In this document: positions 1-64,000 of the stretch, piece after piece
Position numbering within the stretch: position 1 is the stretch's first letter
Layout of the letters: the number at the start of each line of letters is the position of its first letter
From: Georgenia yuyongxinii
GTDB lineage: Bacteria; Actinomycetota; Actinomycetes; Actinomycetales; Actinomycetaceae
NCBI RefSeq assembly: GCF_006352065.1
Contig: NZ_CP040915.1
Span: forward strand, 2,480,001-2,544,000
Direction of reading: 5' to 3'
DNA: 64,000 nt
Translations under genes and position numbers: made by a program
Notes under the pieces: model-generated
The model's input: only the letters and a program-made list of their open reading frames with translations
Database searches by the model: none
What the model was told of the DNA's origin: nothing

Positions 1-751
1 CGCAGTTGGCGATGACGGCCGGCTCCTCGCCCGCCGCGACGGCGGAGACCGTCTCGCGGACGGAGTCGCCCTGCTGGTAGTCGTACTTGGAGACGATCGT
101 GCCGCCGAGCTCGGTGAAGCGCTTCTCGAAGATCTCGCACTGGTTCTGCGTGTACTTCAGGGTGGTGTCCGTGAGGAGGACGGCGCTGGTCCAGCCCTGC
201 TCGTAGGCGAACTCGGCCTGGATCGTGGCCTCGCCGGGGGTCCCAGAGCCCATCGAGAACCCGTTCTCCAGCCCGCCGGCCGGCCCGTAGATCGGGTCGC
301 CGATGCAGGGGGCGATGCTCAGGACGTTCTCGGTCTCGGCGACGAGCGCGGCCGGGGAGGAGACGTCGTAGTCGCAGGTGACGATGAGGACCTCGGCACC
401 GCCACTGATGAGCTCGGTCGCCGCCGAGGCGTACCGGTCGAGGTTCGTGCCGGTGTCGATGACCTTCAGCTCGATCTGCTGCCCGCCGATACCACCCGCG
501 GCGTTGAGCGTCTCGGCCTCCAGCTTCATGGCGTTCAGGGGCGGGGTGTCGATCGGGCCCATGAAGCCCGACGACGCCATGACCACGCCGATGGTCACGG
601 TCTCGGCGCTGCCGGAGGGCTGGGTGCCCGCGGCACCGTCGGAGGTCTCCGCGGAGGGCGCGGGTTCCTCTTGGGCGCTGGAGACGCAACCGGCCAGGAG
701 GAGCGCCACGCCGGCAAGACCGGCGAGCGGTGCGATGCGAGGGAGGGACAT
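1..751 (-). CDS. Branched-chain amino acid-type ABC importer, substrate-binding lipoprotein (3' end off window)
   Basis: Reading the minus strand from the ATG at 751 gives an open frame that runs off the left edge, so only about 250 N-terminal residues are present. The N-terminus is a lipoprotein signal: a hydrophobic stretch ending in the lipobox LLAGC near residue 22, followed by a Ser/Glu/Pro linker. The mature part starts VTIGVVMASSGFMGP and continues with NAAGGIGGQ and ELISGGAEVLI, the usual pattern of periplasmic-binding-protein-like I (LivK/peripla_BP_6) proteins, which capture amino acids, amides or aromatic acids outside the membrane. Its permease and ATPase genes would be expected further left, outside the window. 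It has its own promoter region with a TTTGATCACA element shared with the neighbouring catabolic genes, so it is probably the uptake arm of that pathway (inference). Confidence 0.8.
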   Translation of the reverse strand, partial: MSLPRIAPLAGLAGVALLLAGCVSSAQEEPAPSAETSDGAAGTQPSGSAETVTIGVVMASSGFMGPIDTPPLNAMKLEAETLNAAGGIGGQQIELKVIDTGTNLDRYASAATELISGGAEVLIVTCDYDVSSPAALVAETENVLSIAPCIGDPIYGPAGGLENGFSMGSGTPGEATIQAEFAYEQGWTSAVLLTDTTLKYTQNQCEIFEKRFTELGGTIVSKYDYQQGDSVRETVSAVAAGEEPAVIANC

Positions 752-838
752 GTCACCACCGAGTTTCTGTTGGGGGTCCGAGGACAGGATCAGGCGGTCG
801 GGCCGGCGCCTGTGCCGGCCAGGGTCTGATACTGGCAG

Positions 839-848
839 TTTGATCACA
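839..848 (-). promoter_or_regulatory. Island operator (TTTGATCACA) upstream of the binding-protein gene
   Basis: TTTGATCACA matches 9 of 10 positions of the TGTGATCACA palindrome found at the other island promoters. It lies about 90 bp upstream of the ATG at 751. On the minus strand a TTGAAA (853-858) could be the -35 and CAGTAT (829-834) a weak -10 with 18-bp spacing. Unlike most other sites it is not directly abutted to the -35 box. Confidence 0.55.
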
Positions 849-940
849 GATATTTCAAGGAGTCTTGGTAAAGATCTTGTTACGGTCCTGCGTTCGGAGC
901 GCCGGTCACCGTGCTGCGTGCGCGGGGGCGCGCCCGCCAC

Positions 941-1008
941 CGACCGAGGGTCTTTGGGCCGAGCGAGCGTGGCCAACCATGCTCGCTCGGCCCCACGACC
1001 CTCGGTCG
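941..1008 (-). terminator. Composite hairpin terminator downstream of the ten-gene operon
   Basis: A 12-bp outer stem (CGACCGAGGGTC at 941-952 with 997-1008) encloses a second 12-bp stem (957-968 with 981-992) and a 12-nt loop. It begins 28 bp after the stop of the last operon gene, which is where a transcription terminator would sit. There is no T tract, as is common in actinobacteria. Its outer stem shares the CCGAGGGTC string with the hairpin at 23406-23466. Confidence 0.65.
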
Positions 1009-1035
1009 ACGCAGACGCCCCGGAGGGGATCGTCC

Positions 1036-2628
1036 CTACGAGGCCGGGACCGGCACCGAAGCCGCGGCGCCGACGATGCTGCGGTACTTCTCGACGACGG
1101 CGTCGGGGTCGCCGGCCGGGAGGATCGCCGCGATGTGGGCGTCCGGGCGCAGCAGGACCACCACGTCCTCCCCCACGCCGAGCCGGCGGCGCAGCCGCTC
1201 CGAGGGGTCGAAGAGGGCCCGGTCGCGTAGCCCGGAGTCGTGCGGGGCGTCCCAGCGGCTGACCACGTAGTGCCGCAGGCCCGGCCGCGTCGGGCCGGGG
1301 ATGTTCGGCTGCCGGCGGGCGTCGGTGAAGTGGAGCGCGACGAACGAGTTCGCGCACAGGTCGTGCACGTACGTCTGGCCGTCGGGCCCGAAGACCGGCA
1401 GGTCGGGTGCGCGGTCCCCCGCCGTGACGGGCAGCGGCACGTCGCCGGACTTGACCATCGACCACTCGCCGTCGCCGTCCACGTCGAGCTTCACGCCGAG
1501 CAGGGCGCGGGTGAACGCGTTGCCCCAGTTGCCCTCACCCATGGCGGGTGCGCCCTCGGCCCGGCGGCCCATGTTCGCGCGCGCCGCCTCGGCGAGAGCC
1601 CCGGAGCCCTTGATGGCCACGGGAGCCTGCTCCTGCTCGTAGCCGGCGAGCACCGACTCGTCGGCCCAGCCCCGGAAGAGCCAGGCCAGCCGCCAGGGCA
1701 GGTTCGAGGCGTCGAGGATGCCGGTGTTGAGCCCGAGCGCCCACATCGGGGTGATGAGGTGCGCGGCGTCGCCCATGAGGAAGACCCGGCCCACGTTCCA
1801 CGTCTCGGCCACGCGGTGGTGGACGCTGTAGATGTTCGTGCCCAGGATCTCCATCGAGTCCGTCTCGCCGATGAAGCGGGCCACCTTCTCGGCGAACTCC
1901 TCCCGGGTCGGTTCCGGGCGGCCGGGGCCGAGGGGGAAGAGGAAGCGCCAGCAGTGCGGCTGGCGCACGAGCACCATCCACTCCTGCGGGTCGCCGAAGT
2001 ACGCCAGGTAGGGGTAGTCGCGCGGGTTGGCCAGGTCGAGGTCCACCTTGAGGTCGACGAGGCTGTACCGGTCCTCGAGCGTCTTGCCCTCCACGGTGAT
2101 GCCGAGCAGGCGGCGGACGGTCGAGTGCCCGCCGTCGCAGGCCAGGACGTAGCCGGCCTCCTGGATCACCTCACCCGCGGGCCCGTCGAGGGTGAGCTCG
2201 ACCCGGTCGCCGTGGTCGGTGAAGGTCCGCAGGCGGTGGCCCATGCGCAGGGCCCCGGGGGCCTTGCGCTCCAGGGCGTCGCGCAGCAGCGGCTCGAGCT
2301 CGTGCTGGGGGATGTTGATGACGAACGGGTATCGGGTGTCCTCGGTGAGGTCGCCGGTGCGCACGGACAGCGTGGAGGTGTTCGTCGCGCGGTCCAGCTC
2401 GCCGATCTCGTCCACCCGCACAGCGGCGCGCAGCACGTCGTCGAGAGCCCCGTAGCGGTGCAGCACCTCCAGGGTGCGGGTGAGGATCGTGCCCGCCTTG
2501 GTGTCCAGCGACAGGCGGTCGTCCTCCTCGTAGACGACGACGGGCACACCGTAGTGCGCAAGTCCGATCGCAGTGACAAGACCGATAGGACCGCCACCGA
2601 TGACGGCGACAGGCAGCTCGCGAACCAT
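1036..2628 (-). CDS. FAD-dependent aromatic hydroxylase (class A flavoprotein monooxygenase, PheA/TfdB/MhpA-like)
   Basis: The 530-residue protein opens with a dinucleotide fold (VIGGGPIGLVTAIGLAHYG, about residues 7-25), has the class A DG motif (LACDGGHSTVRRLLGI, about residue 160) and the GD motif (RVFLMGDAAHLITPMWALG, about residue 285), and ends in the thioredoxin-like C-terminal domain usual for phenol hydroxylase-type enzymes of 520-600 residues. Such enzymes use NAD(P)H and O2 to hydroxylate an aromatic ring in the cytoplasm. The ATG at 2628 overlaps the stop of the upstream SDR (TAATG) and has GGAGGAG ahead of it, so the far longer open frame that extends upstream is not the gene. 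It is the last gene of the operon. The aromatic substrate is unknown. Confidence 0.85.
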   Translation of the reverse strand: MVRELPVAVIGGGPIGLVTAIGLAHYGVPVVVYEEDDRLSLDTKAGTILTRTLEVLHRYGALDDVLRAAVRVDEIGELDRATNTSTLSVRTGDLTEDTRYPFVINIPQHELEPLLRDALERKAPGALRMGHRLRTFTDHGDRVELTLDGPAGEVIQEAGYVLACDGGHSTVRRLLGITVEGKTLEDRYSLVDLKVDLDLANPRDYPYLAYFGDPQEWMVLVRQPHCWRFLFPLGPGRPEPTREEFAEKVARFIGETDSMEILGTNIYSVHHRVAETWNVGRVFLMGDAAHLITPMWALGLNTGILDASNLPWRLAWLFRGWADESVLAGYEQEQAPVAIKGSGALAEAARANMGRRAEGAPAMGEGNWGNAFTRALLGVKLDVDGDGEWSMVKSGDVPLPVTAGDRAPDLPVFGPDGQTYVHDLCANSFVALHFTDARRQPNIPGPTRPGLRHYVVSRWDAPHDSGLRDRALFDPSERLRRRLGVGEDVVVLLRPDAHIAAILPAGDPDAVVEKYRSIVGAAASVPVPAS

Positions 2629-3353
2629 TACTTCTCCTCCTTGCTGAACACCCGGTCGCGGGTGAGGGTCGAACCGGTCATGGTGGCGGCGTCGGACATG
2701 AGGTACATCAGGGGTCCGACGACGTCGGCCGCCACCCCGACGCCGGTGGTGCGCAGCCACTGCTCGTACTCGGGCCCGGGCGGGTTGGCCGCCCGCATCT
2801 GGGGGGTGTCGATGACGCCCGGGAAGACGGTGTTGACGCGCACCCGGTGCTCGGCGACCTCGGCCGCGAGCGACTGCAGGAACGCGACGAGGGCGGCCTT
2901 GCTCGCCGCATAGGCGGACGCCTCGGCGTGGCCCGTCCGGGCCAGCCCGGAGGCGAACGCGACGACCGAGCCGGACCGACGCCGCACCATGTGCGGCACC
3001 ACCGCCTGGCACGCCCACACGACGCCGTCGAGATTGATCGCGAGGGTGCGCCGCCAGGTCTCGGCGTCCATCTCCAGCACAGGCACGCGCGGCTGGACGG
3101 CCGCGCCCGCGACGAGCCCGTCGATCCGGCCGTGCCGGTCCACGATCTGCTCCACCGCGGCGTGGACGGCGTCGCGGTCGGCGACGTCGACGTGCACGTG
3201 CTCCACGCCGTCGGTGCTCGGCCCCTCGGCCACGTCCAGGACGACGGCATGCCCGCCGGCCGTGGCGTACTCCCGAGCGACGGCCGCGCCGATCCCGGAC
3301 GCACCGCCCGTGACCACCAGGACGTGACCGGTGGCGTCAAACGTTGCCCTCAC
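2628..3353 (-). CDS. SDR family oxidoreductase
   Basis: A 241-residue classical short-chain dehydrogenase/reductase with the cofactor motif TGGASGIG (about residues 14-21), a structural Asn in the LAINLDG segment, a catalytic Ser in AFASGL and the YAASK Tyr/Lys pair. The GTG start at 3353 overlaps the stop of the preceding gene by 4 bp (GTGA), and the stop overlaps the start of the next gene, so translation is probably coupled. SDRs interconvert alcohols and carbonyls or dehydrogenate cis-diols with NAD(P). Here it would process a product of the ring-attacking enzymes (inference). The C-terminus, VFSKEEK, supplies the RBS for the next gene. Confidence 0.85.
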   Translation of the reverse strand: MRATFDATGHVLVVTGGASGIGAAVAREYATAGGHAVVLDVAEGPSTDGVEHVHVDVADRDAVHAAVEQIVDRHGRIDGLVAGAAVQPRVPVLEMDAETWRRTLAINLDGVVWACQAVVPHMVRRRSGSVVAFASGLARTGHAEASAYAASKAALVAFLQSLAAEVAEHRVRVNTVFPGVIDTPQMRAANPPGPEYEQWLRTTGVGVAADVVGPLMYLMSDAATMTGSTLTRDRVFSKEEK

Positions 3354-4981
3354 GCGTGCACCTTCTCTTTCTGCTTCTCCCCCGCGCGGCGCGGTGCCGG
3401 GCGGAGCGTTCGTGCCCGGCGGACCAGGCGGTGTGCGGCGCGGTAACCCGAGCCGGCGCCAAGACCCGGCCCGGGGTGGACGGCCGCGCCGATGTGCACG
3501 AGGGCGTCCACGCCGGTTCCGCCGGCGCCTTGCGGGAAGGGGCGCCACCACAGGTTCTGGTCCAGCTCCGCCGAGCCGCCGTAGGGGTCGCCGGCGATGG
3601 CGTTGGGGTTGCGGGCGAGCAGGTCGGCCGGGGTGGTGACCCGCACGTCGCGGACGGCGCCGCGCAGCCCGGGGGCGTGCGCGGCCACGCGGTCCAGCAC
3701 CCGGTCGGCGTAGGCCCGGGCGAGCTCCGGGGTCCAGGCCCCGTCGGGACGGAGCTCCCCCGCCGCGTCGCCGACGGGCGCGAACGGCACCTCCTGGAGC
3801 TGGAGCCAGAGGGCGCCGGTGCCGGCCGGGACGCGGGAGGGGTCGAGCAGGTGCTGGCGGCCGACGACCACGGTGGGACGCTGCGGCAGGAGCCCGGCCA
3901 GCGCCTCGGCGCAGGCGACACCGGTGGACGCCGACCCGTCGCTGACGTGCACGAGCGGGATGTCGGCGAGCCGCTCGTCGGTCCACTCCAGCGGCCGGTC
4001 GAGGGTCACGTGCACATGCATCGCGGCGCGGCCGGGCTGGTACGTGGCGGCCCCCGCGCGCCGGGCCTGAGGTGCCGCGGCCCCGAGGAGGTCGCCGTAG
4101 AGCGCCTGCGGGGACACCGAGGCAAGGACGGCCCGACGGGCGAGGATCCGCTCACCGCCGGCGTCGACGCCGACCGCCCGGCCGCCGCGCACGAGCACGC
4201 GGTCCACGTGCACGCCGGTGCGGACGTCGACGCCGAGCTCGGAGAGCAGGCCCTCGAAGGCGGCGACGAAGTTCCCGGCCCCGCCCTCGACGACGGGCAG
4301 CCCGGCCAGGTGCGTCGTGGCGGCGAAGAGCGGCAGCATGAAGCCGCCCGAGGCGGCGTCCGGCGAGAGGCCGGCGTGCAGGAGCCACGGGACCCAGAGA
4401 TGGTCGACCTCGGGTCCGTGGAAGGTGCGGCCCGCCCAGGACCGGCCCGAGCTGAGCAGGTCCCGGGTCAGGCGCTCGGAGCCGCGCAGCCCCGACCGGC
4501 CGCCGAGGCGCAGCGCCGCCCCGAGGCCGGCCGGGGCGCGCAGGTCGGCACCCATGAGCGCGCCGATACGGTCCGCGCGGCGGCCGAACTCGTCCACCAT
4601 CTGCAGGTAGGCCCGCCGGTCGCCCGGCGACATGACGGCGGCGGTGAGCGCGGGGTCGCGGTGCGCCACGGTGACCCGGCCGCCGTCCGCCACGCTGGCG
4701 GTCACGGCGCCGTCGGTGTTGCGGTAGCGCAGCCCGTGCCGCTCCAGGTCGGGCCCGAGCTCGGCGAAGGCCGGCGAGGTCACGAAGAGCGGGTGCCAGG
4801 AGGAGTAGAGGTCGTCGACGTACCCCGGCGTCGTCGCCTCGGCGGAGGCGATGAAGCCGCCGATCCGCTCGTTGCGGTCCATCAGGACCACGTCCCAGCC
4901 CGCGCGGGCCAGCACGGCGGCGGCGACCATCCCGTTGACGCCGCCTCCGACGACGACGGCGTCCGCCGCGGCCGCGCTCAC
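3350..4981 (-). CDS. Phytoene desaturase-like FAD-dependent oxidoreductase
   Basis: A 543-residue flavoprotein with an N-terminal FAD motif (VVVGGGVNGMVAAAVLARAGWDVVLMDRNERIGG) followed by the substrate-pocket stretch YVDDLYSSWHPLFV. The C-terminus has the FAD-closing pattern VHIGAAVHPGPGLGAGSG typical of the CrtI/PYROXD2-like NAD(P)/FAD oxidoreductases. Length fits that family (500-550). Members desaturate or oxidise diverse substrates. With no carotenoid genes nearby, a carotenoid role is unlikely and an oxidation step in the catabolic route is more plausible (inference). The GTG start at 4981 overlaps the upstream FMN reductase stop by 4 bp, and its own stop overlaps the SDR start. Confidence 0.8.
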   Translation of the reverse strand: MSAAAADAVVVGGGVNGMVAAAVLARAGWDVVLMDRNERIGGFIASAEATTPGYVDDLYSSWHPLFVTSPAFAELGPDLERHGLRYRNTDGAVTASVADGGRVTVAHRDPALTAAVMSPGDRRAYLQMVDEFGRRADRIGALMGADLRAPAGLGAALRLGGRSGLRGSERLTRDLLSSGRSWAGRTFHGPEVDHLWVPWLLHAGLSPDAASGGFMLPLFAATTHLAGLPVVEGGAGNFVAAFEGLLSELGVDVRTGVHVDRVLVRGGRAVGVDAGGERILARRAVLASVSPQALYGDLLGAAAPQARRAGAATYQPGRAAMHVHVTLDRPLEWTDERLADIPLVHVSDGSASTGVACAEALAGLLPQRPTVVVGRQHLLDPSRVPAGTGALWLQLQEVPFAPVGDAAGELRPDGAWTPELARAYADRVLDRVAAHAPGLRGAVRDVRVTTPADLLARNPNAIAGDPYGGSAELDQNLWWRPFPQGAGGTGVDALVHIGAAVHPGPGLGAGSGYRAAHRLVRRARTLRPAPRRAGEKQKEKVHA

Positions 4982-5523
4982 GCGGTCACCTCGGTGGCGA
5001 CCGGGTGTGCTCGCGCCGCCACCCGGGCGGCGACGGCGGGGGCGAGCACGGCCAGGTAGGTGGTGCTCCAGGCCTCGAGGGCGGCGCCGGGGTCGGTGAG
5101 GTCGGCGTCGAGCACGAACACCCCGCGGGTGGGCATGCTCGCGCCGATCTCCACCAGGACCGGGCGCAACGAGGTCTCGACGGCGAGGGCGTGGTGCGGG
5201 GCGCCGGCCACCATGAGCGGCACGGTGGGGATGCCGAGCAGCGCGTCGGCCGCGAAACGGTCCAGGAACGCCTTGAGCAGACCGGTGTAGGTGGCCTTGT
5301 AGGTGGGTGAGGCGACGACGAGGGCGGCGGCGCCGCGTACTGCGTCCACCGCCTCCGCGACGGCGGCCGAGGCCGGGTCGAAGAGCTCCCCGGCGAGCTC
5401 GGCCAGCTCGATCACGCGCACCTCGCCGTCGCCGGCCACCCGCCGGCCCAGGGCGCGCGCCACAGCGGCGGTACGCGATCCGGGCCGGGGGTTGCCCACG
5501 ACCACGACGACGTTCCCGTTCAT
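4978..5523 (-). CDS. NADPH-dependent FMN reductase (SsuE/MsuE-like)
   Basis: A 181-residue flavodoxin-fold reductase with the FMN phosphate loop GNPRPGSRTAAVARAL near the N-terminus and the ASPTYKATYTGLLKAFLDR segment diagnostic of the SsuE/MsuE/chromate reductase group. These enzymes make free FMNH2 for two-component monooxygenases. The ATG overlaps the stop of the upstream LLM monooxygenase gene (ATGA at 5520-5523), strongly suggesting that this is the reductase partner of that enzyme. It is the only such reductase in the window, so it may also serve the second LLM enzyme at 15605. Confidence 0.88.
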   Translation of the reverse strand: MNGNVVVVVGNPRPGSRTAAVARALGRRVAGDGEVRVIELAELAGELFDPASAAVAEAVDAVRGAAALVVASPTYKATYTGLLKAFLDRFAADALLGIPTVPLMVAGAPHHALAVETSLRPVLVEIGASMPTRGVFVLDADLTDPGAALEAWSTTYLAVLAPAVAARVAARAHPVATEVTA

Positions 5524-6647
5524 CGGGGCTTCCGCACGCCCTTGCGCTCCAGCCGCGGGAGCACCTCCTGGGCGAAGTACTCGAGCTCGGAGACGTAGTC
5601 GACGAAGGCCAGCGTCAGGCCGGAGAAGCCGGCCCGGTAGTAGCGCTCGAGCTCGTCGGCCACGTCGTCCGGCGTGCCGTACAGCGGGACGGACCCGTGC
5701 CCGGCGGCGAAGCGCGACCGGTAGGTGGCGAGCATCTCGGGGGTGAAGGACTTGGCGTGGAGGTTCTGCAGGCGCATGAGGTTGTCGACGGCGGACCAGT
5801 CGGCGTTCTCCTCCGCGTAGTAGTGGAGAAACTCCTCGGCCTCCTTGCGGGTGGGGCGGCACACCACGTGGCTGGGCGTGAGCACACCGAACTCGCGGCC
5901 GTAGGCCTCCTGCGCGTGGCTGGAGAGCTTCTCCACGATGCCCGCACCGTCCTCGGGACCGAAGACGTTGGTGAAGACGTAGTCGGCGTTGCGGGCGCCG
6001 AACTCGCGCCCCTGGCCCGAGGATCCGGCGTTGAGGATCGGCATCCGGCCGCCGAACGGCTTGGGGTTGCCGTAGATGTGCTTGCCGTTGAAGAAGCGGC
6101 CGTCGTGGTCGAACGGCGCGTCCTCGCTCCAGATGCGCTGGATGAGGTCGAACCACTCCTGGGCTCGGGCGTAGCGGTCGTCGTGCTCCTTCGGCAGGTC
6201 GACACCGAAGATCTCGTACTCCGGCTGGTTCCAGCCGGCGACGACGTTGAGCCCGGCACGGCCGTGGCTGAGCTGGTCGATGGTGGCGAGCTGCTTGGCG
6301 ACGACGACCGGGTGGTTGAAGGCGGTGTGCACGGTGGAGAAGATCGTGATGTTTTTCGTCTTCGCCAGCAGCCCGGCCGCCCAGGTCAGAGTCTCCAGGA
6401 CGCCGCCGTGGAAGTTTGTCTCGCCCCCGTACCCGATCCACCGGGCGATGGGCAGCAGGAAGTCGATGCCGACCTCGTCGGCGAGGATCGCCATCCGCTC
6501 GTTGTCGTCCCAGCTCGCGGACCAGCGCTCCTCGATCTTCGTGACGGCGAAGCCGCCGGAGCAGTTCGCGCTGAAGAGCCCTAGCTTCAGGCCGGTGTCG
6601 GCCAGCATCGGGCGGACCTGCTGCTGGGTGTCGAGGGTCTGGGTCAT
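5520..6647 (-). CDS. LLM-class flavin-dependent monooxygenase, RutA/SfnG-like (copy 1)
   Basis: A 375-residue luciferase-like monooxygenase. The pattern GLFSANCSGGFAVTKIEERW, then RWIGYGGETNFHGG, NVVAGWNQPEYEIFGV and NAGSSGQGREFGARNADYVFTN, resembles the branch containing pyrimidine oxygenase RutA, dimethylsulfone monooxygenase SfnG and DszA, enzymes that cleave C-N or C-S bonds with reduced FMN and O2. The ATG at 6647 is preferred over GTG 6650 because AAGGAG lies 6 nt before the ATG. The cognate FMN reductase overlaps its stop. A 60-bp gap precedes it, the only real break within the operon. A closely similar paralog lies at 15605-16738. The likely job is oxidative ring opening or desulfonation; the choice between them cannot be made from the sequence. 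Confidence 0.87.
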   Translation of the reverse strand: MTQTLDTQQQVRPMLADTGLKLGLFSANCSGGFAVTKIEERWSASWDDNERMAILADEVGIDFLLPIARWIGYGGETNFHGGVLETLTWAAGLLAKTKNITIFSTVHTAFNHPVVVAKQLATIDQLSHGRAGLNVVAGWNQPEYEIFGVDLPKEHDDRYARAQEWFDLIQRIWSEDAPFDHDGRFFNGKHIYGNPKPFGGRMPILNAGSSGQGREFGARNADYVFTNVFGPEDGAGIVEKLSSHAQEAYGREFGVLTPSHVVCRPTRKEAEEFLHYYAEENADWSAVDNLMRLQNLHAKSFTPEMLATYRSRFAAGHGSVPLYGTPDDVADELERYYRAGFSGLTLAFVDYVSELEYFAQEVLPRLERKGVRKPR

Positions 6648-6710
6648 CACGGTCTCCTTGCGGTTGAGCAGGCGGTAGGGCGCTGAGGGCGGTCGGGGCG
6701 GGTCCGGCAG

Positions 6711-7673
6711 TCAGGCGGTCTGGGTGGCGAGGCGGCCGAGGGCGGCGGCCGCGTTGTCGACGGCGGCCAGGCGCTGGGCGTCGCCGCCACGGTGGGCGAG
6801 CAGGGCGAGCGGGTCGGTCGAACCCATGGGGAACGGCCAGTCGCTGCCCAGCAGCAGCCGGTCGGAGCCGAAGACCTCGGCTGCGAGGTCCACGACGGCG
6901 GGGTCGTGGGCGAGGGTGTCCACGTAGAGGCGGCGGACGGCCTCGCGTGGCGGCAGCTCCAGCCGGGCGACGCCGGGCCGGTCGGTGTCGTAGCCGTGCT
7001 GCCAGCGCCCCACGACGGCCGGCACCACGCCGCCGCAGTGCGACAGGATCACCCGCACGCGCGGGTAGGTGCTCAGCACGCCGCCGAAGACGAGCTCCGC
7101 GGTGGCCACGCCGGTCTCGGCCGGGTTGCCGAGGAGGTTGGCCAGGTAGTACCGGGTCAGGCGGACGTCCGGGGCGGCGCCGGGGTGCAGCAGCAGGGTG
7201 CGGCCGTCCTCGTCGAGCATGCGCCACAACGGGGCGAGGGCCGCGTCGTCGAGCGCGTGCGATCGCCCCCCGGCGGACGCGACCACACCCGCCCAGCGGA
7301 CGTCGTCGCGCACGGCGGCGTACGTCGCGGCGGCGACGTCGGGGTGCTCGAGCGGCAGGTAGGCCAGGGGCAGCAGCCGGGTGTGCCCGGCCACCGCCCG
7401 CAGCATCCCGTCGTTGAGCGCGTGCCCCCAGACTGCCGCCTGCTCCGCCGGAAGATGCTGCCGGAAGAACGGCGGCGGCGCGGACACGACGGCGGAGTCC
7501 AGACCGGCGTCGTCGAGGTAGGTCTCGAGGTCGCCGGGCTCGTAGAGCCCCGCTGGCCCGACGGTGTGCCCGTCCACGGCAAGCCGTCCGCCGTCGGCGG
7601 CCACACCCGCCACCACGGCCTCGAGGACCGGGGCGAGATGGGTGTGGACGTCGACGGAGCCCAGCAGGCTCAC
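6711..7673 (-). CDS. Amidohydrolase-2 family metal-dependent hydrolase or decarboxylase
   Basis: A 320-residue TIM-barrel protein with the metal ligands expected for the PF04909 (ACMSD/LigW-like) family: DVHTHL at residues 8-13, LLLHPG near 180, ILSHCGG near 225 and the terminal Asp in LLGSDWPFPMG near 285. Members hydrolyse amides or decarboxylate aromatic and muconate-type acids in the cytoplasm. The GTG start at 7673 overlaps the CoxG stop (GTGA). Next to a ring-oxygenating LLM system, hydrolysis of a ring-opened formamide or amide, or decarboxylation of an intermediate, would be fitting (inference). Confidence 0.82.
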   Translation of the reverse strand: MSLLGSVDVHTHLAPVLEAVVAGVAADGGRLAVDGHTVGPAGLYEPGDLETYLDDAGLDSAVVSAPPPFFRQHLPAEQAAVWGHALNDGMLRAVAGHTRLLPLAYLPLEHPDVAAATYAAVRDDVRWAGVVASAGGRSHALDDAALAPLWRMLDEDGRTLLLHPGAAPDVRLTRYYLANLLGNPAETGVATAELVFGGVLSTYPRVRVILSHCGGVVPAVVGRWQHGYDTDRPGVARLELPPREAVRRLYVDTLAHDPAVVDLAAEVFGSDRLLLGSDWPFPMGSTDPLALLAHRGGDAQRLAAVDNAAAALGRLATQTA

Positions 7674-8113
7674 GCGGGGACGGGCGCCGTCGCGGCCGCC
7701 CGTGCGGTCGCGCGCAGCACCTCGTCGATGACGCGGTGGGCGATCTCGCCGGCCACCCGCTGCCCGACGCTCGCCGCCGGGCCGGCCACCAGCACGTCCG
7801 CCTGCCAGGCGACGCGTGCGCCGTCGCCGGTGGGCTCGAAGGTCAGCTGGATGTCCGCGGTGACGGCGTTGTTGCCGCGCTGGGCGACCACCCCCACCAC
7901 GGCGGAGGTGTCGGTGACCTCGCCGGCGGTGATGGTGGTGTCGAACCGGATCGGGCCGAGCGCGATGACCGGGTGGAAGCCCGCCTTGATCGCGCCGTCG
8001 CCGGCCTCGACGTCGGTGAACGTCGGGACGGCGGCGAGCACCTCGGGCGAGGTGGCCAGGCGTCGCAGGGCGGCCGGGGTGGCCGGGGTGTCGAACGTGC
8101 CGTCGAGCCTCAT
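7670..8113 (-). CDS. CoxG-like SRPBCC family protein
   Basis: A 147-residue START/SRPBCC-fold protein (MRLDGTFDTPATPAALRRLATSPEVLAAVPTF...), matching the CoxG subfamily found next to molybdenum hydroxylases. CoxG proteins are implicated in assembling or membrane-anchoring the Cox enzyme. The C-terminal amphipathic Ala-rich tail seen here is shorter than in membrane-anchoring forms. It overlaps the stop of the large subunit gene (ATGA at 8110-8113) and the start of the amidohydrolase gene. Confidence 0.75.
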   Translation of the reverse strand: MRLDGTFDTPATPAALRRLATSPEVLAAVPTFTDVEAGDGAIKAGFHPVIALGPIRFDTTITAGEVTDTSAVVGVVAQRGNNAVTADIQLTFEPTGDGARVAWQADVLVAGPAASVGQRVAGEIAHRVIDEVLRATARAAATAPVPA

Positions 8114-10557
8114 CGGATCACCTTCACGTGCTCGGAGTTGGCGCCTGCGAGGAGGTCGAGGACCACCTCGGAGGGGATGTGGGAGTCGATGACGATGCCG
8201 GTGTCGCCCAGGGCGTTCTGCACCGCCGCACCGAGGGTGTGCTGCGGGGCACCGCCGCCCTCCCCCATGCCCTTCGCGCCGGTGGGCGTGAACGGCGAGG
8301 GGCTGACGACGTTGTCGTAGCGCAGGATCGGCATGTCGTAGGCGGTCGCGGCGTGGTAGTCGTAGAAGTTCGCGCCGAGGAGCTGGCCGTCCGGGGTGTA
8401 GTGCATGTTCTCGAACAGCGCGGCGGACAGGCCGTGCGCGGTGGCTCCCTGTACCTGGCCCTCGACCAGCATGGGGTTGATGGGGTTGCCGCAGTCGTCG
8501 ACCATGGCATAGCGCAGCACCGTGATCTGCCCCGTCTCCTCGTCGATCTCGACGACGGCGGCGTGGACCTGCGTGGAGTAGGTCAGGGTCAGGTTGCCCT
8601 TCTTGGTCTCCAGGTCCGGGACGTTGAACGGGGCGTTGTACACGCCCCGGCCCACCAGGGTCACGGTCTCGGCGAGCTCGCGAGGCAGCTCTGCGGGCGA
8701 CATGTGCACCAGCCAGCCGATGGCCTGGATCGGCATCTGCCGGTCCGGGTCGCCGACGACCTTGACCATGCCGTCCTCGAGCACGAGCTCGCTGGGCTCG
8801 GCGCCCAGCTGGGAGCCGGCCACGAGCTTGATCTCGCGGATGAGCTTGTTGGTCGCGTCGATGAGGGCGCCGATGCCGGTCACGACGAACTGGGAGGCGT
8901 AGGAGCCGGAGAAGCCGGTCTGGGTCCCGAGCAGCGAGTCGCCGCCGCGGTGGGTGATGAGGTCGTCCGGCCGCAGGCCGAGCATGTCCGCGACCACCTG
9001 CGCCATCGTCGTCTCGTGCCCCTGGCCGTAGGCGACGCCGCCGGTGACCACGTAGACCGAGCCGTCCGAACCCATCCGGACCAGGCCGGCCTCGGTGTTG
9101 CCGCTCATCCCGGAGTTGGGGTTGATGTAACGGGACTGGCCGAAGTTGTTGGTGCCGGAGTCCAGCGTCGAGCCGATGCCGATGCCGATGCGCTTGCCGG
9201 TGCCGACGGCGGCGGCCTGCAGCTCCTTCGCGTCCTCGTAGTCGATGAGCGCGAGCACCTTGCGCAGGCTCTCGGGCAGGTCGCCGGAGTCGTACACGCA
9301 CTCGTTGACCGTGGTGTAGGGGTACTGGTCGGGCTGGATGTAGTTCTTCAGCCGGAACTCCACCGGGTCGAACCCGAGCTTGGTGGCGGCGATGTCGAAG
9401 AGCCGCTCCATGGCCCACAGGTGCTGCATGCGGGAGTAGCCGCGCACCGGGAGGGTCGGGCCCTTGTTGGTGTAGACGGACTTCCAGTTCACGCGCAGGT
9501 GCTTGATCTGGTAGCAGGCGTTGGCCACCTGCGACCAGATCGGGGCGCCCAGGGGCTCGTAGCGGGTGTAGGCGCCGTGGTCGTCCAGGGCGTCGTAGGT
9601 CACGCCGAGGACGGTGCCGTCGTTCTGCACCGCCATCTTGATGTTGGTGAACGTGCGCTCGTTGGAGTGCCCGCCCTCCATGTGGGCCTCGGACCGCGTC
9701 TGGGTCCAGCGCACGGGACGGCGGAACTTTCGGGCCATCAGCGCCAGGGCCACCATCGGGATGAACATGCCGACCTTGACACCGAACGAGCCGCCGATGT
9801 CCTTGCTGAGCAAGCGGATCTTCTCCACGGGGTGGCGCAGGGCCTTGGCGACCATCAGCAGCGTCAGCTGCGGCTGGGCGCAGCCGCTCTGGATGGTGAA
9901 GGCGTCCATGCCGGCGTCGTAGTCGACCGAGACCACGAAGGTCTCCAGCGGCGTCGGGGAGAAGCGGTGGAAGTGCAGCTCGTCGACCTCGATGACGTGG
10001 TCCGCGTTCTGCAGCGCGAAGTCGATGTCGCCGAAGTCGAAGTCGCCCTGCCAGGAGATGTTCTCGCCGATGCCTGCGTGGAGCACCGGTGCGTCGTCCG
10101 CGATGGCCGCACGGGCCTCGACGACCGCGGGCAGCTGCTCGTACTCGACGACGACGGCGGCCGCGGCGTCGCGGGCGGCCTCACGGGAGTCGGCGGCGAC
10201 GGCGACGACCGGCTCACCGACGTAGCGGACCTTGCCGCCGCTGGCCAGGGGTCGGTCCACCTCGGCCGCGCCGGGCCCGGCCTGGTACTCGATGAACGGG
10301 TCGCTGAGCTCTTCGACGTCCTCGGGCGTCAGCGTGCCGACGAATCCCTTGACCTTGGCGGCCCCGGAGACGTCGATCTTCGTGATGCGGGCGTGGGCGA
10401 ACGGGGAGCGGACGAACTGCACGTAGGCGAGGCGGAAGGTGGGCGTGTCGTCGGCGAACTCGCCCTCGGCCCGCAGCAGGCGGTCGTCCTCGCGGCGCAG
10501 GATCGCCTGGCCCTCGTACTTCTGCTTCGCGGTCGCGCGCGTGGAGGTGATGGTCAT
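8110..10557 (-). CDS. Molybdenum hydroxylase large subunit (xanthine/CO dehydrogenase family)
   Basis: An 815-residue molybdopterin-cytosine-dinucleotide-binding subunit. Visible landmarks are DIGGSFGVKVG (about residue 270), AYGQGHETTMAQV (about residue 530) and the GMGEGGGAP motif near the C-terminus, whose Glu is the general base that activates water in this family. These enzymes hydroxylate N-heteroaromatics, purines or aldehydes using water as the oxygen source. The loop that carries AYRCSFR in form I CO dehydrogenase reads TLPVRGYSRMQHLWAME here, so it is not a form I CO dehydrogenase. The ATG at 10557 overlaps the small subunit stop. The gene order M-S-L-G is that of cox operons, but no CoxDEF-type accessory genes are in the window. 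Confidence 0.9.
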   Translation of the reverse strand: MTITSTRATAKQKYEGQAILRREDDRLLRAEGEFADDTPTFRLAYVQFVRSPFAHARITKIDVSGAAKVKGFVGTLTPEDVEELSDPFIEYQAGPGAAEVDRPLASGGKVRYVGEPVVAVAADSREAARDAAAAVVVEYEQLPAVVEARAAIADDAPVLHAGIGENISWQGDFDFGDIDFALQNADHVIEVDELHFHRFSPTPLETFVVSVDYDAGMDAFTIQSGCAQPQLTLLMVAKALRHPVEKIRLLSKDIGGSFGVKVGMFIPMVALALMARKFRRPVRWTQTRSEAHMEGGHSNERTFTNIKMAVQNDGTVLGVTYDALDDHGAYTRYEPLGAPIWSQVANACYQIKHLRVNWKSVYTNKGPTLPVRGYSRMQHLWAMERLFDIAATKLGFDPVEFRLKNYIQPDQYPYTTVNECVYDSGDLPESLRKVLALIDYEDAKELQAAAVGTGKRIGIGIGSTLDSGTNNFGQSRYINPNSGMSGNTEAGLVRMGSDGSVYVVTGGVAYGQGHETTMAQVVADMLGLRPDDLITHRGGDSLLGTQTGFSGSYASQFVVTGIGALIDATNKLIREIKLVAGSQLGAEPSELVLEDGMVKVVGDPDRQMPIQAIGWLVHMSPAELPRELAETVTLVGRGVYNAPFNVPDLETKKGNLTLTYSTQVHAAVVEIDEETGQITVLRYAMVDDCGNPINPMLVEGQVQGATAHGLSAALFENMHYTPDGQLLGANFYDYHAATAYDMPILRYDNVVSPSPFTPTGAKGMGEGGGAPQHTLGAAVQNALGDTGIVIDSHIPSEVVLDLLAGANSEHVKVIR

Positions 10558-11108
10558 GCCTGCGCCCCTGTCGTCTCGGTGTGGCGGCCGTGCGGCAGCG
10601 GGGCGTCGGCCCCGCCGGCGGCGCAGACGGCGTTGACGATGTTCTCGTAGCCGGTGCAGCGGCAGATGTTGCCCTTCAGAGCGCGGCGCACCGACTCGTT
10701 GCTGACCTCTTCGCCCGACTCGAGGAAGTCGGTGGCGGTCATCAGCATCCCGGAGGTGCAGTAACCGCACTGGAGGGCGTGGTGCTCCTTGAACTTCTGC
10801 TGCAGGTCGTTGAGCGTGCCGTCCTCGGCGGCGAGGGACGCGGCGGTGTCCACCTCGGAGCCGTCGGCCTGGACGGCCAGGATCATGCACGACTTCGCCA
10901 GCTTGCCGTCCCACTTGACGGTGCAGGCGCCGCAGTTGCCGGTGTCGCAGCCGATCTTGGGACCACGGCGGTCGAGGTCGTCGCGCAGCCAGTGCACGAG
11001 CAGCTTGCGCGAGGACACGACGCCCTCGTGCTCCTCGCCGTCGACCGTGACGGTGATGGGATGGAGGTCGGGACCTGCGAGCAGGTCCGTGGTGGTCTGC
11101 TGGCTCAT
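10554..11108 (-). CDS. Molybdenum hydroxylase small (2Fe-2S) subunit
   Basis: A 184-residue CoxS/XdhC-type iron-sulfur subunit. The plant-ferredoxin-like cluster is bound by IGCDTGNCGACTVKWDGK, with a further Cys in KSCM. The second cluster is bound by LQCGYCTSGM and NICRCTGYENIV. It moves electrons from the Mo site of the large subunit to the FAD of the medium subunit. The N-terminus has about 15 extra residues before the ferredoxin fold, and the C-terminus carries a roughly 15-residue tail after the last Cys pair. It starts at ATG 11108, overlapping the stop of the medium subunit gene by 4 bp. Confidence 0.92.
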   Translation of the reverse strand: MSQQTTTDLLAGPDLHPITVTVDGEEHEGVVSSRKLLVHWLRDDLDRRGPKIGCDTGNCGACTVKWDGKLAKSCMILAVQADGSEVDTAASLAAEDGTLNDLQQKFKEHHALQCGYCTSGMLMTATDFLESGEEVSNESVRRALKGNICRCTGYENIVNAVCAAGGADAPLPHGRHTETTGAQA

Positions 11109-11971
11109 GCCTGCTCCTTCTCGATGACGTCGACGAGGGCGCGGCGCAGCTGCACCTTGGCCATCGCGCGCCGGTACTGGGCGCTGCCGTGGGTGTCGGA
11201 GATGGTCTCGAACGGCTCGGTGTCGAACGCGGCGAGGGCCGCCGTGATCGTCTCCTTGGCGAGGGGGCGCCCGGCGATCGCGGCCTCGACCGCCGTGAGG
11301 CGCACCGGCGAACCGGGGACGGTGCCGAGGTAGACGCGCGGCTCGGTCAAGGACTCACCGTCGACGGCGGCGCGCACCACCACCCGGGCCAGCGCCCAGG
11401 AGTCGCGGGCCAGCTGCATGTGCCGGTGGACGAGCCGGGTGCCCGCGGGCAACGCCGGCACGTGGACGGCCGTGAGGAGGCCGCCGCCGGTCACCGCCGT
11501 GGCGAGCGCCCCGCGGAAGAACTGCTCCGCCGGGAGGGTGTCGGCGCCGTCCGCGGTGATGACCTCGAAGGAGGCACCGAGCGCGGACAGCAGCGGCGGG
11601 AAGTTGTTGGTTGGGTCGTTCAGCGAGACGTTGCCGCCGATGGTGCCGCGGTTGCGCACCTGCCGGTCGACGAGGCCGGCCGCCATCTCGGCGACCGAGG
11701 GGACGACCTCGCGCACGACCGCGTCCCTGGCCAGCTCGGCATAGGTGGTGGCGGCGCCAATCCGCACCCCGTCCCCCGCCCGTTCGACGCCCCGCAGTTC
11801 TTCCAGCGCATGGACGTCCACGAGCGCGGTGGGCGAGACGAGGTCGAGCTTGAGGGCGTTGATGAGGGTCTGGCCGCCAGCCAGCACCGCGGCGCCGGGC
11901 ACCTCGCGGAGGAGGTCGGTGGCGTGGCTGACGCTGTGTGGCCGGAGATACCGGAAGGGCGGAAGAATCAT
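11105..11971 (-). CDS. Molybdenum hydroxylase medium (FAD) subunit
   Basis: A 288-residue CoxM-type FAD-binding subunit with the FAD motifs AGGQTLINALK (about residues 33-43) and the NRGTIGGNVSLNDP segment (about 105-118), followed by the CO-dehydrogenase flavoprotein C-terminal domain (TEPRVYLGTVPGSPVRL). The start MILPPFRYL at 11971 is preferred to an upstream in-frame codon because homologs begin at this point and AGGAAGG lies ahead. It is the first gene of the ten-gene operon; the palindrome-containing promoter lies about 80 bp upstream. Confidence 0.9.
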   Translation of the reverse strand: MILPPFRYLRPHSVSHATDLLREVPGAAVLAGGQTLINALKLDLVSPTALVDVHALEELRGVERAGDGVRIGAATTYAELARDAVVREVVPSVAEMAAGLVDRQVRNRGTIGGNVSLNDPTNNFPPLLSALGASFEVITADGADTLPAEQFFRGALATAVTGGGLLTAVHVPALPAGTRLVHRHMQLARDSWALARVVVRAAVDGESLTEPRVYLGTVPGSPVRLTAVEAAIAGRPLAKETITAALAAFDTEPFETISDTHGSAQYRRAMAKVQLRRALVDVIEKEQA

Positions 11972-12036
11972 GGAGGAACCTTCCTCGAGTACCCCGCGAG
12001 GGGACTCGAACGTCGTCGTCGACTCGAATGACCGGA

Positions 12037-12065
12037 ACCTTCCCGTATTTGTGATCACATGTCAA
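12037..12065 (-). promoter_or_regulatory. Promoter and operator of the ten-gene Mo-hydroxylase operon
   Basis: On the minus strand a perfect TTGACA (rc of 12060-12065) is directly followed by the perfect palindrome TGTGATCACA (12050-12059). A 17-bp spacer would place the -10 at 12037-12042 (GAAGGT), which is weak. The palindrome occupies the spacer, so a bound repressor would exclude RNA polymerase. Confidence 0.7.
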
Positions 12066-12208
12066 GAGGATCAGATACGGGAGTGTCCGGGGGCTTAGCG
12101 GCGGGAAGATTCGCTAGCAGGCGGCCGTGCCGTGCCGGCGAGACACCCCGTCGCGGTGAGCGTCCCCTGCCCGTGTCTACCGTGCGATCGATGGTCACGT
12201 AGTGAGAA

Positions 12209-12218
12209 CGTGATCACA
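12209..12218 (+). promoter_or_regulatory. Island operator (CGTGATCACA) upstream of the first GntR gene
   Basis: CGTGATCACA, one mismatch from the island palindrome, lies 77 bp before the ATG at 12295, with TAAACT (12227-12232) as a possible -10 downstream. This suggests autoregulation of the GntR gene. No strong -35 is seen. Confidence 0.55.
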
Positions 12219-12294
12219 GCCGCATGTAAACTCACCGCATCCCGGTCCCCCGGGCCCCGACGTCGTCGCCAGCCGCCCGGGAGTCGGCGCACTC

Positions 12295-12993
12295 ATGACC
12301 TCCACGAACCACGATCTCTTCGAGCTCTCGCCCGAGAACGGCTCCGGGCTGCACCGGACGATGGCCGACCGCGTGACCGTTGAGATCCACCGGCTGATCA
12401 TCATGGGCGACATCGAACCTGGCTCCGCGCTGCCCATCCGGGACCTCGCGGACCGGTTCGGCACAAGTGCGATGCCGGTCCGCGAGGCACTGCGCCGGCT
12501 GGGCGCGCTCGGTCTGGTGGAGATCGCGCCGCACCGCGGGGCGCGCGTCGCCGAGGTCTCGATCGAGGACCTCGAGGATACCTACAGGGTCCGCCTCCTG
12601 CTGGAGCCGCTGGCGGTCTCCTACGCCGCCGCGGCGGTGGACGAGGAACACCTCGAGCGCGCCGCCACGGCTCTGGAGCAGCACAACGCGGCCATGGACG
12701 CCGGCGACCTCGACCGCGCCCGGACGGCGCACACCGAGTTTCACTTCCTCCTCTACCAGGGGGCCGGCTCCCGGTGGCTGCAGCGGGCGATCGAGCCGGT
12801 GTGGCAGAACAGCGACCGCTACCGGTTCGCGGCCCCGGGTGGCGAGAAGGACCGCAGCCGCGCCGAGCACACCGAGATCCTCGAGGCGTGCCGGGCACAC
12901 GACCCGGCCGCGGCCGAGGCCGCGATGCGCCGGCACCTCGAAGGGGCTCTCGGCCGCATTCGCAAGGCCATGCTCGACCACCACACGGCCTGA
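12295..12993 (+). CDS. GntR family regulator, FCD (FadR/VanR) subfamily (copy 1)
   Basis: A 232-residue regulator. The winged-helix GntR domain (about residues 20-90) includes LADRFGTSAMPVREALRRLGALGLVE, the standard recognition helix pattern. The FCD ligand domain (about 95-225) has His residues in TEFHFLLY, AEHTEIL and RRHLEGAL, the positions of the metal/acid-binding triad. It is divergent from the Mo operon and next to a paralog that shares a distinctive ELSP...RV N-terminus and the AIEPVWQNS(D/E)RYRF segment. Together with the repeated palindrome at island promoters, it is the leading candidate for the local repressor. FCD regulators usually release DNA upon binding a carboxylic-acid ligand. 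Confidence 0.9.
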   Translation: MTSTNHDLFELSPENGSGLHRTMADRVTVEIHRLIIMGDIEPGSALPIRDLADRFGTSAMPVREALRRLGALGLVEIAPHRGARVAEVSIEDLEDTYRVRLLLEPLAVSYAAAAVDEEHLERAATALEQHNAAMDAGDLDRARTAHTEFHFLLYQGAGSRWLQRAIEPVWQNSDRYRFAAPGGEKDRSRAEHTEILEACRAHDPAAAEAAMRRHLEGALGRIRKAMLDHHTA

Positions 12994-13052
12994 GTCACCG
13001 AGCTTTCGTGTCCGGGGACGCCGTCCCGAGTTCGTCGCTGCGCGCGTAGCAC

Positions 13053-13068
13053 TTGACATGTGATCACA
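13053..13068 (+). promoter_or_regulatory. Promoter -35 and operator of the second GntR gene
   Basis: TTGACA at 13053-13058 is directly followed by the perfect palindrome TGTGATCACA at 13059-13068, extended by one matching base on each side. This is the same -35/operator fusion seen at four or five other island promoters. The -10 is not obvious. Confidence 0.7.
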
Positions 13069-13182
13069 TTCTCCGCAGTCTTTGTGCTCCAGCCGCCCGG
13101 CGCGGACAGGGGGCGACGTCGCTCCTGCGCACCGATTTGTCCTGATTTTGCGGGCGGGCAACCAGCGACCGTGGGGAAACCC

Positions 13183-13866
13183 GTGACCATTGGCTACGAG
13201 CTCTCGCCCGACCGTGTCGCGGGCATGCACGACACGCTCTCCGACCGCGTGACCGCGGAGCTCCATCGGCTCATCCTCATCGGCGAGCTCCCGGCCGGCT
13301 CACCGCTGCCGATCCAGTCGTTGGCCGAGAGGTTCTCGACGAGCGCGATGCCGGTGCGCGAGGCCCTGCGGCGGCTCGCCTCGCTCGGCCTCGTCGACAT
13401 CGCGGCGCACCGAGGCGCCCGGGTCCGCGACCTGACCGTGGCGGATCTGGAGGACACGTACCGGATGAGGCTGACTCTGGAGCCACTGGCCGTCTCGCTG
13501 GCTGCCGAGCGCAGCGAGGAGTCCGTGGCTCAGCTGGCGGAGGATGCGCTCGACCGGCATGAGCAGCACCTGGGTGCCGGCGCCCTCGAGGACGCCCGCC
13601 GCGCGCACACCGACTTCCACTTCAGCCTCTACCGTGGCTCCGGCTCGCGCTGGCTGGTGCGCGCGATCGAGCCGGTCTGGCAGAACAGTGAGCGCTACCG
13701 TTTCAGCGCCCACCGCGGTGACTCCGACCCCCACCGCAGCCACGCCGAGCACATGCACATTCTGAAGGCCTATCGCGCCTCTGACGCTGTAGCCGCCGAG
13801 CTGGCCATGCGCGAGCACCTCCAGGGCGCGATGACGCGCATGCAGGCGGCGATCTCGCAGAACTGA
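13183..13866 (+). CDS. GntR family regulator, FCD subfamily (copy 2)
   Basis: A 227-residue paralog of the regulator at 12295, alike over its whole length: LAERFSTSAMPVREALRRLASLGLVDIAAHRGARV in the HTH and HTDFHFSLY, HAEHMHILKAY and REHLQGAM in the FCD domain. I place the start at GTG 13183 because GGGGA lies 5 nt upstream and the resulting VTIGYELSP matches the ELSP stretch of copy 1; ATG 13225 and GTG 13171 are alternatives. Two tandem paralogs facing the same palindrome family suggest either redundancy, different ligands or heterodimers. It has its own palindrome-containing promoter, so feedback control is likely. Confidence 0.88.
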   Translation: MTIGYELSPDRVAGMHDTLSDRVTAELHRLILIGELPAGSPLPIQSLAERFSTSAMPVREALRRLASLGLVDIAAHRGARVRDLTVADLEDTYRMRLTLEPLAVSLAAERSEESVAQLAEDALDRHEQHLGAGALEDARRAHTDFHFSLYRGSGSRWLVRAIEPVWQNSERYRFSAHRGDSDPHRSHAEHMHILKAYRASDAVAAELAMREHLQGAMTRMQAAISQN

Positions 13867-13906
13867 CCCGGCAGCCGCCGGCGCCACGCCTAGGCACGTC
13901 TCACGG

Positions 13907-13948
13907 GTCGCGCACGGCCGACTGTCTGTCGCGCACGGCCGACTGTCT
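13907..13948. repeat. 21-bp tandem repeat, two perfect copies
   Basis: The unit beginning GTCGCGCACGGCCGACTGTC is present twice without mismatch, between the convergent ends of the second GntR gene and the MFS gene. No hairpin of terminator strength is visible in it. Confidence 0.8.
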
Positions 13949-13985
13949 GGGGCACGGCTGGGTTGCCGCCGGGCGCCGCCACCCT

Positions 13986-15275
13986 TCAGGTGCCGCCGCC
14001 GCCGACATACCGTGACCGGCCGGCGAAGAGGCCCAGCACCAGCTGCCCGGACGCCACCCCGACGACGAACACCAGCGCCGGCGTCCACGATCCGCTCGAC
14101 TCACGGATCGCTGCCATGACCAGTGGCCCGGCCGCGGCCATCAGGTAGCCCACCGTGTGCGCCATCGCCGACAGGCCCGGCACGTCGGCCGCCGTCCGGC
14201 TCCTCAGGACGATGAGCGACAGGGCGAGCGGGAAGGTCCCCCCTTGGCCGATGCCGAGGAGCACGGCCCAGAGCCAGGGCGCCGCAGCGGGGGCGAGGGC
14301 GAGCCCCAACAGACCCGCCAGGATGAACAGGACCATGCCGGCCGCCGAGACCTGCTGGTTGCGTGCCCGGGAGCTCAGAACAGGGACCAGGAGCCCGGAC
14401 GCCGCACCGACAAGGATGGAGGTCGAGAGCAACAGACCCGACTCCGTGGCCGTCATGCCGGACTCGCGTGCGATGGTCGGGAGCCAGGCCACCATGCAGT
14501 AGAAGCCGACCGACTGCGTGCCCAGGTAGGTCGCGACCTGCCAGGCCAGAGGCTGCCGCCACAGCTGCCGAGCGGTGGCGGTACCCAGGTCCGCCCTCGA
14601 GCGGCTCGTGCCGCGCGGTGCCCAGAGCGCGAGGGCGGCGGCGGCGAGCAGGCCCCAGGAGGCGAGTGCCCAGCGCCAGCCACCCAGCCACTCGGAGACG
14701 GGCACGGTGATCCCCGCCGCCAGGGTGGCCCCCAGTGCGAGCGTGACGGAGTAGGCGCCCATCATCGGCATGGTGCGTCGGGGCAGGTCCCGGCGGATCA
14801 GCGCCGGCACGAGGACGTTCGCGACGGCGATGGCCCCTGCCGCGACACCTGTGCCGAGCAGGAGGAGGGCGATGCCACCCCAAGGCCGCACCGTCAGAGT
14901 GAGCGCGACGACGACCAGGACCGCGAGGATCGTGCGCTCGAGGCCGAACCTCCTGGCGAGCCGAGGGGCGAGCGGGGCGCCCAGGGCGAAGAACAGCAGC
15001 GGCGCCGTCGACAGCACTCCCGCCTGAGTGACGCTGATGCCCAGACCGAGATCGTCGCTGCGGATCTCCGGCAGGAGCGGCCCGACGCTGGTCAGCGCCG
15101 GACGGAGGTTCACCGCGACCGCGAGGAGACTGACCACGAAAAGAGCCGCGCCCGCGCTGCCGACACGCCGCTTGTCCGGGTCGCCGCCCGTGACGCTGTC
15201 ACCAGCCGGTTCACCAACGACCGGGTCTGTCGCTGCCGGCTGACGGCGAACGACGTCCTCGGCAGGACTGGTCAT
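13986..15275 (-). CDS. MFS transporter, CynX/NimT-like
   Basis: A 429-residue, 12-TM major facilitator. The first helix signature NLRPALTSVGPLLPEIRSD is the hallmark of the CynX/NimT branch (cyanate, 2-nitroimidazole and other small polar aromatics). Charged loops LARRFGLERTI and RRDLPRRTMPMMGAYS follow the expected inter-helix positions. It starts at 15275 after a hydrophilic 40-residue N-terminus. The promoter contains the island palindrome, so it probably imports the pathway substrate or exports an intermediate (inference). Confidence 0.82.
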   Translation of the reverse strand: MTSPAEDVVRRQPAATDPVVGEPAGDSVTGGDPDKRRVGSAGAALFVVSLLAVAVNLRPALTSVGPLLPEIRSDDLGLGISVTQAGVLSTAPLLFFALGAPLAPRLARRFGLERTILAVLVVVALTLTVRPWGGIALLLLGTGVAAGAIAVANVLVPALIRRDLPRRTMPMMGAYSVTLALGATLAAGITVPVSEWLGGWRWALASWGLLAAAALALWAPRGTSRSRADLGTATARQLWRQPLAWQVATYLGTQSVGFYCMVAWLPTIARESGMTATESGLLLSTSILVGAASGLLVPVLSSRARNQQVSAAGMVLFILAGLLGLALAPAAAPWLWAVLLGIGQGGTFPLALSLIVLRSRTAADVPGLSAMAHTVGYLMAAAGPLVMAAIRESSGSWTPALVFVVGVASGQLVLGLFAGRSRYVGGGGT

Positions 15276-15330
15276 GGCCTGTGGACCCTTCCCGTGACGT
15301 TCTTCCCGTGACGTTCACAGGCCCGTCGAA

Positions 15331-15359
15331 TTCTTCAGCCCATGTGATCACATGTCAAC
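15331..15359 (-). promoter_or_regulatory. Promoter and operator of the MFS gene
   Basis: On the minus strand, TTGACA (rc of 15354-15359) is followed directly by perfect TGTGATCACA (15344-15353). With 17-bp spacing the -10 is AAGAAT (rc of 15331-15336). This is among the best complete examples of the island promoter layout. The rest of 15276-15604 holds the AraC-type box below and nothing coding. Confidence 0.75.
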
Positions 15360-15410
15360 GCGGTCCTCCCCCCGGGCGCCTTCTCGGCCTATCGGGCTCC
15401 GACTGGGTGC

Positions 15411-15470
15411 GCGCGTTATGGATCGAAGTGCGCGCGCAGCGGATAGACGACGGCCTCACCGGGGTCACAG
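15411..15470 (+). promoter_or_regulatory. Probable AraC-type activator box upstream of LLM copy 2
   Basis: The stretch contains GCGCGTTATGGATCG, CGCGCAGCGGATAG (15433-15446) and a further CACCGGGGTC. The same elements recur in the same order and spacing upstream of the SDR gene at 18037 (17926-17986). The two stretches align over nearly 60 bp. The AraC gene at 16866-17837 lies between the two targets, which suggests that it is the activator of both (inference). Confidence 0.5.
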
Positions 15471-15604
15471 ACTCGAACGGCGACGCCTGATGTGGACGGC
15501 GCACCCGCCGCCAGATCCGCGCCACTACCAGCACCCCGCAGGCAGCCCGCCACCCGGGGGTGACGATCACCCACGCACACCACGTTGAACCAATGGAGGT
15601 TCTG

Positions 15605-16738
15605 ATGGCCCGACCGATCAAGGAAGCCCGCGACTTCAAGCTCGGCACCTTCAGCTCGAACTGCTCGTCCGGGCTCGCCGTGACGAAGGCCCCCGACCGG
15701 TGGTCCGGCAGCTGGGCGGACAACCTCCGGCTGGCGAAGATCGCCGACCAGGCGGGCATCGACTTCATGCTGCCGATCGCCCGGTGGATCGGGTACGGCG
15801 GCGAGACCAACTTCCACGAGGGCGTGCTCGATCCGACAGTCTGGGCCGGGGCGCTGCTGGCGCACACGAAACACCTCTCGGTGTTCTCCACCATCCACAC
15901 GGCGTTCAACCACCCGATCGTCGTCGCCAAGCAGATGGCGACCGTCGACCAGGTCGGTCAGGGCCGGGCGGGTATCAACATCGTGGCCGGCTGGAACAAG
16001 CCGGAGTACGACACCTTCGGCGTCGAGCTGCCCCAGGACCACGACGACCGCTACGCGCTGGCCCAGGAGTGGTGGGACGTCATCCGGAAGATCTGGACCA
16101 CGCCAGGCAAGTTCGACCACGACGGCAGGTTCTTCCACCTCCGGCACGTCGAGGGCATGCCCAAGCCGTACGACGGCGTCCTGCCCGTGCTCAACGCGGG
16201 TTCGTCCAAGCAGGGCCGGGAGTTCGCCGCCCGCAATGCCGACTTCGGGTTCACGATCGTCGGCGGCCCGGAGGACGGCCGCGACATCGTCGCCTCGATG
16301 AAGGCCCAGGCGCGGACCGACTACGGCCGCGAGGCAGGGGTCTTCACCCTTGGGCATGTCGTGTGCCGCCCCACCCGCAAGGAGGCCGAGGACTTCCTCC
16401 ATTACTACGCCGATGAGCAGGCCGACTGGTCCGCCGTCGACAACCTCATGGCGCTCCAGGGGCTGCACGCCCAGTCGTTCACCCCGGAGATGCTCGCCAC
16501 GTTCCGTGCCCGGTTCGCCGCCGGGCACGGCAGCTGCCCGCTCATCGGGACGCCCGACGACGTCGCGGACGAGATCCAGCGCTTCCACGAGGCGGGGTTC
16601 GACGGGATGACCCTGGCGTTCTTCGACTACGCCGGTGAGCTCGAGTACTTCGCCGAAGAGGTGCTCCCCCGGCTGGAGGCCCGGGGCGTGCGCCAGGCCC
16701 GAGACTGGGACCGCGAGCCAGCCGGTCTGACGGTCTAA
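15605..16738 (+). CDS. LLM-class flavin-dependent monooxygenase, RutA/SfnG-like (copy 2)
   Basis: A 377-residue paralog of the enzyme at 5520-6647, with the same landmarks: FSSNCSSGLAVTKAPDRW, ARWIGYGGETNFHEG, NIVAGWNKPEYDTFGV and NAGSSKQGREFAARNAD. ATG 15605 is chosen because GGAGG (15595-15599) lies 5 nt before it. Family members use FMNH2 and O2 to cleave C-N or C-S bonds. No reductase gene is adjacent, so the SsuE-like reductase at 4978 may serve both. It has its own promoter region carrying the AraC-type box. Strong conservation with copy 1 suggests related substrates, perhaps successive intermediates (inference). Confidence 0.87.
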   Translation: MARPIKEARDFKLGTFSSNCSSGLAVTKAPDRWSGSWADNLRLAKIADQAGIDFMLPIARWIGYGGETNFHEGVLDPTVWAGALLAHTKHLSVFSTIHTAFNHPIVVAKQMATVDQVGQGRAGINIVAGWNKPEYDTFGVELPQDHDDRYALAQEWWDVIRKIWTTPGKFDHDGRFFHLRHVEGMPKPYDGVLPVLNAGSSKQGREFAARNADFGFTIVGGPEDGRDIVASMKAQARTDYGREAGVFTLGHVVCRPTRKEAEDFLHYYADEQADWSAVDNLMALQGLHAQSFTPEMLATFRARFAAGHGSCPLIGTPDDVADEIQRFHEAGFDGMTLAFFDYAGELEYFAEEVLPRLEARGVRQARDWDREPAGLTV

Positions 16739-16865
16739 CGACGCACGGTTCCCGGTGCGGTGGACGGGTGGCCTTCCGGCGAGACTGCCCAGATGGCCCC
16801 TCGTCCACCGCACGGCGTCGTCCTCGTGCCTCGCGCGGCCGGCCAGAACGCTCTCTCGCGCGGCG

Positions 16866-17837
16866 CTAGCGGCGCCACAGCGTCGCCGAGGGAGACTCGC
16901 CGTAGCGGCCGTTGTAGTGCACCGAGAAGCGCCCGAGGTGGGTGATCCCCAGGCCCATGGCCACCTCGGTGACGGTGGTCGTCCCAGGTTCGGCACGCCG
17001 GAGCATCTCGTGCGCACGGGTCAGCCGCAGCTCCCGCACGAACGCCACCGGGGTGGTGTCGAACTCGCGGCGGAACGCCTCCTGGAGCGCCCGGGTGCTG
17101 GTGCCGACCTCGTCGGCGATGTCGCCGACGGCGAGCGGTTCACCGAGGTGAGCCTCGATGTGGTCGACCGCCCGCCGAGCGACGCTCGGTGGAGCGAGTC
17201 GCACCGGCCTGATGGCGTCCGTGAACGTGTGCGGCTGGGTCTCGAGGAGCTGGGCGGTCAGCGCCCGGCTGAACGCGTCTGCGGTGGCCCGTTGTTCGAG
17301 GATCGAGCCCTCATGGCCCGCCTCGTCCCAGAGGAAACGGACAGCCCTGAGCCAGCTCCGTACCTGCGGGGTGCGGGTGGGCATCCCCAGGTCGAAGACC
17401 AGCGGCCTGCCGGCCCTCCGGCCGACCAGCCTCGTGAGCTCGGACTCCAGCAGCGCGCGGTCGACGTAGACAAGCAGCTGCGGGTTGTCGGCCCGCCACG
17501 TCATCCGGATGGGGTCGACCGGGGAGAGCACCGACGCCGTCGAGAGGTCGGAGACGAGCTCGTCCCTTCCCTGCTCGATGCGGGCCGTGCCACGCAGGGG
17601 GATCTGCACGAGGTAGAACGTGCTCAGCTCGCCGGGGAGGATGTCGACGGTCTCGCCGTAGTCCAGCTCGACGATCGCGAGCCCGCCCAGGCGCACCGAC
17701 TTCAGCGTCAGGTCCACGCCGCGCCCGTCGGAACGCGGCTCCAGGCGATGCGGGCAGAAGAGCTCACCGACACTGACCCGCGCCACGTCGACGTCCCGGG
17801 TCGCGAGCTCCAGTCGTCCGCGGACAGCCTCGCTCAC
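16866..17837 (-). CDS. AraC family transcriptional regulator (AraC_binding_2 type)
   Basis: About 323 residues: an N-terminal AraC_binding_2-like domain (VDLTLKSVRLGGLAIVELDYG..., residues 1-200) and a C-terminal double helix-turn-helix (residues 230-320) with LAVGDIADEVGTSTRALQEAFRREFDTTP and VTEVAMGLGITHLGRFSVHYNGRYGESPS. The GTG at 17837 is preferred to ATG 17906 because GGGAGG lies 8 nt upstream and the ATG has no RBS. Such regulators (NphR/FeaR/XylS-like) activate aromatic catabolic genes. It is divergent from the SDR-FMO operon and follows LLM copy 2; both have the shared box described nearby. Confidence 0.85.
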   Translation of the reverse strand: MSEAVRGRLELATRDVDVARVSVGELFCPHRLEPRSDGRGVDLTLKSVRLGGLAIVELDYGETVDILPGELSTFYLVQIPLRGTARIEQGRDELVSDLSTASVLSPVDPIRMTWRADNPQLLVYVDRALLESELTRLVGRRAGRPLVFDLGMPTRTPQVRSWLRAVRFLWDEAGHEGSILEQRATADAFSRALTAQLLETQPHTFTDAIRPVRLAPPSVARRAVDHIEAHLGEPLAVGDIADEVGTSTRALQEAFRREFDTTPVAFVRELRLTRAHEMLRRAEPGTTTVTEVAMGLGITHLGRFSVHYNGRYGESPSATLWRR

Positions 17838-17925
17838 GCGCTGCACCTCCCGCCTGAGTGACCGCCCCGTCGCTCGACCTGATCGTTGATCGTACGTCCG
17901 AAACATGCACTTCTGAGCGGAAATC

Positions 17926-17986
17926 CGCGCGTGATGTGGATAGTCGCGCCGCGCACAGCGGATAGCACGCGACCTCGGGGGTCCCT
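17926..17986 (+). promoter_or_regulatory. Probable AraC-type activator box upstream of the SDR-FMO operon
   Basis: Contains GCGCGTGATGTGGATAG, GCGCACAGCGGATAG (17951-17965) and GACCTCGGGGGTC, matching in order and spacing the elements at 15411-15470. It sits 50-110 bp before the ATG at 18037, within the AraC/SDR divergent region. Confidence 0.5.
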
Positions 17987-18036
17987 ACGGTCGGGGCAGG
18001 CCGCGACGAGGCGGCAGGAACCGGAGGAACTCCGAC

Positions 18037-18840
18037 ATGACAAGTTCGCTCGACGGCCGCGTCGCCGTCGTGACCGGAGGAGCGACGCTGGTCGGTCACG
18101 GTGTCGTCCAGGCGCTCCACGAGCAGGGCGCCGTCGTCGTTGTCGTCGACATCGACGCCGACGGCGCCCAAGAGGTTGCCGACCAGCTCGGCGACCGGGT
18201 CCACGTGGTCGTCGCCGACATCACGGACGACGCCACGGTGGGCCGGCTGGTCGACGACGTCGTCTCGACGCACGGCAACATCGACATCCTGGTCAACCTC
18301 GCCTGCATCTACCTCGATGACGGCGCCGACACCGACCGGGCGGGCTGGTTGACCGCCTTCGACGTCAACGTGGTCAGCGCGGTGATGATGACTCGCGCGG
18401 CGCGCCCGGCCCTGGCCTCGAGCGGTCACGGGGCGGTCGTCAACTTCACCTCCATCTCCAGCAAGGTCGCCCAGACCGGGCGCTGGGTGTACCCAGCGAC
18501 GAAGGCAGCCATGGTCCAGGTCACCCGGTCGATGGCGATGGATCTTGCCTCCGACGGCATCCGGGTGAACTCCGTCAGCCCCGGGTGGACCTGGTCGAAG
18601 ATCATGGACTCCCTCTCCCAGGGTGACCGCACACGGACCGACCGAGTGGCGGCGCCGTTCCACCTGACCGGCCGGGTAGGCGATCCCGTGGAGGTCGGCC
18701 GCGTCGTCGCGTTCCTCGTCTCGGACGCTGCGTCGGTGGTCACGGGCGCCGACTGGGCGGCGGACGGCGGGTACTCCGCCATGGGGCCGGAGCAGGGCGT
18801 CACCGCCATCCCCCAGCTCGCCACCGAAGGAGCACACTGA
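18037..18840 (+). CDS. SDR family oxidoreductase
   Basis: A 267-residue short-chain dehydrogenase with VVTGGATLVGHGV as a variant glycine-rich motif, an NLA structural stretch, a catalytic Ser in FTSISSK, and YPATK as the Tyr-Lys pair. The C-terminus has the usual DWAADGGYSAM. GGAGGA lies 8 nt before the ATG. It overlaps nothing but is followed after one base by the FMO-like gene, so the two form an operon. It probably oxidises or reduces a pathway alcohol/carbonyl. The second Gly of the usual TGxxxGIG is replaced (ATLVGHG), which is mildly unusual. Confidence 0.85.
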   Translation: MTSSLDGRVAVVTGGATLVGHGVVQALHEQGAVVVVVDIDADGAQEVADQLGDRVHVVVADITDDATVGRLVDDVVSTHGNIDILVNLACIYLDDGADTDRAGWLTAFDVNVVSAVMMTRAARPALASSGHGAVVNFTSISSKVAQTGRWVYPATKAAMVQVTRSMAMDLASDGIRVNSVSPGWTWSKIMDSLSQGDRTRTDRVAAPFHLTGRVGDPVEVGRVVAFLVSDAASVVTGADWAADGGYSAMGPEQGVTAIPQLATEGAH

Positions 18841-18841
18841 C

Positions 18842-20491
18842 ATGCACATCGCCATCATCGGGGCCGGCTTCGCCGGCCTCGCCGCCGGGAAGGTCCTCAC
18901 TCAGTTCGGGCACGAGGTCACGATCTACGAGAAGGCACCCGACGTCGGAGGTGTGTGGAGCTCGACGCGTCGCTATCCGGGCCTCTCCACCCAGAACAAC
19001 AAGGGCACGTACGCGCTGCCGGACCTGCCCATGCCCAAGCACTTCCCCGAGTGGCCGAGCGGGGAGCAGGTCCAGCAGTACCTGGAGGCCTACGCCCGCA
19101 AGTTCGCGCTCCTGGACAGGACCCGCCTGAGCACCGAGGTGATCGGCGCGGACCTCGACGAGAGCGGTCCACGGTGGACGATCCGCACCCGCGGCCCGGC
19201 CGGCGAGGTCCACGAGAGCGCGGACTTCGTCGTCGTCGCCAACGGCATCTTCTCCGACGCCTTCACACCGTCCTACCCGGGGCGGGACGAGTTCGAAGCC
19301 GCCGGTGGAAGGGTGTGCACGCCGTCGGACGTCCGAGATCTCGCCCAGGTCGAGGGCAAGCACGTCGTTGTCGTCGGGTACGGGAAGTCCGCGTGCGACA
19401 TCGCCACCGCCATCAGCGGATCGGCCGCCACCACGTCCGTCGTCGCGCGACAGCTGATCTGGAAGATGCCCAAGAAGCTCCTGGGCGTGCTCAACTACAA
19501 GTACCTCATGCTCACCCGCCTGGGCGAGGCCCTCTTCGAGTACCAGCAGACGAAGGGCGTCGAAGCCTTCCTGCACGGCAAGGGCAAGGCCGTCCGTGAC
19601 GGCATGCTGAGCGGGCTCCAGGCCGTTGCCACCAAGCAGCTGCGGCTCACGCGGAGCGGCCTCGTCCCGGTCGGCGGCTTCGAGCGCATCGCGCGCAGCA
19701 CCGTCAGCCTCACCAGTGACTCGTTCTTCAAGAAGGCCGCCTCCGGCGAGATCGACGTCGTCCGGGACAGCCAGATCGTGCGCCTGTTCGAGCAGGGCGG
19801 GCTGCCCATGGCCGAGCTCGCAGACGGGTCTACGCGACGCGCCGACGTCGTGATCGCGGCCACGGGGTGGCGCCAGGGGGTGCCGTTCCTCAGCCCCGAG
19901 ATCCAGGACCGTCTCACCGACGAGCGGGGCAACTTCGAGCTGTACCGCTTCGTGCTCCCGCACGACGTGCCCGGTCTCGCCTTCTGCGGCTACAACTCCT
20001 CGTTCTACTCGCCGCTGTCCGCCGAGGTGGCGGCGCTGTGGATCGCCGACTACCTCATGGACGGGAGCAACCTGCCCCCCGTGGCGGAGCGCCGCCGCCA
20101 GGTACAGCAGCGGCTGCGGTGGATGGAGGAACGCACGGAGGGTCACCACGCCCGCGGGACGAACCTCATCCCGTTCTCGATGCACAACGTCGACGAGATG
20201 CTCGCGGAAATCGGGATCATCATCCCGCGAGCCCAACGAGTCCGAGAATGGCTGTTGCCGGCGAACCCCCGCGACTACTGCCGGATCACCGAGCAGCTCC
20301 TCGCGAGGCAGCAGAGCGCGCGGCGCGACCTCGGCGAGCCGAGCCTGCCGCGCGCCACGGAGCAGCCGAGTGCGGCACAGCTAGCAGATCAGGCAGCTGG
20401 GCCCGTGGCCGAGGATCGGCACAGGTCACCACGGGCCGAAGAGCAGCCCAGCACGCCGGGGGCCGAGAAGGAGCGGAGCATCGTCAACTGA
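18842..20491 (+). CDS. FMO/Baeyer-Villiger-like class B flavin monooxygenase
   Basis: A 549-residue protein with two Rossmann motifs: FAD site GAGFAGLAAGKVLTQFG at the N-terminus and NADPH site VVVGYGKSACDIATAISG near residue 180. VVVANGIFSDAFTPSYPG and the ATGW motif (VIAATGWRQGVPF) match the flavin-containing monooxygenase fold. The linker fingerprint FxGxxxHxxxW of classical FMOs and BVMOs is not evident between the two sites (PGRDEFEAAG stands there), so the activity could be N- or S-oxygenation, Baeyer-Villiger chemistry or hydroxylation. The last 70 residues are Ala/Gln/Glu-rich and look disordered. AAGGAG in the end of the SDR gene supplies its RBS. Confidence 0.8.
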   Translation: MHIAIIGAGFAGLAAGKVLTQFGHEVTIYEKAPDVGGVWSSTRRYPGLSTQNNKGTYALPDLPMPKHFPEWPSGEQVQQYLEAYARKFALLDRTRLSTEVIGADLDESGPRWTIRTRGPAGEVHESADFVVVANGIFSDAFTPSYPGRDEFEAAGGRVCTPSDVRDLAQVEGKHVVVVGYGKSACDIATAISGSAATTSVVARQLIWKMPKKLLGVLNYKYLMLTRLGEALFEYQQTKGVEAFLHGKGKAVRDGMLSGLQAVATKQLRLTRSGLVPVGGFERIARSTVSLTSDSFFKKAASGEIDVVRDSQIVRLFEQGGLPMAELADGSTRRADVVIAATGWRQGVPFLSPEIQDRLTDERGNFELYRFVLPHDVPGLAFCGYNSSFYSPLSAEVAALWIADYLMDGSNLPPVAERRRQVQQRLRWMEERTEGHHARGTNLIPFSMHNVDEMLAEIGIIIPRAQRVREWLLPANPRDYCRITEQLLARQQSARRDLGEPSLPRATEQPSAAQLADQAAGPVAEDRHRSPRAEEQPSTPGAEKERSIVN

Positions 20492-20642
20492 CGCGGTGCC
20501 TCGTGCACTGCTCACCGCACGATGACCGCTCGGCTGACGTGCGAGACGTGCGCCGGGGCCGGGATGCGGCCGGTGGCTGCATCCCCGGCCCCGGCACCAT
20601 GTTGCGCCGCCCAGAACGTAGACGTGGCCGCGCGTGTGATGG

Positions 20643-20652
20643 ATGATCACAT
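20643..20652 (+). promoter_or_regulatory. Island-type palindrome ATGATCACAT before the second AraC gene
   Basis: ATGATCACAT keeps the TGATCACA core of the island operator. It falls in the 306-bp stretch 20492-20797 between the FMO stop and the preferred start of the AraC gene. The -35 is not obvious, so this is a weaker case than the others. Nothing else is recognised in that stretch. Confidence 0.4.
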
Positions 20653-20797
20653 CGCACGGAAGGTGGTGGTCCCTCTGACTCCCGGTCGATCGGCTGAGTG
20701 GCGCGCGGTGGCGCCGCCCACCTCTGCGCCGCCCGTCAAGGGCGGTGGGACCGCGTCGATCAGACAGCCAGCGGTCGCCTTGGGCGCGTCGTCAGAA

Positions 20798-21811
20798 ATG
20801 CGGACCCGCCGGCTGGACGAGTTGCGCGAGTCGGTCTCGCATGCGGCGACCCCCCACGACGTGACCCTCCGCGGCGGGGACCTGGACGGCGTCGTCAGTG
20901 CCTCGCAGGCAGCACAGACCAACGTCGTGTTTGTCCGGTACGGCGCCGATGTGCTGGTGGAGGCGGGCCCCACAGGCGGTCGCTTCGTCCTGACGGTCCC
21001 ACTGGGCCCGATGGGCGTGGGTACGAATGCGGTGGAGCGGCACTTCTCCTCCCCCTTCGTGCTCACCCCCGACCGCAGGACGCTCATGGCCCCACATCCG
21101 TGGGAAGGAGCGCTCGTGATCGCCACGAGCATCGCTCGCGTGCGGGATCACCTTGGAGCGCTCGCCGGCATACCGCCAGACGGCGACCTCGAGTTCCGCT
21201 GGTCGTCCACCGCCCCCTCGCCCCTTCCTCCGGGCTATCTGGATTCCACCTGCCGGTCAGTAGCTGAGACGCTCTTCCGCAGCCCGGCTCTTCCAGACGT
21301 TGCGGTCCGGTCGCTCGAGCAGACCCTCATCTCGGCAGCGCTGCTGACCCTCCCCCACACCCATACGGGAATGCTCCAGAACGGCTCGGCCCGGGTGTCG
21401 ACCTCGCACGCCGAAGCGGCGCGGGCATGGATGGCGGAGTACCACGGCGCCGCCGTCACGGTGCCGGACGTGGCCCGCTCGATCGGGTTGTCGGTGCGAC
21501 AGCTACAGACGGTCACCATGGAGCGTTTCGGTCTCACGCCGACCGAGATGCTGCGTGGGATCCGGCTGGCCGAGGCCCGCCGCCGCCTTACCGGTGCGGG
21601 CGCCGAGCTTGCCGCCACGGTGGCCGAGGCTGCCCACTGTGCCGGTTTCGTCCACCTGGGCCGCTTCGCTCAGCTCTACCGCAGCACGTACGGCGAGACG
21701 CCGCACCAGAGCTTGGCGACAGCCCGGAAAGGCTCGCTACCCGACGACTCCTCGCGGAACGCAGTGCCATCGTCAGAACAGGTTTCGCCAGTACACTTCC
21801 CAATCTATTAA
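20798..21811 (+). CDS. AraC family transcriptional regulator
   Basis: The C-terminal third has the AraC HTH pair: VTVPDVARSIGLSVRQLQTVTMERFGLTP and AATVAEAAHCAGFVHLGRFAQLYRSTYGETPHQS. The N-terminal part (RGGDLDGVVSASQAAQTNVVFVRYGADVLVEAG) fits an AraC_binding_2 sensor. The start is uncertain: the open frame extends upstream to 20522, but that extra 92-residue stretch is low-complexity and contains the TGATCACA palindrome, so I prefer ATG 20798 (337 residues), which aligns with where the sensor domain begins. It follows the FMO gene on the same strand and may be autoregulated or controlled by the GntR pair. Confidence 0.75.
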   Translation: MRTRRLDELRESVSHAATPHDVTLRGGDLDGVVSASQAAQTNVVFVRYGADVLVEAGPTGGRFVLTVPLGPMGVGTNAVERHFSSPFVLTPDRRTLMAPHPWEGALVIATSIARVRDHLGALAGIPPDGDLEFRWSSTAPSPLPPGYLDSTCRSVAETLFRSPALPDVAVRSLEQTLISAALLTLPHTHTGMLQNGSARVSTSHAEAARAWMAEYHGAAVTVPDVARSIGLSVRQLQTVTMERFGLTPTEMLRGIRLAEARRRLTGAGAELAATVAEAAHCAGFVHLGRFAQLYRSTYGETPHQSLATARKGSLPDDSSRNAVPSSEQVSPVHFPIY

Positions 21812-22233
21812 CGGTCGATAGATTCGCCCGGCTGCGGGACCGCTCGATGATGCATGGTGCAATAGGCGAGCGGGTCCCGTGCGGAGATTCCGCCCCGCGC
21901 GCGATTTCGATCTTTCGGCGCAACTAGTCATGCGCGACCGCGTAGTCACCCGTTCGCTTTATAGCGCTGGCGTCTAGCGGATGCCGAAAGGTGCGCCACG
22001 TCGGCCCGCCATCTTTCCGGGGGCGTGCACCGCAGCGTGACCCTCCCGGTTCTGGCGCCGTTCCGTGCATGCGTTCCCGACGAGGTCGCGCACCCCCTCA
22101 CACACGACCGCGGCTGATCGATCCACGCTAGAGCATCCGTGCGCGGCTCTCGAAAGAATCAGGTACGCCATTTACGGACTGTGGCGTCACACTTTCCGAA
22201 ATAGTCTGACCTTTGGGGGCCGGAATGTGATAG

Positions 22234-22262
22234 TTGACATATGAGCACACCCCCCCTATGTT
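22234..22262 (+). promoter_or_regulatory. Complete promoter with embedded operator before the RidA-like gene
   Basis: TTGACA (22234-22239), a 17-bp spacer and TATGTT (22257-22262). The spacer starts TATGAGCACA, a variant of the island palindrome. This is the clearest sigma-70-type promoter in the window. The rest of 21812-22233 is less GC-rich than its surroundings and contains no gene that I can support. Confidence 0.75.
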
Positions 22263-22298
22263 CACCGAAACCGTCGACGACGATCGGAGATTGCCGCC

Positions 22299-22700
22299 AT
22301 GTCAGCCTCAACTCGCGAACTGATCAATCCACCAGCGATTCACCCGGCTCCGGGTTTCAGCCACGTCTCAATCGCCGAACCGGGGCGGATCGCCTACATC
22401 GCGGGGCAGGTCGCACTGGCGCCGGACTTCAGCGTCGTGGGAGGCGATGACCTCGCTGCGCAGACGAGAGCGGCCATGCAAAACGTGAAGCTGGCGCTCG
22501 ACGCGATCGGAGCGACATGGGACGACGTCGTCCGTCGCACGATCTACACCCTGAGGCCCACGGAGTACGAAGTCATCACGAGCGCCATCGAAGCTGTCCA
22601 GGGCTCCAGCCAGCACCCTGCGCAGACCATCGTCGGAGTCACCGGACTAGCGGTCGACGGTCTGCTGATCGAGATCGAGGCCACCGTTCACCTTCCGTAG
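22299..22700 (+). CDS. RidA/YjgF/RutC family protein lacking the catalytic Arg (copy 1)
   Basis: A 133-residue RidA-fold protein with the family landmarks IAYIAGQVALAPDF and TRAAMQNVKLALDAIGATWDDVVRRTIYTL. The position that is Arg in enamine deaminases (PAR-S/T) is Gln here (HPAQTIVGVTGLAVDGLLIEIEATV). Archetypal RidA and RutC hydrolyse enamines and aminoacrylates using that Arg, so this copy belongs to the Arg-less subgroups, whose activities are mostly unknown. RutC works next to RutA in uracil catabolism, and this protein sits near two RutA-like enzymes. Only the RidA gene and possibly the cupin are in this unit. Confidence 0.88.
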   Translation: MSASTRELINPPAIHPAPGFSHVSIAEPGRIAYIAGQVALAPDFSVVGGDDLAAQTRAAMQNVKLALDAIGATWDDVVRRTIYTLRPTEYEVITSAIEAVQGSSQHPAQTIVGVTGLAVDGLLIEIEATVHLP

Positions 22701-22856
22701 GCGCCAGCCGCGCAGAGAGCACCGCAGCCCCGAGGAGGTGCAAGGCGCGGCGGCACGAACACGATCAAGAAGACAGGCGAGACAAACACGCACTGAAAAG
22801 TCCCGGCAAGAACGGAACAGGCACGCGAGAACGTGCCCTCACCTCACGGAGCGAAG

Positions 22857-23279
22857 ATGAAGATCGACAAAGACGGCGGGCTCGTCATCGACACCGATGC
22901 CATGGAGTGGCGCACCCTGGCGCCGGGGGTCGGCATCAAGGTCCTGCGTCTCGACCGCGCGTCGGAGGAGTGGACGATCATGATCCGCTCCGAGAAAGGC
23001 TCGGTTCTGCCCCCGCACCAGCACATCGGCAACTCCGAGATCTACATCATCAAGGGCGCCGGACATCATGAGCAGGCAGGTCACTTCAAGACCGGCGACT
23101 ACGTCCTCGAACCGGACGGGGCCACCCACAGCCCGCTCTTCTTCAACGAAGAGGTCATTCAAATCATGTTCGCGAAGGGGCCATCGCAGTTCCTGGACGA
23201 GAATGGGAACCCGACGTTCCTGATGGACGTCAACATGCTGAGCGGCTTCGCCGAGGAGCATGTTCTGGCGTCGGCCTGA
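22857..23279 (+). CDS. Cupin-domain protein, possible dioxygenase
   Basis: A 140-residue single-cupin protein. Cupin motif 1 is LPPHQHIGNSEIYIIKGAG, with His, His and a following Glu as possible metal ligands. Motif 2 is YVLEPDGATHSPLF, which provides the last His. The overall pattern resembles the 2,4-prime-dihydroxyacetophenone dioxygenase-like and ChrR-like cupins. ATG 22857 has GGAG 5 nt upstream. It is 156 bp after the RidA gene on the same strand and could be co-transcribed. A metal-dependent ring- or C-C-cleaving step is possible, but it may be only a sugar-isomerase-like or storage-type cupin. Confidence 0.75.
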   Translation: MKIDKDGGLVIDTDAMEWRTLAPGVGIKVLRLDRASEEWTIMIRSEKGSVLPPHQHIGNSEIYIIKGAGHHEQAGHFKTGDYVLEPDGATHSPLFFNEEVIQIMFAKGPSQFLDENGNPTFLMDVNMLSGFAEEHVLASA

Positions 23280-23405
23280 CGAGGCGGATGAGGTGGCACT
23301 CAACGCCTGATCGGGTAGTTCACCCGGGCGGCATTCAGGACCCCGCTGTTTCCCACGCTCCTAGGGGAACTGTGGGCGACTGCTGAGGATCGCGGCCGAT
23401 GCGTC

Positions 23406-23466
23406 AAGATCGTGGCCCCTCGGCTGCTGGTACGTCGACACCGGCAGCCGAGGGTCTCACGATCTT
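23406..23466. terminator. Composite hairpin between convergent cupin and DUF202 genes
   Basis: A 9-bp outer stem AAGATCGTG/CACGATCTT (23406-23414 with 23458-23466) encloses an 11-bp stem CCCTCGGCTGC/GCAGCCGAGGG (23417-23427 with 23444-23454) and a 16-nt loop. It lies between convergent genes and probably ends transcription in both directions. The architecture, and the CCGAGGGTC string, recall the hairpin at 941-1008. The remainder of 23280-23670 has nothing recognisable. Confidence 0.6.
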
Positions 23467-23670
23467 CCGGGAACGGTGCACTCAGCCAGGCACGACCACC
23501 ACGAGAATCCGCCCGCGGTCACAGTCGTCTCCCGTTACCGACGGGTGGCAGGCATGCCGTCGATGAGCCCGCCATCGCCGGTGGGGCCCCCGGGCTGCTG
23601 TCATGCCCATCCCAGAAGCCCCGTGTCGCATGAGGCCGGCAAGAACCTCGTAGGACCGCCGGGTCGCTCG

Positions 23671-24015
23671 CTAGAGCCGTGAGATGACGAAGGCGAGTGC
23701 GCCGATGCCGGCGATGAACGTGACGGCGGCCGTGACAAGGAGAAGCGCGGCTCCGGGCAACGCGCGCCTCTCTCCCTCCCCCACCAGGACTCGATGGACG
23801 GTCCGGTAACGGGCCGTCGCCACGACCGCTATCGAGGCGCCGAGCGCCGCCCCGACGAGCACGGCCGCGAGTGTCAGCGCGCCGAGCTGTGGCGCGAACA
23901 GTCGAGCAGCGAGCAGAGGCCCGAGGGCGAGCGCCAGGGCGGTCCGACGCCACGCCAGCGCCGTCCGCTCGGGCTGCAGTCCTGGATCGAACAGTTCGGC
24001 CCCGGGCTGTGTCAC
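23671..24015 (-). CDS. DUF202 family small membrane protein
   Basis: A 114-residue protein starting at GTG 24015 (GTGA overlap with the upstream gene). FDPGLQPERTALAWRRTALALALGPLLAARL is the typical DUF202 N-terminus (ERT.LAW.RT), followed by two further hydrophobic segments, for three TM helices in all. DUF202 proteins are usually encoded in pairs as here. The function is not established. Confidence 0.85.
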   Translation of the reverse strand: MTQPGAELFDPGLQPERTALAWRRTALALALGPLLAARLFAPQLGALTLAAVLVGAALGASIAVVATARYRTVHRVLVGEGERRALPGAALLLVTAAVTFIAGIGALAFVISRL

Positions 24016-24422
24016 TTGACCAGCACACCGATCAGCAGCACGGCACCTCCGATGAAGACCCCCACCCCGAGCGGACCTGCCATGGCCGGAGCCGGCAGCG
24101 GGCGTGCTTCTCGCAGCGCCCGCTCGACCCGCATCCAACCGAACCACGCCTGAACCGGCGTGACCGCACCGAGACCGATGAAGATCAGTGACGCCGCAAG
24201 GCCGAACGAGCGCTCGATCGGCAGCTGGAGCGCTTCCAGAGCGACTCCGACGGCAAGCAGCGCCAGCGAGGTCCGGACCCACGCCAGATACGTCCGCTCG
24301 TTGGCCAACGAGAACCGGACGTCCGGCTCAGCGCCGGCACGGTAGACCCGACGCGGAAACCGGCGGTCGTCGACGGACAAGCTCTCCTCATTCCAGCCGG
24401 GTCCGTGTTCGTGCAAACCCAA
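24012..24422 (-). CDS. DUF202 / YidH-like small membrane protein
   Basis: A 136-residue protein with the DUF202 signature RFSLANERTYLAWVRTSLALLAVGVAL and three hydrophobic segments. The open frame begins with TTG at 24422; other possible starts are the TTG before SVDDRR or an internal GTG, because no strong ATG exists. It forms a two-gene unit with the DUF202 gene overlapping its stop. The pair is unlike the catabolic genes around it and may be an ordinary resident of the chromosome. Confidence 0.8.
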   Translation of the reverse strand: MGLHEHGPGWNEESLSVDDRRFPRRVYRAGAEPDVRFSLANERTYLAWVRTSLALLAVGVALEALQLPIERSFGLAASLIFIGLGAVTPVQAWFGWMRVERALREARPLPAPAMAGPLGVGVFIGGAVLLIGVLVK

Positions 24423-24457
24423 GCACGTTCAGCCCCGTCGGGACGGCGGGGGCACTC

Positions 24458-24474
24458 TTGACATTTGATCACAT
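24458..24474 (+). promoter_or_regulatory. Promoter -35 and operator of the sulfatase gene
   Basis: TTGACA (24458-24463) is directly followed by TTTGATCACA (24464-24473), one mismatch from the island palindrome. It lies about 95 bp before the ATG. The -10 is not obvious. This is the usual island layout. Confidence 0.7.
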
Positions 24475-24565
24475 ACCGGCGAGTCTCGGGTGAAACCTCG
24501 CCGTGCACTGGTGTCTGGAGTAGGCGCCGTGCCGCCACGGTGACAGACGAAGAAGGATTGTGCCA

Positions 24566-26233
24566 ATGGCATCCGACGATCGCATGCCCGGGGGCCGGCG
24601 CCCCAACTTCATCATCATGTGTATGGACCAGTGGGACGCGCACATGGAGCTGCCGGCGAATCTCCGGCTGCCTGCGATGGAACGGATGGAGGAACGCGGG
24701 GTCACCTTCGAGAAGCAGTACTGCACGGTGCCGATGTGCACGGCCTCGCGTGCAGCGATGTGGACCGGCGTCCATGCCAAGAACACGGGCCTGTGGGACA
24801 ACCTCAACTTCTCCTGGATCCACGAGCTCTCGCCGGACGTCCCCACCATCGGGCACATGCTGCGCGAGCAGGGCTACTACACCGCGTTCAAGGGCAAGTG
24901 GCACCTCTCCGACGTGCCGATGTCCGAGGACGCGCTCGAACGGTACGGCTTCGCCGACTTCCAGGCCTGGGGCGAGATGTTCGGTACACCGCTCCAGGGC
25001 GCGATGCTCGACGGCACCGTCGCCTTCGAGACGGTCGACTGGTTGCGGCACCGGGCTCCCAAGGACCAGCCGTGGTTCCTGATCTCCTCGATGGTCAACC
25101 CGCACGACGTGATGTACATGCGCACCGAGCCGTTCATCCCCCCACGGGAGAACGGCACGATGAAGCGCGCGGTCCATCTCCCCCAGACCCTCGGGATCTT
25201 CGAGGAGTGGGACGTCACGTACCCACCGAACTTCGACGACGACCTCTCCGGCCAGCCGCCCGGGGTCACCTCCTACCGCAACAACATCGAGTGGAACTAC
25301 GGCGCAGTCCCCGACGACCGGCCCGACCTGTGGCTCCAGCGCCGCAACTACCTCCTGAACTGCCTGCGACTCGTCGACCAGGAGTTCGGCAAGGTTCTCG
25401 ACGAGATCGAGCGGCAGGGCCTGTGGGACAACACGGTCGTCATCCTCACCTCCGACCACGGGGAGATGAACGGCGCCCACCGCCTCGCACAGAAGGGCGG
25501 CATCCACTACGAGGAGGCCGCCGTCGTGAACATGTCCGTCGCCGTGCCGGGTGGGCCGGCAGGCACCCGGACTCGCGCGGTCGGTTCCCACCTGGACCTC
25601 GCCCCCACCGTCCTGGAACTCGCGGGCCTGAGCCAGGAGGACATTGCCCGCCGCTACCCACAGCTCCGCGGTCGCAGCCTGGCGGAGGTGCTCCACGACC
25701 CGGACGTCCCCGGCCCGCGGGGTTCGATCGATGAACCCGGTGCCGGCGCCCTGCTGTGCTGGGACGGGCTCTTCATGCTCGATGCCGAGTGGTCCGTCAG
25801 CGGCGCACTGCGCTCCATGGTCGACCTGCCGCACGACCGCCGGGACGCCTCGCTCCTCGAGGCCGGCGAGAAGTACGGCGCCCCCGACTTCTCGCTGCGG
25901 ACGTTCTACCGCGCGGTGGTGGACGGGCGGTACAAGCTGGTGCGCTGGTTCAGCCCCGAGGACTACGAGACGCCACGCGACGTCGACGACCTGCTCAGCC
26001 GGTCGGACCTCAGCCTCCACGACCTCTGGAAGGATCCTGGCGAGCTGGTCAACCTGGCCGACCCGACTCGGGTGGAATTCGACCGCGGCCTGGTCGCGAC
26101 CCTCCTGGACAAGCTCAACGCGCTCATCGACTGGGAGCTCGGTGACGACTCCTGCCCGTTCGACCTCGACATGTTCGGCACGCGTGAGCTCGTCTACACC
26201 CGCACGTCGGAAGCGGCGACGCGCACCTCTTGA
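24566..26233 (+). CDS. Cys-type sulfatase (sulfatase-like hydrolase)
   Basis: A 555-residue alkaline-phosphatase-superfamily hydrolase. The N-terminal metal-binding segment is NFIIMCMDQWD, the active-site motif is MCTASRAAMWTG (C-x-A-x-R, about residues 62-66, where the Cys becomes formylglycine), GKWHL is at about residue 110, and TSDHGEMNGAHR near residue 300 carries the second metal pair. ATG 24566 is chosen over GTG 24560 because AAGGA lies 8 nt before the ATG. No signal peptide is visible, so it should act in the cytoplasm on an imported sulfate ester (or phosphonate/phosphate analog). An FGE that could mature it is encoded at 30057-31010. The promoter contains the island operator. Confidence 0.88.
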   Translation: MASDDRMPGGRRPNFIIMCMDQWDAHMELPANLRLPAMERMEERGVTFEKQYCTVPMCTASRAAMWTGVHAKNTGLWDNLNFSWIHELSPDVPTIGHMLREQGYYTAFKGKWHLSDVPMSEDALERYGFADFQAWGEMFGTPLQGAMLDGTVAFETVDWLRHRAPKDQPWFLISSMVNPHDVMYMRTEPFIPPRENGTMKRAVHLPQTLGIFEEWDVTYPPNFDDDLSGQPPGVTSYRNNIEWNYGAVPDDRPDLWLQRRNYLLNCLRLVDQEFGKVLDEIERQGLWDNTVVILTSDHGEMNGAHRLAQKGGIHYEEAAVVNMSVAVPGGPAGTRTRAVGSHLDLAPTVLELAGLSQEDIARRYPQLRGRSLAEVLHDPDVPGPRGSIDEPGAGALLCWDGLFMLDAEWSVSGALRSMVDLPHDRRDASLLEAGEKYGAPDFSLRTFYRAVVDGRYKLVRWFSPEDYETPRDVDDLLSRSDLSLHDLWKDPGELVNLADPTRVEFDRGLVATLLDKLNALIDWELGDDSCPFDLDMFGTRELVYTRTSEAATRTS

Positions 26234-26247
26234 GCCGGCTCGACTCG

Positions 26248-26285
26248 AAGCAGCGCCCCGGTGCCATGGCACCGGGGCGCTGCTT
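26248..26285. terminator. 38-bp perfect palindrome, bidirectional terminator
   Basis: A perfect inverted repeat with 19-nt arms (AAGCAGCGCCCCGGTGCCA and its complement) without a loop gap. It sits 15 bp after the sulfatase stop and 18 bp after the ABC ATPase stop on the other strand, so it should terminate both converging transcripts. Confidence 0.88.
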
Positions 26286-26302
26286 GTGACCAGCGGGAAC
26301 GC

Positions 26303-27127
26303 TCAGCGCGCGGCGATCTCCGTGATGAGGGAGTAGATGTGCGAGCGCAGCTGGGCGAACCGGGGGTCGCCCTTGGTGCTCACCTGGTGCCTCGGTTTGG
26401 CCAACGGCACCGCGATCTCCTCGGCTATCTCCGTGGGCGACTTGGTCAGCACGAAGACGCGGTCGGCGAGGTAGACCGCCTCGTCGATGTCGTGGGTGAC
26501 GATGAGCGCCGTCATGTTGAGCTCCCGGACGATCGTCAGGACAAGGTCCTCCAGCTCGGCGCGCACGATGGCGTCGAGCGAGGCGAACGGCTCGTCCATG
26601 ATCAAGATGTCCGGCTCGTACGCCAGGGCCCGTGCGATGGCCACCCGCTGCTGCATCCCGCCGGAGAGCTGCCACGGGTACTTCCGGTCGACGTGGCTCA
26701 GGCCCACGGCGGCGAGCGCCTCGTCGGCCTTGGCGTGCACCGTGGCCCGGTCCTTGTGCTTCTTGCGGATGGGCAGCTCGACGTTGCTGCGCACCGAGCG
26801 CCACGGCAGCAGGGAGCGCGAGTAGTCCTGGAAGACGACCGCCATCGCCTCGGGCGGTCCCTTGACCTTCTGACCCTCGAAGAGCACGGCGCCCTTGGTG
26901 GCCGGAAGGAGCCCGACGATGCAGTTGAGCAGCGTGGTCTTGCCGGCCCCCGAGGGGCCGACGATGGCGATCATCTCTCCGGCGCGGACGTCGAAGCTCA
27001 CCGAGCGGATGGCCTCGACGGCGTCACGCCCGCTCCCGTACGTCTTTCCTACCTCGGTGAGCTCGAGGACGGACCGGTCGGCATGCTGCGCGGCCGGTGC
27101 GGTGTCGGTCATGGTCTGCTTAGTCAT
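26303..27127 (-). CDS. ABC transporter ATP-binding protein, nitrate/sulfonate/taurine type
   Basis: A 274-residue ATPase with Walker A GPSGAGKTTLL, the Q-loop in VFQDYSRSLLPWRSV, signature LSGGMQQRVAIARAL, Walker B ILIMDEPFASLD and the H-loop VTHDIDEAVYLAD. The closest pattern is the SsuB/TauB/NrtD group. It is last in a four-gene operon; its ATG at 27127 lies inside the end of the upstream permease gene (8-bp overlap). It powers import of the ligand bound by the lipoprotein at 28747. Confidence 0.9.
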   Translation of the reverse strand: MTKQTMTDTAPAAQHADRSVLELTEVGKTYGSGRDAVEAIRSVSFDVRAGEMIAIVGPSGAGKTTLLNCIVGLLPATKGAVLFEGQKVKGPPEAMAVVFQDYSRSLLPWRSVRSNVELPIRKKHKDRATVHAKADEALAAVGLSHVDRKYPWQLSGGMQQRVAIARALAYEPDILIMDEPFASLDAIVRAELEDLVLTIVRELNMTALIVTHDIDEAVYLADRVFVLTKSPTEIAEEIAVPLAKPRHQVSTKGDPRFAQLRSHIYSLITEIAAR

Positions 27128-27884
27128 TGCTTTCCCCTCGCCACATGAGGACCTTGTCCTGCACGAGCACGAATCCGAGGTTCACCACGTAACCGACGAT
27201 GGCGAGCAGGATGATCCCGCCCCACATCTCGGGGATGGCGAACGTCTGCTGGGCCTGGAGCACGTAGTAGCCGATGCCGTTGGTGGCGGCCACCATCTCG
27301 CTCGAGACCATCACGATGAGGCCGATGGCCAGCGCGGTGCGCATCCCGGCGAAGATCTGCGGTCCGGCGGCGGGCAGGATGACGAAAACCAGCCGCTCGA
27401 CGGCGTTGAACCGGTACACCCGAGCCATCGCCTCCAGCTGGGGCTCCACCCCTCGCACCCCCTCGATGGTGTTGAAGAGGATCGGGAAGACCGCCCCCAG
27501 CGTGATCAGCCCGATCTTCATCGCGTCGCCCGGGCCCACGAGGATGAGGGCCCCCGGGATCAGCGCCACGGGCGGCAACGCCTGGAAGAAGACGATCAGC
27601 CAGCTCGGCATGCGCTGCACGAGGCCAGGGCCCCGGCCGATGACGGTGCCCAGCCCGATGCCGACCGCGCACGCCAGCAGATACCCGACGCTGAAGCGGA
27701 CCAGACTGGGGAACGCGTGCTGCAGGAACGTCGGTCCGGTCCACGTCTCCACGAACCGGTCGAGGATGTCGGGCAGCGCGGGGAAGTACAGCGACGGCCG
27801 TGCCGTGCTGAGCACCCACCACAGCGCCACGAGCCCCGCGAGCAGCCACGTGCGGGCCAGGAGTGCCTTGATGGTCGTGCTCAT
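27120..27884 (-). CDS. ABC transporter permease, nitrate/sulfonate/taurine type
   Basis: A 254-residue inner-membrane permease with about six TM segments and the BPD_transp_1 EAA loop (ARVYRFNAVERLVFVILPAAGPQIFAGMRTAL). ATG 27884 overlaps the stop of the first permease gene (ATGA). Family members such as SsuC, TauC and NrtB are of this size. It would form a heterodimeric channel with the product of the neighbouring permease gene. Confidence 0.88.
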   Translation of the reverse strand: MSTTIKALLARTWLLAGLVALWWVLSTARPSLYFPALPDILDRFVETWTGPTFLQHAFPSLVRFSVGYLLACAVGIGLGTVIGRGPGLVQRMPSWLIVFFQALPPVALIPGALILVGPGDAMKIGLITLGAVFPILFNTIEGVRGVEPQLEAMARVYRFNAVERLVFVILPAAGPQIFAGMRTALAIGLIVMVSSEMVAATNGIGYYVLQAQQTFAIPEMWGGIILLAIVGYVVNLGFVLVQDKVLMWRGESND

Positions 27885-28741
27885 GCGGCCTCGCGCCTCC
27901 TCGACGGGTGCCACTGCAGTGTCGGGGCCTCCAGCATGTGGAAGATCCGGTTGACGAGGACGCCGACCAACCCGGTCGCGACCACGAGCGCATACATCTC
28001 GGCCACGGCACCACCGGACTGAAGCTCGGTGATCCGGGCGCCGAGTCCCGGGGACCCCGTCACGATCCCGCCGGTGACGGCGAGGATCAGCGCCGCCGCC
28101 GCACTCAGGCGCAGCCCGGTGGCGACGAAGGGGGTGGCCGCCGGCAGCACGACGTTGAGGATCCGCTCACGACGGTTGAGCCCGTAGACACGCGCGGTGC
28201 GCAGCATGACGGGATCGACGGAACGCACGCCGTACGTGGTCTGGAGGTAGATGGGCCAGAAGGCGCCGATGAAGGCCAGCAGCGTGGCAAGGGCGACGCC
28301 GCTGCCGAGCAGCAGCACCGCCAGCGGGATGACGGCCACCGGCGGGATCGGCCGTAGCACCTCGGCCGTCATCGACGTGGCCGTGTAGGCGGCACTGCTC
28401 AGGGCCACCAGGACGGCGAGCGGGACCGCGATCACGACTGCGAGCAGGAGTCCGACGCCCCACGCCGTCATGGTGTTGCCGACGGCGGTCCAGAACACCG
28501 TGTCGACGAGCTGGGTGCCGAGATGTCCCAACACCGCCGGCATCGAGGGCACACCCGCACGGACAGGCTCACTCACCGCCCGGACGACCTCGACCAGCGC
28601 CAGGAAGAGCACGATCCCGACCAGGGGCTGAGCTCCCCGGACGCCGGCGAACCGGCCCGAGCCGATTCGCCGGCGCGAGGGGCGGCCCCTGCCGGGCGGC
28701 GACATGGTCGCCGCCTCGGCAGTGGTCACGTTGGAGGTCAA
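27881..28741 (-). CDS. ABC transporter permease, nitrate/sulfonate/taurine type
   Basis: Up to 286 residues. It has about six TM segments after a basic N-terminus and an EAA loop (ARVYGLNRRERILNVVLPAATPFVATGLRLS). The start is TTG 28741 or, more likely on RBS grounds, the ATG at 28705, which has GAGG 8 nt upstream. Together with the next gene it forms the channel; both permeases share the SVDP/GVRGVEP-type loop preceding the EAA motif. It begins a few bases after the binding-protein stop. Confidence 0.85.
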   Translation of the reverse strand: MTSNVTTAEAATMSPPGRGRPSRRRIGSGRFAGVRGAQPLVGIVLFLALVEVVRAVSEPVRAGVPSMPAVLGHLGTQLVDTVFWTAVGNTMTAWGVGLLLAVVIAVPLAVLVALSSAAYTATSMTAEVLRPIPPVAVIPLAVLLLGSGVALATLLAFIGAFWPIYLQTTYGVRSVDPVMLRTARVYGLNRRERILNVVLPAATPFVATGLRLSAAAALILAVTGGIVTGSPGLGARITELQSGGAVAEMYALVVATGLVGVLVNRIFHMLEAPTLQWHPSRRREAA

Positions 28742-28746
28742 GAGCC

Positions 28747-29766
28747 TCAGCGCTCCCAGAGCACGGCGTCGACGTCGGGACGGGCCTCGACGAAGCCCTG
28801 GGCCACCATCGCGTCGGCGAGCGCGTCCAGGGTCTCGCGCTTGAGGTTCGTCGAGTAGGTGGGCAGCCGCATCCCGGCGAGGGCCTCCTCCGGGATCTCG
28901 GTGTAGGTGGCGATGGCCTCACGGACCGCGTCGGCGTTGGCGTTCGCGAACTCCGACGCCTCGCCGACCGCATCACAGAAGCCCGCCACGGCGTCGGGGT
29001 TCTCCTCGACGTAGTCACGGGTGGCCATGTAGGCAGATGCGGTGCCGTCCTCGCCGTACGGCGCCTGGATCGAGGCGACGATCTCCATCCCGGACTCCAG
29101 CGCGGGGGTGAGGAACGGCTCGGTGACGACGGCGGCGTCGACCTGGCCCCGCTCGACCGCACCCACCATGTCGGCCGGGTTGAGCGCGGTGAAGGTCACC
29201 GCCGCGGGGTCGCCGCCCATGTTCTCGATCTCGACCCTGGTGGTAAGCTCGTTCGCCGCCTTCAGGGCGTTGACGGCGATGGTCGTCCCGCTGAAGTCGG
29301 CGCCTGAGTCAAGACCGGACCCGCCCTTGGCGACGAGTGCGACGAGCTGCTCGTCGGGGTTGAGCGACTCGGCGTTCGACCCGCACACCAGGACGAGGGG
29401 GACGTCCTTGGTCTGGGCGTTCAGGACGACGACGGGCGAGGTGTAGGCGATGTGGCCGGCTCCGCTCATGAGCTCGGCCACCGCCGCGGCACCGTTCTGG
29501 ACGAACGTGGTCTCGACCTCGACGGAGCGCTCCTGGAAGAGCCCCTGGTCCTGGGCGAGATAGATCGGCGCGGCGTCGGCGACCGGCATGATCATCACGT
29601 TGAGAGCGGTCACGGGAGCGGCACCAGCCGCGGACTCTGTCTCAGCGGCGGACCCTGTCTCGACGGTGGTGCCATTGCCTGCGGCACCGCCCTCGGCAGC
29701 GTTACAGGCAGCCAGGGAAAGGGTTGCGGCGACAGCGACCGCAACAACGGCGAACGGCTTCTTCAT
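28747..29766 (-). CDS. ABC transporter substrate-binding lipoprotein, SsuA/TauA/NMT1-like
   Basis: A 339-residue lipoprotein starting MKKPFAVVAVAVA with the lipobox SLAAC near residue 21, then an Ala/Glu/Gly linker. The mature part (VADAAPIYLAQDQGLFQERSVEVETTFVQNGAAAVAELMSGAGHIAYTS) is typical of NMT1/THI5-like/SsuA proteins, which bind sulfonates, nitrate, pyrimidine precursors or aromatic acids. It is the first gene of the importer operon, with GGGAG before the ATG. The palindrome-bearing promoter upstream and the sulfatase on the other side suggest uptake of a sulfonated or sulfate-ester compound, though the ligand cannot be read from the sequence. Confidence 0.87.
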   Translation of the reverse strand: MKKPFAVVAVAVAATLSLAACNAAEGGAAGNGTTVETGSAAETESAAGAAPVTALNVMIMPVADAAPIYLAQDQGLFQERSVEVETTFVQNGAAAVAELMSGAGHIAYTSPVVVLNAQTKDVPLVLVCGSNAESLNPDEQLVALVAKGGSGLDSGADFSGTTIAVNALKAANELTTRVEIENMGGDPAAVTFTALNPADMVGAVERGQVDAAVVTEPFLTPALESGMEIVASIQAPYGEDGTASAYMATRDYVEENPDAVAGFCDAVGEASEFANANADAVREAIATYTEIPEEALAGMRLPTYSTNLKRETLDALADAMVAQGFVEARPDVDAVLWER

Positions 29767-29842
29767 GGAGGACTCCCAGCTATCAGCGGCACGCAGCGGC
29801 GGTGCTGCGGCGTCGGCGGGTGGATCGCCGCCGAGCATTCCG

Positions 29843-29863
29843 TGACATGTGATCACATGTCAA
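29843..29863 (-). promoter_or_regulatory. Promoter -35 and 20-bp perfect palindrome before the ABC importer operon
   Basis: TGACATGTGATCACATGTCA (29843-29862) is a perfect 20-bp palindrome, the longest of the island operators. On the minus strand it overlaps TTGACA (rc of 29858-29863) in the same -35/operator layout as elsewhere. It is about 80 bp upstream of the binding-protein start. Confidence 0.78.
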
Positions 29864-30056
29864 GACTTAAGGTGAATTCGTTACAGAACCGTGCAAAAGC
29901 CCTCGCTGGGCACACGAGGACGGCGGGCACCTGGCCCTCGTGAGGGCCCCCTCGACACCGGTTCCGGGCTCCGGCCGCCGGCACTCGTCGTCAGTCCCGG
30001 AACGCCAGCGAGATGGAGGTCGCGGCGCGCTATTTCAGGCTACGAGGCCGCCTTCG

Positions 30057-31010
30057 CTACGACGTGACGGTGCGGAAGCCGAGGTTGCCGGTGGCCGTGT
30101 CCGGCGTGTTGGAGCTCCGGGCGGCGACGCGATATCGATAGCAGTAGGAGTCGTGGCAGAGGTAGGACCCTCCGCGCATGACCCGCACCGACCCCGCGGC
30201 CGGGCCGCGCGGATCCTGTCCCGGTGAGTGGGTGTAGTAGCGAGGGGAGAACCAGTCGGCGCACCACTCCCACGCGTTTCCCACCATGTCGTGCAGCCCG
30301 TAGCCGTTCGCCCCGAACGTGCCCACCGGATTCGTCGTGAGGAATCCGTCCTCGAGCGTGTTCCGGCCCGGAAACTCGCCCTGCCAGATGTTGCATCGGT
30401 GCGTGCCCGCCTCGTCAAGCAGCTCGTCACCCCACGGAAAGCGCCCACCCTCCAGGCCACCGCGAGCGGCGTACTCCCACTCCGCCTCCGTGGGCAGGCG
30501 CCGCCCGGCCCACCTGCAGTATGCGGCGGCGTCGTTCCAGGACACCTGGACCACCGGGTGGTCCGGCACGTCCTCCCAGGACGAGAGAAGGCCCGCGGGC
30601 CGCGCCCACGTGGCGCCCCGCACGACCAGCCACCAGGGAGTGCCGGTCGCCCGCCCGAGGATGTCGCTCTCGAGCGCGCGCACGGCGGAGTGGAAGACGG
30701 CGGACCAGCCGAACTTCTCGGAGTCGGTGACGTAGCCGGTGGCCTCGACGAAGCGGGCGAAACCGGCGTTCGTCACGTGGTGGACGTCGATCGAGAAGGG
30801 CCGGAGGACGACGTCGTGGACAGGGGTCTCCCCGTCCTGCTGGTAGCCCTCGCCGTGGTGGTCACCCATGGCGAACCTGCCGCCCGGGAGCCCGCGCTCG
30901 GCCCGGGGACCACCAGGGGCTGCCGACCGCACGCCCATGATGGCGTCAACGGCGACGACGTCCCCATCAGGTGCACCGGCACCACGTCCCGGTCCACAGC
31001 AGCTCGCCAT
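30057..31010 (-). CDS. Formylglycine-generating enzyme (sulfatase-modifying factor)
   Basis: A 317-residue aerobic FGE. The core shows ERGLPGGRFAMGD, VTNAGFARFVEATGYVTDSE, VSWNDAAAYCRWAGRRLPTEAEWEYAARGG, YGLHDMVGNAWEWCADW and, decisively, GSYLCHDSYCYRYRVAARS near the C-terminus, which contains the copper-binding Cys pair of true FGEs (C-x4-C). FGE oxidises the Cys in C-x-P/A-x-R of sulfatases to formylglycine in the cytoplasm. The obvious client here is the CTASR sulfatase at 24566. GGGAGGA precedes the ATG. The first 35 residues, before the domain, are not conserved-looking. Confidence 0.92.
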   Translation of the reverse strand: MASCCGPGRGAGAPDGDVVAVDAIMGVRSAAPGGPRAERGLPGGRFAMGDHHGEGYQQDGETPVHDVVLRPFSIDVHHVTNAGFARFVEATGYVTDSEKFGWSAVFHSAVRALESDILGRATGTPWWLVVRGATWARPAGLLSSWEDVPDHPVVQVSWNDAAAYCRWAGRRLPTEAEWEYAARGGLEGGRFPWGDELLDEAGTHRCNIWQGEFPGRNTLEDGFLTTNPVGTFGANGYGLHDMVGNAWEWCADWFSPRYYTHSPGQDPRGPAAGSVRVMRGGSYLCHDSYCYRYRVAARSSNTPDTATGNLGFRTVTS

Positions 31011-31157
31011 GCGTCCTCCCAGCCCGTCCGGTCACAGCTTCGCGAGCCGGCGCGGGGCAAGTATGGCTTCGGCCGCCGCGAAAACACCAAACGTCTCGGT
31101 GCACGTGGCACTCGGCAAGAGGCGTACGAGGCGAAGCAGGACAGGTATACGCAGCAC

Positions 31158-31556
31158 TCAGAACAGGTGAGCGGTCACCTCGATCTCGATGAGCAGCCCG
31201 TCGACGGCGAGACCGGTCACCCCGAGGATCGTCTGCGCGGGGTGCTCGGCGCTGCCCTGGACCTCCTCGATCGCGCGGGTGATCGTCTCGTACTCCGTCG
31301 GCTGCAACGTGTAGATCGTCCGTCGCATGACGTCGCCCCAGGATGCGCCCACGGCCTCGAGGGCGATCTCGACGTTCCGCATCGCAGCCCGGGTCTGCTC
31401 GGCGAGGTCGCCAGGACCGATGAGTCCGAAGTCGGGACCGAGCGCGGTCTGGCCGGCGATGTAGGCGACCCGGCCGGCTGGTGCAACCGAGACATGGCTG
31501 AATCCCGGGGCCGGATGCAGCCCCACGGGGTTGAGAAGCTCGCGGACCGTCGGCAT
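31158..31556 (-). CDS. RidA/YjgF/RutC family protein lacking the catalytic Arg (copy 2)
   Basis: A 132-residue close paralog of the protein at 22299: LLNPVGLHPAPGFSHVSVAPAGRVAYIAGQTAL, MRRTIYTLQPTEYETITRAIEEVQGS and HPAQTILGVTGLAVDGLLIEIE. The Arg of enamine deaminases is again Gln (PAQT). The ATG at 31556 has GGAGG 9 nt upstream; the long open frame that extends far beyond it is not coding. A weak copy of the island operator lies at 31611. It precedes the FGE gene by 147 bp on the same strand and may be co-transcribed. Confidence 0.88.
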   Translation of the reverse strand: MPTVRELLNPVGLHPAPGFSHVSVAPAGRVAYIAGQTALGPDFGLIGPGDLAEQTRAAMRNVEIALEAVGASWGDVMRRTIYTLQPTEYETITRAIEEVQGSAEHPAQTILGVTGLAVDGLLIEIEVTAHLF

Positions 31557-31610
31557 TGACCATCGCCTCCAAGTGGGGTGCCCGCTTCTGCGGGTCTGCT
31601 GGCGGGTCCC

Positions 31611-31622
31611 ATCTGAGCACAT
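31611..31622 (-). promoter_or_regulatory. Weak island-type operator before RidA copy 2
   Basis: ATCTGAGCACAT matches ATGTGATCACAT at 10 of 12 positions and lies 55 bp before the ATG of the RidA gene. No good -35 abuts it, so this is only a possible member of the operator set. Confidence 0.35.
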
Positions 31623-31739
31623 TTCCGACCGTCCCGGGCCGAAAGCGGCCCCGCCCCGGCGTGTCCGGTTGCGGACGACGTCCGTGAGGACGTCCACAGG
31701 GGACCGGCACGCGCCGCCGCCGGCGAGCATGATGACGTC

Positions 31740-32375
31740 ATGGCGGAGTTCACCGGGTTCCCGCTGTGGGGGCCGCAGTTCTACGACGAGCTCGAGCGCA
31801 ACAACGACCGTGAGTTCTGGGCCGCGAACAAGGAGCGGTGGGAGCGCGACGTGCGGGACCCCATGCGCGCGCTCGTCGCAGTGCTCGAGCCCGAGTTCGG
31901 GCCCGCGACCGTCTTCCGGCCGTACCGGGACCTTCGCTTCAGCCCGGACAAGTCGCCGTACAAGCTCCACCAGGGCGCCATCGCCGGGCCAGCACCGGGG
32001 TTCGGGTACTACGTGGGCCTCGACGCCGACGGCCTGATCGTCGGCGGCGGGTTCCGCACCCACTCCCCCGCCCAGACCGACCGGTTCCGGAAGGCGATCG
32101 ACGCCGACGACGGTGACATCCTGCCGGCGATCGCCGATGCGCTGGTCGAGCAGGGGTACATGCTCGACGGCGCAGCGCTGAAGACCCGGCCGCGCGGCTA
32201 CCCCGCCGACCACCCCCGCATCGACCTCCTGCGGCGCAAGGAGCTCATGGCCGTCACCAACGTCGGCACCCCACCATGGCTGCCCACGCCGGCCGCATTG
32301 GACCACGTGCGGGAGATGTGGCGGCAGATCCGGCCCCTGGCGCAGTGGGTGGTCACGAATGTCGGGCCCGACTGA
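31740..32375 (+). CDS. DUF2461 family protein
   Basis: A 211-residue protein matching the DUF2461 (TIGR02453) pattern: FYDELERNNDREFWAANKERWERDVRDPMRALV at the N-terminus and YRDLRFSPDKSPYKLHQGAI, then YYVGLDADGLIVGGGF. Length fits the family (about 210-220). The molecular function is unknown. It begins the ordinary chromosomal stretch to the right of the catabolic island and is divergent from RidA copy 2. Confidence 0.85.
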   Translation: MAEFTGFPLWGPQFYDELERNNDREFWAANKERWERDVRDPMRALVAVLEPEFGPATVFRPYRDLRFSPDKSPYKLHQGAIAGPAPGFGYYVGLDADGLIVGGGFRTHSPAQTDRFRKAIDADDGDILPAIADALVEQGYMLDGAALKTRPRGYPADHPRIDLLRRKELMAVTNVGTPPWLPTPAALDHVREMWRQIRPLAQWVVTNVGPD

Positions 32376-32519
32376 GCCTCCTCGAGGTGCCGACGCGAGC
32401 GTCCGCATTCTTTGCGTGGTCCCAGGTGTACCCCAGCCTTCGCGCAGGTCTGCCGCCCACCGTGGTGCCCGCGGACCACCCCGGGCCGACCGCACCCGGT
32501 CGATGCGAAGGACAGCACC

Positions 32520-33233
32520 ATGAAGCGCACCACACTCACCGCCGCCGCGGGCGTCGCCGCCGTGAGTCTCGGACTCGCCGGCATCAGCCTCCTGCCCGCG
32601 AGCGCCGCAGAGTCCGCCGACACCACCACCTCCGACGAGGACACCGCCTTCCTGGTCGACCGCCTCGCCCGGCTGAAGCAGGCCCTGGCGGACCTGGTCG
32701 ACGACGGCACCCTCAGCCAGGACGAGGCGGACAAGGTCGCCGAGACGCTCAACGAGTCGGACACGTGGGGCCAGCACGGCGGCGGCCACCACGACGTCGG
32801 CGGGGTCTCCTTCGACGCGGCCGCCGAGGCCCTCGACCTGAGCGCCGACGAGCTCCGCACGGCACTGGCCGACGGCAGCACGCTCGCCGAGGTCGCCAAG
32901 GCGCAGGGCGTGGACACCGCTGACCTGGTCGACGCGCTCGTCCAGGCGGCCACCGCCCACATCGCGGAGGAGGTGGCCGAGGATGACCTCACCCAGGACC
33001 AGGCCGACCAGATGACGGCAGAACTCGAGGACCGGATCACCCAGCAGGTCGAGGAGGGGTCGTTCCGCGGCGGGCCCGGCGGGGGGCACCGCCCCCGTGG
33101 CTTCGCCGGCCCGGACGACGCCGCCACCGGCGGCAGCACCGACCAGGGAACCACGGACCCAGGCACCACCGACGGCAGCACCAGCGGCACGACGTCGGAG
33201 GGCACCGACAGCGTCAGGTTCAGCCGGGTGTAG
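32520..33233 (+). CDS. Secreted hypothetical protein with helical repeats
   Basis: A 237-residue protein with a Sec signal peptide (MKRTTLTAAAGVAAVSLGLAG...ASA, cleavage about residue 29-30). The mature part is highly acidic and consists of short helical units of the type LSQDEADKVAETLN, LSADELRTALADGSTLAEVAKAQGVDTADLVDALV and LTQDQADQMTAELEDRI, then a His/Gly-rich segment and a Gly/Ser/Thr-rich tail of about 45 residues. Such helical units are common in secreted actinobacterial proteins of unknown role. AAGGA lies 8 nt before the ATG. No enzymatic motif is visible. Confidence 0.75.
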   Translation: MKRTTLTAAAGVAAVSLGLAGISLLPASAAESADTTTSDEDTAFLVDRLARLKQALADLVDDGTLSQDEADKVAETLNESDTWGQHGGGHHDVGGVSFDAAAEALDLSADELRTALADGSTLAEVAKAQGVDTADLVDALVQAATAHIAEEVAEDDLTQDQADQMTAELEDRITQQVEEGSFRGGPGGGHRPRGFAGPDDAATGGSTDQGTTDPGTTDGSTSGTTSEGTDSVRFSRV

Positions 33234-33318
33234 CCACCAGCGCGTTTGAACCAGCAACGCGTGCCGTGGCCCGCACCGCCCCCTGCGCGGGGCACGGCCT
33301 TGAGTGGGGGGCTCGCGG

Positions 33319-34344
33319 TCAGAACAAGGCGAGCTGGGCCGGCTCGGCGGCTTCCGCGGGCGGCGTCGGGGCCGCCGGCTGGCGCGCCCAGCGTCGCGGT
33401 GGCCGCTTGTCGAAGCCGTGCCGGCGGCGCGCCCGGCCCGAGCGCTCCCCGAGCCAGGCGCGGTAGTCGGCCGTCGCGTACGACCCGCGGCCGTACAGCC
33501 GTCGGTACTGCGGAAGGAGCTCGGGATACTCACGGTCCAGCCAGGCGAGGAACCATTCCCGCGCACCTGGTCGCAGGTGCAACGCACCGGTGGTGACGTC
33601 GGCGGCGCCGGCGTCGGCCAGGGCGGAATAGAGGGCGTCGAGCTGCTCCTCGGAGTCGGTGAGCCACGGCAGGATCGGCATGGCCAGCACGGAGCACTCC
33701 AACCCGGCGGCGCTCACGGCTCGGATGAGGTCGAGGCGTGCCGCGGGTGTCGGCGTGCCCGGCTCGACGCGGTGCTGCAGGTCGGGGTCGAGCAGAGCGA
33801 GGGACACCGCGACGGAGACGGGCACCGTGCGCGCCGCCTCCAGCAGCAGCGGCAGGTCACGCTTGAGCAGCGGCCCCTTGGTGAGGATGGAGAACGGCGT
33901 GCCGGACTCTGCGAGCGCGGTGATGATCCCCGGCATGAGCCGGTAGCGGCCCTCGGCGCGCATGTAGGGGTCGGAGTTCGTGCCCAGCGCGACGTGCTCG
34001 CGCGCCCAAGACGGCCGGGCGAGCTCCGTGCGCAGCACGTCGACCACGTTGGTCTTGACGATGATCTGGGTGTCGAAGTCCCGACCGGCGTCGAGGTCGA
34101 GGTACTCGTGCGTGCGGCGGGCGAAGCAGTAGGTGCACCGGTGCAGGCACCCGCGCGTGGGGTTGATGGTCCAGCTGAAGGGCATCGCCGACGCCGCCGG
34201 GACCCGGTTGAGCGCGCTCTTGCACAGCACCTCGTGGAACGTCACCCCGGCGAACTCGGGGGTCTGCGTGCTGCGGACCAGCCCGGCCAGCGGCAGCAAC
34301 GCCCCGGGGTCCGTGCCCGTCAGCTCACGTGTCTCCCACCGCAC
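33319..34344 (-). CDS. Radical SAM protein, Rv2578c family (spore photoproduct lyase-like)
   Basis: About 341 residues. The SAM cluster motif is NPTRGCLHRCTYCFARRTHEYLDLDAG (C-x3-C-x2-C), followed by LGTNSDPYMRAEGRYRLMPG and ILTKGPLLKRD, the pattern of SplB-like proteins of the Rv2578c family. GTG 34344 (VRWETREL) is chosen because homologs start with an RW-containing segment; the upstream extension to 34476 has no support. There is no RBS, so the transcript may be leaderless. A LexA-type box lies 9 bp upstream. The basic tail (RARRRHGFDKRPPRRWARQ) could bind nucleic acid. A DNA-damage-related role is plausible. Confidence 0.88.
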   Translation of the reverse strand: MRWETRELTGTDPGALLPLAGLVRSTQTPEFAGVTFHEVLCKSALNRVPAASAMPFSWTINPTRGCLHRCTYCFARRTHEYLDLDAGRDFDTQIIVKTNVVDVLRTELARPSWAREHVALGTNSDPYMRAEGRYRLMPGIITALAESGTPFSILTKGPLLKRDLPLLLEAARTVPVSVAVSLALLDPDLQHRVEPGTPTPAARLDLIRAVSAAGLECSVLAMPILPWLTDSEEQLDALYSALADAGAADVTTGALHLRPGAREWFLAWLDREYPELLPQYRRLYGRGSYATADYRAWLGERSGRARRRHGFDKRPPRRWARQPAAPTPPAEAAEPAQLALF

Positions 34345-34352
34345 CGGACTAT

Positions 34353-34368
34353 TCGAACAAACTTTCGA
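34353..34368 (-). promoter_or_regulatory. LexA (SOS) box upstream of the radical SAM gene
   Basis: TCGAAC-AAAC-TTTCGA (read on the minus strand TCGAAA-GTTT-GTTCGA) matches the actinobacterial SOS box TCGAAC-N4-GTTCGA at 11 of 12 defined positions. It is 9 bp from the GTG start, consistent with a repressor site over a leaderless promoter. Confidence 0.7.
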
Positions 34369-34472
34369 TCCGGCGTCCAGTGCCAGGGAGGAACAAGACC
34401 CCGTGCCTCGCCGCGCATCGCGGCGATGAGGCCGCCACGAGGAAGGTCTCGCTGCTGGCTGGCCTGGTCCCA

Positions 34473-35711
34473 TCACTCGCTGACCGTCAGCGCCGCCTGG
34501 GATATCGACGCGAGCTGGGCGTCGCCGGTCATGTCGCCCACCGTCAACTGACCGGCGGCATCCCGCGCGGTGTACGCGTTGCGCGTGAACGTCCGCCCCT
34601 GGCGGGGCACCACCTGGAAGCGGGTGTCCTCCACGCGCACGGCCGGCCCGGTCCCGTCCAGGGCGAGGGCCACCGGCGTCGGGACGACCGCGCTCGTCTC
34701 CTCGCCCGTGCAGGCATCGACCCTCGTCCGTGCGAGGTCGAGGGTGCCGTGCGCGCTGGCACGGGCCAGGTCACCGGGGATGTCCACCGTGCCGGGCCCG
34801 TCGCCTCGGAGCGTGACCTCCTCCTCAAGGGTCCGGCCGTCCGGGCAGGCGACGACGGTCGTTTCGATGACGTCGGCCGTGATCGTCTCCGCGCGCTCCG
34901 GCGGGGCGCTCACCGTCGCGGTGAGGATGACGTCGTGGGTGACCGTCCCGATCTCCCCCTCGGGTCCCTCGACCAAGGTGAATCGGCCTTCCGCGCCCGT
35001 CCCGCCGGCCGGCGCGACGTTGGCCGGTGGCTCCGTCGGCGGCGTGCCCCGGGTGAAGGTGCGTTGCTCGGCATAGCGGAGGAACGCGGCGCTCTCCTCG
35101 ACCGCGCCCACCTCGCCCACCGTGGCGGAGCCGAAGCCGTCTCGCGAGAGGTCGACGCTGCTTGAGCGGGACACATCGGCACCGGAGGACACCGAGCCCG
35201 TCACCCCGGTGCGGAACCGCACGGACGTGCCGGTGACGTCGATGGAGACATGCTGTGCCGGCACGGGCGTGGACACCTCGGGCGTGCCGCAGCCCTCGGT
35301 CGTGACCATCTGGAGGTCGACGACGGCGTCTGCGTGCGCCGTGCGGAGGCGACGGTTGATGTCGAGCGTCACCGGGCCGGGCAGCGTCGCGTCACCACCG
35401 GTGGTGATCGTCGAGCTCGACACCGGGCCGCCGTCCGGGCACTCGTCCTCCGACCCTCGCGAGAGGAACACGTTCACCGAGGTCGCGCCGCCGAGCACCT
35501 CGAGGACGGACACCGATCCGACGTACCCGGGACCGCCGTCGTCGGGCAGCAGTGGGTTGTCCGGGCCGATGTTGACCGCCGCCTGGAACGAGCGGAGCTC
35601 GGTGGTGACCGGTCGTGCGGGCGGCGCTGCCCAGGCGCCGGAGGCGGCCAGTGAGACCATCACGGCGCCGGCCACCGCTGCAGCAACGCCCGCACCACGT
35701 AGCTTGCCCAT
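34473..35711 (-). CDS. Secreted hypothetical protein
   Basis: A 412-residue protein with a signal peptide (MGKLRGAGVAAAVAGAVMVSLAASGAWA, cleavage about residue 28). The mature part is rich in Thr, Val and Asp and looks all-beta. It seems to contain two similar halves, each pairing an acidic beta segment with one Cys in a GCGTPEVST- or DACTGEETS-like context (about residues 145 and 340). GGGAGGGCG precedes the ATG. I do not recognise the family. Further upstream in the same frame the sequence is not coding. Confidence 0.7.
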   Translation of the reverse strand: MGKLRGAGVAAAVAGAVMVSLAASGAWAAPPARPVTTELRSFQAAVNIGPDNPLLPDDGGPGYVGSVSVLEVLGGATSVNVFLSRGSEDECPDGGPVSSSTITTGGDATLPGPVTLDINRRLRTAHADAVVDLQMVTTEGCGTPEVSTPVPAQHVSIDVTGTSVRFRTGVTGSVSSGADVSRSSSVDLSRDGFGSATVGEVGAVEESAAFLRYAEQRTFTRGTPPTEPPANVAPAGGTGAEGRFTLVEGPEGEIGTVTHDVILTATVSAPPERAETITADVIETTVVACPDGRTLEEEVTLRGDGPGTVDIPGDLARASAHGTLDLARTRVDACTGEETSAVVPTPVALALDGTGPAVRVEDTRFQVVPRQGRTFTRNAYTARDAAGQLTVGDMTGDAQLASISQAALTVSE

Positions 35712-35825
35712 CTCGCCCTCCCCAGGGACGCCGGACGGCACCACGCTACGCCGCTCGGTGAGCGGCCGACAGAGCCGATCGGCGGGTCGCGCACACCAGA
35801 CTCGGGAGCGCCGAAGAGGCGTACG

Positions 35826-36530
35826 GTGACGCGCACCATGACCCGCATCGTCACCGGCGTCCTGCTGATCGTGCTGCCGATCGCCTACAACGTCCTCTTC
35901 GCGGCGTTGGCCCGGAGCTTCGACTACCCGGACATCCTCCGGCGTCCCACGGCCGAGGTGCTCGAACGGTTCGCCGCCGGCGGCAGCCGGCTGGTGCTCA
36001 CGTGGTGGGCGTTCACCATGACCGCCGTCCTGCTCGCGCCGACCGCGGTGCTGCTGTCGGTGACGCTCGCCGACGCCGAGCCGGCGATCCTCTCCCTCGC
36101 GACGGCGTCCGGTGTGCTGGCCGCGCTGGTGCAGTTCCTGGGGCTCGTCCGCTGGGCGTTCGCCGTGCCGCACCTCGCACGGCTCGCCGCTGACCCCGCC
36201 TCGACGCCCGCCACCCGCGAGGCGGTCGACGTCGTGTTCCAGACCCTGAACCGCTACCTCGGCGTCGCCGTCGGCGAGCACCTCGGCTACCTCTTCACCG
36301 GCCTGTGGACGGCCTTCGTCGCCGTCACCGCACTCCAGTCGGATGTGCTCCCCGCGGCGACCGGGATCGCCGGGCTGGTGCTGGCCGTGACCTTCGTCGT
36401 CGGCGCCGCCGAGTTCGTCGGCCCGTTCGAGCCGGAGGGCTGGGCGTTCGCGGGCAAGCTCGTGCCGCTCGCGTACGTCGGCTGGTCGTTGTGGCTGCTG
36501 GCGACCGGCGTGCTGCTGCTGCTCGGCTGA
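35826..36530 (+). CDS. DUF4386-like integral membrane protein
   Basis: A 234-residue protein with about six hydrophobic segments. The segment between the first two, FDYPDILRRPTAEVLERFAAGG, resembles the DUF4386 family. GTG 35826 with AGAGG 6 nt upstream or ATG 35838 could be the start. The function is unknown. It is divergent from the secreted-protein gene at 34473. Confidence 0.7.
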   Translation: MTRTMTRIVTGVLLIVLPIAYNVLFAALARSFDYPDILRRPTAEVLERFAAGGSRLVLTWWAFTMTAVLLAPTAVLLSVTLADAEPAILSLATASGVLAALVQFLGLVRWAFAVPHLARLAADPASTPATREAVDVVFQTLNRYLGVAVGEHLGYLFTGLWTAFVAVTALQSDVLPAATGIAGLVLAVTFVVGAAEFVGPFEPEGWAFAGKLVPLAYVGWSLWLLATGVLLLLG

Positions 36531-36909
36531 CCTTCGCGGCCCTGCAGACCGCGGAAGCGGGCCGTTCGTCGAGGTCAGGAATTGGCGGCCGCGGCCGCCT
36601 GAATCCCGGTCCTGGTTGACCCCAAAGAAAGGGGCTTTGGACCTACCGCGGCGCACGAGCGATAGGTACTGTGAAGGCCTAGACCGGGAGTCCCCGCAGG
36701 AGTGGCGCGAGTGCACACGCCGCCTCGGCGAAGGGTCGAACGGTGCCGACCGGACCTGGTAGGTGATGCGTAGAGGTGACGAAGACGAACATCGCTACCC
36801 CGCCGTCTGACGGCTCGCGAATCATGAACGGCCGATGATGCTGATTTCAGCACCGGCACAGCCCACGATCGGGCGGTCGACGAGAAGCAGACCTCCGAGG
36901 TAGCGCACA
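36531..36909. other. Non-coding stretch without recognised features
   Basis: About 380 bp with no supportable gene in any frame; the one long minus-strand open frame has no sensible composition. It holds a small inverted repeat CCCC-AAAGAAA-GGGG (about 36621-36635) and ends at the strong hairpin at 36910. A short untranslated RNA or the remains of a gene are possible. Confidence 0.4.
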
Positions 36910-36940
36910 AGCGGTCCGGGTCCTTGCGACCCGGACCGCT
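36910..36940 (+). terminator. 13-bp hairpin terminator
   Basis: AGCGGTCCGGGTC (36910-36922) and its perfect complement (36928-36940) flank a 5-nt loop. It lies upstream of the VOC/HxlR promoter and 380 bp after the last gene on this strand, so it would end a transcript reading through 36531-36909. Confidence 0.75.
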
Positions 36941-37002
36941 CGTCGTTCTGGGCATCGGGGCACAGCACGTCGTCGCGGCGCCAGATGAGCACCCGAAGAC
37001 TC

Positions 37003-37031
37003 TTGACAGGGTCACTTGCTTTTTGCAAGTG
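37003..37031 (+). promoter_or_regulatory. Promoter and HxlR-type operator of the VOC-HxlR operon
   Basis: TTGACA (37003-37008) is followed by the dyad CACTTGC-TTTTT-GCAAGTG (37013-37031), a perfect 7-bp inverted repeat around a T5 centre. Operators of this form, overlapping the spacer and -10, are typical of HxlR-family repressors. The regulator is the second gene of this operon. Confidence 0.75.
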
Positions 37032-37079
37032 TGGACCTGCCCGCACCAGCGGGTACCGGTACTCGAAGGAGAGGGCACC

Positions 37080-37532
37080 ATGGCCACGGAGATCTTCGTC
37101 AACCTGCCCACCGCGGACCTGGAACGGGCGAAGGCGTTCTACACGGGGCTCGGCTGGCGCATCAACGACAACTTCACCGACCACAACGCCGCCTGCGTCA
37201 TCATCGACGAGCACCTGTACCTGATGATCCTGACCCGCGAGTTCTTCGCGACGTTCACCGACAAGGCGATCGCCGACCCCCACACCTCCGCACAGGTCGA
37301 GGTCGCGCTGAGCCGGGAGAGCCGCGCAGAGGTCGACGCTCTCCTCGAGAAGGCCCTCGCTTCCGGCGGCACCGAGCTCCGCGAGGCCCAGGACTACGGG
37401 TTCATGTACGCCCGCGACTTCGAGGACCCCGACGGCAACAACTTCAGCGCGCTGTGGATGGACCCGGTCGCCGCGGAGCAGGGCCCCGAGGCGTTCATGG
37501 CCCAGCAGGGCCAGCAGGAGGCGGGCGCCTGA
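37080..37532 (+). CDS. VOC (glyoxalase/bleomycin resistance/dioxygenase) family protein
   Basis: A 150-residue single-module vicinal-oxygen-chelate protein: MATEIFVNLPTADLERAKAFYTGLGWRIN, SREFFATFTDK and a C-terminal ARDFEDPDGNNFSALWMDP. Length and the Phe-rich Thr-Asp-Lys loop fit the VOC lactoylglutathione lyase-like subgroup common in actinobacteria. AAGGAG is 8 nt before the ATG. It is followed after 3 bp by the HxlR gene and is probably repressed by it. Confidence 0.87.
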   Translation: MATEIFVNLPTADLERAKAFYTGLGWRINDNFTDHNAACVIIDEHLYLMILTREFFATFTDKAIADPHTSAQVEVALSRESRAEVDALLEKALASGGTELREAQDYGFMYARDFEDPDGNNFSALWMDPVAAEQGPEAFMAQQGQQEAGA

Positions 37533-37535
37533 CGC

Positions 37536-38213
37536 ATGGCCCCACGCAGCTATGGGCAGTACTGCGGCGTCGTCGCGGCCCTCGAGCTGGTCGGGGAACG
37601 GTGGGCCCTGCTCATCGTCCGCGACCTGCTCGTGGGTCCGCGCCGCTACACCGACCTTCAGCGGGGGCTGCCGCGCATCCCCACGAACATCCTCTCCACG
37701 CGGCTCAAGGACCTGCAGGCCGGCGGGGTGATCCACCGCGTCCCGCTGGCCCACGGCCTCGTGTACGAGCTCACCCCCTTCGGGCGCGAGCTGGAGGACG
37801 TTGTCCTGGCCCTCGGCCGCTGGGGCTTCAAGGCGATGGGCGAGCCCGACCCCGCCGACGTCGTCACCGCCGACTCGATGACCATCGCCTTCCGCACGGC
37901 CTTCCGTCCCGAGGCGGCGGCCGATCAGCAGCCCACCACCTACGAGGTGCATATCGGCAACAACGTCCTCGCGCTCGAGGTGGCCGACGGCGTCCTGCAG
38001 GTCACGCCGGCGCCGCACCCGGGCGCCGGGGTCACCTTCGCAACGGGCCCTGGCATCCGGTCGGTGATCGCAGGCCAACTCTCCCCCGCCGAGGCGGTCG
38101 GGCGGGGCATCGTGCACGTAATCGACGGCGATCCCGCCTTGCTTGACCGGTTTGCTCAGACGTTCCACCTCGCGGCGGATCAGGCGCGGTCGCCCGTCGA
38201 CACCCTCGCCTGA
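37536..38213 (+). CDS. HxlR family transcriptional regulator with C-terminal SCP2-like domain
   Basis: A 225-residue protein. Residues 1-100 are an HxlR winged helix (YCGVVAALELVGERWALLIVRDLLVGPRRYTDLQRGLPRIPTNILSTRLKDL). Residues 110-210 resemble a sterol-carrier-like ligand domain (VHIGNNVLALEVADGVLQV), an architecture known in actinobacterial HxlR proteins. It probably autoregulates the operon through the CACTTGC dyad and may respond to a hydrophobic or electrophilic ligand (inference). Confidence 0.88.
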   Translation: MAPRSYGQYCGVVAALELVGERWALLIVRDLLVGPRRYTDLQRGLPRIPTNILSTRLKDLQAGGVIHRVPLAHGLVYELTPFGRELEDVVLALGRWGFKAMGEPDPADVVTADSMTIAFRTAFRPEAAADQQPTTYEVHIGNNVLALEVADGVLQVTPAPHPGAGVTFATGPGIRSVIAGQLSPAEAVGRGIVHVIDGDPALLDRFAQTFHLAADQARSPVDTLA

Positions 38214-38273
38214 TGCCACGTCTCCCGGTCGGGCGACCACACCTCGCCCGCGCGGGAGCACCGTGGGGGCAGC

Positions 38274-38669
38274 TCAGGTACGGACGTCCGCCGGGCCCCG
38301 GTGCACCGGCAGGCCGGCGGCACGCCACGCCTGCACCCCGCCGACGAGGTCCGTGGCTCGGCGCAGGCCCATCTGACGCAGCGAGGCGGCCGCGAGGCTC
38401 GAGCTGTACCCCTGGCGGCACGCCACCACGATCTGCAGGTCGTAGCCGGTAGCTTCGGGGATCCGCCAGGGGCAAGCGGGGTCCAGGCGCCACTCCAGCA
38501 CGGTGCGGTCGATCACGAGCGCCCCCGGGAGCTCACCTTGCTCACCTCGCTGGGGCGCGGTGCGCGTGTCGACCAGCAGCGCTCCATTAGCGACCGCCGC
38601 GACTACCTCCAGTGGCTCCAGCCGCTTCATGCCCGCTCGTGCCGCGGCAAGCACGTCGTCGATGCTCAC
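38274..38669 (-). CDS. Rhodanese-like sulfurtransferase domain protein
   Basis: A 131-residue single rhodanese domain: LVDTRTAPQRGEQGELPGALVIDRTVLEWRLDP, the catalytic loop VVACRQGYSSSLAA (Cys near residue 90) and GGVQAWRAAGLPV at the end. Start GTG 38669 (VSIDDVL) or 38675. It lies 90 bp downstream of the receiver/thioredoxin-reductase-like gene on the same strand, and the two are likely co-transcribed. Such domains transfer sulfane sulfur. Confidence 0.85.
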   Translation of the reverse strand: MSIDDVLAAARAGMKRLEPLEVVAAVANGALLVDTRTAPQRGEQGELPGALVIDRTVLEWRLDPACPWRIPEATGYDLQIVVACRQGYSSSLAAASLRQMGLRRATDLVGGVQAWRAAGLPVHRGPADVRT

Positions 38670-38758
38670 CCGCACAGCATCGCGCCCGCACCGGTGGAGA
38701 CGCGAGGCTTCGGCGACTCTCGCGTGGAAGCCAGTCGCTGGCTGACTCCGTTCCCGGC

Positions 38759-40474
38759 CTACGCCTCGACCGCCTCCCCTGCCAGCTCGGCCAGGTACTG
38801 GTGCACGGACCCGACGGCGACCGACCCCTCGCCGACCGCGCCGGCGACGCGCTTGACGGACCCGTGCCGCACGTCCCCGGCGGCCAGGACACCCGGCAGG
38901 CTGGTCTCGAACGGCAGGGGCGCACGGCTGAGCGGCCAGGCCGGGGCCGGGACCTCCGCCCCGGTGAGCACGTACCCACGCTCGTCCAGCCCGACGGCGC
39001 CCGCGAGCCAGCCGGTGTGCGGCTCGGCCCCGATGAGGACGAACAGGGCGGCCGCCGGGACCGTCGCCGAGTGCCCGGTCCCGGTGTCTTCGAGGGTGAG
39101 CGACTCCAGCCGGCCCCTGCCCGAGCCGCCGGTCACCCGGGTGCCCAGGCGCACGTCGATGTTCGCCGTCGCCGCGATGTGGGTGACGAGGTATTCCGAC
39201 ATGCTCGCGGTGAGTGACCGCCCGCGCACGAGCAGCGTGACCCGGGCGGCGTAACGGGCGAGGTGCAGGGCCGCCTGGCCGGCGGAGTTGGCCCCGCCGA
39301 CCACGTACACCTGCTCCTCGGCGACCGCGGGCGCCGCGACGCCCGCGGCGCCGTAGTAGACGCCGGCACCCACGAGACGCTCGAGCGCGGGGACGGCGAG
39401 CCGCCGGTAGGTCACCCCGGTCGCGACGATCACTGCCCGCGCGCGCAACGTGCCGCCGTCGGCGAGGGTGACGACGCGGTGGTCCCCGAGGGCGCTCACG
39501 TTGGCCGCCGGCTGGGAGAAGACGAGCTCCGCGCCGAAGAGGATCGCCTGCTCCCACGCCCGGTGGGCGAGCGGCCCGCCCCCGATCCCGCGAGGGAAAC
39601 CGAGGTAGTTGCGGATCAGCGAGCTGGTGCCGGCTTGGCCGCCGATGGCCTGCGGCTCGATGACGACCGTCCGCAGCCCTTCCGAGGCGCCATGCACGGC
39701 CGCCGCGAGGCCGGCCGGTCCTGCGCCGAGCACGGCGAGGTCGTAGGACTCGGCGGACGGTGTGGTGCGCATGCCGTGCGAGCTCGCGAGCTCGGCGGGG
39801 CCTGGGTCAGCGAGCACCGTCCCGCTCTGGTGGACCGCAGCGGGCAACCGGCCGAGGTCGAGGCGGTGCGCGTCGATGAGGCGCCGGCCCTCCGGTGAGC
39901 TCGACGGGTGGAAGTCGAACGGGACGCCGTTGCGGGTGAGCAGGTCGAGGAGGTGGTGCGTGCGCGGCGACCACCGCTCGCCGACCACGCGGTAGATGAC
40001 GAAGTGCGGCCGGTGGGCCTTCACCCAGCCGCTGAGCCACTCCTGCACCTGCGGGTAGAGCCACTCCTCCGGATCGACCCAGCCCTTCGCCACCGACAGG
40101 TCGATGCGTCCGAGGGCCACGGCCCGCTGCAGGGTCGCCAGCTCGGTGAACGGGATGCGGGTGTGGAAGCGGTCCATCGCGAAGAGCAGCACGCGCCCGG
40201 CGCCCGGGCAGAGGGCGTGCGTGCGCTCGAGGAGCTCCACCCCGCCGCCGGGCAGGTGCAGGTCGGCGGCAACCAGGGCGACGTCCTGCCCGCGGTCGAC
40301 GAGGTCCGCGAGCAGGTCCAGGGCTTCCGGGGCCGAGGCGGCACCGCGGATGAGGTAGTCCGGCCCGAACCGACGTGCCAACGCCTGCTCTGTCACGTGC
40401 CTGGCCGCCGCGTCGCCGTCCACGACGACCATCGCCGGCGGCAGCTGCGCACCTGGTGTGGCGGGATCCGCCAT
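38759..40474 (-). CDS. Fused response-regulator-like / thioredoxin reductase-like protein
   Basis: A 571-residue protein. Residues 15-130 form a receiver-like domain (VVVDGDAAARHVTEQAL, then ALVAADLHLPGGGVELL, with the phosphoacceptor-position Asp kept but one acidic-pocket Asp changed to Gly). A linker with a thioredoxin-fold-like part follows (RNGVPFDFHPSSSPEGRRLI). Residues 265-570 are an FAD/NAD(P) reductase (AVLGAGPAGLAAAVHGASEGL; YVVGGANSAGQAALHLARYA). The CxxC redox pair of real thioredoxin reductases is absent. This is a known actinobacterial arrangement. ATG 40474 is chosen where the receiver begins. Probably stress-related; the partner is unknown. Confidence 0.85.
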   Translation of the reverse strand: MADPATPGAQLPPAMVVVDGDAAARHVTEQALARRFGPDYLIRGAASAPEALDLLADLVDRGQDVALVAADLHLPGGGVELLERTHALCPGAGRVLLFAMDRFHTRIPFTELATLQRAVALGRIDLSVAKGWVDPEEWLYPQVQEWLSGWVKAHRPHFVIYRVVGERWSPRTHHLLDLLTRNGVPFDFHPSSSPEGRRLIDAHRLDLGRLPAAVHQSGTVLADPGPAELASSHGMRTTPSAESYDLAVLGAGPAGLAAAVHGASEGLRTVVIEPQAIGGQAGTSSLIRNYLGFPRGIGGGPLAHRAWEQAILFGAELVFSQPAANVSALGDHRVVTLADGGTLRARAVIVATGVTYRRLAVPALERLVGAGVYYGAAGVAAPAVAEEQVYVVGGANSAGQAALHLARYAARVTLLVRGRSLTASMSEYLVTHIAATANIDVRLGTRVTGGSGRGRLESLTLEDTGTGHSATVPAAALFVLIGAEPHTGWLAGAVGLDERGYVLTGAEVPAPAWPLSRAPLPFETSLPGVLAAGDVRHGSVKRVAGAVGEGSVAVGSVHQYLAELAGEAVEA

Positions 40475-40579
40475 GACCGCCCACCCCCTTCTTCGGTAGG
40501 ACGATTCTGCTGTGGCACGGGCGAGCCGACATCCGTTCGGGAGGCGCCGGCTCCTCGGCACGGGCACGAGCCGCCCGTC

Positions 40580-43114
40580 CTACTGGGCTGACATTGCCGA
40601 CAGCACGTCCATCCGCGCCACCCGCCGCGCCGGCAGCATCCCGGCGAGCAGGCCCGCGGCGGTAGCGAGCACCACCACGAGCAGCAGCCTGTCCACAGGC
40701 CAGGCCACCGGTACCGGCTCGGCGCCGGACAGCGCCCGCACGGTGGCGGACCCCAAGCCGGCGCCGAGGCCGACGCCGATCACCACCGCGAGCGCGGCCA
40801 CGAGCACCGCCTCCCAGCGCACCATCCAGCGGACCTGGTTGCGGGTCATGCCGATCGCCCGCAGCAGCCCGATCTCCCGGGTCCGCTCGACGATCGACAG
40901 CGCCAGGGTGTTGGTGACGCCCAGCAGGGCGATCGCGACGGCGAGCAGCAGGAGCACCGTCACCATCCCCAGGATCTGGTCGACCGCGCCGGCCCGCGCC
41001 GCCACGGCGGCGGCCATGTCACGCACGTCCGCGGTCGGGAATGCGGAGAGCGCGTCGACCACGGCCTCCTTGCCCGCCTCGGCGGCAACCCCGTCCCTCA
41101 GCTTCACCAGCAGGGAGGCATCGACGTCCTCGGTGAAGTGCTCGGCGTAGGTCTCCATCGAGATGAGGTACCCGGTGGCGAGGGCCTGGGCGTCGCCGTC
41201 GTCCACGAGCCCGACGACCTCGAGGTCCGTGTCCCCGGTGCGGGCGAATGTCAGGGTGAGGGTGTCACCCACCTCGAGCCCGCGTTCGGCGGCCTTGGCG
41301 CCGCCGAGGACGATGCCCCCGTCGGCCAGGGCGTCCAGGGAACCCGCGACCAGGTCCACGTTCGCGACCTCACCGAGGGTGGCGGGTTCGATCGCAGTCA
41401 GGGCGCTGGTCGCGCCGGCGTCCTTCCAGTGCCCGTACCGCATGCGGGAGACGACGGCGACCTCGGGCAGGTCCTCGACGGCGTGGTGGACGTCGTGGGA
41501 CAGCCCGCCGAGCATCTCGGCCCGAGTGCTCTCGATGACGAGGTCGGCGGTGATGACCTCCTCGTAGGTGCCAGCCGTCGTGGCCTTCACCGACTGCCCG
41601 AGGATGGTCATGAAGGTGATGAGCGTCAGGCCGATCGCCAGTGCCGTCGTGGTGGCGGCGGTGCGGCGCGGCGCCCGGGCGGCGGACTCGCGGGCCAAGC
41701 GACCCGTCATGCCGGCGGCGTCGAGCGGACGGCCCACGAGCCGGGCCAGCCGCGGGGCGAGCACGGGGCCGAGGAGCGTCAGCGCCACGAGCGCGGCGAG
41801 GGCGCCGGTGGCCACCACCATGACGGAGGCCCCGACGAGCGCGGACCCGACGGCGACCGTGGCGATGCCGGCCACGGCCCAGCCAGCCACCGTCCGCCGG
41901 CGCGACGGCGGCACGGCGCCGCTCTCGCGCATCGCCTCGATGGGCGCGACGCGCGCGGCCTTGCGGGCCGGCCCGACGGCGGAGAGCACGGTCACGACGA
42001 CGCCAATGGCCAGGGAGATCAGCAGCGTGCGCGGCGCGACCACCAGGCCGCCGTCGGGCAGCGCCACCCCGAACGCGCGGGCGACGCCGCGCAGCCCGTA
42101 CCCGGCGAGGATCCCGAGACCGGTGCCGAGCACCGAACCGGCGGTGCCGACGACGAGCGCCTCTCCCAGCACCGAGCGGCGCAGCTGCCAGGCGGTGGCG
42201 CCGGCCGCGCGCAGCAGAGCGAGCTCGCGCGAGCGCTGGGAGATGACGATGGTGAAGGTGTTGGCGATGAGGAAGCCGCCGACCAGCAGGGCGGCCCCGG
42301 CCATCGACAGCAGCATCACCCGGATCATCGCGAGCTTCGAGGCGGCCGCCGCGGCGCCGGCGGCCACGGTGTCCTGCGAGGTGGCGATGTCGTAGTCAGC
42401 GCCGAGCTCGTCGCCCACGGCGGTCTGGAGGTCGGTGGGTGGAACGCCGTCGGCGGCGATCGCCTGGACCTGGCTCACCTGGTCGCCGAGGTCGAGCAGT
42501 CGCTGGGCGGTGGGCAGAGCGACGAGCGCCATGGTGGTGTCGGCGAGGCCGTCCTCGGCGCCGAAGCCGGCGAGGCCCACGACCGTCAGGGTCTCGACGG
42601 CGTCCGCCCGGACGGTGACCTCGTCGCCGACGGCGATGCCGTACGTCGCGGCGGTGGCGACGTCGAGGACCACCTGGCCGTCCGCCGTCGGCTCCGTGCC
42701 CTCGCGGATCTCGAAGGCGCCGAACGGCGCCGGCGACCAGGAGGAGAGCACCGAGGCCCCGGCCGGGACGAGCGGCTCGCCGTCGACCTCGAGGAGGCCC
42801 TGCCCGGCGGCCGAGGCGGCGGCGTCGGCCACGCCGTCGACGGCGAGGACGCGGCCGAGGAGGTCGGCGGGCAGCGGGTCGCGCTCGACCTCGACACCCA
42901 TGGCGGAGTCGAAGGCGGCGGCGTCGCGGATGGTGAGGTCCACCCCGGCGGAAGCGGTACGGAACTGGTCCTCGAAGAGCTTCTGTGAAGTGTCGGTCAG
43001 GACGAGGCTGCCGCTGACGAACGTGACGCCGAGGACCACGGCGAGCAGGGTCAGCGCGAAGCGGGACCGGTGGGTGGCGATGTGCCGCAGGGTGAGGTGC
43101 CACATGGTGCTCAC
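40580..43114 (-). CDS. MacB/FtsX-type ABC transporter permease
   Basis: An 844-residue permease with a single N-terminal TM (HIATHRSRFALTLLAVVLGVTFVSG), a large extracytoplasmic domain, then FtsX modules of 3-4 TMs at about 265-400, 480-520 and 700-840. ISQRSRELALLRAAGATAWQL and IVERTREIGLLRAIGMTRNQV are the conserved post-TM loops, so this is a duplicated two-module FtsX protein. GTG 43114 overlaps the ATPase stop (GTGA). Such systems export peptides, lipids or antibiotics, or act mechanically on envelope proteins. The larger open frame upstream is a shadow. Confidence 0.9.
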   Translation of the reverse strand: MSTMWHLTLRHIATHRSRFALTLLAVVLGVTFVSGSLVLTDTSQKLFEDQFRTASAGVDLTIRDAAAFDSAMGVEVERDPLPADLLGRVLAVDGVADAAASAAGQGLLEVDGEPLVPAGASVLSSWSPAPFGAFEIREGTEPTADGQVVLDVATAATYGIAVGDEVTVRADAVETLTVVGLAGFGAEDGLADTTMALVALPTAQRLLDLGDQVSQVQAIAADGVPPTDLQTAVGDELGADYDIATSQDTVAAGAAAAASKLAMIRVMLLSMAGAALLVGGFLIANTFTIVISQRSRELALLRAAGATAWQLRRSVLGEALVVGTAGSVLGTGLGILAGYGLRGVARAFGVALPDGGLVVAPRTLLISLAIGVVVTVLSAVGPARKAARVAPIEAMRESGAVPPSRRRTVAGWAVAGIATVAVGSALVGASVMVVATGALAALVALTLLGPVLAPRLARLVGRPLDAAGMTGRLARESAARAPRRTAATTTALAIGLTLITFMTILGQSVKATTAGTYEEVITADLVIESTRAEMLGGLSHDVHHAVEDLPEVAVVSRMRYGHWKDAGATSALTAIEPATLGEVANVDLVAGSLDALADGGIVLGGAKAAERGLEVGDTLTLTFARTGDTDLEVVGLVDDGDAQALATGYLISMETYAEHFTEDVDASLLVKLRDGVAAEAGKEAVVDALSAFPTADVRDMAAAVAARAGAVDQILGMVTVLLLLAVAIALLGVTNTLALSIVERTREIGLLRAIGMTRNQVRWMVRWEAVLVAALAVVIGVGLGAGLGSATVRALSGAEPVPVAWPVDRLLLVVVLATAAGLLAGMLPARRVARMDVLSAMSAQ

Positions 43115-43869
43115 TCCCCCGCCGCGGTGAGGCGGGCCATCGTGGCGAGGACGGCGGCGCGGGTGGGGGTGGGAAGCTCGTCGACGACGCGGCCGTCGGC
43201 GAGGAAGACCACGCGGTCGGCGTAGGCGGCGGCGCTCGGGTCGTGGGTGACCATGACGACGGTCTGGCCCAGCTCGCGGGCGGCGTGGCGCAGGAAGCCG
43301 AGGACGGCGTCGCCGGCGCGGGAGTCGAGGTTGCCGGTGGGCTCGTCGGCGAAGACGATGTCCGGCCGGGCGATCAGAGCCCGGGCGACGGCGACGCGCT
43401 GTTGCTGCCCGCCGGAGAGCTCGGTGGGGCGGTGGGTCAGGCGGTCGGCGAGGCCGACCACGTCGACGAGCCGGGCCATCCACGCCGGGTCCGGCTTGCG
43501 ACCCGCGAGGGTGAGCGGCAGGGCGATGTTCTCCGCGGCCGTCAGGGAGGGGACGAGGTTGAAGCTCTGGAAGACGAAGCCGATGCGGCTGCGTCGCAGC
43601 AATGTGCGGGCGTCCTCGTCCAGCGCGGTCAGGTCGGTCTCGCCCAGCAGCACCTGGCCCGCGTCCGCGGTGTCGAGGCCGGCCAGGACATGCATGAGGG
43701 TGGACTTGCCGGAGCCGGACGGCCCCATGACGGCAGTGAACTGGCCGGCGGGGATGCGCAGGTCGGCTCCGTCGAGGGCGCGGACCTCGGTGGCGCCGTG
43801 GCCGTATATCTTGACGACGGCGCGGGCCTCGGCGGCCACGGCGGTGCGGGTGGGGGTCAAGGTGGTCAT
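43111..43869 (-). CDS. MacB/LolD-type ABC transporter ATP-binding protein
   Basis: A 252-residue ATPase: Walker A GPSGSGKSTLMH, Q-loop FVFQSFNLVPSLTAAENIALPL, signature LSGGQQQRVAVARAL, Walker B IVFADEPTGNLDS and the H-loop VTHDPSAAAYAD, the standard MacB/LolD fingerprint. ATG 43869 has GGAAGG 8 nt upstream. It heads a two-gene operon divergent from the LuxR gene, with 298 bp between, in which no operator is obvious. Confidence 0.92.
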   Translation of the reverse strand: MTTLTPTRTAVAAEARAVVKIYGHGATEVRALDGADLRIPAGQFTAVMGPSGSGKSTLMHVLAGLDTADAGQVLLGETDLTALDEDARTLLRRSRIGFVFQSFNLVPSLTAAENIALPLTLAGRKPDPAWMARLVDVVGLADRLTHRPTELSGGQQQRVAVARALIARPDIVFADEPTGNLDSRAGDAVLGFLRHAARELGQTVVMVTHDPSAAAYADRVVFLADGRVVDELPTPTRAAVLATMARLTAAGE

Positions 43870-44167
43870 GGACGTGCCTTCCAGTCGGTGGTGGCGGTGC
43901 GTCGACGCCGGCAGGCGAGCCGGCGGGTGGGTGCTTGCGGGCGGTCGCGGCCTCCTGGAGGAGGTCGCGCCTGCGGTGGTGACAGTGACGGTGCCGGTGA
44001 GTTTCCTCTCGGGTGGGACACCACGAGGTTCCCGCCGGGGCCGCTGGGTTCGCGCCGGTGGAATCACCGGGTCGGTTGCCGGGTTCGCCGGAGGGGCCGG
44101 GTGCGTGCGACCCGAGCCGCCCGGGCAACGCGCCGTGCGACGGCGTGCCGGGCGCTACCTTGTCCCG

Positions 44168-46891
44168 GTGCTGGCGGGCCGGGACTCCGAGCGCGCCGCC
44201 GTCGTGGCGCTGCTGCACTCCGCACGCGCCGGCGCCGGCGGCGCCCTCGTGCTGCACGGGCTGCCCGGCGTGGGCAAGACCGCCCTCCTGGCCACCGCGG
44301 CCAACGACGCACCAGGCATGACCCTGCTGCATACCCGCGGCATCGAGTCCGAGTCGCCGCTGGCGTTCGCGGCCCTGCACCGCCTCCTGCGCCCGGTCCT
44401 GCACCTGACGGACCGTCTGCCCGGCCCGCAGTCCCGGGCCCTGCGCGCGGCGTTCGGGGAGGCGGACGACGCCGGCGCCGACCGCTTCCTCGTCTTCCTC
44501 GCCGCGCTCAGCCTGGTCTCCGCGGCGGCCGAGGACACACCGGTGCTCGCCGTCGTCGACGACGCCCACTGGCTCGACGACGCCTCGGCCGCGGCACTGC
44601 TGTTCGTCGCCAGGCGCCTGCAGGACGAGAAAATCGCGGCGCTGTTCGGCGCCCGGGACGGCGACGAGCGGACCTTTGACGCCGGCGACCTCCCGCAGCT
44701 GGAGCTCACCGGGATCGACGAGGCCGCTGCCGCGGACCTGCTGGCCGGGCGGTCCGGCGCGCCGGTGCCCGCAGGGGTCCGGGACCGCCTGGTGCGATCC
44801 ACCGGCGGCAACCCCCTCGCCCTGGTCGAGCTGGCTGCGGCGCTCTCGACGGCGCAGCTCGCCGGACTCGAGCCGCTCCCGGCGGAGCTGCCGCTGACCG
44901 CCGGCGTCGAGCGGGCCTTCCTCGACCGCTACCGCCGCCTGCCGGACGGCGCCCGCACCTTCCTTCTGGTCGCGGCGGCGGACGACTCGGGCCGCCTCGC
45001 CGTCGTCCAGCAGGCGGCGCGCGCGCTCGGGGCCACCGCGGACGCCCAGGACGAGGTCGAGCGCTCGGGGCTGCTGCGGGTGGTCAGCGGGCAGCTGGAG
45101 CTGCGCCACCCACTGGTGCGCTCGGCGGTGTACTCCGCGGCGACCAGCCGGCAGCGGCGGCAGACGCACAGCGCACTGGCGGCGGTGCTGACCGGCCCCG
45201 AGCAGGCCGACAGGCGGGCGTGGCACCGCGCGGCCGCCGCCGACGAACCTGATGAATCGGTGGTCGAGGAGCTGGACGCCGCGGCCCGGCGCGCCCGCAG
45301 CCGGGGCGGGCTGGAGGCGGCCGCCGCCGCGTGGGAGCGCGCGGCGGAGCTGACCCGCGACACCGAGGCTCGCACGCTCCGGCTCTATGCGGCGGCCCGG
45401 GTGGCCTGGCTGGCCGGCCGGCCCTCCTGGGCGCGCCGGCTGGTGGACACGGCGATCCCCGGCGCGGACGAACCAGGCCTGCGGGCGGACATGATCCGCC
45501 TCCGGGCGCGCATCGAGTGGAACACCGGCTCACTGGCGCACGCGCACCGGATGATCATGGAGGGCGCGGCCGCGGTGGCTCAGCACGACGTCGACCGCGC
45601 GCGCGAGATGGCCATGTTCGGTGCCGCGGTGGCGTCCTTCGGCGGGGACTCCGGCGTCGGTGTGGACCCCGTCCCGCTGGCCTTCGCCGAGGCGGCGGAC
45701 ACGGCCCGCACCAGGTGCTTCGCGGACCTGCTGCTGGGCCTCGCCCACGTCCGTGCCGGCGACTGGTCCGCTGCGGCACCACTGCTGAGGGCGGCGTCCT
45801 CGCTGACGGAGACGCTCTCCGACGAGGACCAGGACCTGCTGCCCAACCTGGGGATCGGAGCGCTGCACCTGGGCGACGACGACGGCGTCCGCCGGCACCA
45901 CGAGATGCTGCTGGCCCGGGCGCGCGGCAGCGGCGCGATGGTGATGGTGCTCTACGCCCTGAACCGGCGGATCTTCGCGGACGTCGCCACGGGGCGGTGG
46001 CGCGAGGCCGAGGCTGCGGCCATCGAGGCGTTGGACGTCGCGGCCTCCCTCGGACAGCCGGGGCTCGGCGCGATGTCGCAGTCCTGGCTGGTCCTGCTCG
46101 CGGCGCTGCGCGGCCAGGAGAGCTTCGCGGAGCGGCTCGCCCGCGCCGAGGCGACGGTGGCGGCGCACCCCACCGGCATCCTCGGGGCGGTGATCGACGA
46201 CGTTCTGCGCTGGGCCAAGGCCGTCGACGCCGCGGCCCGGCCCGACGCGGCGCTGCACCACCTGGAGCTGGTCCGGCAGGGCGTGGTCCAGCGGCTGGCC
46301 GCCGTCGACCGCGTCGAGGCGGCGGTACGGGCGGGTCACCCGGAGACGGCGGCCTCCTGGGTGAGCGAGCTGGAGGACTTCGCCGCCGCGACCGGGCAGT
46401 CATGGCCGGCGGCCGCCGCGGCGCACGGCCGCGCGCTCCTGGCGGAGAGCCCGGACGCCGAGCGACTCTTCGCCCGGGCGCACGCCCTCCACGCGGACTC
46501 ACCGCGCACGTTCGACCGGGCCCGCACCGAGCTCGCTCACGGCGAGTTCCTGCGCCGCGCACGGCGCCGGGTGGACGCCCGCGTGCACCTGCGAGCCGCG
46601 ATCGAGGTCTTCGACGACCTCGGCGCCACGCCGTGGCGCGACCGGGCCGCGGCCGAGCTACGGGCGTCCGGTGAGACCGCGCGGCGGCGGGAGGGAGCGA
46701 GGGTGCCCGCGGCGGAGCTGACACCCCAGGAGCGGCAGGTGGCCAAGCTGGTCAGCGAGGGCCTGACCAACCGCGACGTGGCCGCGCAGCTCTTCCTCAG
46801 TCCCCGGACCATCGACTTCCACCTGCGTAACGTGTTCGGCAAGCTCGGGGTGGCGTCGCGCGCGGAGCTGGCGCGGCTCCCACTCGCCTGA
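44168..46891 (+). CDS. LuxR family regulator of the LAL (MalT-like) class
   Basis: About 907 residues: an N-terminal AAA/STAND ATPase (LAGRDSERAAVVALLHSA, Walker A GLPGVGKTALL, Walker B VLAVVDDAHWLDD), a long helical TPR-like middle region and a C-terminal LuxR HTH (AELTPQERQVAKLVSEGLTNRDVAAQLFLSPRTIDFHLRNVFGKLGVASRAEL). GTG 44168 is chosen because LAL proteins start directly with a (L/V)xGRDxE segment; no RBS is present. It lies divergent from the ABC exporter and is likely its regulator (inference). Confidence 0.85.
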   Translation: MLAGRDSERAAVVALLHSARAGAGGALVLHGLPGVGKTALLATAANDAPGMTLLHTRGIESESPLAFAALHRLLRPVLHLTDRLPGPQSRALRAAFGEADDAGADRFLVFLAALSLVSAAAEDTPVLAVVDDAHWLDDASAAALLFVARRLQDEKIAALFGARDGDERTFDAGDLPQLELTGIDEAAAADLLAGRSGAPVPAGVRDRLVRSTGGNPLALVELAAALSTAQLAGLEPLPAELPLTAGVERAFLDRYRRLPDGARTFLLVAAADDSGRLAVVQQAARALGATADAQDEVERSGLLRVVSGQLELRHPLVRSAVYSAATSRQRRQTHSALAAVLTGPEQADRRAWHRAAAADEPDESVVEELDAAARRARSRGGLEAAAAAWERAAELTRDTEARTLRLYAAARVAWLAGRPSWARRLVDTAIPGADEPGLRADMIRLRARIEWNTGSLAHAHRMIMEGAAAVAQHDVDRAREMAMFGAAVASFGGDSGVGVDPVPLAFAEAADTARTRCFADLLLGLAHVRAGDWSAAAPLLRAASSLTETLSDEDQDLLPNLGIGALHLGDDDGVRRHHEMLLARARGSGAMVMVLYALNRRIFADVATGRWREAEAAAIEALDVAASLGQPGLGAMSQSWLVLLAALRGQESFAERLARAEATVAAHPTGILGAVIDDVLRWAKAVDAAARPDAALHHLELVRQGVVQRLAAVDRVEAAVRAGHPETAASWVSELEDFAAATGQSWPAAAAAHGRALLAESPDAERLFARAHALHADSPRTFDRARTELAHGEFLRRARRRVDARVHLRAAIEVFDDLGATPWRDRAAAELRASGETARRREGARVPAAELTPQERQVAKLVSEGLTNRDVAAQLFLSPRTIDFHLRNVFGKLGVASRAELARLPLA

Positions 46892-46892
46892 T

Positions 46893-46923
46893 CCCGCGAC
46901 CAGACTGGCGATCTGGTCGCGGG
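46893..46923 (+). terminator. 12-bp hairpin terminator after the LuxR gene
   Basis: CCCGCGACCAGA (46893-46904) pairs perfectly with 46912-46923 around a 7-nt loop, beginning 2 bp after the LuxR stop. It probably serves both the LuxR gene and the toxin remnant on the opposite strand. Confidence 0.85.
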
Positions 46924-46960
46924 CTCGAGGCTCACCGTCGGTGGAGCGGGAACGATTGGC

Positions 46961-47098
46961 TCACGCCTTCCTGACATGCTCGCCGTAGCGGAGCACCTTG
47001 CGGTCGACGGTCAGCAGGACCATCTGCTCCGCCGGGAGACGCGGCGAACCGACAGCTGCCCAGAGCAACACATGGGTGTCGAGGAGGTATCCCCTCAC
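46961..47098 (-). pseudogene. VapC-like PIN toxin remnant (internal deletion)
   Basis: GTG 47098 opens a 45-codon frame. It begins VRGYLLDTHVLLWAAVGSPRL, a typical PIN-domain start with the first catalytic Asp, and then jumps to MVLLTVDRKVLRYGEHVRKA, which looks like the extreme C-terminal TADRxLLxY strand of the same family. About 80 central residues with the other acidic ligands are missing, so the RNase would be inactive. Its start overlaps the stop of the antitoxin remnant by GTGA, preserving the original operon arrangement. Confidence 0.75.
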
Positions 47099-47220
47099 CG
47101 CTCCGTCCCGAACAGCTCGGCGATCTCCTCCGACATCAAGTCGTCGAAGTCCTCGGGCCCCTTCATCTGGCTCGCGACCTCGGGCGGCAAGAAGCCGATC
47201 CTAGGTACCGGCGGGGGCAT
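47095..47220 (-). pseudogene. Phd/YefM-like antitoxin C-terminal remnant
   Basis: A 41-codon frame from ATG 47220. RIGFLPPEVASQMKGPEDFDDLMSEEIAELFGTER matches the toxin-binding C-terminal tail of Phd/YefM antitoxins (PDDFD..MSEEIA.MFEG). The DNA-binding N-terminal half is missing; upstream the sequence enters the end of the MmcQ/YjbR gene region. It directly precedes the PIN remnant. Confidence 0.65.
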
Positions 47221-47258
47221 CGAGGACGGAGCGGCGGGGAGTGGTCGAGGAGACCGCT

Positions 47259-47648
47259 TCAGCGGTCGAGGTATCGCTCGGAGAGCCGCGGGGGCGCGCA
47301 CGCGAGCCAGCCGTCGGTGATCGCCTCCCGCAATGCCGACTGCGCGACGGCCGGCAGCGCGATGAGCACGGCCGGGTAGCCGTCGAAGTGCGGGATCGTG
47401 AAGAACCCCTCGTGACGCGCCCCGAGCACCGCCTCCTTCTCGCCGAGGTCCTCGACGCGGACCGCGACGATCGGGCCCTCCGGCGGGACCGTGTCGCCGA
47501 ACCGACGGATGTCCACCTTGTGCCAGCGCCGCTCCCACACGAACGCCTTGCCCGCCACGGACCAGGCCCGGTGACCGCGCGGCGAGATCTCCTCGGTCAC
47601 CTCGGGCAGGCGCCCGGCCAGCCTGGACACGTCCTGCAGGGTTGCCAC
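47259..47648 (-). CDS. MmcQ/YjbR family protein
   Basis: A 129-residue protein with the family pattern LAGRLPEVTEEISPRGHRAWSVAGKAFVWERR and EGFFTIPHFDGYPAVLIALPAVAQSALREAITDGWLACAPPRLSERYL. Members have a CyaY-like fold and are thought to bind DNA, but their role is not settled. The start is GTG 47648. Confidence 0.85.
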   Translation of the reverse strand: MATLQDVSRLAGRLPEVTEEISPRGHRAWSVAGKAFVWERRWHKVDIRRFGDTVPPEGPIVAVRVEDLGEKEAVLGARHEGFFTIPHFDGYPAVLIALPAVAQSALREAITDGWLACAPPRLSERYLDR

Positions 47649-47691
47649 GTGCTCACGCTAGCCCCGGCGCACCGCCGTCGGGAATGTACGT

Positions 47692-48179
47692 TCAGCGCGC
47701 CGAGGAGGCGGCGAGCGAGTCCGCGAAGGAGTCGACCTTGGCCCGCCAGCCGTCCTCGAGCGGTCCCTTCATCCCGGTGACGTACACGCAGCCCTCGGCG
47801 ACCTTCGTCAGGCTCTTGGCGTCGAGGAGCTCCGTCATGATCGGCCGGACCTTCTGCCACCGGGCGGTCTCCTCCGCGGTGGGCATCTCGCCGGTGTTCT
47901 TGTCCGGCCGGGGTGCGCCCTCGGTGGTCAGCAGGGCGTATCGGGCCCCGGCGGGCAGCGCGGCGTGCTTGAGGAAGCGCCGCGCGCGTCCGAGGGGCCG
48001 GCCCAGCGCCCCGGTGAGCTGAACACGTACAGGTCCGCCGGCTCCAGGGCCGTGGGGTCGGCCTCCCGGATGTGGTGGACGTCGACGGCGACCCCCTTGG
48101 CCGCCATGGCTGTCCTGAACTCCGCCGCGACCGCGGCACCGTTCCCGAACTTCGACGCGTGGTAGTAGGCGATCTTCAT
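47692..48179 (-). pseudogene. Flavodoxin-family gene, copy 1, with single-base frameshift
   Basis: ATG 48179 begins MKIAYYHASKFGNGAAVAAEF, clearly homologous to the intact copy at 57222. After VFSSPGR the frame is lost: where copy 3 has GCGCATGGGCCGG, this copy has GCGCTGGGCCGG, so one base is missing at 48005/48006. Downstream, in the next frame, the homology resumes to the normal end (LPAGARYALLTTEGAPRPDKN... through KVDSFADSLAASSAR). Restoring the base would give a full 162-residue protein. It may be a recent pseudogene, a programmed shift (no slippery site seen) or a sequencing error. Confidence 0.8.
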
Positions 48180-48285
48180 GGCGAGCCCTCCTCCGGCCGC
48201 CGGCGGGCGTGACCGGCCGCGTGTCGCGGCGTCTCAGCGCGCCCGCTCGTATCACCACCGTCACGCGCGAGGGGGCATGGGCCAA

Positions 48286-48302
48286 GTGACCAAGGTCCTC
48301 GC
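48286..48302 (-). promoter_or_regulatory. GACCAAGGTC dyad upstream of flavodoxin copy 1
   Basis: GTGACCAAGGTCCTCGC holds the inverted repeat GACC-AA-GGTC. Equivalent elements occur at 53238-53254 and 58000-58016 upstream of the other two copies. It is the least DevR-like of the three. The rest of 48180-48467 contains nothing recognised besides the RBS of the next plus-strand gene. Confidence 0.4.
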
Positions 48303-48467
48303 AACGCGAACGGCCCGGCCAGTGCGGACGGGGAAGAGGTGCGAGGGAGCAGGGCCGGCGCGCGGCCGTCGGGACCGACCGCAGGATGCCGACGGTCCGT
48401 AACGGCGCAGTAACGCCGGGCGGCGAAGGCTGGCGCCTGTCGGTGTGCAGCCTTGGAGGCGATCGGC

Positions 48468-51400
48468 ATGGCAGCACTGACCCCGACAGTCCTCGAACGC
48501 GTCGCGCGCTGCGCACGGCACGTGCACGTCAACGGGCTGACCACCGGAGCCCAGGTGGTCCTCACCGTCGACGGCGACACCTTCACCGCCACCGCCGCCG
48601 GCGGCGGGCACACGTTCGACGTGCCACCGCTTACCGCCGACGCGGTGCTCACCGCCACGCAGGACGACGGCAGCGGCCCCACCCCACCCTCCCCCGCGGT
48701 GATCGTCGAGGACGCCGCCGCCCCACCCACGTCGGCGCCCCTCTTCCCCGCCGAGGTGAGAGCCTGCAGCCAGTGCGTCCACCTCCGCGGGCTGGTGCCG
48801 GGGTGCGAGGTCGAGGTGCGCCAGGCGGGCAACGTGGCCGGCACGGCGACCGCCGACCGGCACGGCGAGGCCTGCGTCCAGGCAGAGCTGCGCGGGTCGC
48901 GCGAGGATCCCGGGCCCGCCCTCACGGCTCGCATGAGCGTGTGCGGCGCCGCCGGGCCGTCGAGCGGTGCCATCCTTCTGCCGGACGGACCGCTGCCCGC
49001 ACCCGGGGTGGACGCGCCACTCTTCGGCTGCCAGCGCGTGGTCCCCCTCCGAAACCTCCGGCGCGGCGCCAAGACCCAGGTGGGCACGGACTCGGGCACC
49101 TACCTCGGCTGGATCTGCAACTGCTGGACCGACGTCGACGTCAACGTGCTGCACCCCCTCGTCCCGGGCGAGCGGGTGCGCGCCGAGCAGTACTGGGACG
49201 GCGACGCGTGCAAGATGCTCGGTCCGGCCGGCCGATGGGTCGACGTCGTCCCGCCCGACGAGCGGATCAAGCCCGCCGTCCAGGAGGCGCTCGTCGAGGG
49301 CGACCAGCTCATCCGGGTGACCAACCAGATCGTGGGCAGCGACCTTGTCATCCTGGTGCGCGACGACGACGCCTCGCCCGAGCAGCGGTTCGGGCCGCGG
49401 CCAGCCTCCCAGGAACCGGAGATCGCCCTCAACGCCCCCCTCGTAGCCGGCCAGCAGGTCGCCGTCGAGCAGCACCTGTGCGGACATGTGGAGGTCTCCG
49501 ACTGGGCGACCGTGCTGCCCGCCCCCGCCAGCGTGACCGCCCCGGTCCTCCTGCCGCCGCTGTACGAGTGCGCCGGCGCCGTCCAGGTGGCGGGTCTGTA
49601 CCCGGGCGCGGTGGTCCGGGTCTTCCTGGACGGCATCCCGTGCGGCCTGGGGTGGGCGGGCCTGGACGTCAGCGTCGAGGTGACCGCGGCACCCGCGCTG
49701 GTGGTCGGGGCTCGCGTCACCGCCCGCCAGTGGGTGGGCGGCGTCGCCGGCCCACTGTCCGATCCGGTCACGGTCCAGGCCGTCCCGGAGAAGCTCCACG
49801 AACCACGGATCGTGGGCCCGGTGGCCGTGGGAGACACCACGGTCTGGGTCAGCGGCGTCACCCCGGGGGCGTTGGTGTCGGTCTACTCGGCGGGCGCCCT
49901 CCTCGGCGAAGGGTATGCCGGCGAGCCCCTCGCGCGGATCGGCATCAGCGCCGCCACCGGGCTCGTGGACGCCCACGTGCGCCTCTGCAACCGGACCGCT
50001 ACAGGCCCGCGCACCGAGGTCTTGGAGTACCCGGGCGCCGCGCGCACCAACCGCGGAGTGGGCACCCGGGACCTCGACTACGGCACTGTCTGGATCCCCG
50101 AGCACGCCACCACCGAGGGGACCACAGACGGCGGGTACGACCACCCGATCCGCGGCCGGCTCTACCACCCCGTCGACGAGAACGGCGAGCTGCCCGACTT
50201 CGCCCGCCCGCGCCCGCTCGTGCTGATCGCGCACGGGCTCCACTACGCCGACGAGGAGGACCAGAGCCACCTGGGCTACGCCTACCTCGCGGAGCATCTG
50301 GTGCGCTGGGGGATGTTCGTCTTCAGCCTCGACCTCAAACGGGTCAACGAAGAGACGATCAAGATGCAGAGCACCCAGCAGTGGGCACGCGGCGCGATCA
50401 TCCTCGCGGCGCTCGACAAGCTGTTCGCCGACGACGACGTCGGCGAGTACTTCAACCGGGACCGGATCGGTCTGGTCGGGCACTCGATGGGCGGCGAGGG
50501 CGTCGTCGTCGCCCAGGCACTCAACACCGCGCCGCAGACGCCGTGGGGCATTCGCGGCGTGGTGAGCCTGGCCCCCACCCACTGGCGGCCCGACGTGACG
50601 CTTACGAGGGCGAAGTACCTGCAGCTCCACGGCTCCCTCGACCTTCTCCTGGAGAACCCCGGCCGGGTCCAGGGCGCCGAACCCCCGTTCAACGGCTTCC
50701 GGATCTACGACCGGGCGTGGCGGCCGCGCAGCTTCGTGTGGGTCTACGGCGCCATCCACCAGGGCTGGAACCCCAACTGGTGGAACAGCCCCGTCCTCGG
50801 CGGGCCACCCTGGCAGGCCGACGTCGACGGCGCCCTCACGCTGGACGAGCACGCCGAGGTGGCGCGCTGCTACGTCAACGCCTTCTTCCAGGACACGCTC
50901 TTCGGCCGGCGCGACTACGAGGGCTACCTCCACGGGCTGGTCACCCCCCGGACGGTGGCCCACCTCGAGATCTACCCGCTGCACCGTTCGCACGGCACCG
51001 ATCTGGTGGACGACTTCGGCGACGGCGACGACCAGGACGGCGTGCCCGAGGAGACGCCGATCGACCGGACGGCGAACCGGGCGGGCGGCGCCTCGCTGGC
51101 GTCCGGTGCCGGGCTCGACCTCTGGGACGACACCGAGCACGTCGGGGTTCTCGCCCGCTCGGTGCACGACACCCGCAGCACCGACCTCGCGTGGCTCCAG
51201 CCCGACCTGGAGTACACGGTGAGCTTCCCACCCCGCTCCCTCCAGCCGACCGACGTCCTCTCACTCCAGCTCGCGCAGCACTACGACCAGGACGCGGCCG
51301 GCGAGCCGGACGCGACCCACAACCCCGCCGGGATCGACCTCGACCTGGTGGCGACGCTGGACGACGGTGCCGAGACGGCGTCCGTCCGGGTGGGCAGCGC

Positions 51401-51590
51401 CGGGGTGGCGCCCTACGCCGCGCCGGTGGAGGAGCCGTGGACGGTGTTCCGGACCGTGCGGCTGCCCCTCGACGCGTTCACCGCCGTCAATCAGGCACTC
51501 GACCTGGGCACCATCCGGAGCGTGCGGCTCCGGCTCGTGCTGCGCCCGACCGGCCGCGTGCTCGTGGACGACGTGGAGTTCCGGGCATGA
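48468..51590 (+). CDS. Large alpha/beta hydrolase with repeated N-terminal beta domains
   Basis: A 1040-residue protein. Residues 10-510 form about six tandem beta-rich units sharing a GL.PG..V.V...G pattern (for example CVHLRGLVPGCEVEVRQAG, VQVAGLYPGAVVRVFLDG, VWVSGVTPGALVSVYSAG) and scattered Cys. Residues 520-860 are an alpha/beta hydrolase: LVLIAHGLHYADEEDQSH (oxyanion region) and the nucleophile elbow LVGHSMGGEGVV. A likely catalytic His is in VYGAIHQGWN. A C-terminal beta region follows (860-1040; VLVDDVEF resembles carbohydrate-binding folds). No signal peptide is visible, odd for such an architecture. GGAGG is 8 nt before ATG 48468. Substrate unknown; polyester, lipid or peptide possible. 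Confidence 0.8.
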   Translation: MAALTPTVLERVARCARHVHVNGLTTGAQVVLTVDGDTFTATAAGGGHTFDVPPLTADAVLTATQDDGSGPTPPSPAVIVEDAAAPPTSAPLFPAEVRACSQCVHLRGLVPGCEVEVRQAGNVAGTATADRHGEACVQAELRGSREDPGPALTARMSVCGAAGPSSGAILLPDGPLPAPGVDAPLFGCQRVVPLRNLRRGAKTQVGTDSGTYLGWICNCWTDVDVNVLHPLVPGERVRAEQYWDGDACKMLGPAGRWVDVVPPDERIKPAVQEALVEGDQLIRVTNQIVGSDLVILVRDDDASPEQRFGPRPASQEPEIALNAPLVAGQQVAVEQHLCGHVEVSDWATVLPAPASVTAPVLLPPLYECAGAVQVAGLYPGAVVRVFLDGIPCGLGWAGLDVSVEVTAAPALVVGARVTARQWVGGVAGPLSDPVTVQAVPEKLHEPRIVGPVAVGDTTVWVSGVTPGALVSVYSAGALLGEGYAGEPLARIGISAATGLVDAHVRLCNRTATGPRTEVLEYPGAARTNRGVGTRDLDYGTVWIPEHATTEGTTDGGYDHPIRGRLYHPVDENGELPDFARPRPLVLIAHGLHYADEEDQSHLGYAYLAEHLVRWGMFVFSLDLKRVNEETIKMQSTQQWARGAIILAALDKLFADDDVGEYFNRDRIGLVGHSMGGEGVVVAQALNTAPQTPWGIRGVVSLAPTHWRPDVTLTRAKYLQLHGSLDLLLENPGRVQGAEPPFNGFRIYDRAWRPRSFVWVYGAIHQGWNPNWWNSPVLGGPPWQADVDGALTLDEHAEVARCYVNAFFQDTLFGRRDYEGYLHGLVTPRTVAHLEIYPLHRSHGTDLVDDFGDGDDQDGVPEETPIDRTANRAGGASLASGAGLDLWDDTEHVGVLARSVHDTRSTDLAWLQPDLEYTVSFPPRSLQPTDVLSLQLAQHYDQDAAGEPDATHNPAGIDLDLVATLDDGAETASVRVGSAGVAPYAAPVEEPWTVFRTVRLPLDAFTAVNQALDLGTIRSVRLRLVLRPTGRVLVDDVEFRA

Positions 51591-51600
51591 GGAGCAGCGG

Positions 51601-51954
51601 ATGAGCATCGGTCCCAACCGCTGGCAGCGGCGGCGCGACAGCGCAAGGGCCCGGCGCGCACAGCCGGTGATCCATCGCTGCACGGTCCAGCGCCGGTGGC
51701 GCGGGGGCTACCAGGTGACCATCGAGGGCACCGACCTCGTCCGCGCCGGCGTGCCCGCGAGTGCCCGCGTCGGCCAGCAGGCCGTCACGGACCTGCGCGT
51801 GGCGCCGGGCCGGATCACCGGGGTCGTGGCGCACAAGCCCCGGTCGCGCGCCGCCGTCGTCGACAACGGCGTGCTCGAGGCCCGGGCCGTGGCGACACTG
51901 CGCCGGTACCCCGCCCTGGCGGATCTCGCCCGCATCTTCCCGCGACGGCGCTGA
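51601..51954 (+). CDS. Small basic hypothetical protein
   Basis: A 117-residue, strongly basic protein (MSIGPNRWQRRRDSARARRAQPVIHRC...). The middle part GGYQVTIEGTDLVRAGVPASARVGQQAVTDLRVAPG looks beta-rich, and the C-terminus has LRRYPALADLARIFPRRR. GAGGAG lies 6 nt before the ATG and the gene begins 10 bp after the alpha/beta hydrolase stop, so the two are an operon. I do not recognise the family. Confidence 0.65.
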   Translation: MSIGPNRWQRRRDSARARRAQPVIHRCTVQRRWRGGYQVTIEGTDLVRAGVPASARVGQQAVTDLRVAPGRITGVVAHKPRSRAAVVDNGVLEARAVATLRRYPALADLARIFPRRR

Positions 51955-51981
51955 GGCGTGTCGTGCGTCTGACCCGGCTGG

Positions 51982-52213
51982 AAGTTCTCTCCTCGTCGTC
52001 GGCCACGCCGAACCAGCAGGTGAGAGTCAGGTCCCCGGAGTCGAAGGTGACCTCGGGCCGGTACCCGGCGAAGTACGGGGACTGGCGCCCTCCGTCGTCC
52101 GACGCGGCGAGGGTGAGCGTGACCGGGATCGCGTCCCCAGCCGCGAACGTCCGCGGTGCGTCCGCGGTCGCTTCGGCGGTCGCATCCGCGCCGGTGCCTG
52201 CACCGGCGGCCAC
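51982..52213 (-). pseudogene. EF-Tu domain-III-like gene fragment
   Basis: On the minus strand the frame reads AIPVTLTLAASDDGGRQSP followed by YFAGYRPEVTFDSGDLTLTCWF. This closely parallels EF-Tu domain III (the DEGGRHTPFF.GYRPQFYF segment). There is no GTPase domain and the homologous part is only about 50-60 residues, after which the frame runs into sequence antisense to the gene at 51601. It could be the remnant of a small stand-alone EF-Tu-barrel protein. No convincing start codon with RBS is seen. Confidence 0.5.
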
Positions 52214-52282
52214 CGTCCGGCGACCGGCTCGCTCCGCCTGGACCCGACGGCGTCACGCACGGCGCCGTCGGGCGTTCCCGAT

Positions 52283-52767
52283 TCAGGGTGTGGAGCTGGC
52301 GGCGAGCGAATCCGCGAGGTGTTGTCGACCTTGGCCTGCCAGCCGTCCTCCAACGGTCCTTTCATACCCGTGACGAAAACGCAGACCCCCAGCGACCTTC
52401 GTCAGCCCCTTGGCGTCGAGCAGCTCCGTCAGGATCGGCCGGACTGCCACCGGGCGATCTCTTCCGCGGTGGGCATCTCGCCGGCCTTCTTGTCCGGCCG
52501 GGGTGCGCCCGCGGTGGTCAGGAGGGCATACCGGGCACCGGTGGGCAGCTTCGCGTGCTTGAGGAAGCGCCGCGCGCGCCCGAGGGGCCGGCCCATGCGC
52601 CCGGGTGAGCTGAACACGTGCAGGTCGGCCGGTGGCAGGGCCGTGGGGTCGGCGTCCCGGATGTGGTGGACGTCGACGGCGACGCCCTTGGCAATCAACG
52701 CATGCTCGACATCCGCTCCGGCAGTACCGTTCCCGAACATCGATGCGTAGTAGAAGGGAATCTTCAA
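52283..52767 (-). pseudogene. Flavodoxin-family gene, copy 2, heavily degraded
   Basis: Homologous throughout to the intact copy at 57222, but the start codon is TTG in place of ATG. A 4-nt deletion follows ARWQ (near 52447), a 1-nt insertion lies in the region equal to AEGCVYV (near 52388), and another indel follows KVD (near 52322). The N-terminal half is still readable as KIPFYYASMFGNGTAGADVEHAL and FSSPGRMGRPLGRARRFLKH. With several lesions it is surely nonfunctional. Confidence 0.85.
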
Positions 52768-53185
52768 GGCGGGCCTCCTTTGGGCCGTTGGTTTGACAGG
52801 TACTGCGGGGCCCCCTGGGCCCGGTGCGCGGCTGGCGGCGATGAGCACGGCGGCGAGCACCAGCAGCCAGAGCATCGCGGCGGCGCCCGCGCCAGAGCAT
52901 CGCGGCGGCGCCCGCGCCAGCGGCGGCGAGGATGCCCACACCGAAGGCGACGGCAAGCCCGTCGAAGACCAGGAACGGCGGGACGACAAGCCACCGGACC
53001 GGGGACCCGATGGCCATAAGCTCGCTCAACGCCTGGTCGACGTAGCGGTACCCGTCCCAGCGAGCCGCGGCGAGGACGTCGGCGGCCACGTACACGACGG
53101 GCGCGGCGATTCCCGAGGCCAGGAGCAGGGGCCTCAATCGTCCCCGCTCCGCGGCCGTCCGGTCGAGCTCCGATGCGTAGGTCAT
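52768..53185 (-). pseudogene. DUF998-like membrane gene broken by a tandem duplication
   Basis: ATG 53185 opens MTYASELDRTAAERGRL, then RPLLLASGIAAPVVYVAADVLAAARWDGYRYVDQALSELM, a DUF998-like start with three TM-like segments to about 52900. A 25-bp tandem duplication (52866-52915) then shifts the frame. Reading past it in the next frame gives AAMLWLLVLAAVLIAASRAP, another TM segment, so the duplication is probably what disrupted the gene. The equivalent place upstream of flavodoxin copy 3 is taken by a small membrane-protein gene whose start region (GTGAGCGGTATGAC) is similar. Confidence 0.65.
52866..52915. repeat. 25-bp perfect tandem duplication
   Basis: The unit beginning GCCAGAGCATCGCGGCGG is present twice with no mismatch (52866-52890 and 52891-52915). 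It lies within the DUF998-like reading frame and shifts it by one base. Confidence 0.9.
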
Positions 53186-53237
53186 GCCGCTCACTTCGTT
53201 GTGGCTCCACGCTCGCGCTCAGCCGGACGGTTTCCAA

Positions 53238-53254
53238 GCGACCAAAGTCCCGTC
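53238..53254 (-). promoter_or_regulatory. DevR/DosR-like box upstream of flavodoxin copy 2 module
   Basis: On the minus strand GACGGGACTTTGGTCGC. Compared with the published DosR consensus core GGGACTWWAGTCCC, it agrees at about 12 of 14 positions. The matching elements upstream of copies 1 and 3 make chance less likely. Confidence 0.45.
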
Positions 53255-53314
53255 GGATTTGGGCGGCCGTCGGAACGGCGCCCGCTGACCGCCGGCGCAG
53301 CCGCGTCGTGGCCG

Positions 53315-53466
53315 TCAGCCGACGACACCACGTTCCTCGGGCAGAACGGTCACTTCGCAGCGCGGGCCGGACGCTCGGGCGATGCGCGCATCGGCGGTGA
53401 CGAGCGAACAGCCCAGTTCCTCGGCATTCAGGAGAGCGGCCGCGGCCCCGAGCGACACTGGGCGTA
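53315..53466 (-). pseudogene. PIN-domain toxin C-terminal remnant
   Basis: A minus-strand frame ending at 53315 reads ALRPVSLGAAAALLNAEEL followed by GCSLVTADARIARASGPR and CEVTVLPEERGVVG. The LVTADARIARA strand with its Asp is the typical last conserved segment of VapC PIN toxins. There is no start codon or N-terminal half; the upstream end fuses into the 3' end of the metalloprotease reading frame. Confidence 0.6.
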
Positions 53467-56400
53467 GCGCGGGGTGCCCAGGAAGATCGCCTCGCCCCAG
53501 AGCCGGTCCTCGTCGAGGTGGCCGAGGATGTGCCCCGGGACCACCGCCACGAAGGCGCCGTCGTCCACCTCGCCGGTGACCACGTGCTGCTCACCCGGCC
53601 TGCTCTCGAACCAGAGCACGACGGCGACGTCACCGCGGTCGACGGCGTGCGGGACGCCGTCCTCGCTGGCGCGGATAGGCCCGCGGACTGCCTCGCCGTC
53701 GCGGACCAGGTCGTCGATCCAGGTGCGCAGGCCGGGCCGCAGCGCGAGCCCGGCACCCCACACCACGGACGGCGCCGTGCACCTCCGCGGGTCGGGCGGT
53801 GCGACGAAGGCGTTGAACGAGGACCGGACCGGCCGCTCGAACTCGCCCTCACGGAAGGCGAGCGCGAAGGCCGACCCGTGGACGGGGTCGCCCGCCAGGC
53901 TCTCGGTCGCGACGGGCACCACGCGGCTGCCGTCCCGGGCCAGGCGCAGCCACGCGTGGCCGACGTACGCGCGCACGTGCGCGCTGTCCTGCTCCGGCAC
54001 CACGAAGTAGAGCGCCGAGGAGTACACCGGGTTGGTCACCGCCAGCCCGGACCAGCGCCGCTCCGCGGGCGAGCCGTGGGTCAGGCCCTTGGTGTCGAAG
54101 TTGGACTGGGCCCAGTTGTTGTGGATGACGATCTCGCTCTGGTTGGGGTCCAGGGGGTCGACGTACCGGTCGACGGTGACCTTGACGCAGAAGTGCTCGA
54201 CCTCGACGTCCGCCACCTGCAGCTTGGCGGGCACGTCCCAGTCCATCTCGAACGCGACGACGCCGCCCGGCGGGACGGGCTGCAGCGGCGCCGCGCCGAG
54301 GGCGTTCCAGGTGCCGGGGCTGACCGTGAAGGGCAGCCACTCGAAGCTCACGCGCACGTTGTCGGCCTGCTTGGAGCCGGCGTTGTGCACGCGGGCGACG
54401 ATCTTGTGGCGCAGTCCCTTGGCCACGCGGTTCTCCCCGGCCGGGCCGCGCAGGTCGATGTCCGGGCTCTTCCAGTTGCCACGGCCGGGGGCCGGTGCGA
54501 TCCGCAGCTCGGGCCGGTGCGCCCGCACGTATTGGACGTCGACCCGGGCGGAGTTCGGATCGGCCGGGTCGAACTGGTTGAACACCAGCCGGAAGTCGTG
54601 GAGCCGGGCGATGTTGGTCGTGTCCGTCTCCTCGTAGTCCTCCCCCGCGGCGTCCAGGACCGGCCCCTCGCCGTCGGCGTCGGCGGCGAGACGCAGCACC
54701 ACGGGGCGGGCCGGCTCGGCCTTGCCGTCGGGCTTGACGTCGGTGCCGACGACGAGCTGGGGGCCGCCGTCGGTCGCGGTCAGCTGCTGGTCGCCGATGT
54801 GTCCGGCGCCCGCGATGGTGCGCCGGTACTCGAAGTAGTAGTTCCACTTGTCCTGGATGCGGATCTCCAGCCCGGCCAGCCGGCCGCCGGTGGGACCGGT
54901 GGGCGGGATCGACCCGACCGCCTGCAGCGTCACCGGTCCGCCGGCGGGGTTGGCGCCGAAGTCGAAGGACCGCACCCAGCCGGGCGGGATCCAGCCCATG
55001 CGCATCTTCGTGGGCAGGGAGAAGTGCGGCAGGGTGGAGTCGCTGCTCATGAGGTCGAGGTTGGCCACGTCCCGCGCGTCGATCTCGGCGGGGTAGTCGC
55101 CGCGGTTGTACAGGTCCTCCAGCCCCAGCGTGTGCCCCAGCTCGTGCGCGGTGGCCGTGACGAAGCTGAACCGGCGGTCGGCGGGCATCGAGGCGGGCAG
55201 GGTGTCCGGCATGAAAATCACCGGCATCCGCTCGAACGAGGTGGAGAAGTCGGTCTTCCACCAGAACTGCGCCCGCCAGGCCTGGGGCCAGATGTACTTG
55301 GCCGGGAAGAGCTTCCCGCCGATGGCGACGGCGTTGGACGACTCGGTGCGCACGAGGAAGACCACGACGTCGCTCATGGGCAGGACCGTCCTGCCGGTGC
55401 CGTTGTCGGCCAGCGCCGCGGAGACGGCGTTGGCGCACTCCTCCCAGAACGACGGCTTCGGGTTCCAGCCCGCCCACGTGTCGGTCTTCTCCTTCGGCTC
55501 CAGCGCGTCGGACCACCCGATGTCGACGGACACCGGGTCGAGGACGGCGCCCGTCACCAGGTCGATGTCCGTCCCCCGGCCGGGCCCGGCGTCGCTGAAG
55601 ATGGACGCCTCGCGGTAGTAGGCGCGCACGTTCTCTGGCGGGGCGGGCGGAGGGCCGCCGACCAGCACCTCACGCCAGCCCGCCCGCGACGTCGTCAGCT
55701 CCGGCGCCGTGAAGCGGGAGCCCTTGAGCTGCAGCGGCACCATGAGCACGCGCCAGAGCCGGGGCGCGGGCACGGTGTTGAGGTTCTGCGGGCCGGCGGC
55801 ACCGCCCCCCACGAGCCCTTGACGAACACCTCCTGCTTGCCCGTCAGCGCGACGCCGGGGCCGGTGTCGTCGTCGGGCCAGTGCGCGACCACGCGGAAGC
55901 GGGCGGTGGCGAGCACCTGGCCGTCGGAGCGGAGGCGGCACACCAGGGTGAACTCTCCGGGTTGGCGAGCCGCGCCGACGACGAACCGGTGAACGCCGTC
56001 GCCCTGGTCGGGCTCGAGGCCGGCGGAGACGAAGCCGGCATCGGCTCCCTCCTCGACGGTGAGTTCGACGTCGGCCGGCTGCAGGCCCGCCGCGCCGAGC
56101 TCGGCCTCGCACCGGACGTAGCCGGAGAGCCAGGCGGGCGCCAGCGGCACGCGCAGCTCGATGCTCGACGGCGGCAGCCCCCAGTCGCGGGCCTCTGCCG
56201 CGTCCGCGGTGAGCGCCACGAGGACGGAGTGCCAGCGCGCGGCCCCGATCACGCGCGCCCCGAAGTCGGGCCCCGCCGTCGGCGGTTGCCCGCCCAGCCC
56301 GATGATCTCGGAGGTCCCAGTGACCGTGTCCACCGCCAGCACCGCCGGGTACGTAGCCGCCGCGGCGACGACGGCGCCCGCCCCGGCCGCGACGGGCTGC

Positions 56401-56927
56401 GGCGGCCGGGCGGTGCCCGTGCCCAGGTCGAGCACGCGGAGCCGGCGCCCCGGCGAGGTGTCCTCTAGGACGACGACGGTGCCCGGCTCGGGGCCGGGGG
56501 TCAGTGCGAGCGGATGGTCGAACGCGTCGGAGAGCTCGGCGCCGGCCCCGGTGGCCGGATCGACGCTGTGCAGGCGCCCGTCAGTGGTGAGCATGAGCAG
56601 GGTGGCTGGGTCTTGTCCGTTCGCCACGGCCACGATCTCCGCGGCCGGGGTGTGCACGGTCTGTGCCTCGGCGCGGAGTCCGCCGTCGCGCGGGACCAGC
56701 AGCACGGCCGACGGCTCGGCGACGAAGAGACCGAGTCCGTCGGTCGTGAACGCGACTCCCCGCACGTCGGTGAAGCCGCGCGCCAGGACGACGTCCCGAC
56801 CGTCGTAGAGGCGCAGCGCGCGCACGTCGCCCGAGGCCGTGGCGTAGCAGACGGCGTTGCCCGGCTCGTCGAAGACGACCGTGCCGGGGACCGGTGAGGC
56901 CGAGAGGGCAAGGGACCAGGCAACCAT
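53428..56927 (-). pseudogene. Large zinc metalloprotease gene interrupted by a frameshift
   Basis: ATG 56927 (AAGGAG upstream) opens an N-terminal part of about 370 residues resembling a beta-propeller (VVFDEPGNAVCYATASGDVRALRLYDG, then VVVLEDTSPGRRLRVLDLGTG). At the run of six C at 55805-55810 (G6 in gene direction) the frame breaks after VFVKGSWG. The next frame carries on smoothly as GGGAAGPQNLNTVPAPRLWRV; one more G would join them. The second part (about 790 residues) holds the zinc motif TAHELGHTLGLED (HExxHxxGxxD), then LDLMSSDSTLPHFSLPTKMRMGW (Met-turn-like), and several beta domains. The whole would be about 1165 residues. The homopolymer lesion may be a phase-variation tract, a decay step or a sequencing error. 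The C-terminus runs into a PIN remnant. Confidence 0.75.
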
Positions 56928-57221
56928 CTCGGGCTCCTTCGGCCGGGGCAAGGGCAGCCCGCGCGGACTGCCCGCCTGGGATCGGCCGAGCCCGCCGCGG
57001 CGATGTCCCGAACGTAGGGCGCGAGTGTTACTGCGGCGTTACCCGGTCGACGGTACCCAGAGGGCCTGGAGGTCCTCAGTCGTCCAGGGCAGAGGCGGAG
57101 ACGTCCCACCGCTCGCCAGACCGTGTCGCGACACCGGCTGGGCCTGGGCTGGACCGGGCCGTGCGCTGATGAGGAAGCGACCGCCCGACACGGCCGCTTC
57201 CTCAGGTTCGTCTCGTGGCGT

Positions 57222-57710
57222 TCAGGGCGCCGAGGCGGTGGCGAGCGTGTCGACGAAGGTGTCGACCTTCGCCTGCCACCCGTCCTCCAGCGGTCCCTTC
57301 ATCCCGGTGACGTACACGCAGCCCTCGGCGACCTTCGTCATCCCCTTGGCGTCGAGCAGCTCGGTCATGATCGGCCGGACCTTCTGCCACCGGGCGATCT
57401 CCTCCGCAGTGCGCATCTCGCCCGTCTTCTTGTCCGGCTGGGGTGCGCCCTCGGTGGTCAGGAGGGCGTACCGGGTGCCGGCGGGCAGCTCCACGTGCTG
57501 GAGGAAGCGCCGCGCCCGGCCGAGGGGCCGGCCCATGCGCCCGGGCGAGCTGAAGACGTACAGGTCGGCCGCCGGAAGGGCTCTGGGGTCAGCCTCCCTG
57601 ATGTGGTGAACGTCGACGGCGACGCCCTTGGCAGTCATCGCACGCTCGAACTCCTTCGCGACGGCGGCACCGTTCCCGAACTTCGACGCGTGGTAGTAGG
57701 CGATCTTCAT
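57222..57710 (-). CDS. Flavodoxin-family protein (intact copy 3)
   Basis: A 162-residue flavodoxin-fold protein: MKIAYYHASKFGNGAAVAKEFERAM (phosphate loop variant), DLYVFSSPGRMGRPLGRARRFLQH and YALLTTEGAPQPDKK, then EGCVYVTGMKGPLEDGW near the C-terminus. ATG 57710 with GGAGG upstream. Its ATGA overlaps the stop of a small membrane-protein gene. It is the only intact member of three copies in 10 kb. The role is unknown; flavodoxins carry electrons or sense flavin redox state. The DevR-like box upstream suggests induction by low oxygen (inference). The 295 bp before it (56928-57221) have nothing recognised. Confidence 0.82.
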   Translation of the reverse strand: MKIAYYHASKFGNGAAVAKEFERAMTAKGVAVDVHHIREADPRALPAADLYVFSSPGRMGRPLGRARRFLQHVELPAGTRYALLTTEGAPQPDKKTGEMRTAEEIARWQKVRPIMTELLDAKGMTKVAEGCVYVTGMKGPLEDGWQAKVDTFVDTLATASAP

Positions 57711-57940
57711 GGCGGCCTCCTCAGTCCGCTGGCGGGGTTCCAGGTGGTGCGACGCCCTGCGGCCCCGGCGCGCAGCTCGCCCAGGAGCGGGCCGGCGGCG
57801 AGGACGAGCAGCCCGGCAACGGGCCAGAGATGTCCGGCGGCCGAGCGCACGACGGGCACGGCGGTCCGGGAGGCGACGGCCAGCCGCCTCGTCCGGTCCG
57901 GCAGCGGTGGCTTCCCGTCCGCGTCCCGTGTCTGTGTCAT
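57707..57940 (-). CDS. Small single-TM protein translationally coupled to flavodoxin
   Basis: A possible 77-residue protein from ATG 57940 with one hydrophobic segment (GHLWPVAGLLVLAAGPLLGEL, about residues 37-57) flanked by basic residues. The stop overlaps the flavodoxin start by ATGA, which supports a real gene, and the upstream sequence resembles that of the DUF998-like remnant at the same position before copy 2. No family is recognised. Confidence 0.45.
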   Translation of the reverse strand: MTQTRDADGKPPLPDRTRRLAVASRTAVPVVRSAAGHLWPVAGLLVLAAGPLLGELRAGAAGRRTTWNPASGLRRPP

Positions 57941-57999
57941 ACCGCTCACCCCGCAGGTGCTCGCAGCACCACGATCGCGCCCGGACGGGCGAGATGAAA

Positions 58000-58016
58000 G
58001 CGACCAAGGTCCCCAC
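58000..58016 (-). promoter_or_regulatory. DevR/DosR-like box upstream of flavodoxin copy 3 module
   Basis: On the minus strand GTGGGGACCTTGGTCGC, containing GGGACC-TT-GGTC. It agrees with the DosR core GGGACTWWAGTCCC at about 11 of 14 positions. It is 60 bp upstream of the small membrane gene start. Confidence 0.45.
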
Positions 58017-58144
58017 GCCCGCTCGGCGGCACGGCCGCGGCTACAGCCTGGCCCTGGCGTCGCATACGGCTGCGGCCGCGGCCGCCGGATTCTCACCTTC
58101 ACCGTCGGGCCGATCCGCGTCCTTCCACTGCCGGCGTAACTGAG

Positions 58145-59218
58145 CTACCGGCCCGTCCACGTGGTCGATCGCCGTGCGGCGCCGAGGACCGCCTCCCGGG
58201 TCTCGTCCGGCAGGGTGTCTGGCACGCGAGAGAACCACTTCGGTATCTGCCGGCGCTCGAGCAGGACGACGTCGCCTGTCGGGTTCCGCCGCGTGAGCCG
58301 CTCATGTCGGACCAGCACGATGACCGGGGTGACCGGAACGGCGAGCTTGGTCGCCCTGCTGAGCAACCGCGAGGTCCGCTCGGCCTCGAACAGGCTGTTG
58401 CGGACGTACGGCACCTTCTTGCCGTTCACCATGAAGGTCTGTCCGCGGACCCAGATCTTCGCGCCCGGGTGGTGCTTGGCGTTGAGGGTGAACACTCCGC
58501 CAGGCCCGATGAGGACGTGGTCGATGTCGGCGCCGTTCGTGCCGATCGGCACCGCGTTGAGGTAGGTCCACCGCCGGTCCCGGGCGCAGAGCTTGGCGAG
58601 CTGCGCCGCAACGAGCTCCTCCCCCACCGCACCGACTCGCCAAGCGCGTTCCTCTGTCCTCAAGTCGAACAGCCGCGCGATGAAGGTGCGCACGGGCGCC
58701 TCTCGGCGCCTGGCCTCGGCCTGGGCACGGGCCATGGCCCCGGGACGGCGCCCGGCGAGGTCGACGTCCGCCGGTCGGGGCGCCGGTGCGATCGGAGAGG
58801 CCAGTTCTCCCGGCGTGGCAGACCCGGGCTCCGAAGTGCCCAAGCACGGACGGTCACGGGCGAGCGCCCTGGCCCGAAGCTGCGCGATCGAGAGCTTGGA
58901 GCCATTCGGCGCCGTCGCTACCGCGGGTGCGGCGGCCGAGCGCGGGGGCGCTGTGAGCTCGGTCCGGTCCTCCCCAGGTGGCGCGCTGCGCTGCTCGAAC
59001 CGATCGAGCCACTTACCGACTTCACTGAGGACCGTGGGGAGCAGGTCGGTGTTGAGGGGGTGTGTCTCCCGGGTGGTGAGGTCGTACCAGCCGATCTCCG
59101 TGCCACCGCCGGTCATGACGCGGAGCCGGTCCGTGCCCGTATCCGCGCTGCGGTGGACCGCCAGATCGCGGAGGTCACGGCGCCGCGCGCCTCGGTTTTC
59201 GGACGCGGAGACGTTCAT
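58145..59218 (-). CDS. NERD (nuclease-related) domain protein
   Basis: A 357-residue protein. The NERD domain is in the C-terminal half: WRVGAVGEELVAAQLAKL, then WTYLNAVPIGTNGADIDHVLIGPGGVFTLNAKHHPGAKIWVRG, with the Glu, Asp and Asn-Ala-Lys positions of the nuclease-related fold. The N-terminal 160 residues are Arg/Ala/Pro-rich and probably disordered, with a short ETHPLNTDLLPTVLSEVGKWLDRF helix. ATG 59218 has GGGGAGGA 9 nt upstream. NERD proteins are linked to DNA processing or signalling; no defence-system partners are seen nearby. Confidence 0.82.
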   Translation of the reverse strand: MNVSASENRGARRRDLRDLAVHRSADTGTDRLRVMTGGGTEIGWYDLTTRETHPLNTDLLPTVLSEVGKWLDRFEQRSAPPGEDRTELTAPPRSAAAPAVATAPNGSKLSIAQLRARALARDRPCLGTSEPGSATPGELASPIAPAPRPADVDLAGRRPGAMARAQAEARRREAPVRTFIARLFDLRTEERAWRVGAVGEELVAAQLAKLCARDRRWTYLNAVPIGTNGADIDHVLIGPGGVFTLNAKHHPGAKIWVRGQTFMVNGKKVPYVRNSLFEAERTSRLLSRATKLAVPVTPVIVLVRHERLTRRNPTGDVVLLERRQIPKWFSRVPDTLPDETREAVLGAARRSTTWTGR

Positions 59219-59422
59219 GCGTGCGATCCTCCCCACGCGGCGGTGCGGTGTCCCCGGAACGGGCGGTCCACAACCTCCGGCCGGCGCCGTGTGCGTCGTC
59301 GCCTGGGGCATTGATGTCCGCGCGGCACGCTCGTGCCCGAAGTCATCACGCGGGCGGCTGTGAGTCCGGTAGACCACCTCGGGACCGAGCGGTGCAGCCG
59401 TCGCGAGTGCCGTAGACCCGCG

Positions 59423-60034
59423 TCAGGCCGGTCGACGGGCGACGGCCAGGAACACCGAGTACGTGACGCCGTCGCGGACGTACTCGGTGCAGTCCCTGAC
59501 CGAGACGTCGACCAGACCGGCGTCCTCGAGCTGCACGCTGAGCTCGGCACGGTCGAAGCCGTGGTGGCCGTCGAAGTCGTGTCCGTGGAAGGAGCCGTCC
59601 TCGCGGTCCAGGTCGGCGATGCAGAGGTAGCCGCCGGGGGCCAGGAGCTCGGTGAAGCGCGAGAGCACCCGCGGCAGCGCCTTGATGTGGTGCAGCACGA
59701 GGGAGGTGACGATGAGGTCGAACCGCTCGTCCGGCGGCGGCTGGGCCTCGAGATCCAGGTCCCACACCCGCGCGGCGGGAAGCGCACCGCTCCCGATCTT
59801 CTCCAGGATGACGTCGCGCATCCCCGACGAGCTGTCCGCAAGGGTCGCGGGGCCGATCCGCCCGGCGAGCGCCTGGGTCACCAGGCCTGTGCCGGCGCCG
59901 TAGTCGAGCACCCGCGTGCGCGCGCTCAGCGACACCGCGGCCGCCACAGCCTGCGCGACCTCGTGTGCCCGGGCGACTTTCTGCTCGTCGCGGTCCCAGT
60001 CCGCCGCCGTGGCGTCGAAGTGCTCGGTTCCCAT
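59423..60034 (-). CDS. Class I SAM-dependent methyltransferase
   Basis: A 203-residue methyltransferase: TEHFDATAADWDRDEQKVARAHEVA at the start, motif I VLDYGAGTGLVTQALAG, motif III-IV FDLIVTSLVLHHIKALPRVLSRFTELLAPGGYLCIADLD. ATG 60034 is chosen because the longer frame upstream is not family-like. The substrate is unknown. Confidence 0.87.
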   Translation of the reverse strand: MGTEHFDATAADWDRDEQKVARAHEVAQAVAAAVSLSARTRVLDYGAGTGLVTQALAGRIGPATLADSSSGMRDVILEKIGSGALPAARVWDLDLEAQPPPDERFDLIVTSLVLHHIKALPRVLSRFTELLAPGGYLCIADLDREDGSFHGHDFDGHHGFDRAELSVQLEDAGLVDVSVRDCTEYVRDGVTYSVFLAVARRPA

Positions 60035-60190
60035 CGGGCCACCCTGGCAGGAGGGCCGCACACGACGGAAGCCCACGATGCGTCTGGCCGGGCGTAGCAG
60101 AGAGACGCCCAATCCATGCCGTGCACCGCGCCGCGGCGTCCTGGCCGACGAGGTTCGACGGCGCTCCTCGTGGCCACGCGCTTGTCGACC

Positions 60191-60204
60191 TATCCTGCGT
60201 CAGG
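60191..60204 (+). promoter_or_regulatory. Leaderless-type promoter of the pRiA4b ORF-3-like gene
   Basis: TATCCT (60191-60196) sits 7 nt before the GTG at 60204. That is -10 spacing to the start codon itself, as expected for the leaderless transcripts common in actinobacteria. No RBS is present. Confidence 0.45.
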
Positions 60205-61568
60205 TGCCCCACTACTACGACCTCACCGTGACGCTGGAGGACGTGCCCACTCCCCCGTGGCGGCGCTTCCTCATCGACAGCGAGGCGACCCTCGCGGACC
60301 TGCACTGGGCGATCCAGGATGCGTGCGGGTGGGAGGACCGCCACCTCTTCGAGTTCTCGTCCACGTCGGGGGTGCCGCTGGCCGGGGTGCCGGACGACGA
60401 GGGCGACGTGCCGGTACGGGACGCCTCGACGGTGCCGCTGAGGGAGGTCCTCGGCGCGGACGGGCCTGAGCTGCGCTACGTGTACGACTTTGGCGACCAC
60501 TGGCGGCAACGCCGTCCGGTGCGAGGCCGTCGTGGAGTCGACGAGGGCTTCCACCGCCGCCTGGTCGGTGGTGCCCGCGCCTTCCCGCCCGAGGACTGCG
60601 GAGGCGTCTCTGGCTACGCGCAATGCGTCGACGTGCTCCGTGCCGCCGAGGACGACGAAGACGTGCGCACGTGGCTGGGCGACTGGACTCCGGAGCGGTT
60701 CGACCTCGACGCGACCCGCCAGGATTTCGACGCCGATCGGGCCCCCGCGGCGTTGCTCCTGCCGGGCTTCCCGCACCCGTCCCACCTCGCCGCGGTCGAG
60801 GTGCCCGCCGCCACGCAACCCGCGTTGAACGCGGCGGCCGAGGGAGTCGCGCTTCTCGACCGCCTCCGGGCGTTCACCCGATGGGCGGGCGACGGACGCA
60901 GGCTCACCGCCACCGGCAACCTGACGATGGCGGCGGGCGCGGAACTGATCGGTCTGCTCGGCACCGGCGACCGCCTCGATCAGCGCATCGGCGACCGCGT
61001 GTTCAAGACCAGGAGCACGGTGGAGCTCCGCGGGATCGACCTCACCTTCCGCCTCGCCCGCCGGGCGGGGTTCGTCAAGGTGCAGAAGGGCACCGTATCG
61101 GCGACGAAGCGCGGTACGCAGCTTGGGCGCGACCCGCTCGCCGACTGGCGCGCCGCGTTCACGGGACTGCTCGACCTCGGCGTCCTCCAGCACCGCTACG
61201 CCCACTCGACCTGGATGGACCCCTACTGGAAGGAGCTCCTCGACGGCCAGGTCCCCGGCCTGGTGGCCAACCTGCTGGTCGTCGGCCGGCCGGTTCCGCT
61301 CGTCGACCTGCAGGAGCGGCTGTGGCAGCTGGTCGAGGCGTCGTTCGTCCTCGACGACCTTGACGAGGAGGGCCTGCGCCGGCACCGCGATCTCCTCGAC
61401 CGCGACGTCCGCAGCATCTGCCAGGCGCTCGCCGATCTCCGCGTCGTCGAGGTCACCGACGTGGTGACCACCACCGACGCCTACGGGTTCACGGTTGAGC
61501 GGGGCGGCGAGGTGGCGGTGACCGCCCTGGGTGCCGCGGCGGTGCCGGACCTCGTGGCGCGACGATAG
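60204..61568 (+). CDS. Plasmid pRiA4b ORF-3-like family protein
   Basis: A 454-residue protein. The N-terminal 170 residues match the PF07929 pattern: YDLTVTLEDVPTPPWRRFLID, LADLHWAIQDACGWEDRHLFEF, LRYVYDFGDHWRQRRPV and PPEDCGGVSGYAQ. The remaining 280 residues include winged-helix-like stretches (TATGNLTMAAGAELIGLLGTGDRL, KGTVSATKRGTQLGRDPLADW). This long two-part form is known in actinobacteria. The function is unknown. It may lead a unit with the gene at 61577. Confidence 0.82.
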   Translation: MPHYYDLTVTLEDVPTPPWRRFLIDSEATLADLHWAIQDACGWEDRHLFEFSSTSGVPLAGVPDDEGDVPVRDASTVPLREVLGADGPELRYVYDFGDHWRQRRPVRGRRGVDEGFHRRLVGGARAFPPEDCGGVSGYAQCVDVLRAAEDDEDVRTWLGDWTPERFDLDATRQDFDADRAPAALLLPGFPHPSHLAAVEVPAATQPALNAAAEGVALLDRLRAFTRWAGDGRRLTATGNLTMAAGAELIGLLGTGDRLDQRIGDRVFKTRSTVELRGIDLTFRLARRAGFVKVQKGTVSATKRGTQLGRDPLADWRAAFTGLLDLGVLQHRYAHSTWMDPYWKELLDGQVPGLVANLLVVGRPVPLVDLQERLWQLVEASFVLDDLDEEGLRRHRDLLDRDVRSICQALADLRVVEVTDVVTTTDAYGFTVERGGEVAVTALGAAAVPDLVARR

Positions 61569-61576
61569 GCAGCGGC

Positions 61577-62098
61577 ATGGCGTCCATCGCGGAGCGAGTC
61601 GCCCGCGCCGCCGAGGCGGCGTTGCGGGAGCACGGCTACGTCGCGCCCGTCGACGTGCTCGTCAGCCTGGGCTTGCTGGCGCCCGTGCACCGGGACCGCT
61701 GGCGGCAGGGACGCGTGCCCCATCTCGAAGGGGAGGTGCAGACGGGCCTGGGCAAGGCCTCGACCGCGATGACGACGGTGCAGCGTGGGGCCCGAGGGCA
61801 GGGGCTCCAGCCAAGCGAGACGGCCTATGTGGCACGCCCCCGCGACCGCAGGGCCCTGCGGTTCTCCGTCAGCGGCAAACCCGAGATCGAGCTGGCACAT
61901 CGCACCCACTGGGTCTCGCCGGCCCTGTCGGAAGCCAAACGGGCGCGCCTCCAGGAGAAGGCCAGCCGTCCGCCGGACCTCGTCGTCATCTCTCCGTTGC
62001 GGGACGGCGAGGTCACTCAACTCAACTCGCGTCACCCGTCATGCCGGTTCGTAGCGAGCGCCGGACGAGACCTGACGGCCCCCGGAGCGCCCCGATGA
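61577..62098 (+). pseudogene. DUF2293-like protein gene, C-terminally truncated
   Basis: The first 145 residues look like a DUF2293-type protein (IAERVARAAEAALREHGYVAPVDVLVSLGLLAPVHRDRWRQG, RPSETAYVAR-like stretch, THWVSPALSEAKRARLQEKASRPPDLVVISPLRD). From memory, relatives continue after SPL.D with a Cys-rich zinc-ribbon segment and about 150 more residues; here the frame instead reads GEVTQLNSRHPSCRF and stops. The last 77 bp overlap the converging MFS gene. This suggests a deletion fused the gene to the MFS end. The product may still be made. Confidence 0.55.
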
Positions 62099-63284
62099 GC
62101 ACCGCCGTGCCGAGCAGGGCGACGCCGCCCGCGAGCCACGGCAGCGCCGGCACCCCGAGGCGGTCCACCACGCCGCTGCCGGCCGCCGTCCCCAGGGCGA
62201 TGCCGAGATTGAACATGACGGGGATGATCGTCCCGGCCACCGACCGCAGAGCCGGACCAGCGGCGCCCATGATGACGGTCTGCGCGAGCGGAAAGGCGGC
62301 CCCGCTGGCCAGGCCCCAGATCGCCACGATGACCACGTCGCCGCCCGCCGAGGCGCCCACCACCGCCAGCGTGAGGAGCGTCGCGGCGAGCAGCGCCGCG
62401 TCCGCGAGGAACACCTGCCGGGGCCGCAGGTCCGCGAACCGCCCGACGACGACCACCGCCAGGCCCGACGTCACCCCGAACACCACGAGCAACGCACCGG
62501 TGTCCACCGTCGACGTCGCGAAGAGTGCGGTGACGAACGTGAACGCCGCGAGGTGCCCGGCCGCGAGCGTGGCGCTGGCGGCCGTGATACCCACGACGAC
62601 GCGGACCGGGGACCCGGCCACACGGGCGGGCGTCCCTGGCGTCGCCGCCTCCGCCGGACCGTCCGGCCTGCCGGGCACGACGGCGAGCACCACGGCGGCC
62701 GCCCCTACGAGGCTCAGCGCCGCTAGGACGACGAAGACGGCGCGCCAGTCCCACAGCTCGGCGGCGGCGTTGGCGGCCGGCACCGCGACGACGGTCCCGA
62801 GAGTGCCCCCGCCGAGGACGACGGCGACGGCACGGCCGAGCCGGTGCTCCGGGACGATGGCCGCGGTGTGCGCGTTCATCGTGGCCCACAGCAGCCCGCA
62901 CGCGGCCGCGGCGACCACCCGCGACCCGAGCGCGGCGGTGAAGTTCGGCGACAGCGCGGTGAGCAGGCTCGCGCCGCCGAACACCACGAGGCCGACGGCG
63001 ACCGTCCGGCGGCGGTCCCGGCCGGCCATGAGCCGGACGAGCGGGAAGCTGGCGACCACGACGACGACAGCCCACAGCGAGACCAGGAGCCCGACCTGCG
63101 GGACCGGCACACGCAGGTCCGCCGCCATGAACGGCATCATCGCCGTGGGCAGCAGCTCGCCGGCGACGACGACGAACGTCACCGCGGCGAGGATGAGGAG
63201 GCTGGGCCAGGGCATGGCCGGGCGGGCTGCCACGGCCAGATCGAGTTCCGCGTAGGTGCACGAGGAATCCATGGCACGGGACAC
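62022..63284 (-). CDS. MFS transporter (DHA1-like drug or sugar efflux type)
   Basis: A 420-residue, 12-TM carrier: LLILAAVTFVVVAGELLPTAMMPFMAADLRV at TM1, the loop motif A VRLMAGRDRRRTV and the C motif-like GGTLGTVVAVPAANAA in TM5, patterns of the AraJ/NepI-like DHA1 exporters. GTG 63284 or ATG 63272 may be the start. It diverges from a MerR gene with a MerR-type operator between, so it is probably induced by a toxic small molecule. Confidence 0.85.
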   Translation of the reverse strand: MSRAMDSSCTYAELDLAVAARPAMPWPSLLILAAVTFVVVAGELLPTAMMPFMAADLRVPVPQVGLLVSLWAVVVVVASFPLVRLMAGRDRRRTVAVGLVVFGGASLLTALSPNFTAALGSRVVAAAACGLLWATMNAHTAAIVPEHRLGRAVAVVLGGGTLGTVVAVPAANAAAELWDWRAVFVVLAALSLVGAAAVVLAVVPGRPDGPAEAATPGTPARVAGSPVRVVVGITAASATLAAGHLAAFTFVTALFATSTVDTGALLVVFGVTSGLAVVVVGRFADLRPRQVFLADAALLAATLLTLAVVGASAGGDVVIVAIWGLASGAAFPLAQTVIMGAAGPALRSVAGTIIPVMFNLGIALGTAAGSGVVDRLGVPALPWLAGGVALLGTAVLIGALRGPSGLVRRSLRTGMTGDAS

Positions 63285-63290
63285 TAAACT

Positions 63291-63312
63291 TTGACATCAG
63301 TGTGAAGGTCAA
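63291..63312 (-). promoter_or_regulatory. MerR-type promoter between MFS and MerR genes
   Basis: TTGACATCAGTGTGAAGGTCAA has inverted TTGAC...GTCAA ends. On the minus strand TTGACC is followed by a 19-bp spacer, the long spacing MerR proteins correct by twisting DNA. It serves the MFS gene and would also lie in the path of the MerR gene promoter. Confidence 0.6.
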
Positions 63313-63333
63313 GCCCTCAAGCGGAGGCGATCG

Positions 63334-63711
63334 ATGAAGATCGGCGAACTCTCCAGCCGGACCGGTGTGGCGACCCGGCTGCTGCGGTACTACGAGGAGC
63401 AGGGGCTGCTGGCGCCCGGCCGGTCGGGGAACGGGTACCGCTCCTACACGGAAGACGACGTCGAGCTGGTGGACCGCATCGCCCTGCTCATCCGGTCGGG
63501 GGTGCCGACCCGCCTCGTCGGCGTGCTCCTCGAGCTCGAGGGCGACAGCTCCCCCGAGCTCGCCGCCACGTGCACCCGCGACGTCGCAGAGCTGCTCGTG
63601 GCCGAGCTCAACCAGCTCAACGCCCGCATCGACTGCCTGACCCGCACCCGCGAGACCATCACGCGATTCCTCGCGCGCACCGACCACGCCGCCCTCGTCG
63701 GGGCGATGTAG
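63334..63711 (+). CDS. MerR family transcriptional regulator
   Basis: A 125-residue MerR protein: MKIGELSSRTGVATRLLRYYEEQGLLAPGRSGNGYRSYTEDDVELVDRI is the winged-helix domain, then a dimerising coiled coil (LAATCTRDVAELLVAELNQLNARIDCLTRTRETITRFL). The short C-terminus has isolated Cys rather than a metal-binding CxxC loop, so it more likely senses an organic compound. GGAGG lies 8 nt upstream. It probably controls the divergent MFS gene. Confidence 0.88.
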   Translation: MKIGELSSRTGVATRLLRYYEEQGLLAPGRSGNGYRSYTEDDVELVDRIALLIRSGVPTRLVGVLLELEGDSSPELAATCTRDVAELLVAELNQLNARIDCLTRTRETITRFLARTDHAALVGAM

Positions 63712-63762
63712 CACCCGCCCGGACAGGCGCCAGGGCACGTCCCAGACGCCGCGTCCCCGCCC

Positions 63763-64000
63763 TCAGCCGAACGCCGAGTCGATGACCTTTCGTGCAGGGA
63801 GCGCGCGGGCGAGGAACGCGGTGTCGCCGGCGAGGAGTTCCCGCGCCGCCTGGATGAGCCCGCTGAGCGCGTTCCAGGCGAAGGTGCCGCCGACCGAGAT
63901 GCGGGCGACGCCCGCGTCGGCCAGCTCCGCCGGTGTCGGCCCGCCCCTGACCAGCAGCACGTTGACCGGCCGGTCGACCTCCGCGCAGACGGTGCGGATC
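63763..64000 (-). CDS. Isocitrate lyase/PEP mutase family protein (5' end off window)
   Basis: The C-terminal part of a gene entering from the right edge. It reads IRTVCAEVDRPVNVLLVRGGPTPAELADAGVARISVGGTFAWNALSGLIQAARELL and ends VIDSAFG. The PVNVL...G..P...LA..GV.RISVGG pattern is that of the PEP phosphomutase/isocitrate lyase family close to the oxaloacetate decarboxylase branch. The catalytic residues lie outside the window. Confidence 0.8.
   Translation of the reverse strand, partial: IRTVCAEVDRPVNVLLVRGGPTPAELADAGVARISVGGTFAWNALSGLIQAARELLAGDTAFLARALPARKVIDSAFG

Follow-up and report, generated by a model that had tools for sequence, protein, structure and literature searches.

The locus analysed here raises the question of what a short palindrome, TGTGATCACA, does at the promoters of a catabolic island in Georgenia yuyongxinii, and which protein reads it. 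The stretch of DNA considered, 64 kb long, is called the window. An earlier note had placed the palindrome at about ten promoters and had ascribed it to two FCD-type GntR repressors encoded among them.

Gene content of the island

The genes bearing on the question, in window coordinates, are as follows.

1036..7673, minus strand: FAD aromatic hydroxylase, amine-oxidase-like flavoprotein, luciferase-like monooxygenase, ACMSD-like amidohydrolase
within frame 8110-10914, minus strand: Mo hydroxylase MoCo subunit (Pfam)
10554-11108, minus strand: Mo hydroxylase 2Fe-2S subunit (Pfam)
11105-11971, minus strand: Mo hydroxylase FAD subunit (Pfam; start at 11971 read by eye)
12295..12993, plus strand: gntR1, FCD-type GntR regulator of 232 aa (Pfam and fold model)
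13183..13866, plus strand: gntR2, FCD-type GntR paralog of 227 aa from the putative start GTG at 13183, 60% identical to gntR1
13986..15275, minus strand: MFS carrier of CynX/NimT type
16866-17906, minus strand: AraC/XylS-type regulator
20522-21811, plus strand: AraC/XylS-type regulator
22299-22700, plus strand: RidA
22833-23279, plus strand: ChrR-type cupin
24560..26233, plus strand: sulfatase, start ATG at about 24566
26303..29856, minus strand: SsuA/TauA-type ABC importer (ATPase, two permeases and a binding protein starting at about 29764)

These genes suggest breakdown of a compound that is aromatic or N-heteroaromatic and may be sulfated; no single substrate follows from the set of ACMSD-like, StyA-type, SfnG/RutA-like, aromatic hydroxylase and sulfatase genes. 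A StyA-type monooxygenase fused to a flavin reductase and SfnG/RutA-like luciferase-type monooxygenases are among the candidate pathway enzymes. We found no operator belonging to the genes at 1036..7673 themselves. Scans of the window with Rfam and for tRNA genes gave no match.

Distribution of the palindrome

Exact copies of TGTGATCACA were observed at 12050, 13059, 15343 and 29848 of the window, with a mean of 0.00 expected by chance (100 shuffles of the window). All four copies reported earlier were present, one of them shifted by a base (from 15344). The whole 4.17-Mb genome has TGTGATCACA at 4 places, all four inside the island and spanning 17.8 kb; the reversed pattern, used as a control, was found once. 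The element TTGACANNTGATCANA has eight exact places in the genome and its reversed control none; seven of the eight fall in an island of 45 kb, the limits of which were drawn after the matches had been seen. Among the 1024 palindromic 10-mers, 21 are present at least twice in the island taken as 48 kb, and TGTGATCACA has the top observed-to-expected ratio. The earlier note had named as contrary evidence a motif equally common at unrelated promoters, for example as part of a CRP/GlxR-like site; the distribution of both elements is of the opposite kind.

The note had also proposed a scan with two mismatches. At this tolerance the window has no excess of the bare 10-mer (12 matches versus 12.73 expected), so near copies need context. 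Four of the six near copies listed earlier (839, 12209, 22240 and 24464) have such context; the other two, given as 20643 and 31611 and located here at 20642 (GATGATCACA) and 31612 (TCTGAGCACA), were dropped as having two mismatches and no TTGACA. To the right of 31622, where no site had been noticed, there is indeed none with one mismatch or fewer, and a single match with two mismatches is at 38063. A place at 172692, with three mismatches to the composite of TTGACA and palindrome, was discarded, as it belongs to another inverted repeat, one that precedes a gene for a protein with ArsR-type HTH and AHSA1 domains.

Eight of the roughly ten promoters proposed earlier are credible, but the regulon is bigger than was thought, extending some 15 kb beyond the left edge of the window and including two remote loci. 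The extra sites on the left, 13-15 kb away (genome positions 2465156 and 2467003), are at promoters serving one importer protein and Mo-cofactor genes; the remote sites (genome positions 3254694 and 811322) both precede importer proteins.

Promoter architecture

The eight sites in the window are as follows.

839..848, minus strand: predicted operator TTTGATCACA (minus-strand reading TGTGATCAAA), before a branched-chain-type ABC importer running off the left edge
12043..12065, minus strand: TTGACA (12065-12060) and operator TGTGATCACA (12059-12050), promoter of the Mo hydroxylase operon, 17-base spacer, -10 GAAGGT
12209..12218, plus strand: operator CGTGATCACA, lacking TTGACA, upstream of gntR1
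13053..13081, plus strand: TTGACA-TGTGATCACA promoter/operator of gntR2, -10 CAGTCT
15330..15358, minus strand: TTGACA-TGTGATCACA promoter/operator of the MFS carrier, -10 AAGAAT
22234..22262, plus strand: TTGACA-TATGAGCACA promoter/operator of RidA, -10 TATGTT
24458..24486, plus strand: TTGACA-TTTGATCACA promoter/operator of the sulfatase, -10 GAGTCT
29834..29863, minus strand: TTGACA-TGTGATCACA promoter/operator of the SsuA-like importer, -10 AATGCT at 18 bases

As described earlier, TTGACA adjoins the palindrome in six cases (12050, 13059, 15343, 22240, 24464 and 29848); at 22240 and 24464 the -10 follows at 17 bases, and the palindrome at 29848 has TGACA on both flanks. In all nine TTGACA-type sites of this genome that were tabulated, a -10 of the form xAnnnT lies 17 or 18 bases past the adjoining TTGACA. 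When own and related sites are taken together, A2 and T6 of the -10 are found at 17 bases in 14/19, at 18 bases in 4/19 and at either or both in 17/19, with the 15 other spacings tried giving 3 matches in all. The arrangement is that of a sigma-70-type promoter whose -35 and -10, 16-18 bases apart, enclose the operator. A -10 at this distance puts the operator inside the promoter spacer, which bears out the idea that -35 and operator form one compact unit; this is the position expected of a repressor site and, as far as promoter sequence can tell, favours repression.

The promoters at 839 and 12209 are less clear than those of the TTGACA type. The site at 839 has TTGAAA 4 bases further upstream and CAGTAT 18 bases after TTGAAA, with counterparts in loci L021 and L022 and in G022 (the genome of locus L020). 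The site at 12209 has a counterpart before gntR1 in all three other named Georgenia loci (L020, L021 and L022).

The GntR paralogs and their relatives

Both proteins have an N-terminal winged helix-turn-helix GntR domain (Pfam PF00392; 1.5e-16 in gntR1, 7.8e-16 in gntR2) and a C-terminal all-helical FCD domain (PF07729; 2.2e-28 and 2.4e-26, the latter for the longer gntR2 frame 13060-13866). The structure model of gntR1 has a mean pLDDT of 85.4, and its top fold matches are GntR regulators with FCD domains. The three His residues of metal-site type that were compared, H150, H192 and H214, are invariant in 16/16 clade sequences and in 25/25 wider ones. The genome encodes two further GntR paralogs, about 41-42% identical, and the remote CACGTGATCAC sites may belong to these instead of to gntR1 and gntR2.

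Seven members of the genus Georgenia were drawn as a sample. The composite, with one mismatch or fewer, is present in the three that have close gntR1 orthologs, and none was found in the three without a gntR homolog at E 1e-30. The remaining member, with a single 60% homolog, has TTGACATCTGATCAAAT (two mismatches) before an importer about 3 kb from the homolog. In G094 the orthologous promoters retaining the site are those of MoaA/XdhC, the importer, Mo hydroxylase, gntR1, gntR2 and MFS/RidA. Near copies at 5313, 6473, 8391 and 14858 of locus L007 (its own coordinates), 10-mers with one mismatch and no TTGACA, were left uncounted.

At a larger distance, an invariant GTGATCA[GC]ATATCAAA with diverged flanks was observed before the ADH-gntR unit in 22/22 Kribbella-type loci. 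In all six Kribbella-type whole genomes TGATCAAACATCAAA occurs as a second site, about 9 kb off and before an NMT1 importer, and this pair of sites makes up 12 of the 13 places found in the six genomes. A composite-like site was seen in 26/28 loci with homologs at least 49% identical versus 1/34 loci of lower identity, counts in which the loci of Georgenia and Kribbella, having common ancestry, are not independent of each other. One composite each, at one mismatch, is present in three family genomes that lack a matching GntR (G018, G029 and G058). Nonomuraea and Actinomadura loci have no composite within three mismatches; they bear TTGACATTTGATATGAGAT instead, which is not a TGATCA palindrome. 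Co-occurrence in Georgenia and conservation of the motif in Kribbella-type loci support the earlier suggestion that the FCD-GntR pair is the predicted reader of the palindrome.

Recognition helix and operator

Position 38 of the HTH, equivalent to FadR Arg45 when placed by distance to FadR Arg49 and not by superposition, is Ala, Ser, Pro or Gln in the clade, which lacks the canonical Arg, and Arg or Lys in the other 34 homologous loci; position 39 is an invariant Met in the clade. The operator reads TGT-GATC-ACA, with GT and AC 4 nt apart (GT-N4-AC). Operators of the FadR subfamily are likewise palindromes with GT and AC pairs; according to the available part of Suvorova 2015 (PMC4494728), their pairs are 3 or 2 nt apart in TKGT/ACMA boxes, a consensus that TGTGATCACA, with 4 nt and TGT/ACA, does not fit. 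We tentatively propose that the clade (Georgenia, Kribbella, Microtetraspora, Nonomuraea and Actinomadura) could have a mode of DNA reading undescribed for the family: the guanine-reading Arg replaced by Ala, Ser, Pro or Gln beside the invariant Met, and a TGATCA core with GT and AC 4 nt apart (5'-ATnTGATCAnAT) and fused directly to the -35 of each target, promoter and operator spreading as one cassette.

Proposed circuit and alternatives

Taken together, the data make it quite likely that TGTGATCACA, with its TGATCA core, serves as operator in a local catabolic regulon under the two adjoining FCD-type GntR paralogs. At most target promoters the operator would come right after the -35 TTGACA and occupy the first part of the spacer of 17-18 bases, so that GntR dimer and RNA polymerase should be unable to bind at the same time; as both gntR genes have an operator, the circuit would be autoregulated. 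Predicted targets include the Mo hydroxylase operon, the MFS carrier, RidA/cupin and the sulfatase; genes of Mo-cofactor maturation (MobA-like, XdhC and perhaps the divergent moaA); and, for uptake, three ABC importers of the island along with two remote importer binding proteins. Repression would be released by an intermediate of the pathway, which could plausibly be a carboxylic acid bound in the metal pocket of the FCD domain.

It is unlikely that the palindrome is the operator of another island regulator, e.g. an AraC/XylS-type protein, with the GntR proteins being passengers. The island does encode two AraC-type regulators, one of them close to AndR; however, the sites of AraC-type regulators are commonly direct repeats that precede the -35, the Kribbella loci retain the motif beside gntR homologs, and both Georgenia gntR genes bear the site themselves. 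Slightly less probable still is that the GntR proteins bind but activate, or that one paralog acts as repressor and its sister as competitor or activator. Such dual action has a precedent in Corynebacterium glutamicum, where GntR1/2 activate ptsG through a site with its centre at -60 and repress other genes (PMC2230225, in its accessible part). The operators considered here are inside the -35/-10 spacer, which speaks for repression instead. Sites of CRP/GlxR type or of another global regulator are hardly credible: TGTGA and TCACA are CRP half-sites, but a CRP/GlxR-type site, TGTGA-N6-TCACA, has six bases between them, the half-sites here are fused with 0 bases between, and outside the island the genome has no exact copy.

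With control by the two GntR paralogs as the preferred reading, each promoter would probably carry one tag read by two sister repressors that control genes of aromatic import and breakdown. An uncharacterised aromatic-catabolic island thereby gains a defined regulon of about 12 promoters, in which Mo-cofactor maturation, several importers and a sulfatase would be tied to one signal. The conserved element is a means to find unlinked pathway genes and has led to the two remote importer proteins. The helix and operator point to one branch of the large FCD-GntR family in which DNA recognition deviates from published contact rules.

Comparison with known systems

Literature searches, with subscription journals mostly uncovered, found no report of TGTGATCACA as an operator (the papers containing it were unrelated judging by title, except one in which it is part of a primer) and none of Georgenia GntR regulators. 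The best match both by sequence (83.5 bits) and by fold is PmiR of Pseudomonas aeruginosa (7xp1, 7xp0), which has another regulon.

The accessible text on C. glutamicum GntR1/GntR2 (PMC2230225) describes a similar logic: two FCD-GntR paralogs with one target set, acting mainly as repressors of an acid-catabolic pathway. Those paralogs are 78% identical and unlinked, with an operator close to TNGTNNNACNA, whereas the Georgenia proteins are 60% identical and adjacent.

Atu1419 of Agrobacterium fabrum, a VanR-type FCD-GntR protein, represses hydroxycinnamic acid catabolism and, in the part of PMC7797058 available, is described as a tetramer with a DNA loop; one of its 10-bp palindromes is located between -10 and -35 of its own gene, and its Arg45 reads guanine. 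It shares with the Georgenia regulators the FCD-GntR fold, a role (predicted for Georgenia) as repressor of aromatic catabolism and 10-bp palindromes; the three invariant His of the clade are of the kind that bind zinc in Atu1419. It differs in its operator (ATGTATACAT, i.e. GT-N2-AC, as compared with ATGTGATCACAT, GT-N4-AC, here), in its helix, as the clade has no Arg at the FadR-Arg45 position, and in scale, one regulator and few promoters there corresponding to two paralogs and about 12 promoters here. The type of control is familiar; the shared DNA tag and the DNA-reading helix depart from the described pattern.

Occurrence of the palindrome and promoter geometry

In the earlier note a 10-base palindrome with the core TGATCA was proposed to mark about ten promoters of one island, repressed by two FCD-type GntR paralogs. 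A window search placed the four exact palindromes at the positions given there, except for 15343 instead of 15344; these are the only four in the whole genome of 4 171 640 bases (a reversed control pattern occurred once). Of the 1024 palindromic 10-mers, 21 are present at least twice in the 48-kb stretch around these four sites; TGTGATCACA had the highest observed/expected ratio among them (4 found versus 0.0185 expected). The bare 10-mer with two mismatches was not enriched in the window (12 found versus 12.73 expected); thus, a near copy was accepted only with further evidence. Under this rule the near copies at 839, 12209, 22240 and 24464 were retained, while those at 20642 and 31612 were discarded as operators. 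The observation thus holds, and its reading in the note is supported in the main.

A different palindrome, ATGTCATGACAT, was seen at eight scattered places in the genome (1241353, 1957861, 2558799, 2700276, 2947483, 2957419, 3090734 and 3987020).

With up to three mismatches, the composite of TTGACA and abutting palindrome, TTGACATGTGATCACAT, gave 12 matches genome-wide (control, 0 forward and 1 reverse) at 11 places, one palindrome being read on both strands. Exact TTGACANNTGATCANA occurs at eight places (control, 0), seven of them between 2465157 and 2509863 and the eighth at 3254695. We determined the distance from TTGACA to a hexamer with A at position 2 and T at position 6 in 19 promoters, nine own and 10 from relatives. 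Such a −10-type hexamer was found at 17 bases in 14 promoters and at 18 bases in four; 17 of the 19, including all nine own, had it at one and/or the other distance, and the 15 other distances together yielded three. The T of the −10 is absent from the gntR2 promoters of two relatives (genome G094 and the Georgenia locus L022). Since the −10-type hexamer concentrates at 17–18 bases, TTGACA is very probably the true −35, with the operator inside the spacer.

Extent of the regulon

The site was found at 12 promoters, eight in the window, two to its left and two remote:

Genome 2465156 and 2467003, left of the window: sites upstream of the gene for an NMT1-type binding protein and of a MobA-like/XdhC pair, next to which moaA lies divergently
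839: site preceding a branched-chain-type importer
Other sites in the window: targets Mo hydroxylase operon, gntR1 (12295..12993, forward), gntR2 (13183..13866, forward), MFS carrier, RidA/cupin, sulfatase and SsuA-like importer
Genome 3254694 and 811322, remote: TTGACACGTGATCAC, with TAnnnT at 17 bases in each

Each remote site lies a few hundred bases upstream of an NMT1-type binding protein gene, the two proteins being 63% identical to each other. About 370–460 bases separate the promoter from the annotated frame of both (L007:7240-8694 and L090:3323-3783). The remote sites may answer to further GntR paralogs at 3247338 and 3282789, which have 41–42% identity to gntR1 and the same S-A-M-P helix. 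These two FCD-GntR genes (L007:1336-1923 and L088:9795-10388), about 35 kb apart with a common S-A-M-P recognition helix, are 97% identical over 191 aa; one is 7 kb from the operator at 3254694.

The pathway genes include those for the Mo hydroxylase, several kinds of flavin monooxygenase, an ACMSD-like amidohydrolase, RidA, FAA-hydrolases, importers and a sulfatase. As a lead only, this gene set suggests that the substrate is aromatic or N-heteroaromatic and possibly sulfated.

Co-occurrence of regulator and operator

Seven drawn genus members were compared. Composites with at most one mismatch were present in three genomes, the own one among them, that encode close orthologs; no composite was found in the three without a GntR homolog; the seventh, whose only homolog is 60% identical, carries a two-mismatch composite about 3 kb from that homolog, upstream of an importer. 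G022 and G094 are the genomes of the Georgenia loci L020 and L021 and add no evidence beside them. One in-frame TGA was reported in the single gntR homolog of a same-genus genome (G119:C3:845746-846432). As counter-evidence, three genomes of other genera carry one composite each without such a GntR.

Among 62 loci of a wider set, a composite-like site (up to three mismatches) was observed in 26 of the 28 whose homologs reach 49% identity or more versus one of the 34 with weaker homologs. In 22 Kribbella-type loci (21 titled Kribbella, one Streptomyces) GTGATCA[GC]ATATCAAA is invariant amid diverged flanks, immediately upstream of an ADH gene followed by the gntR homolog. Six Kribbella-type whole genomes contain TGATCANATATCAAA (one mismatch) at 13 places. 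Every genome has the ADH-gntR site and, at a distance of about 9 kb, TGATCAAACATCAAA; the thirteenth place is a stray. This second site, inside TTTGATCAAA, is directly upstream of an NMT1-type importer gene (15 of the 22 loci extend that far). In Microtetraspora, Nonomuraea and Actinomadura, TTGACATTTGATATnAGAT precedes the first gene of a syntenic catabolic operon, at one place per genome with up to two mismatches; as its centre is two bases longer, this element is a looser parallel.

Mechanism and comparison with known regulators

Most likely, GntR dimers would repress by occupying the spacer beside the −35. Two AraC/XylS-type regulators are also encoded in the island (16866-17906 and 20522-21811), and one of them closely resembles AndR, which regulates anthranilate dioxygenase; control probably has a second layer.

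The gntR1 and gntR2 proteins share 60% identity and the FCD fold; for two paralogs acting on one target set there is a precedent in GntR1/GntR2 of C. glutamicum (PMC2230225). Atu1419 of Agrobacterium fabrum, which belongs to the FCD-GntR proteins and regulates aromatic-acid catabolism, is described as a tetramer looping two palindromes 190 bp apart (PMC7797058); as operators 12050 and 12209 are 159 bp apart, a DNA loop between them is possible by analogy. Three invariant His match the kind holding zinc in Atu1419 (PMC7797058), which makes a carboxylate effector plausible.

In the FadR subfamily, operators are described in which 3 or 2 nt separate GT from AC, and G is contacted by an Arg at HTH position 38 (PMC4494728). 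Here, in contrast, the GT–AC distance is 4 nt, and the clade has Ala, Ser, Pro or Gln at position 38 (assigned by its distance to the Arg conserved at position 42), followed by an invariant Met; in the 34 other loci the homologs carry Arg there (Lys in one). Recognition helix and operator appear to have changed together, a correlation over related sequences.
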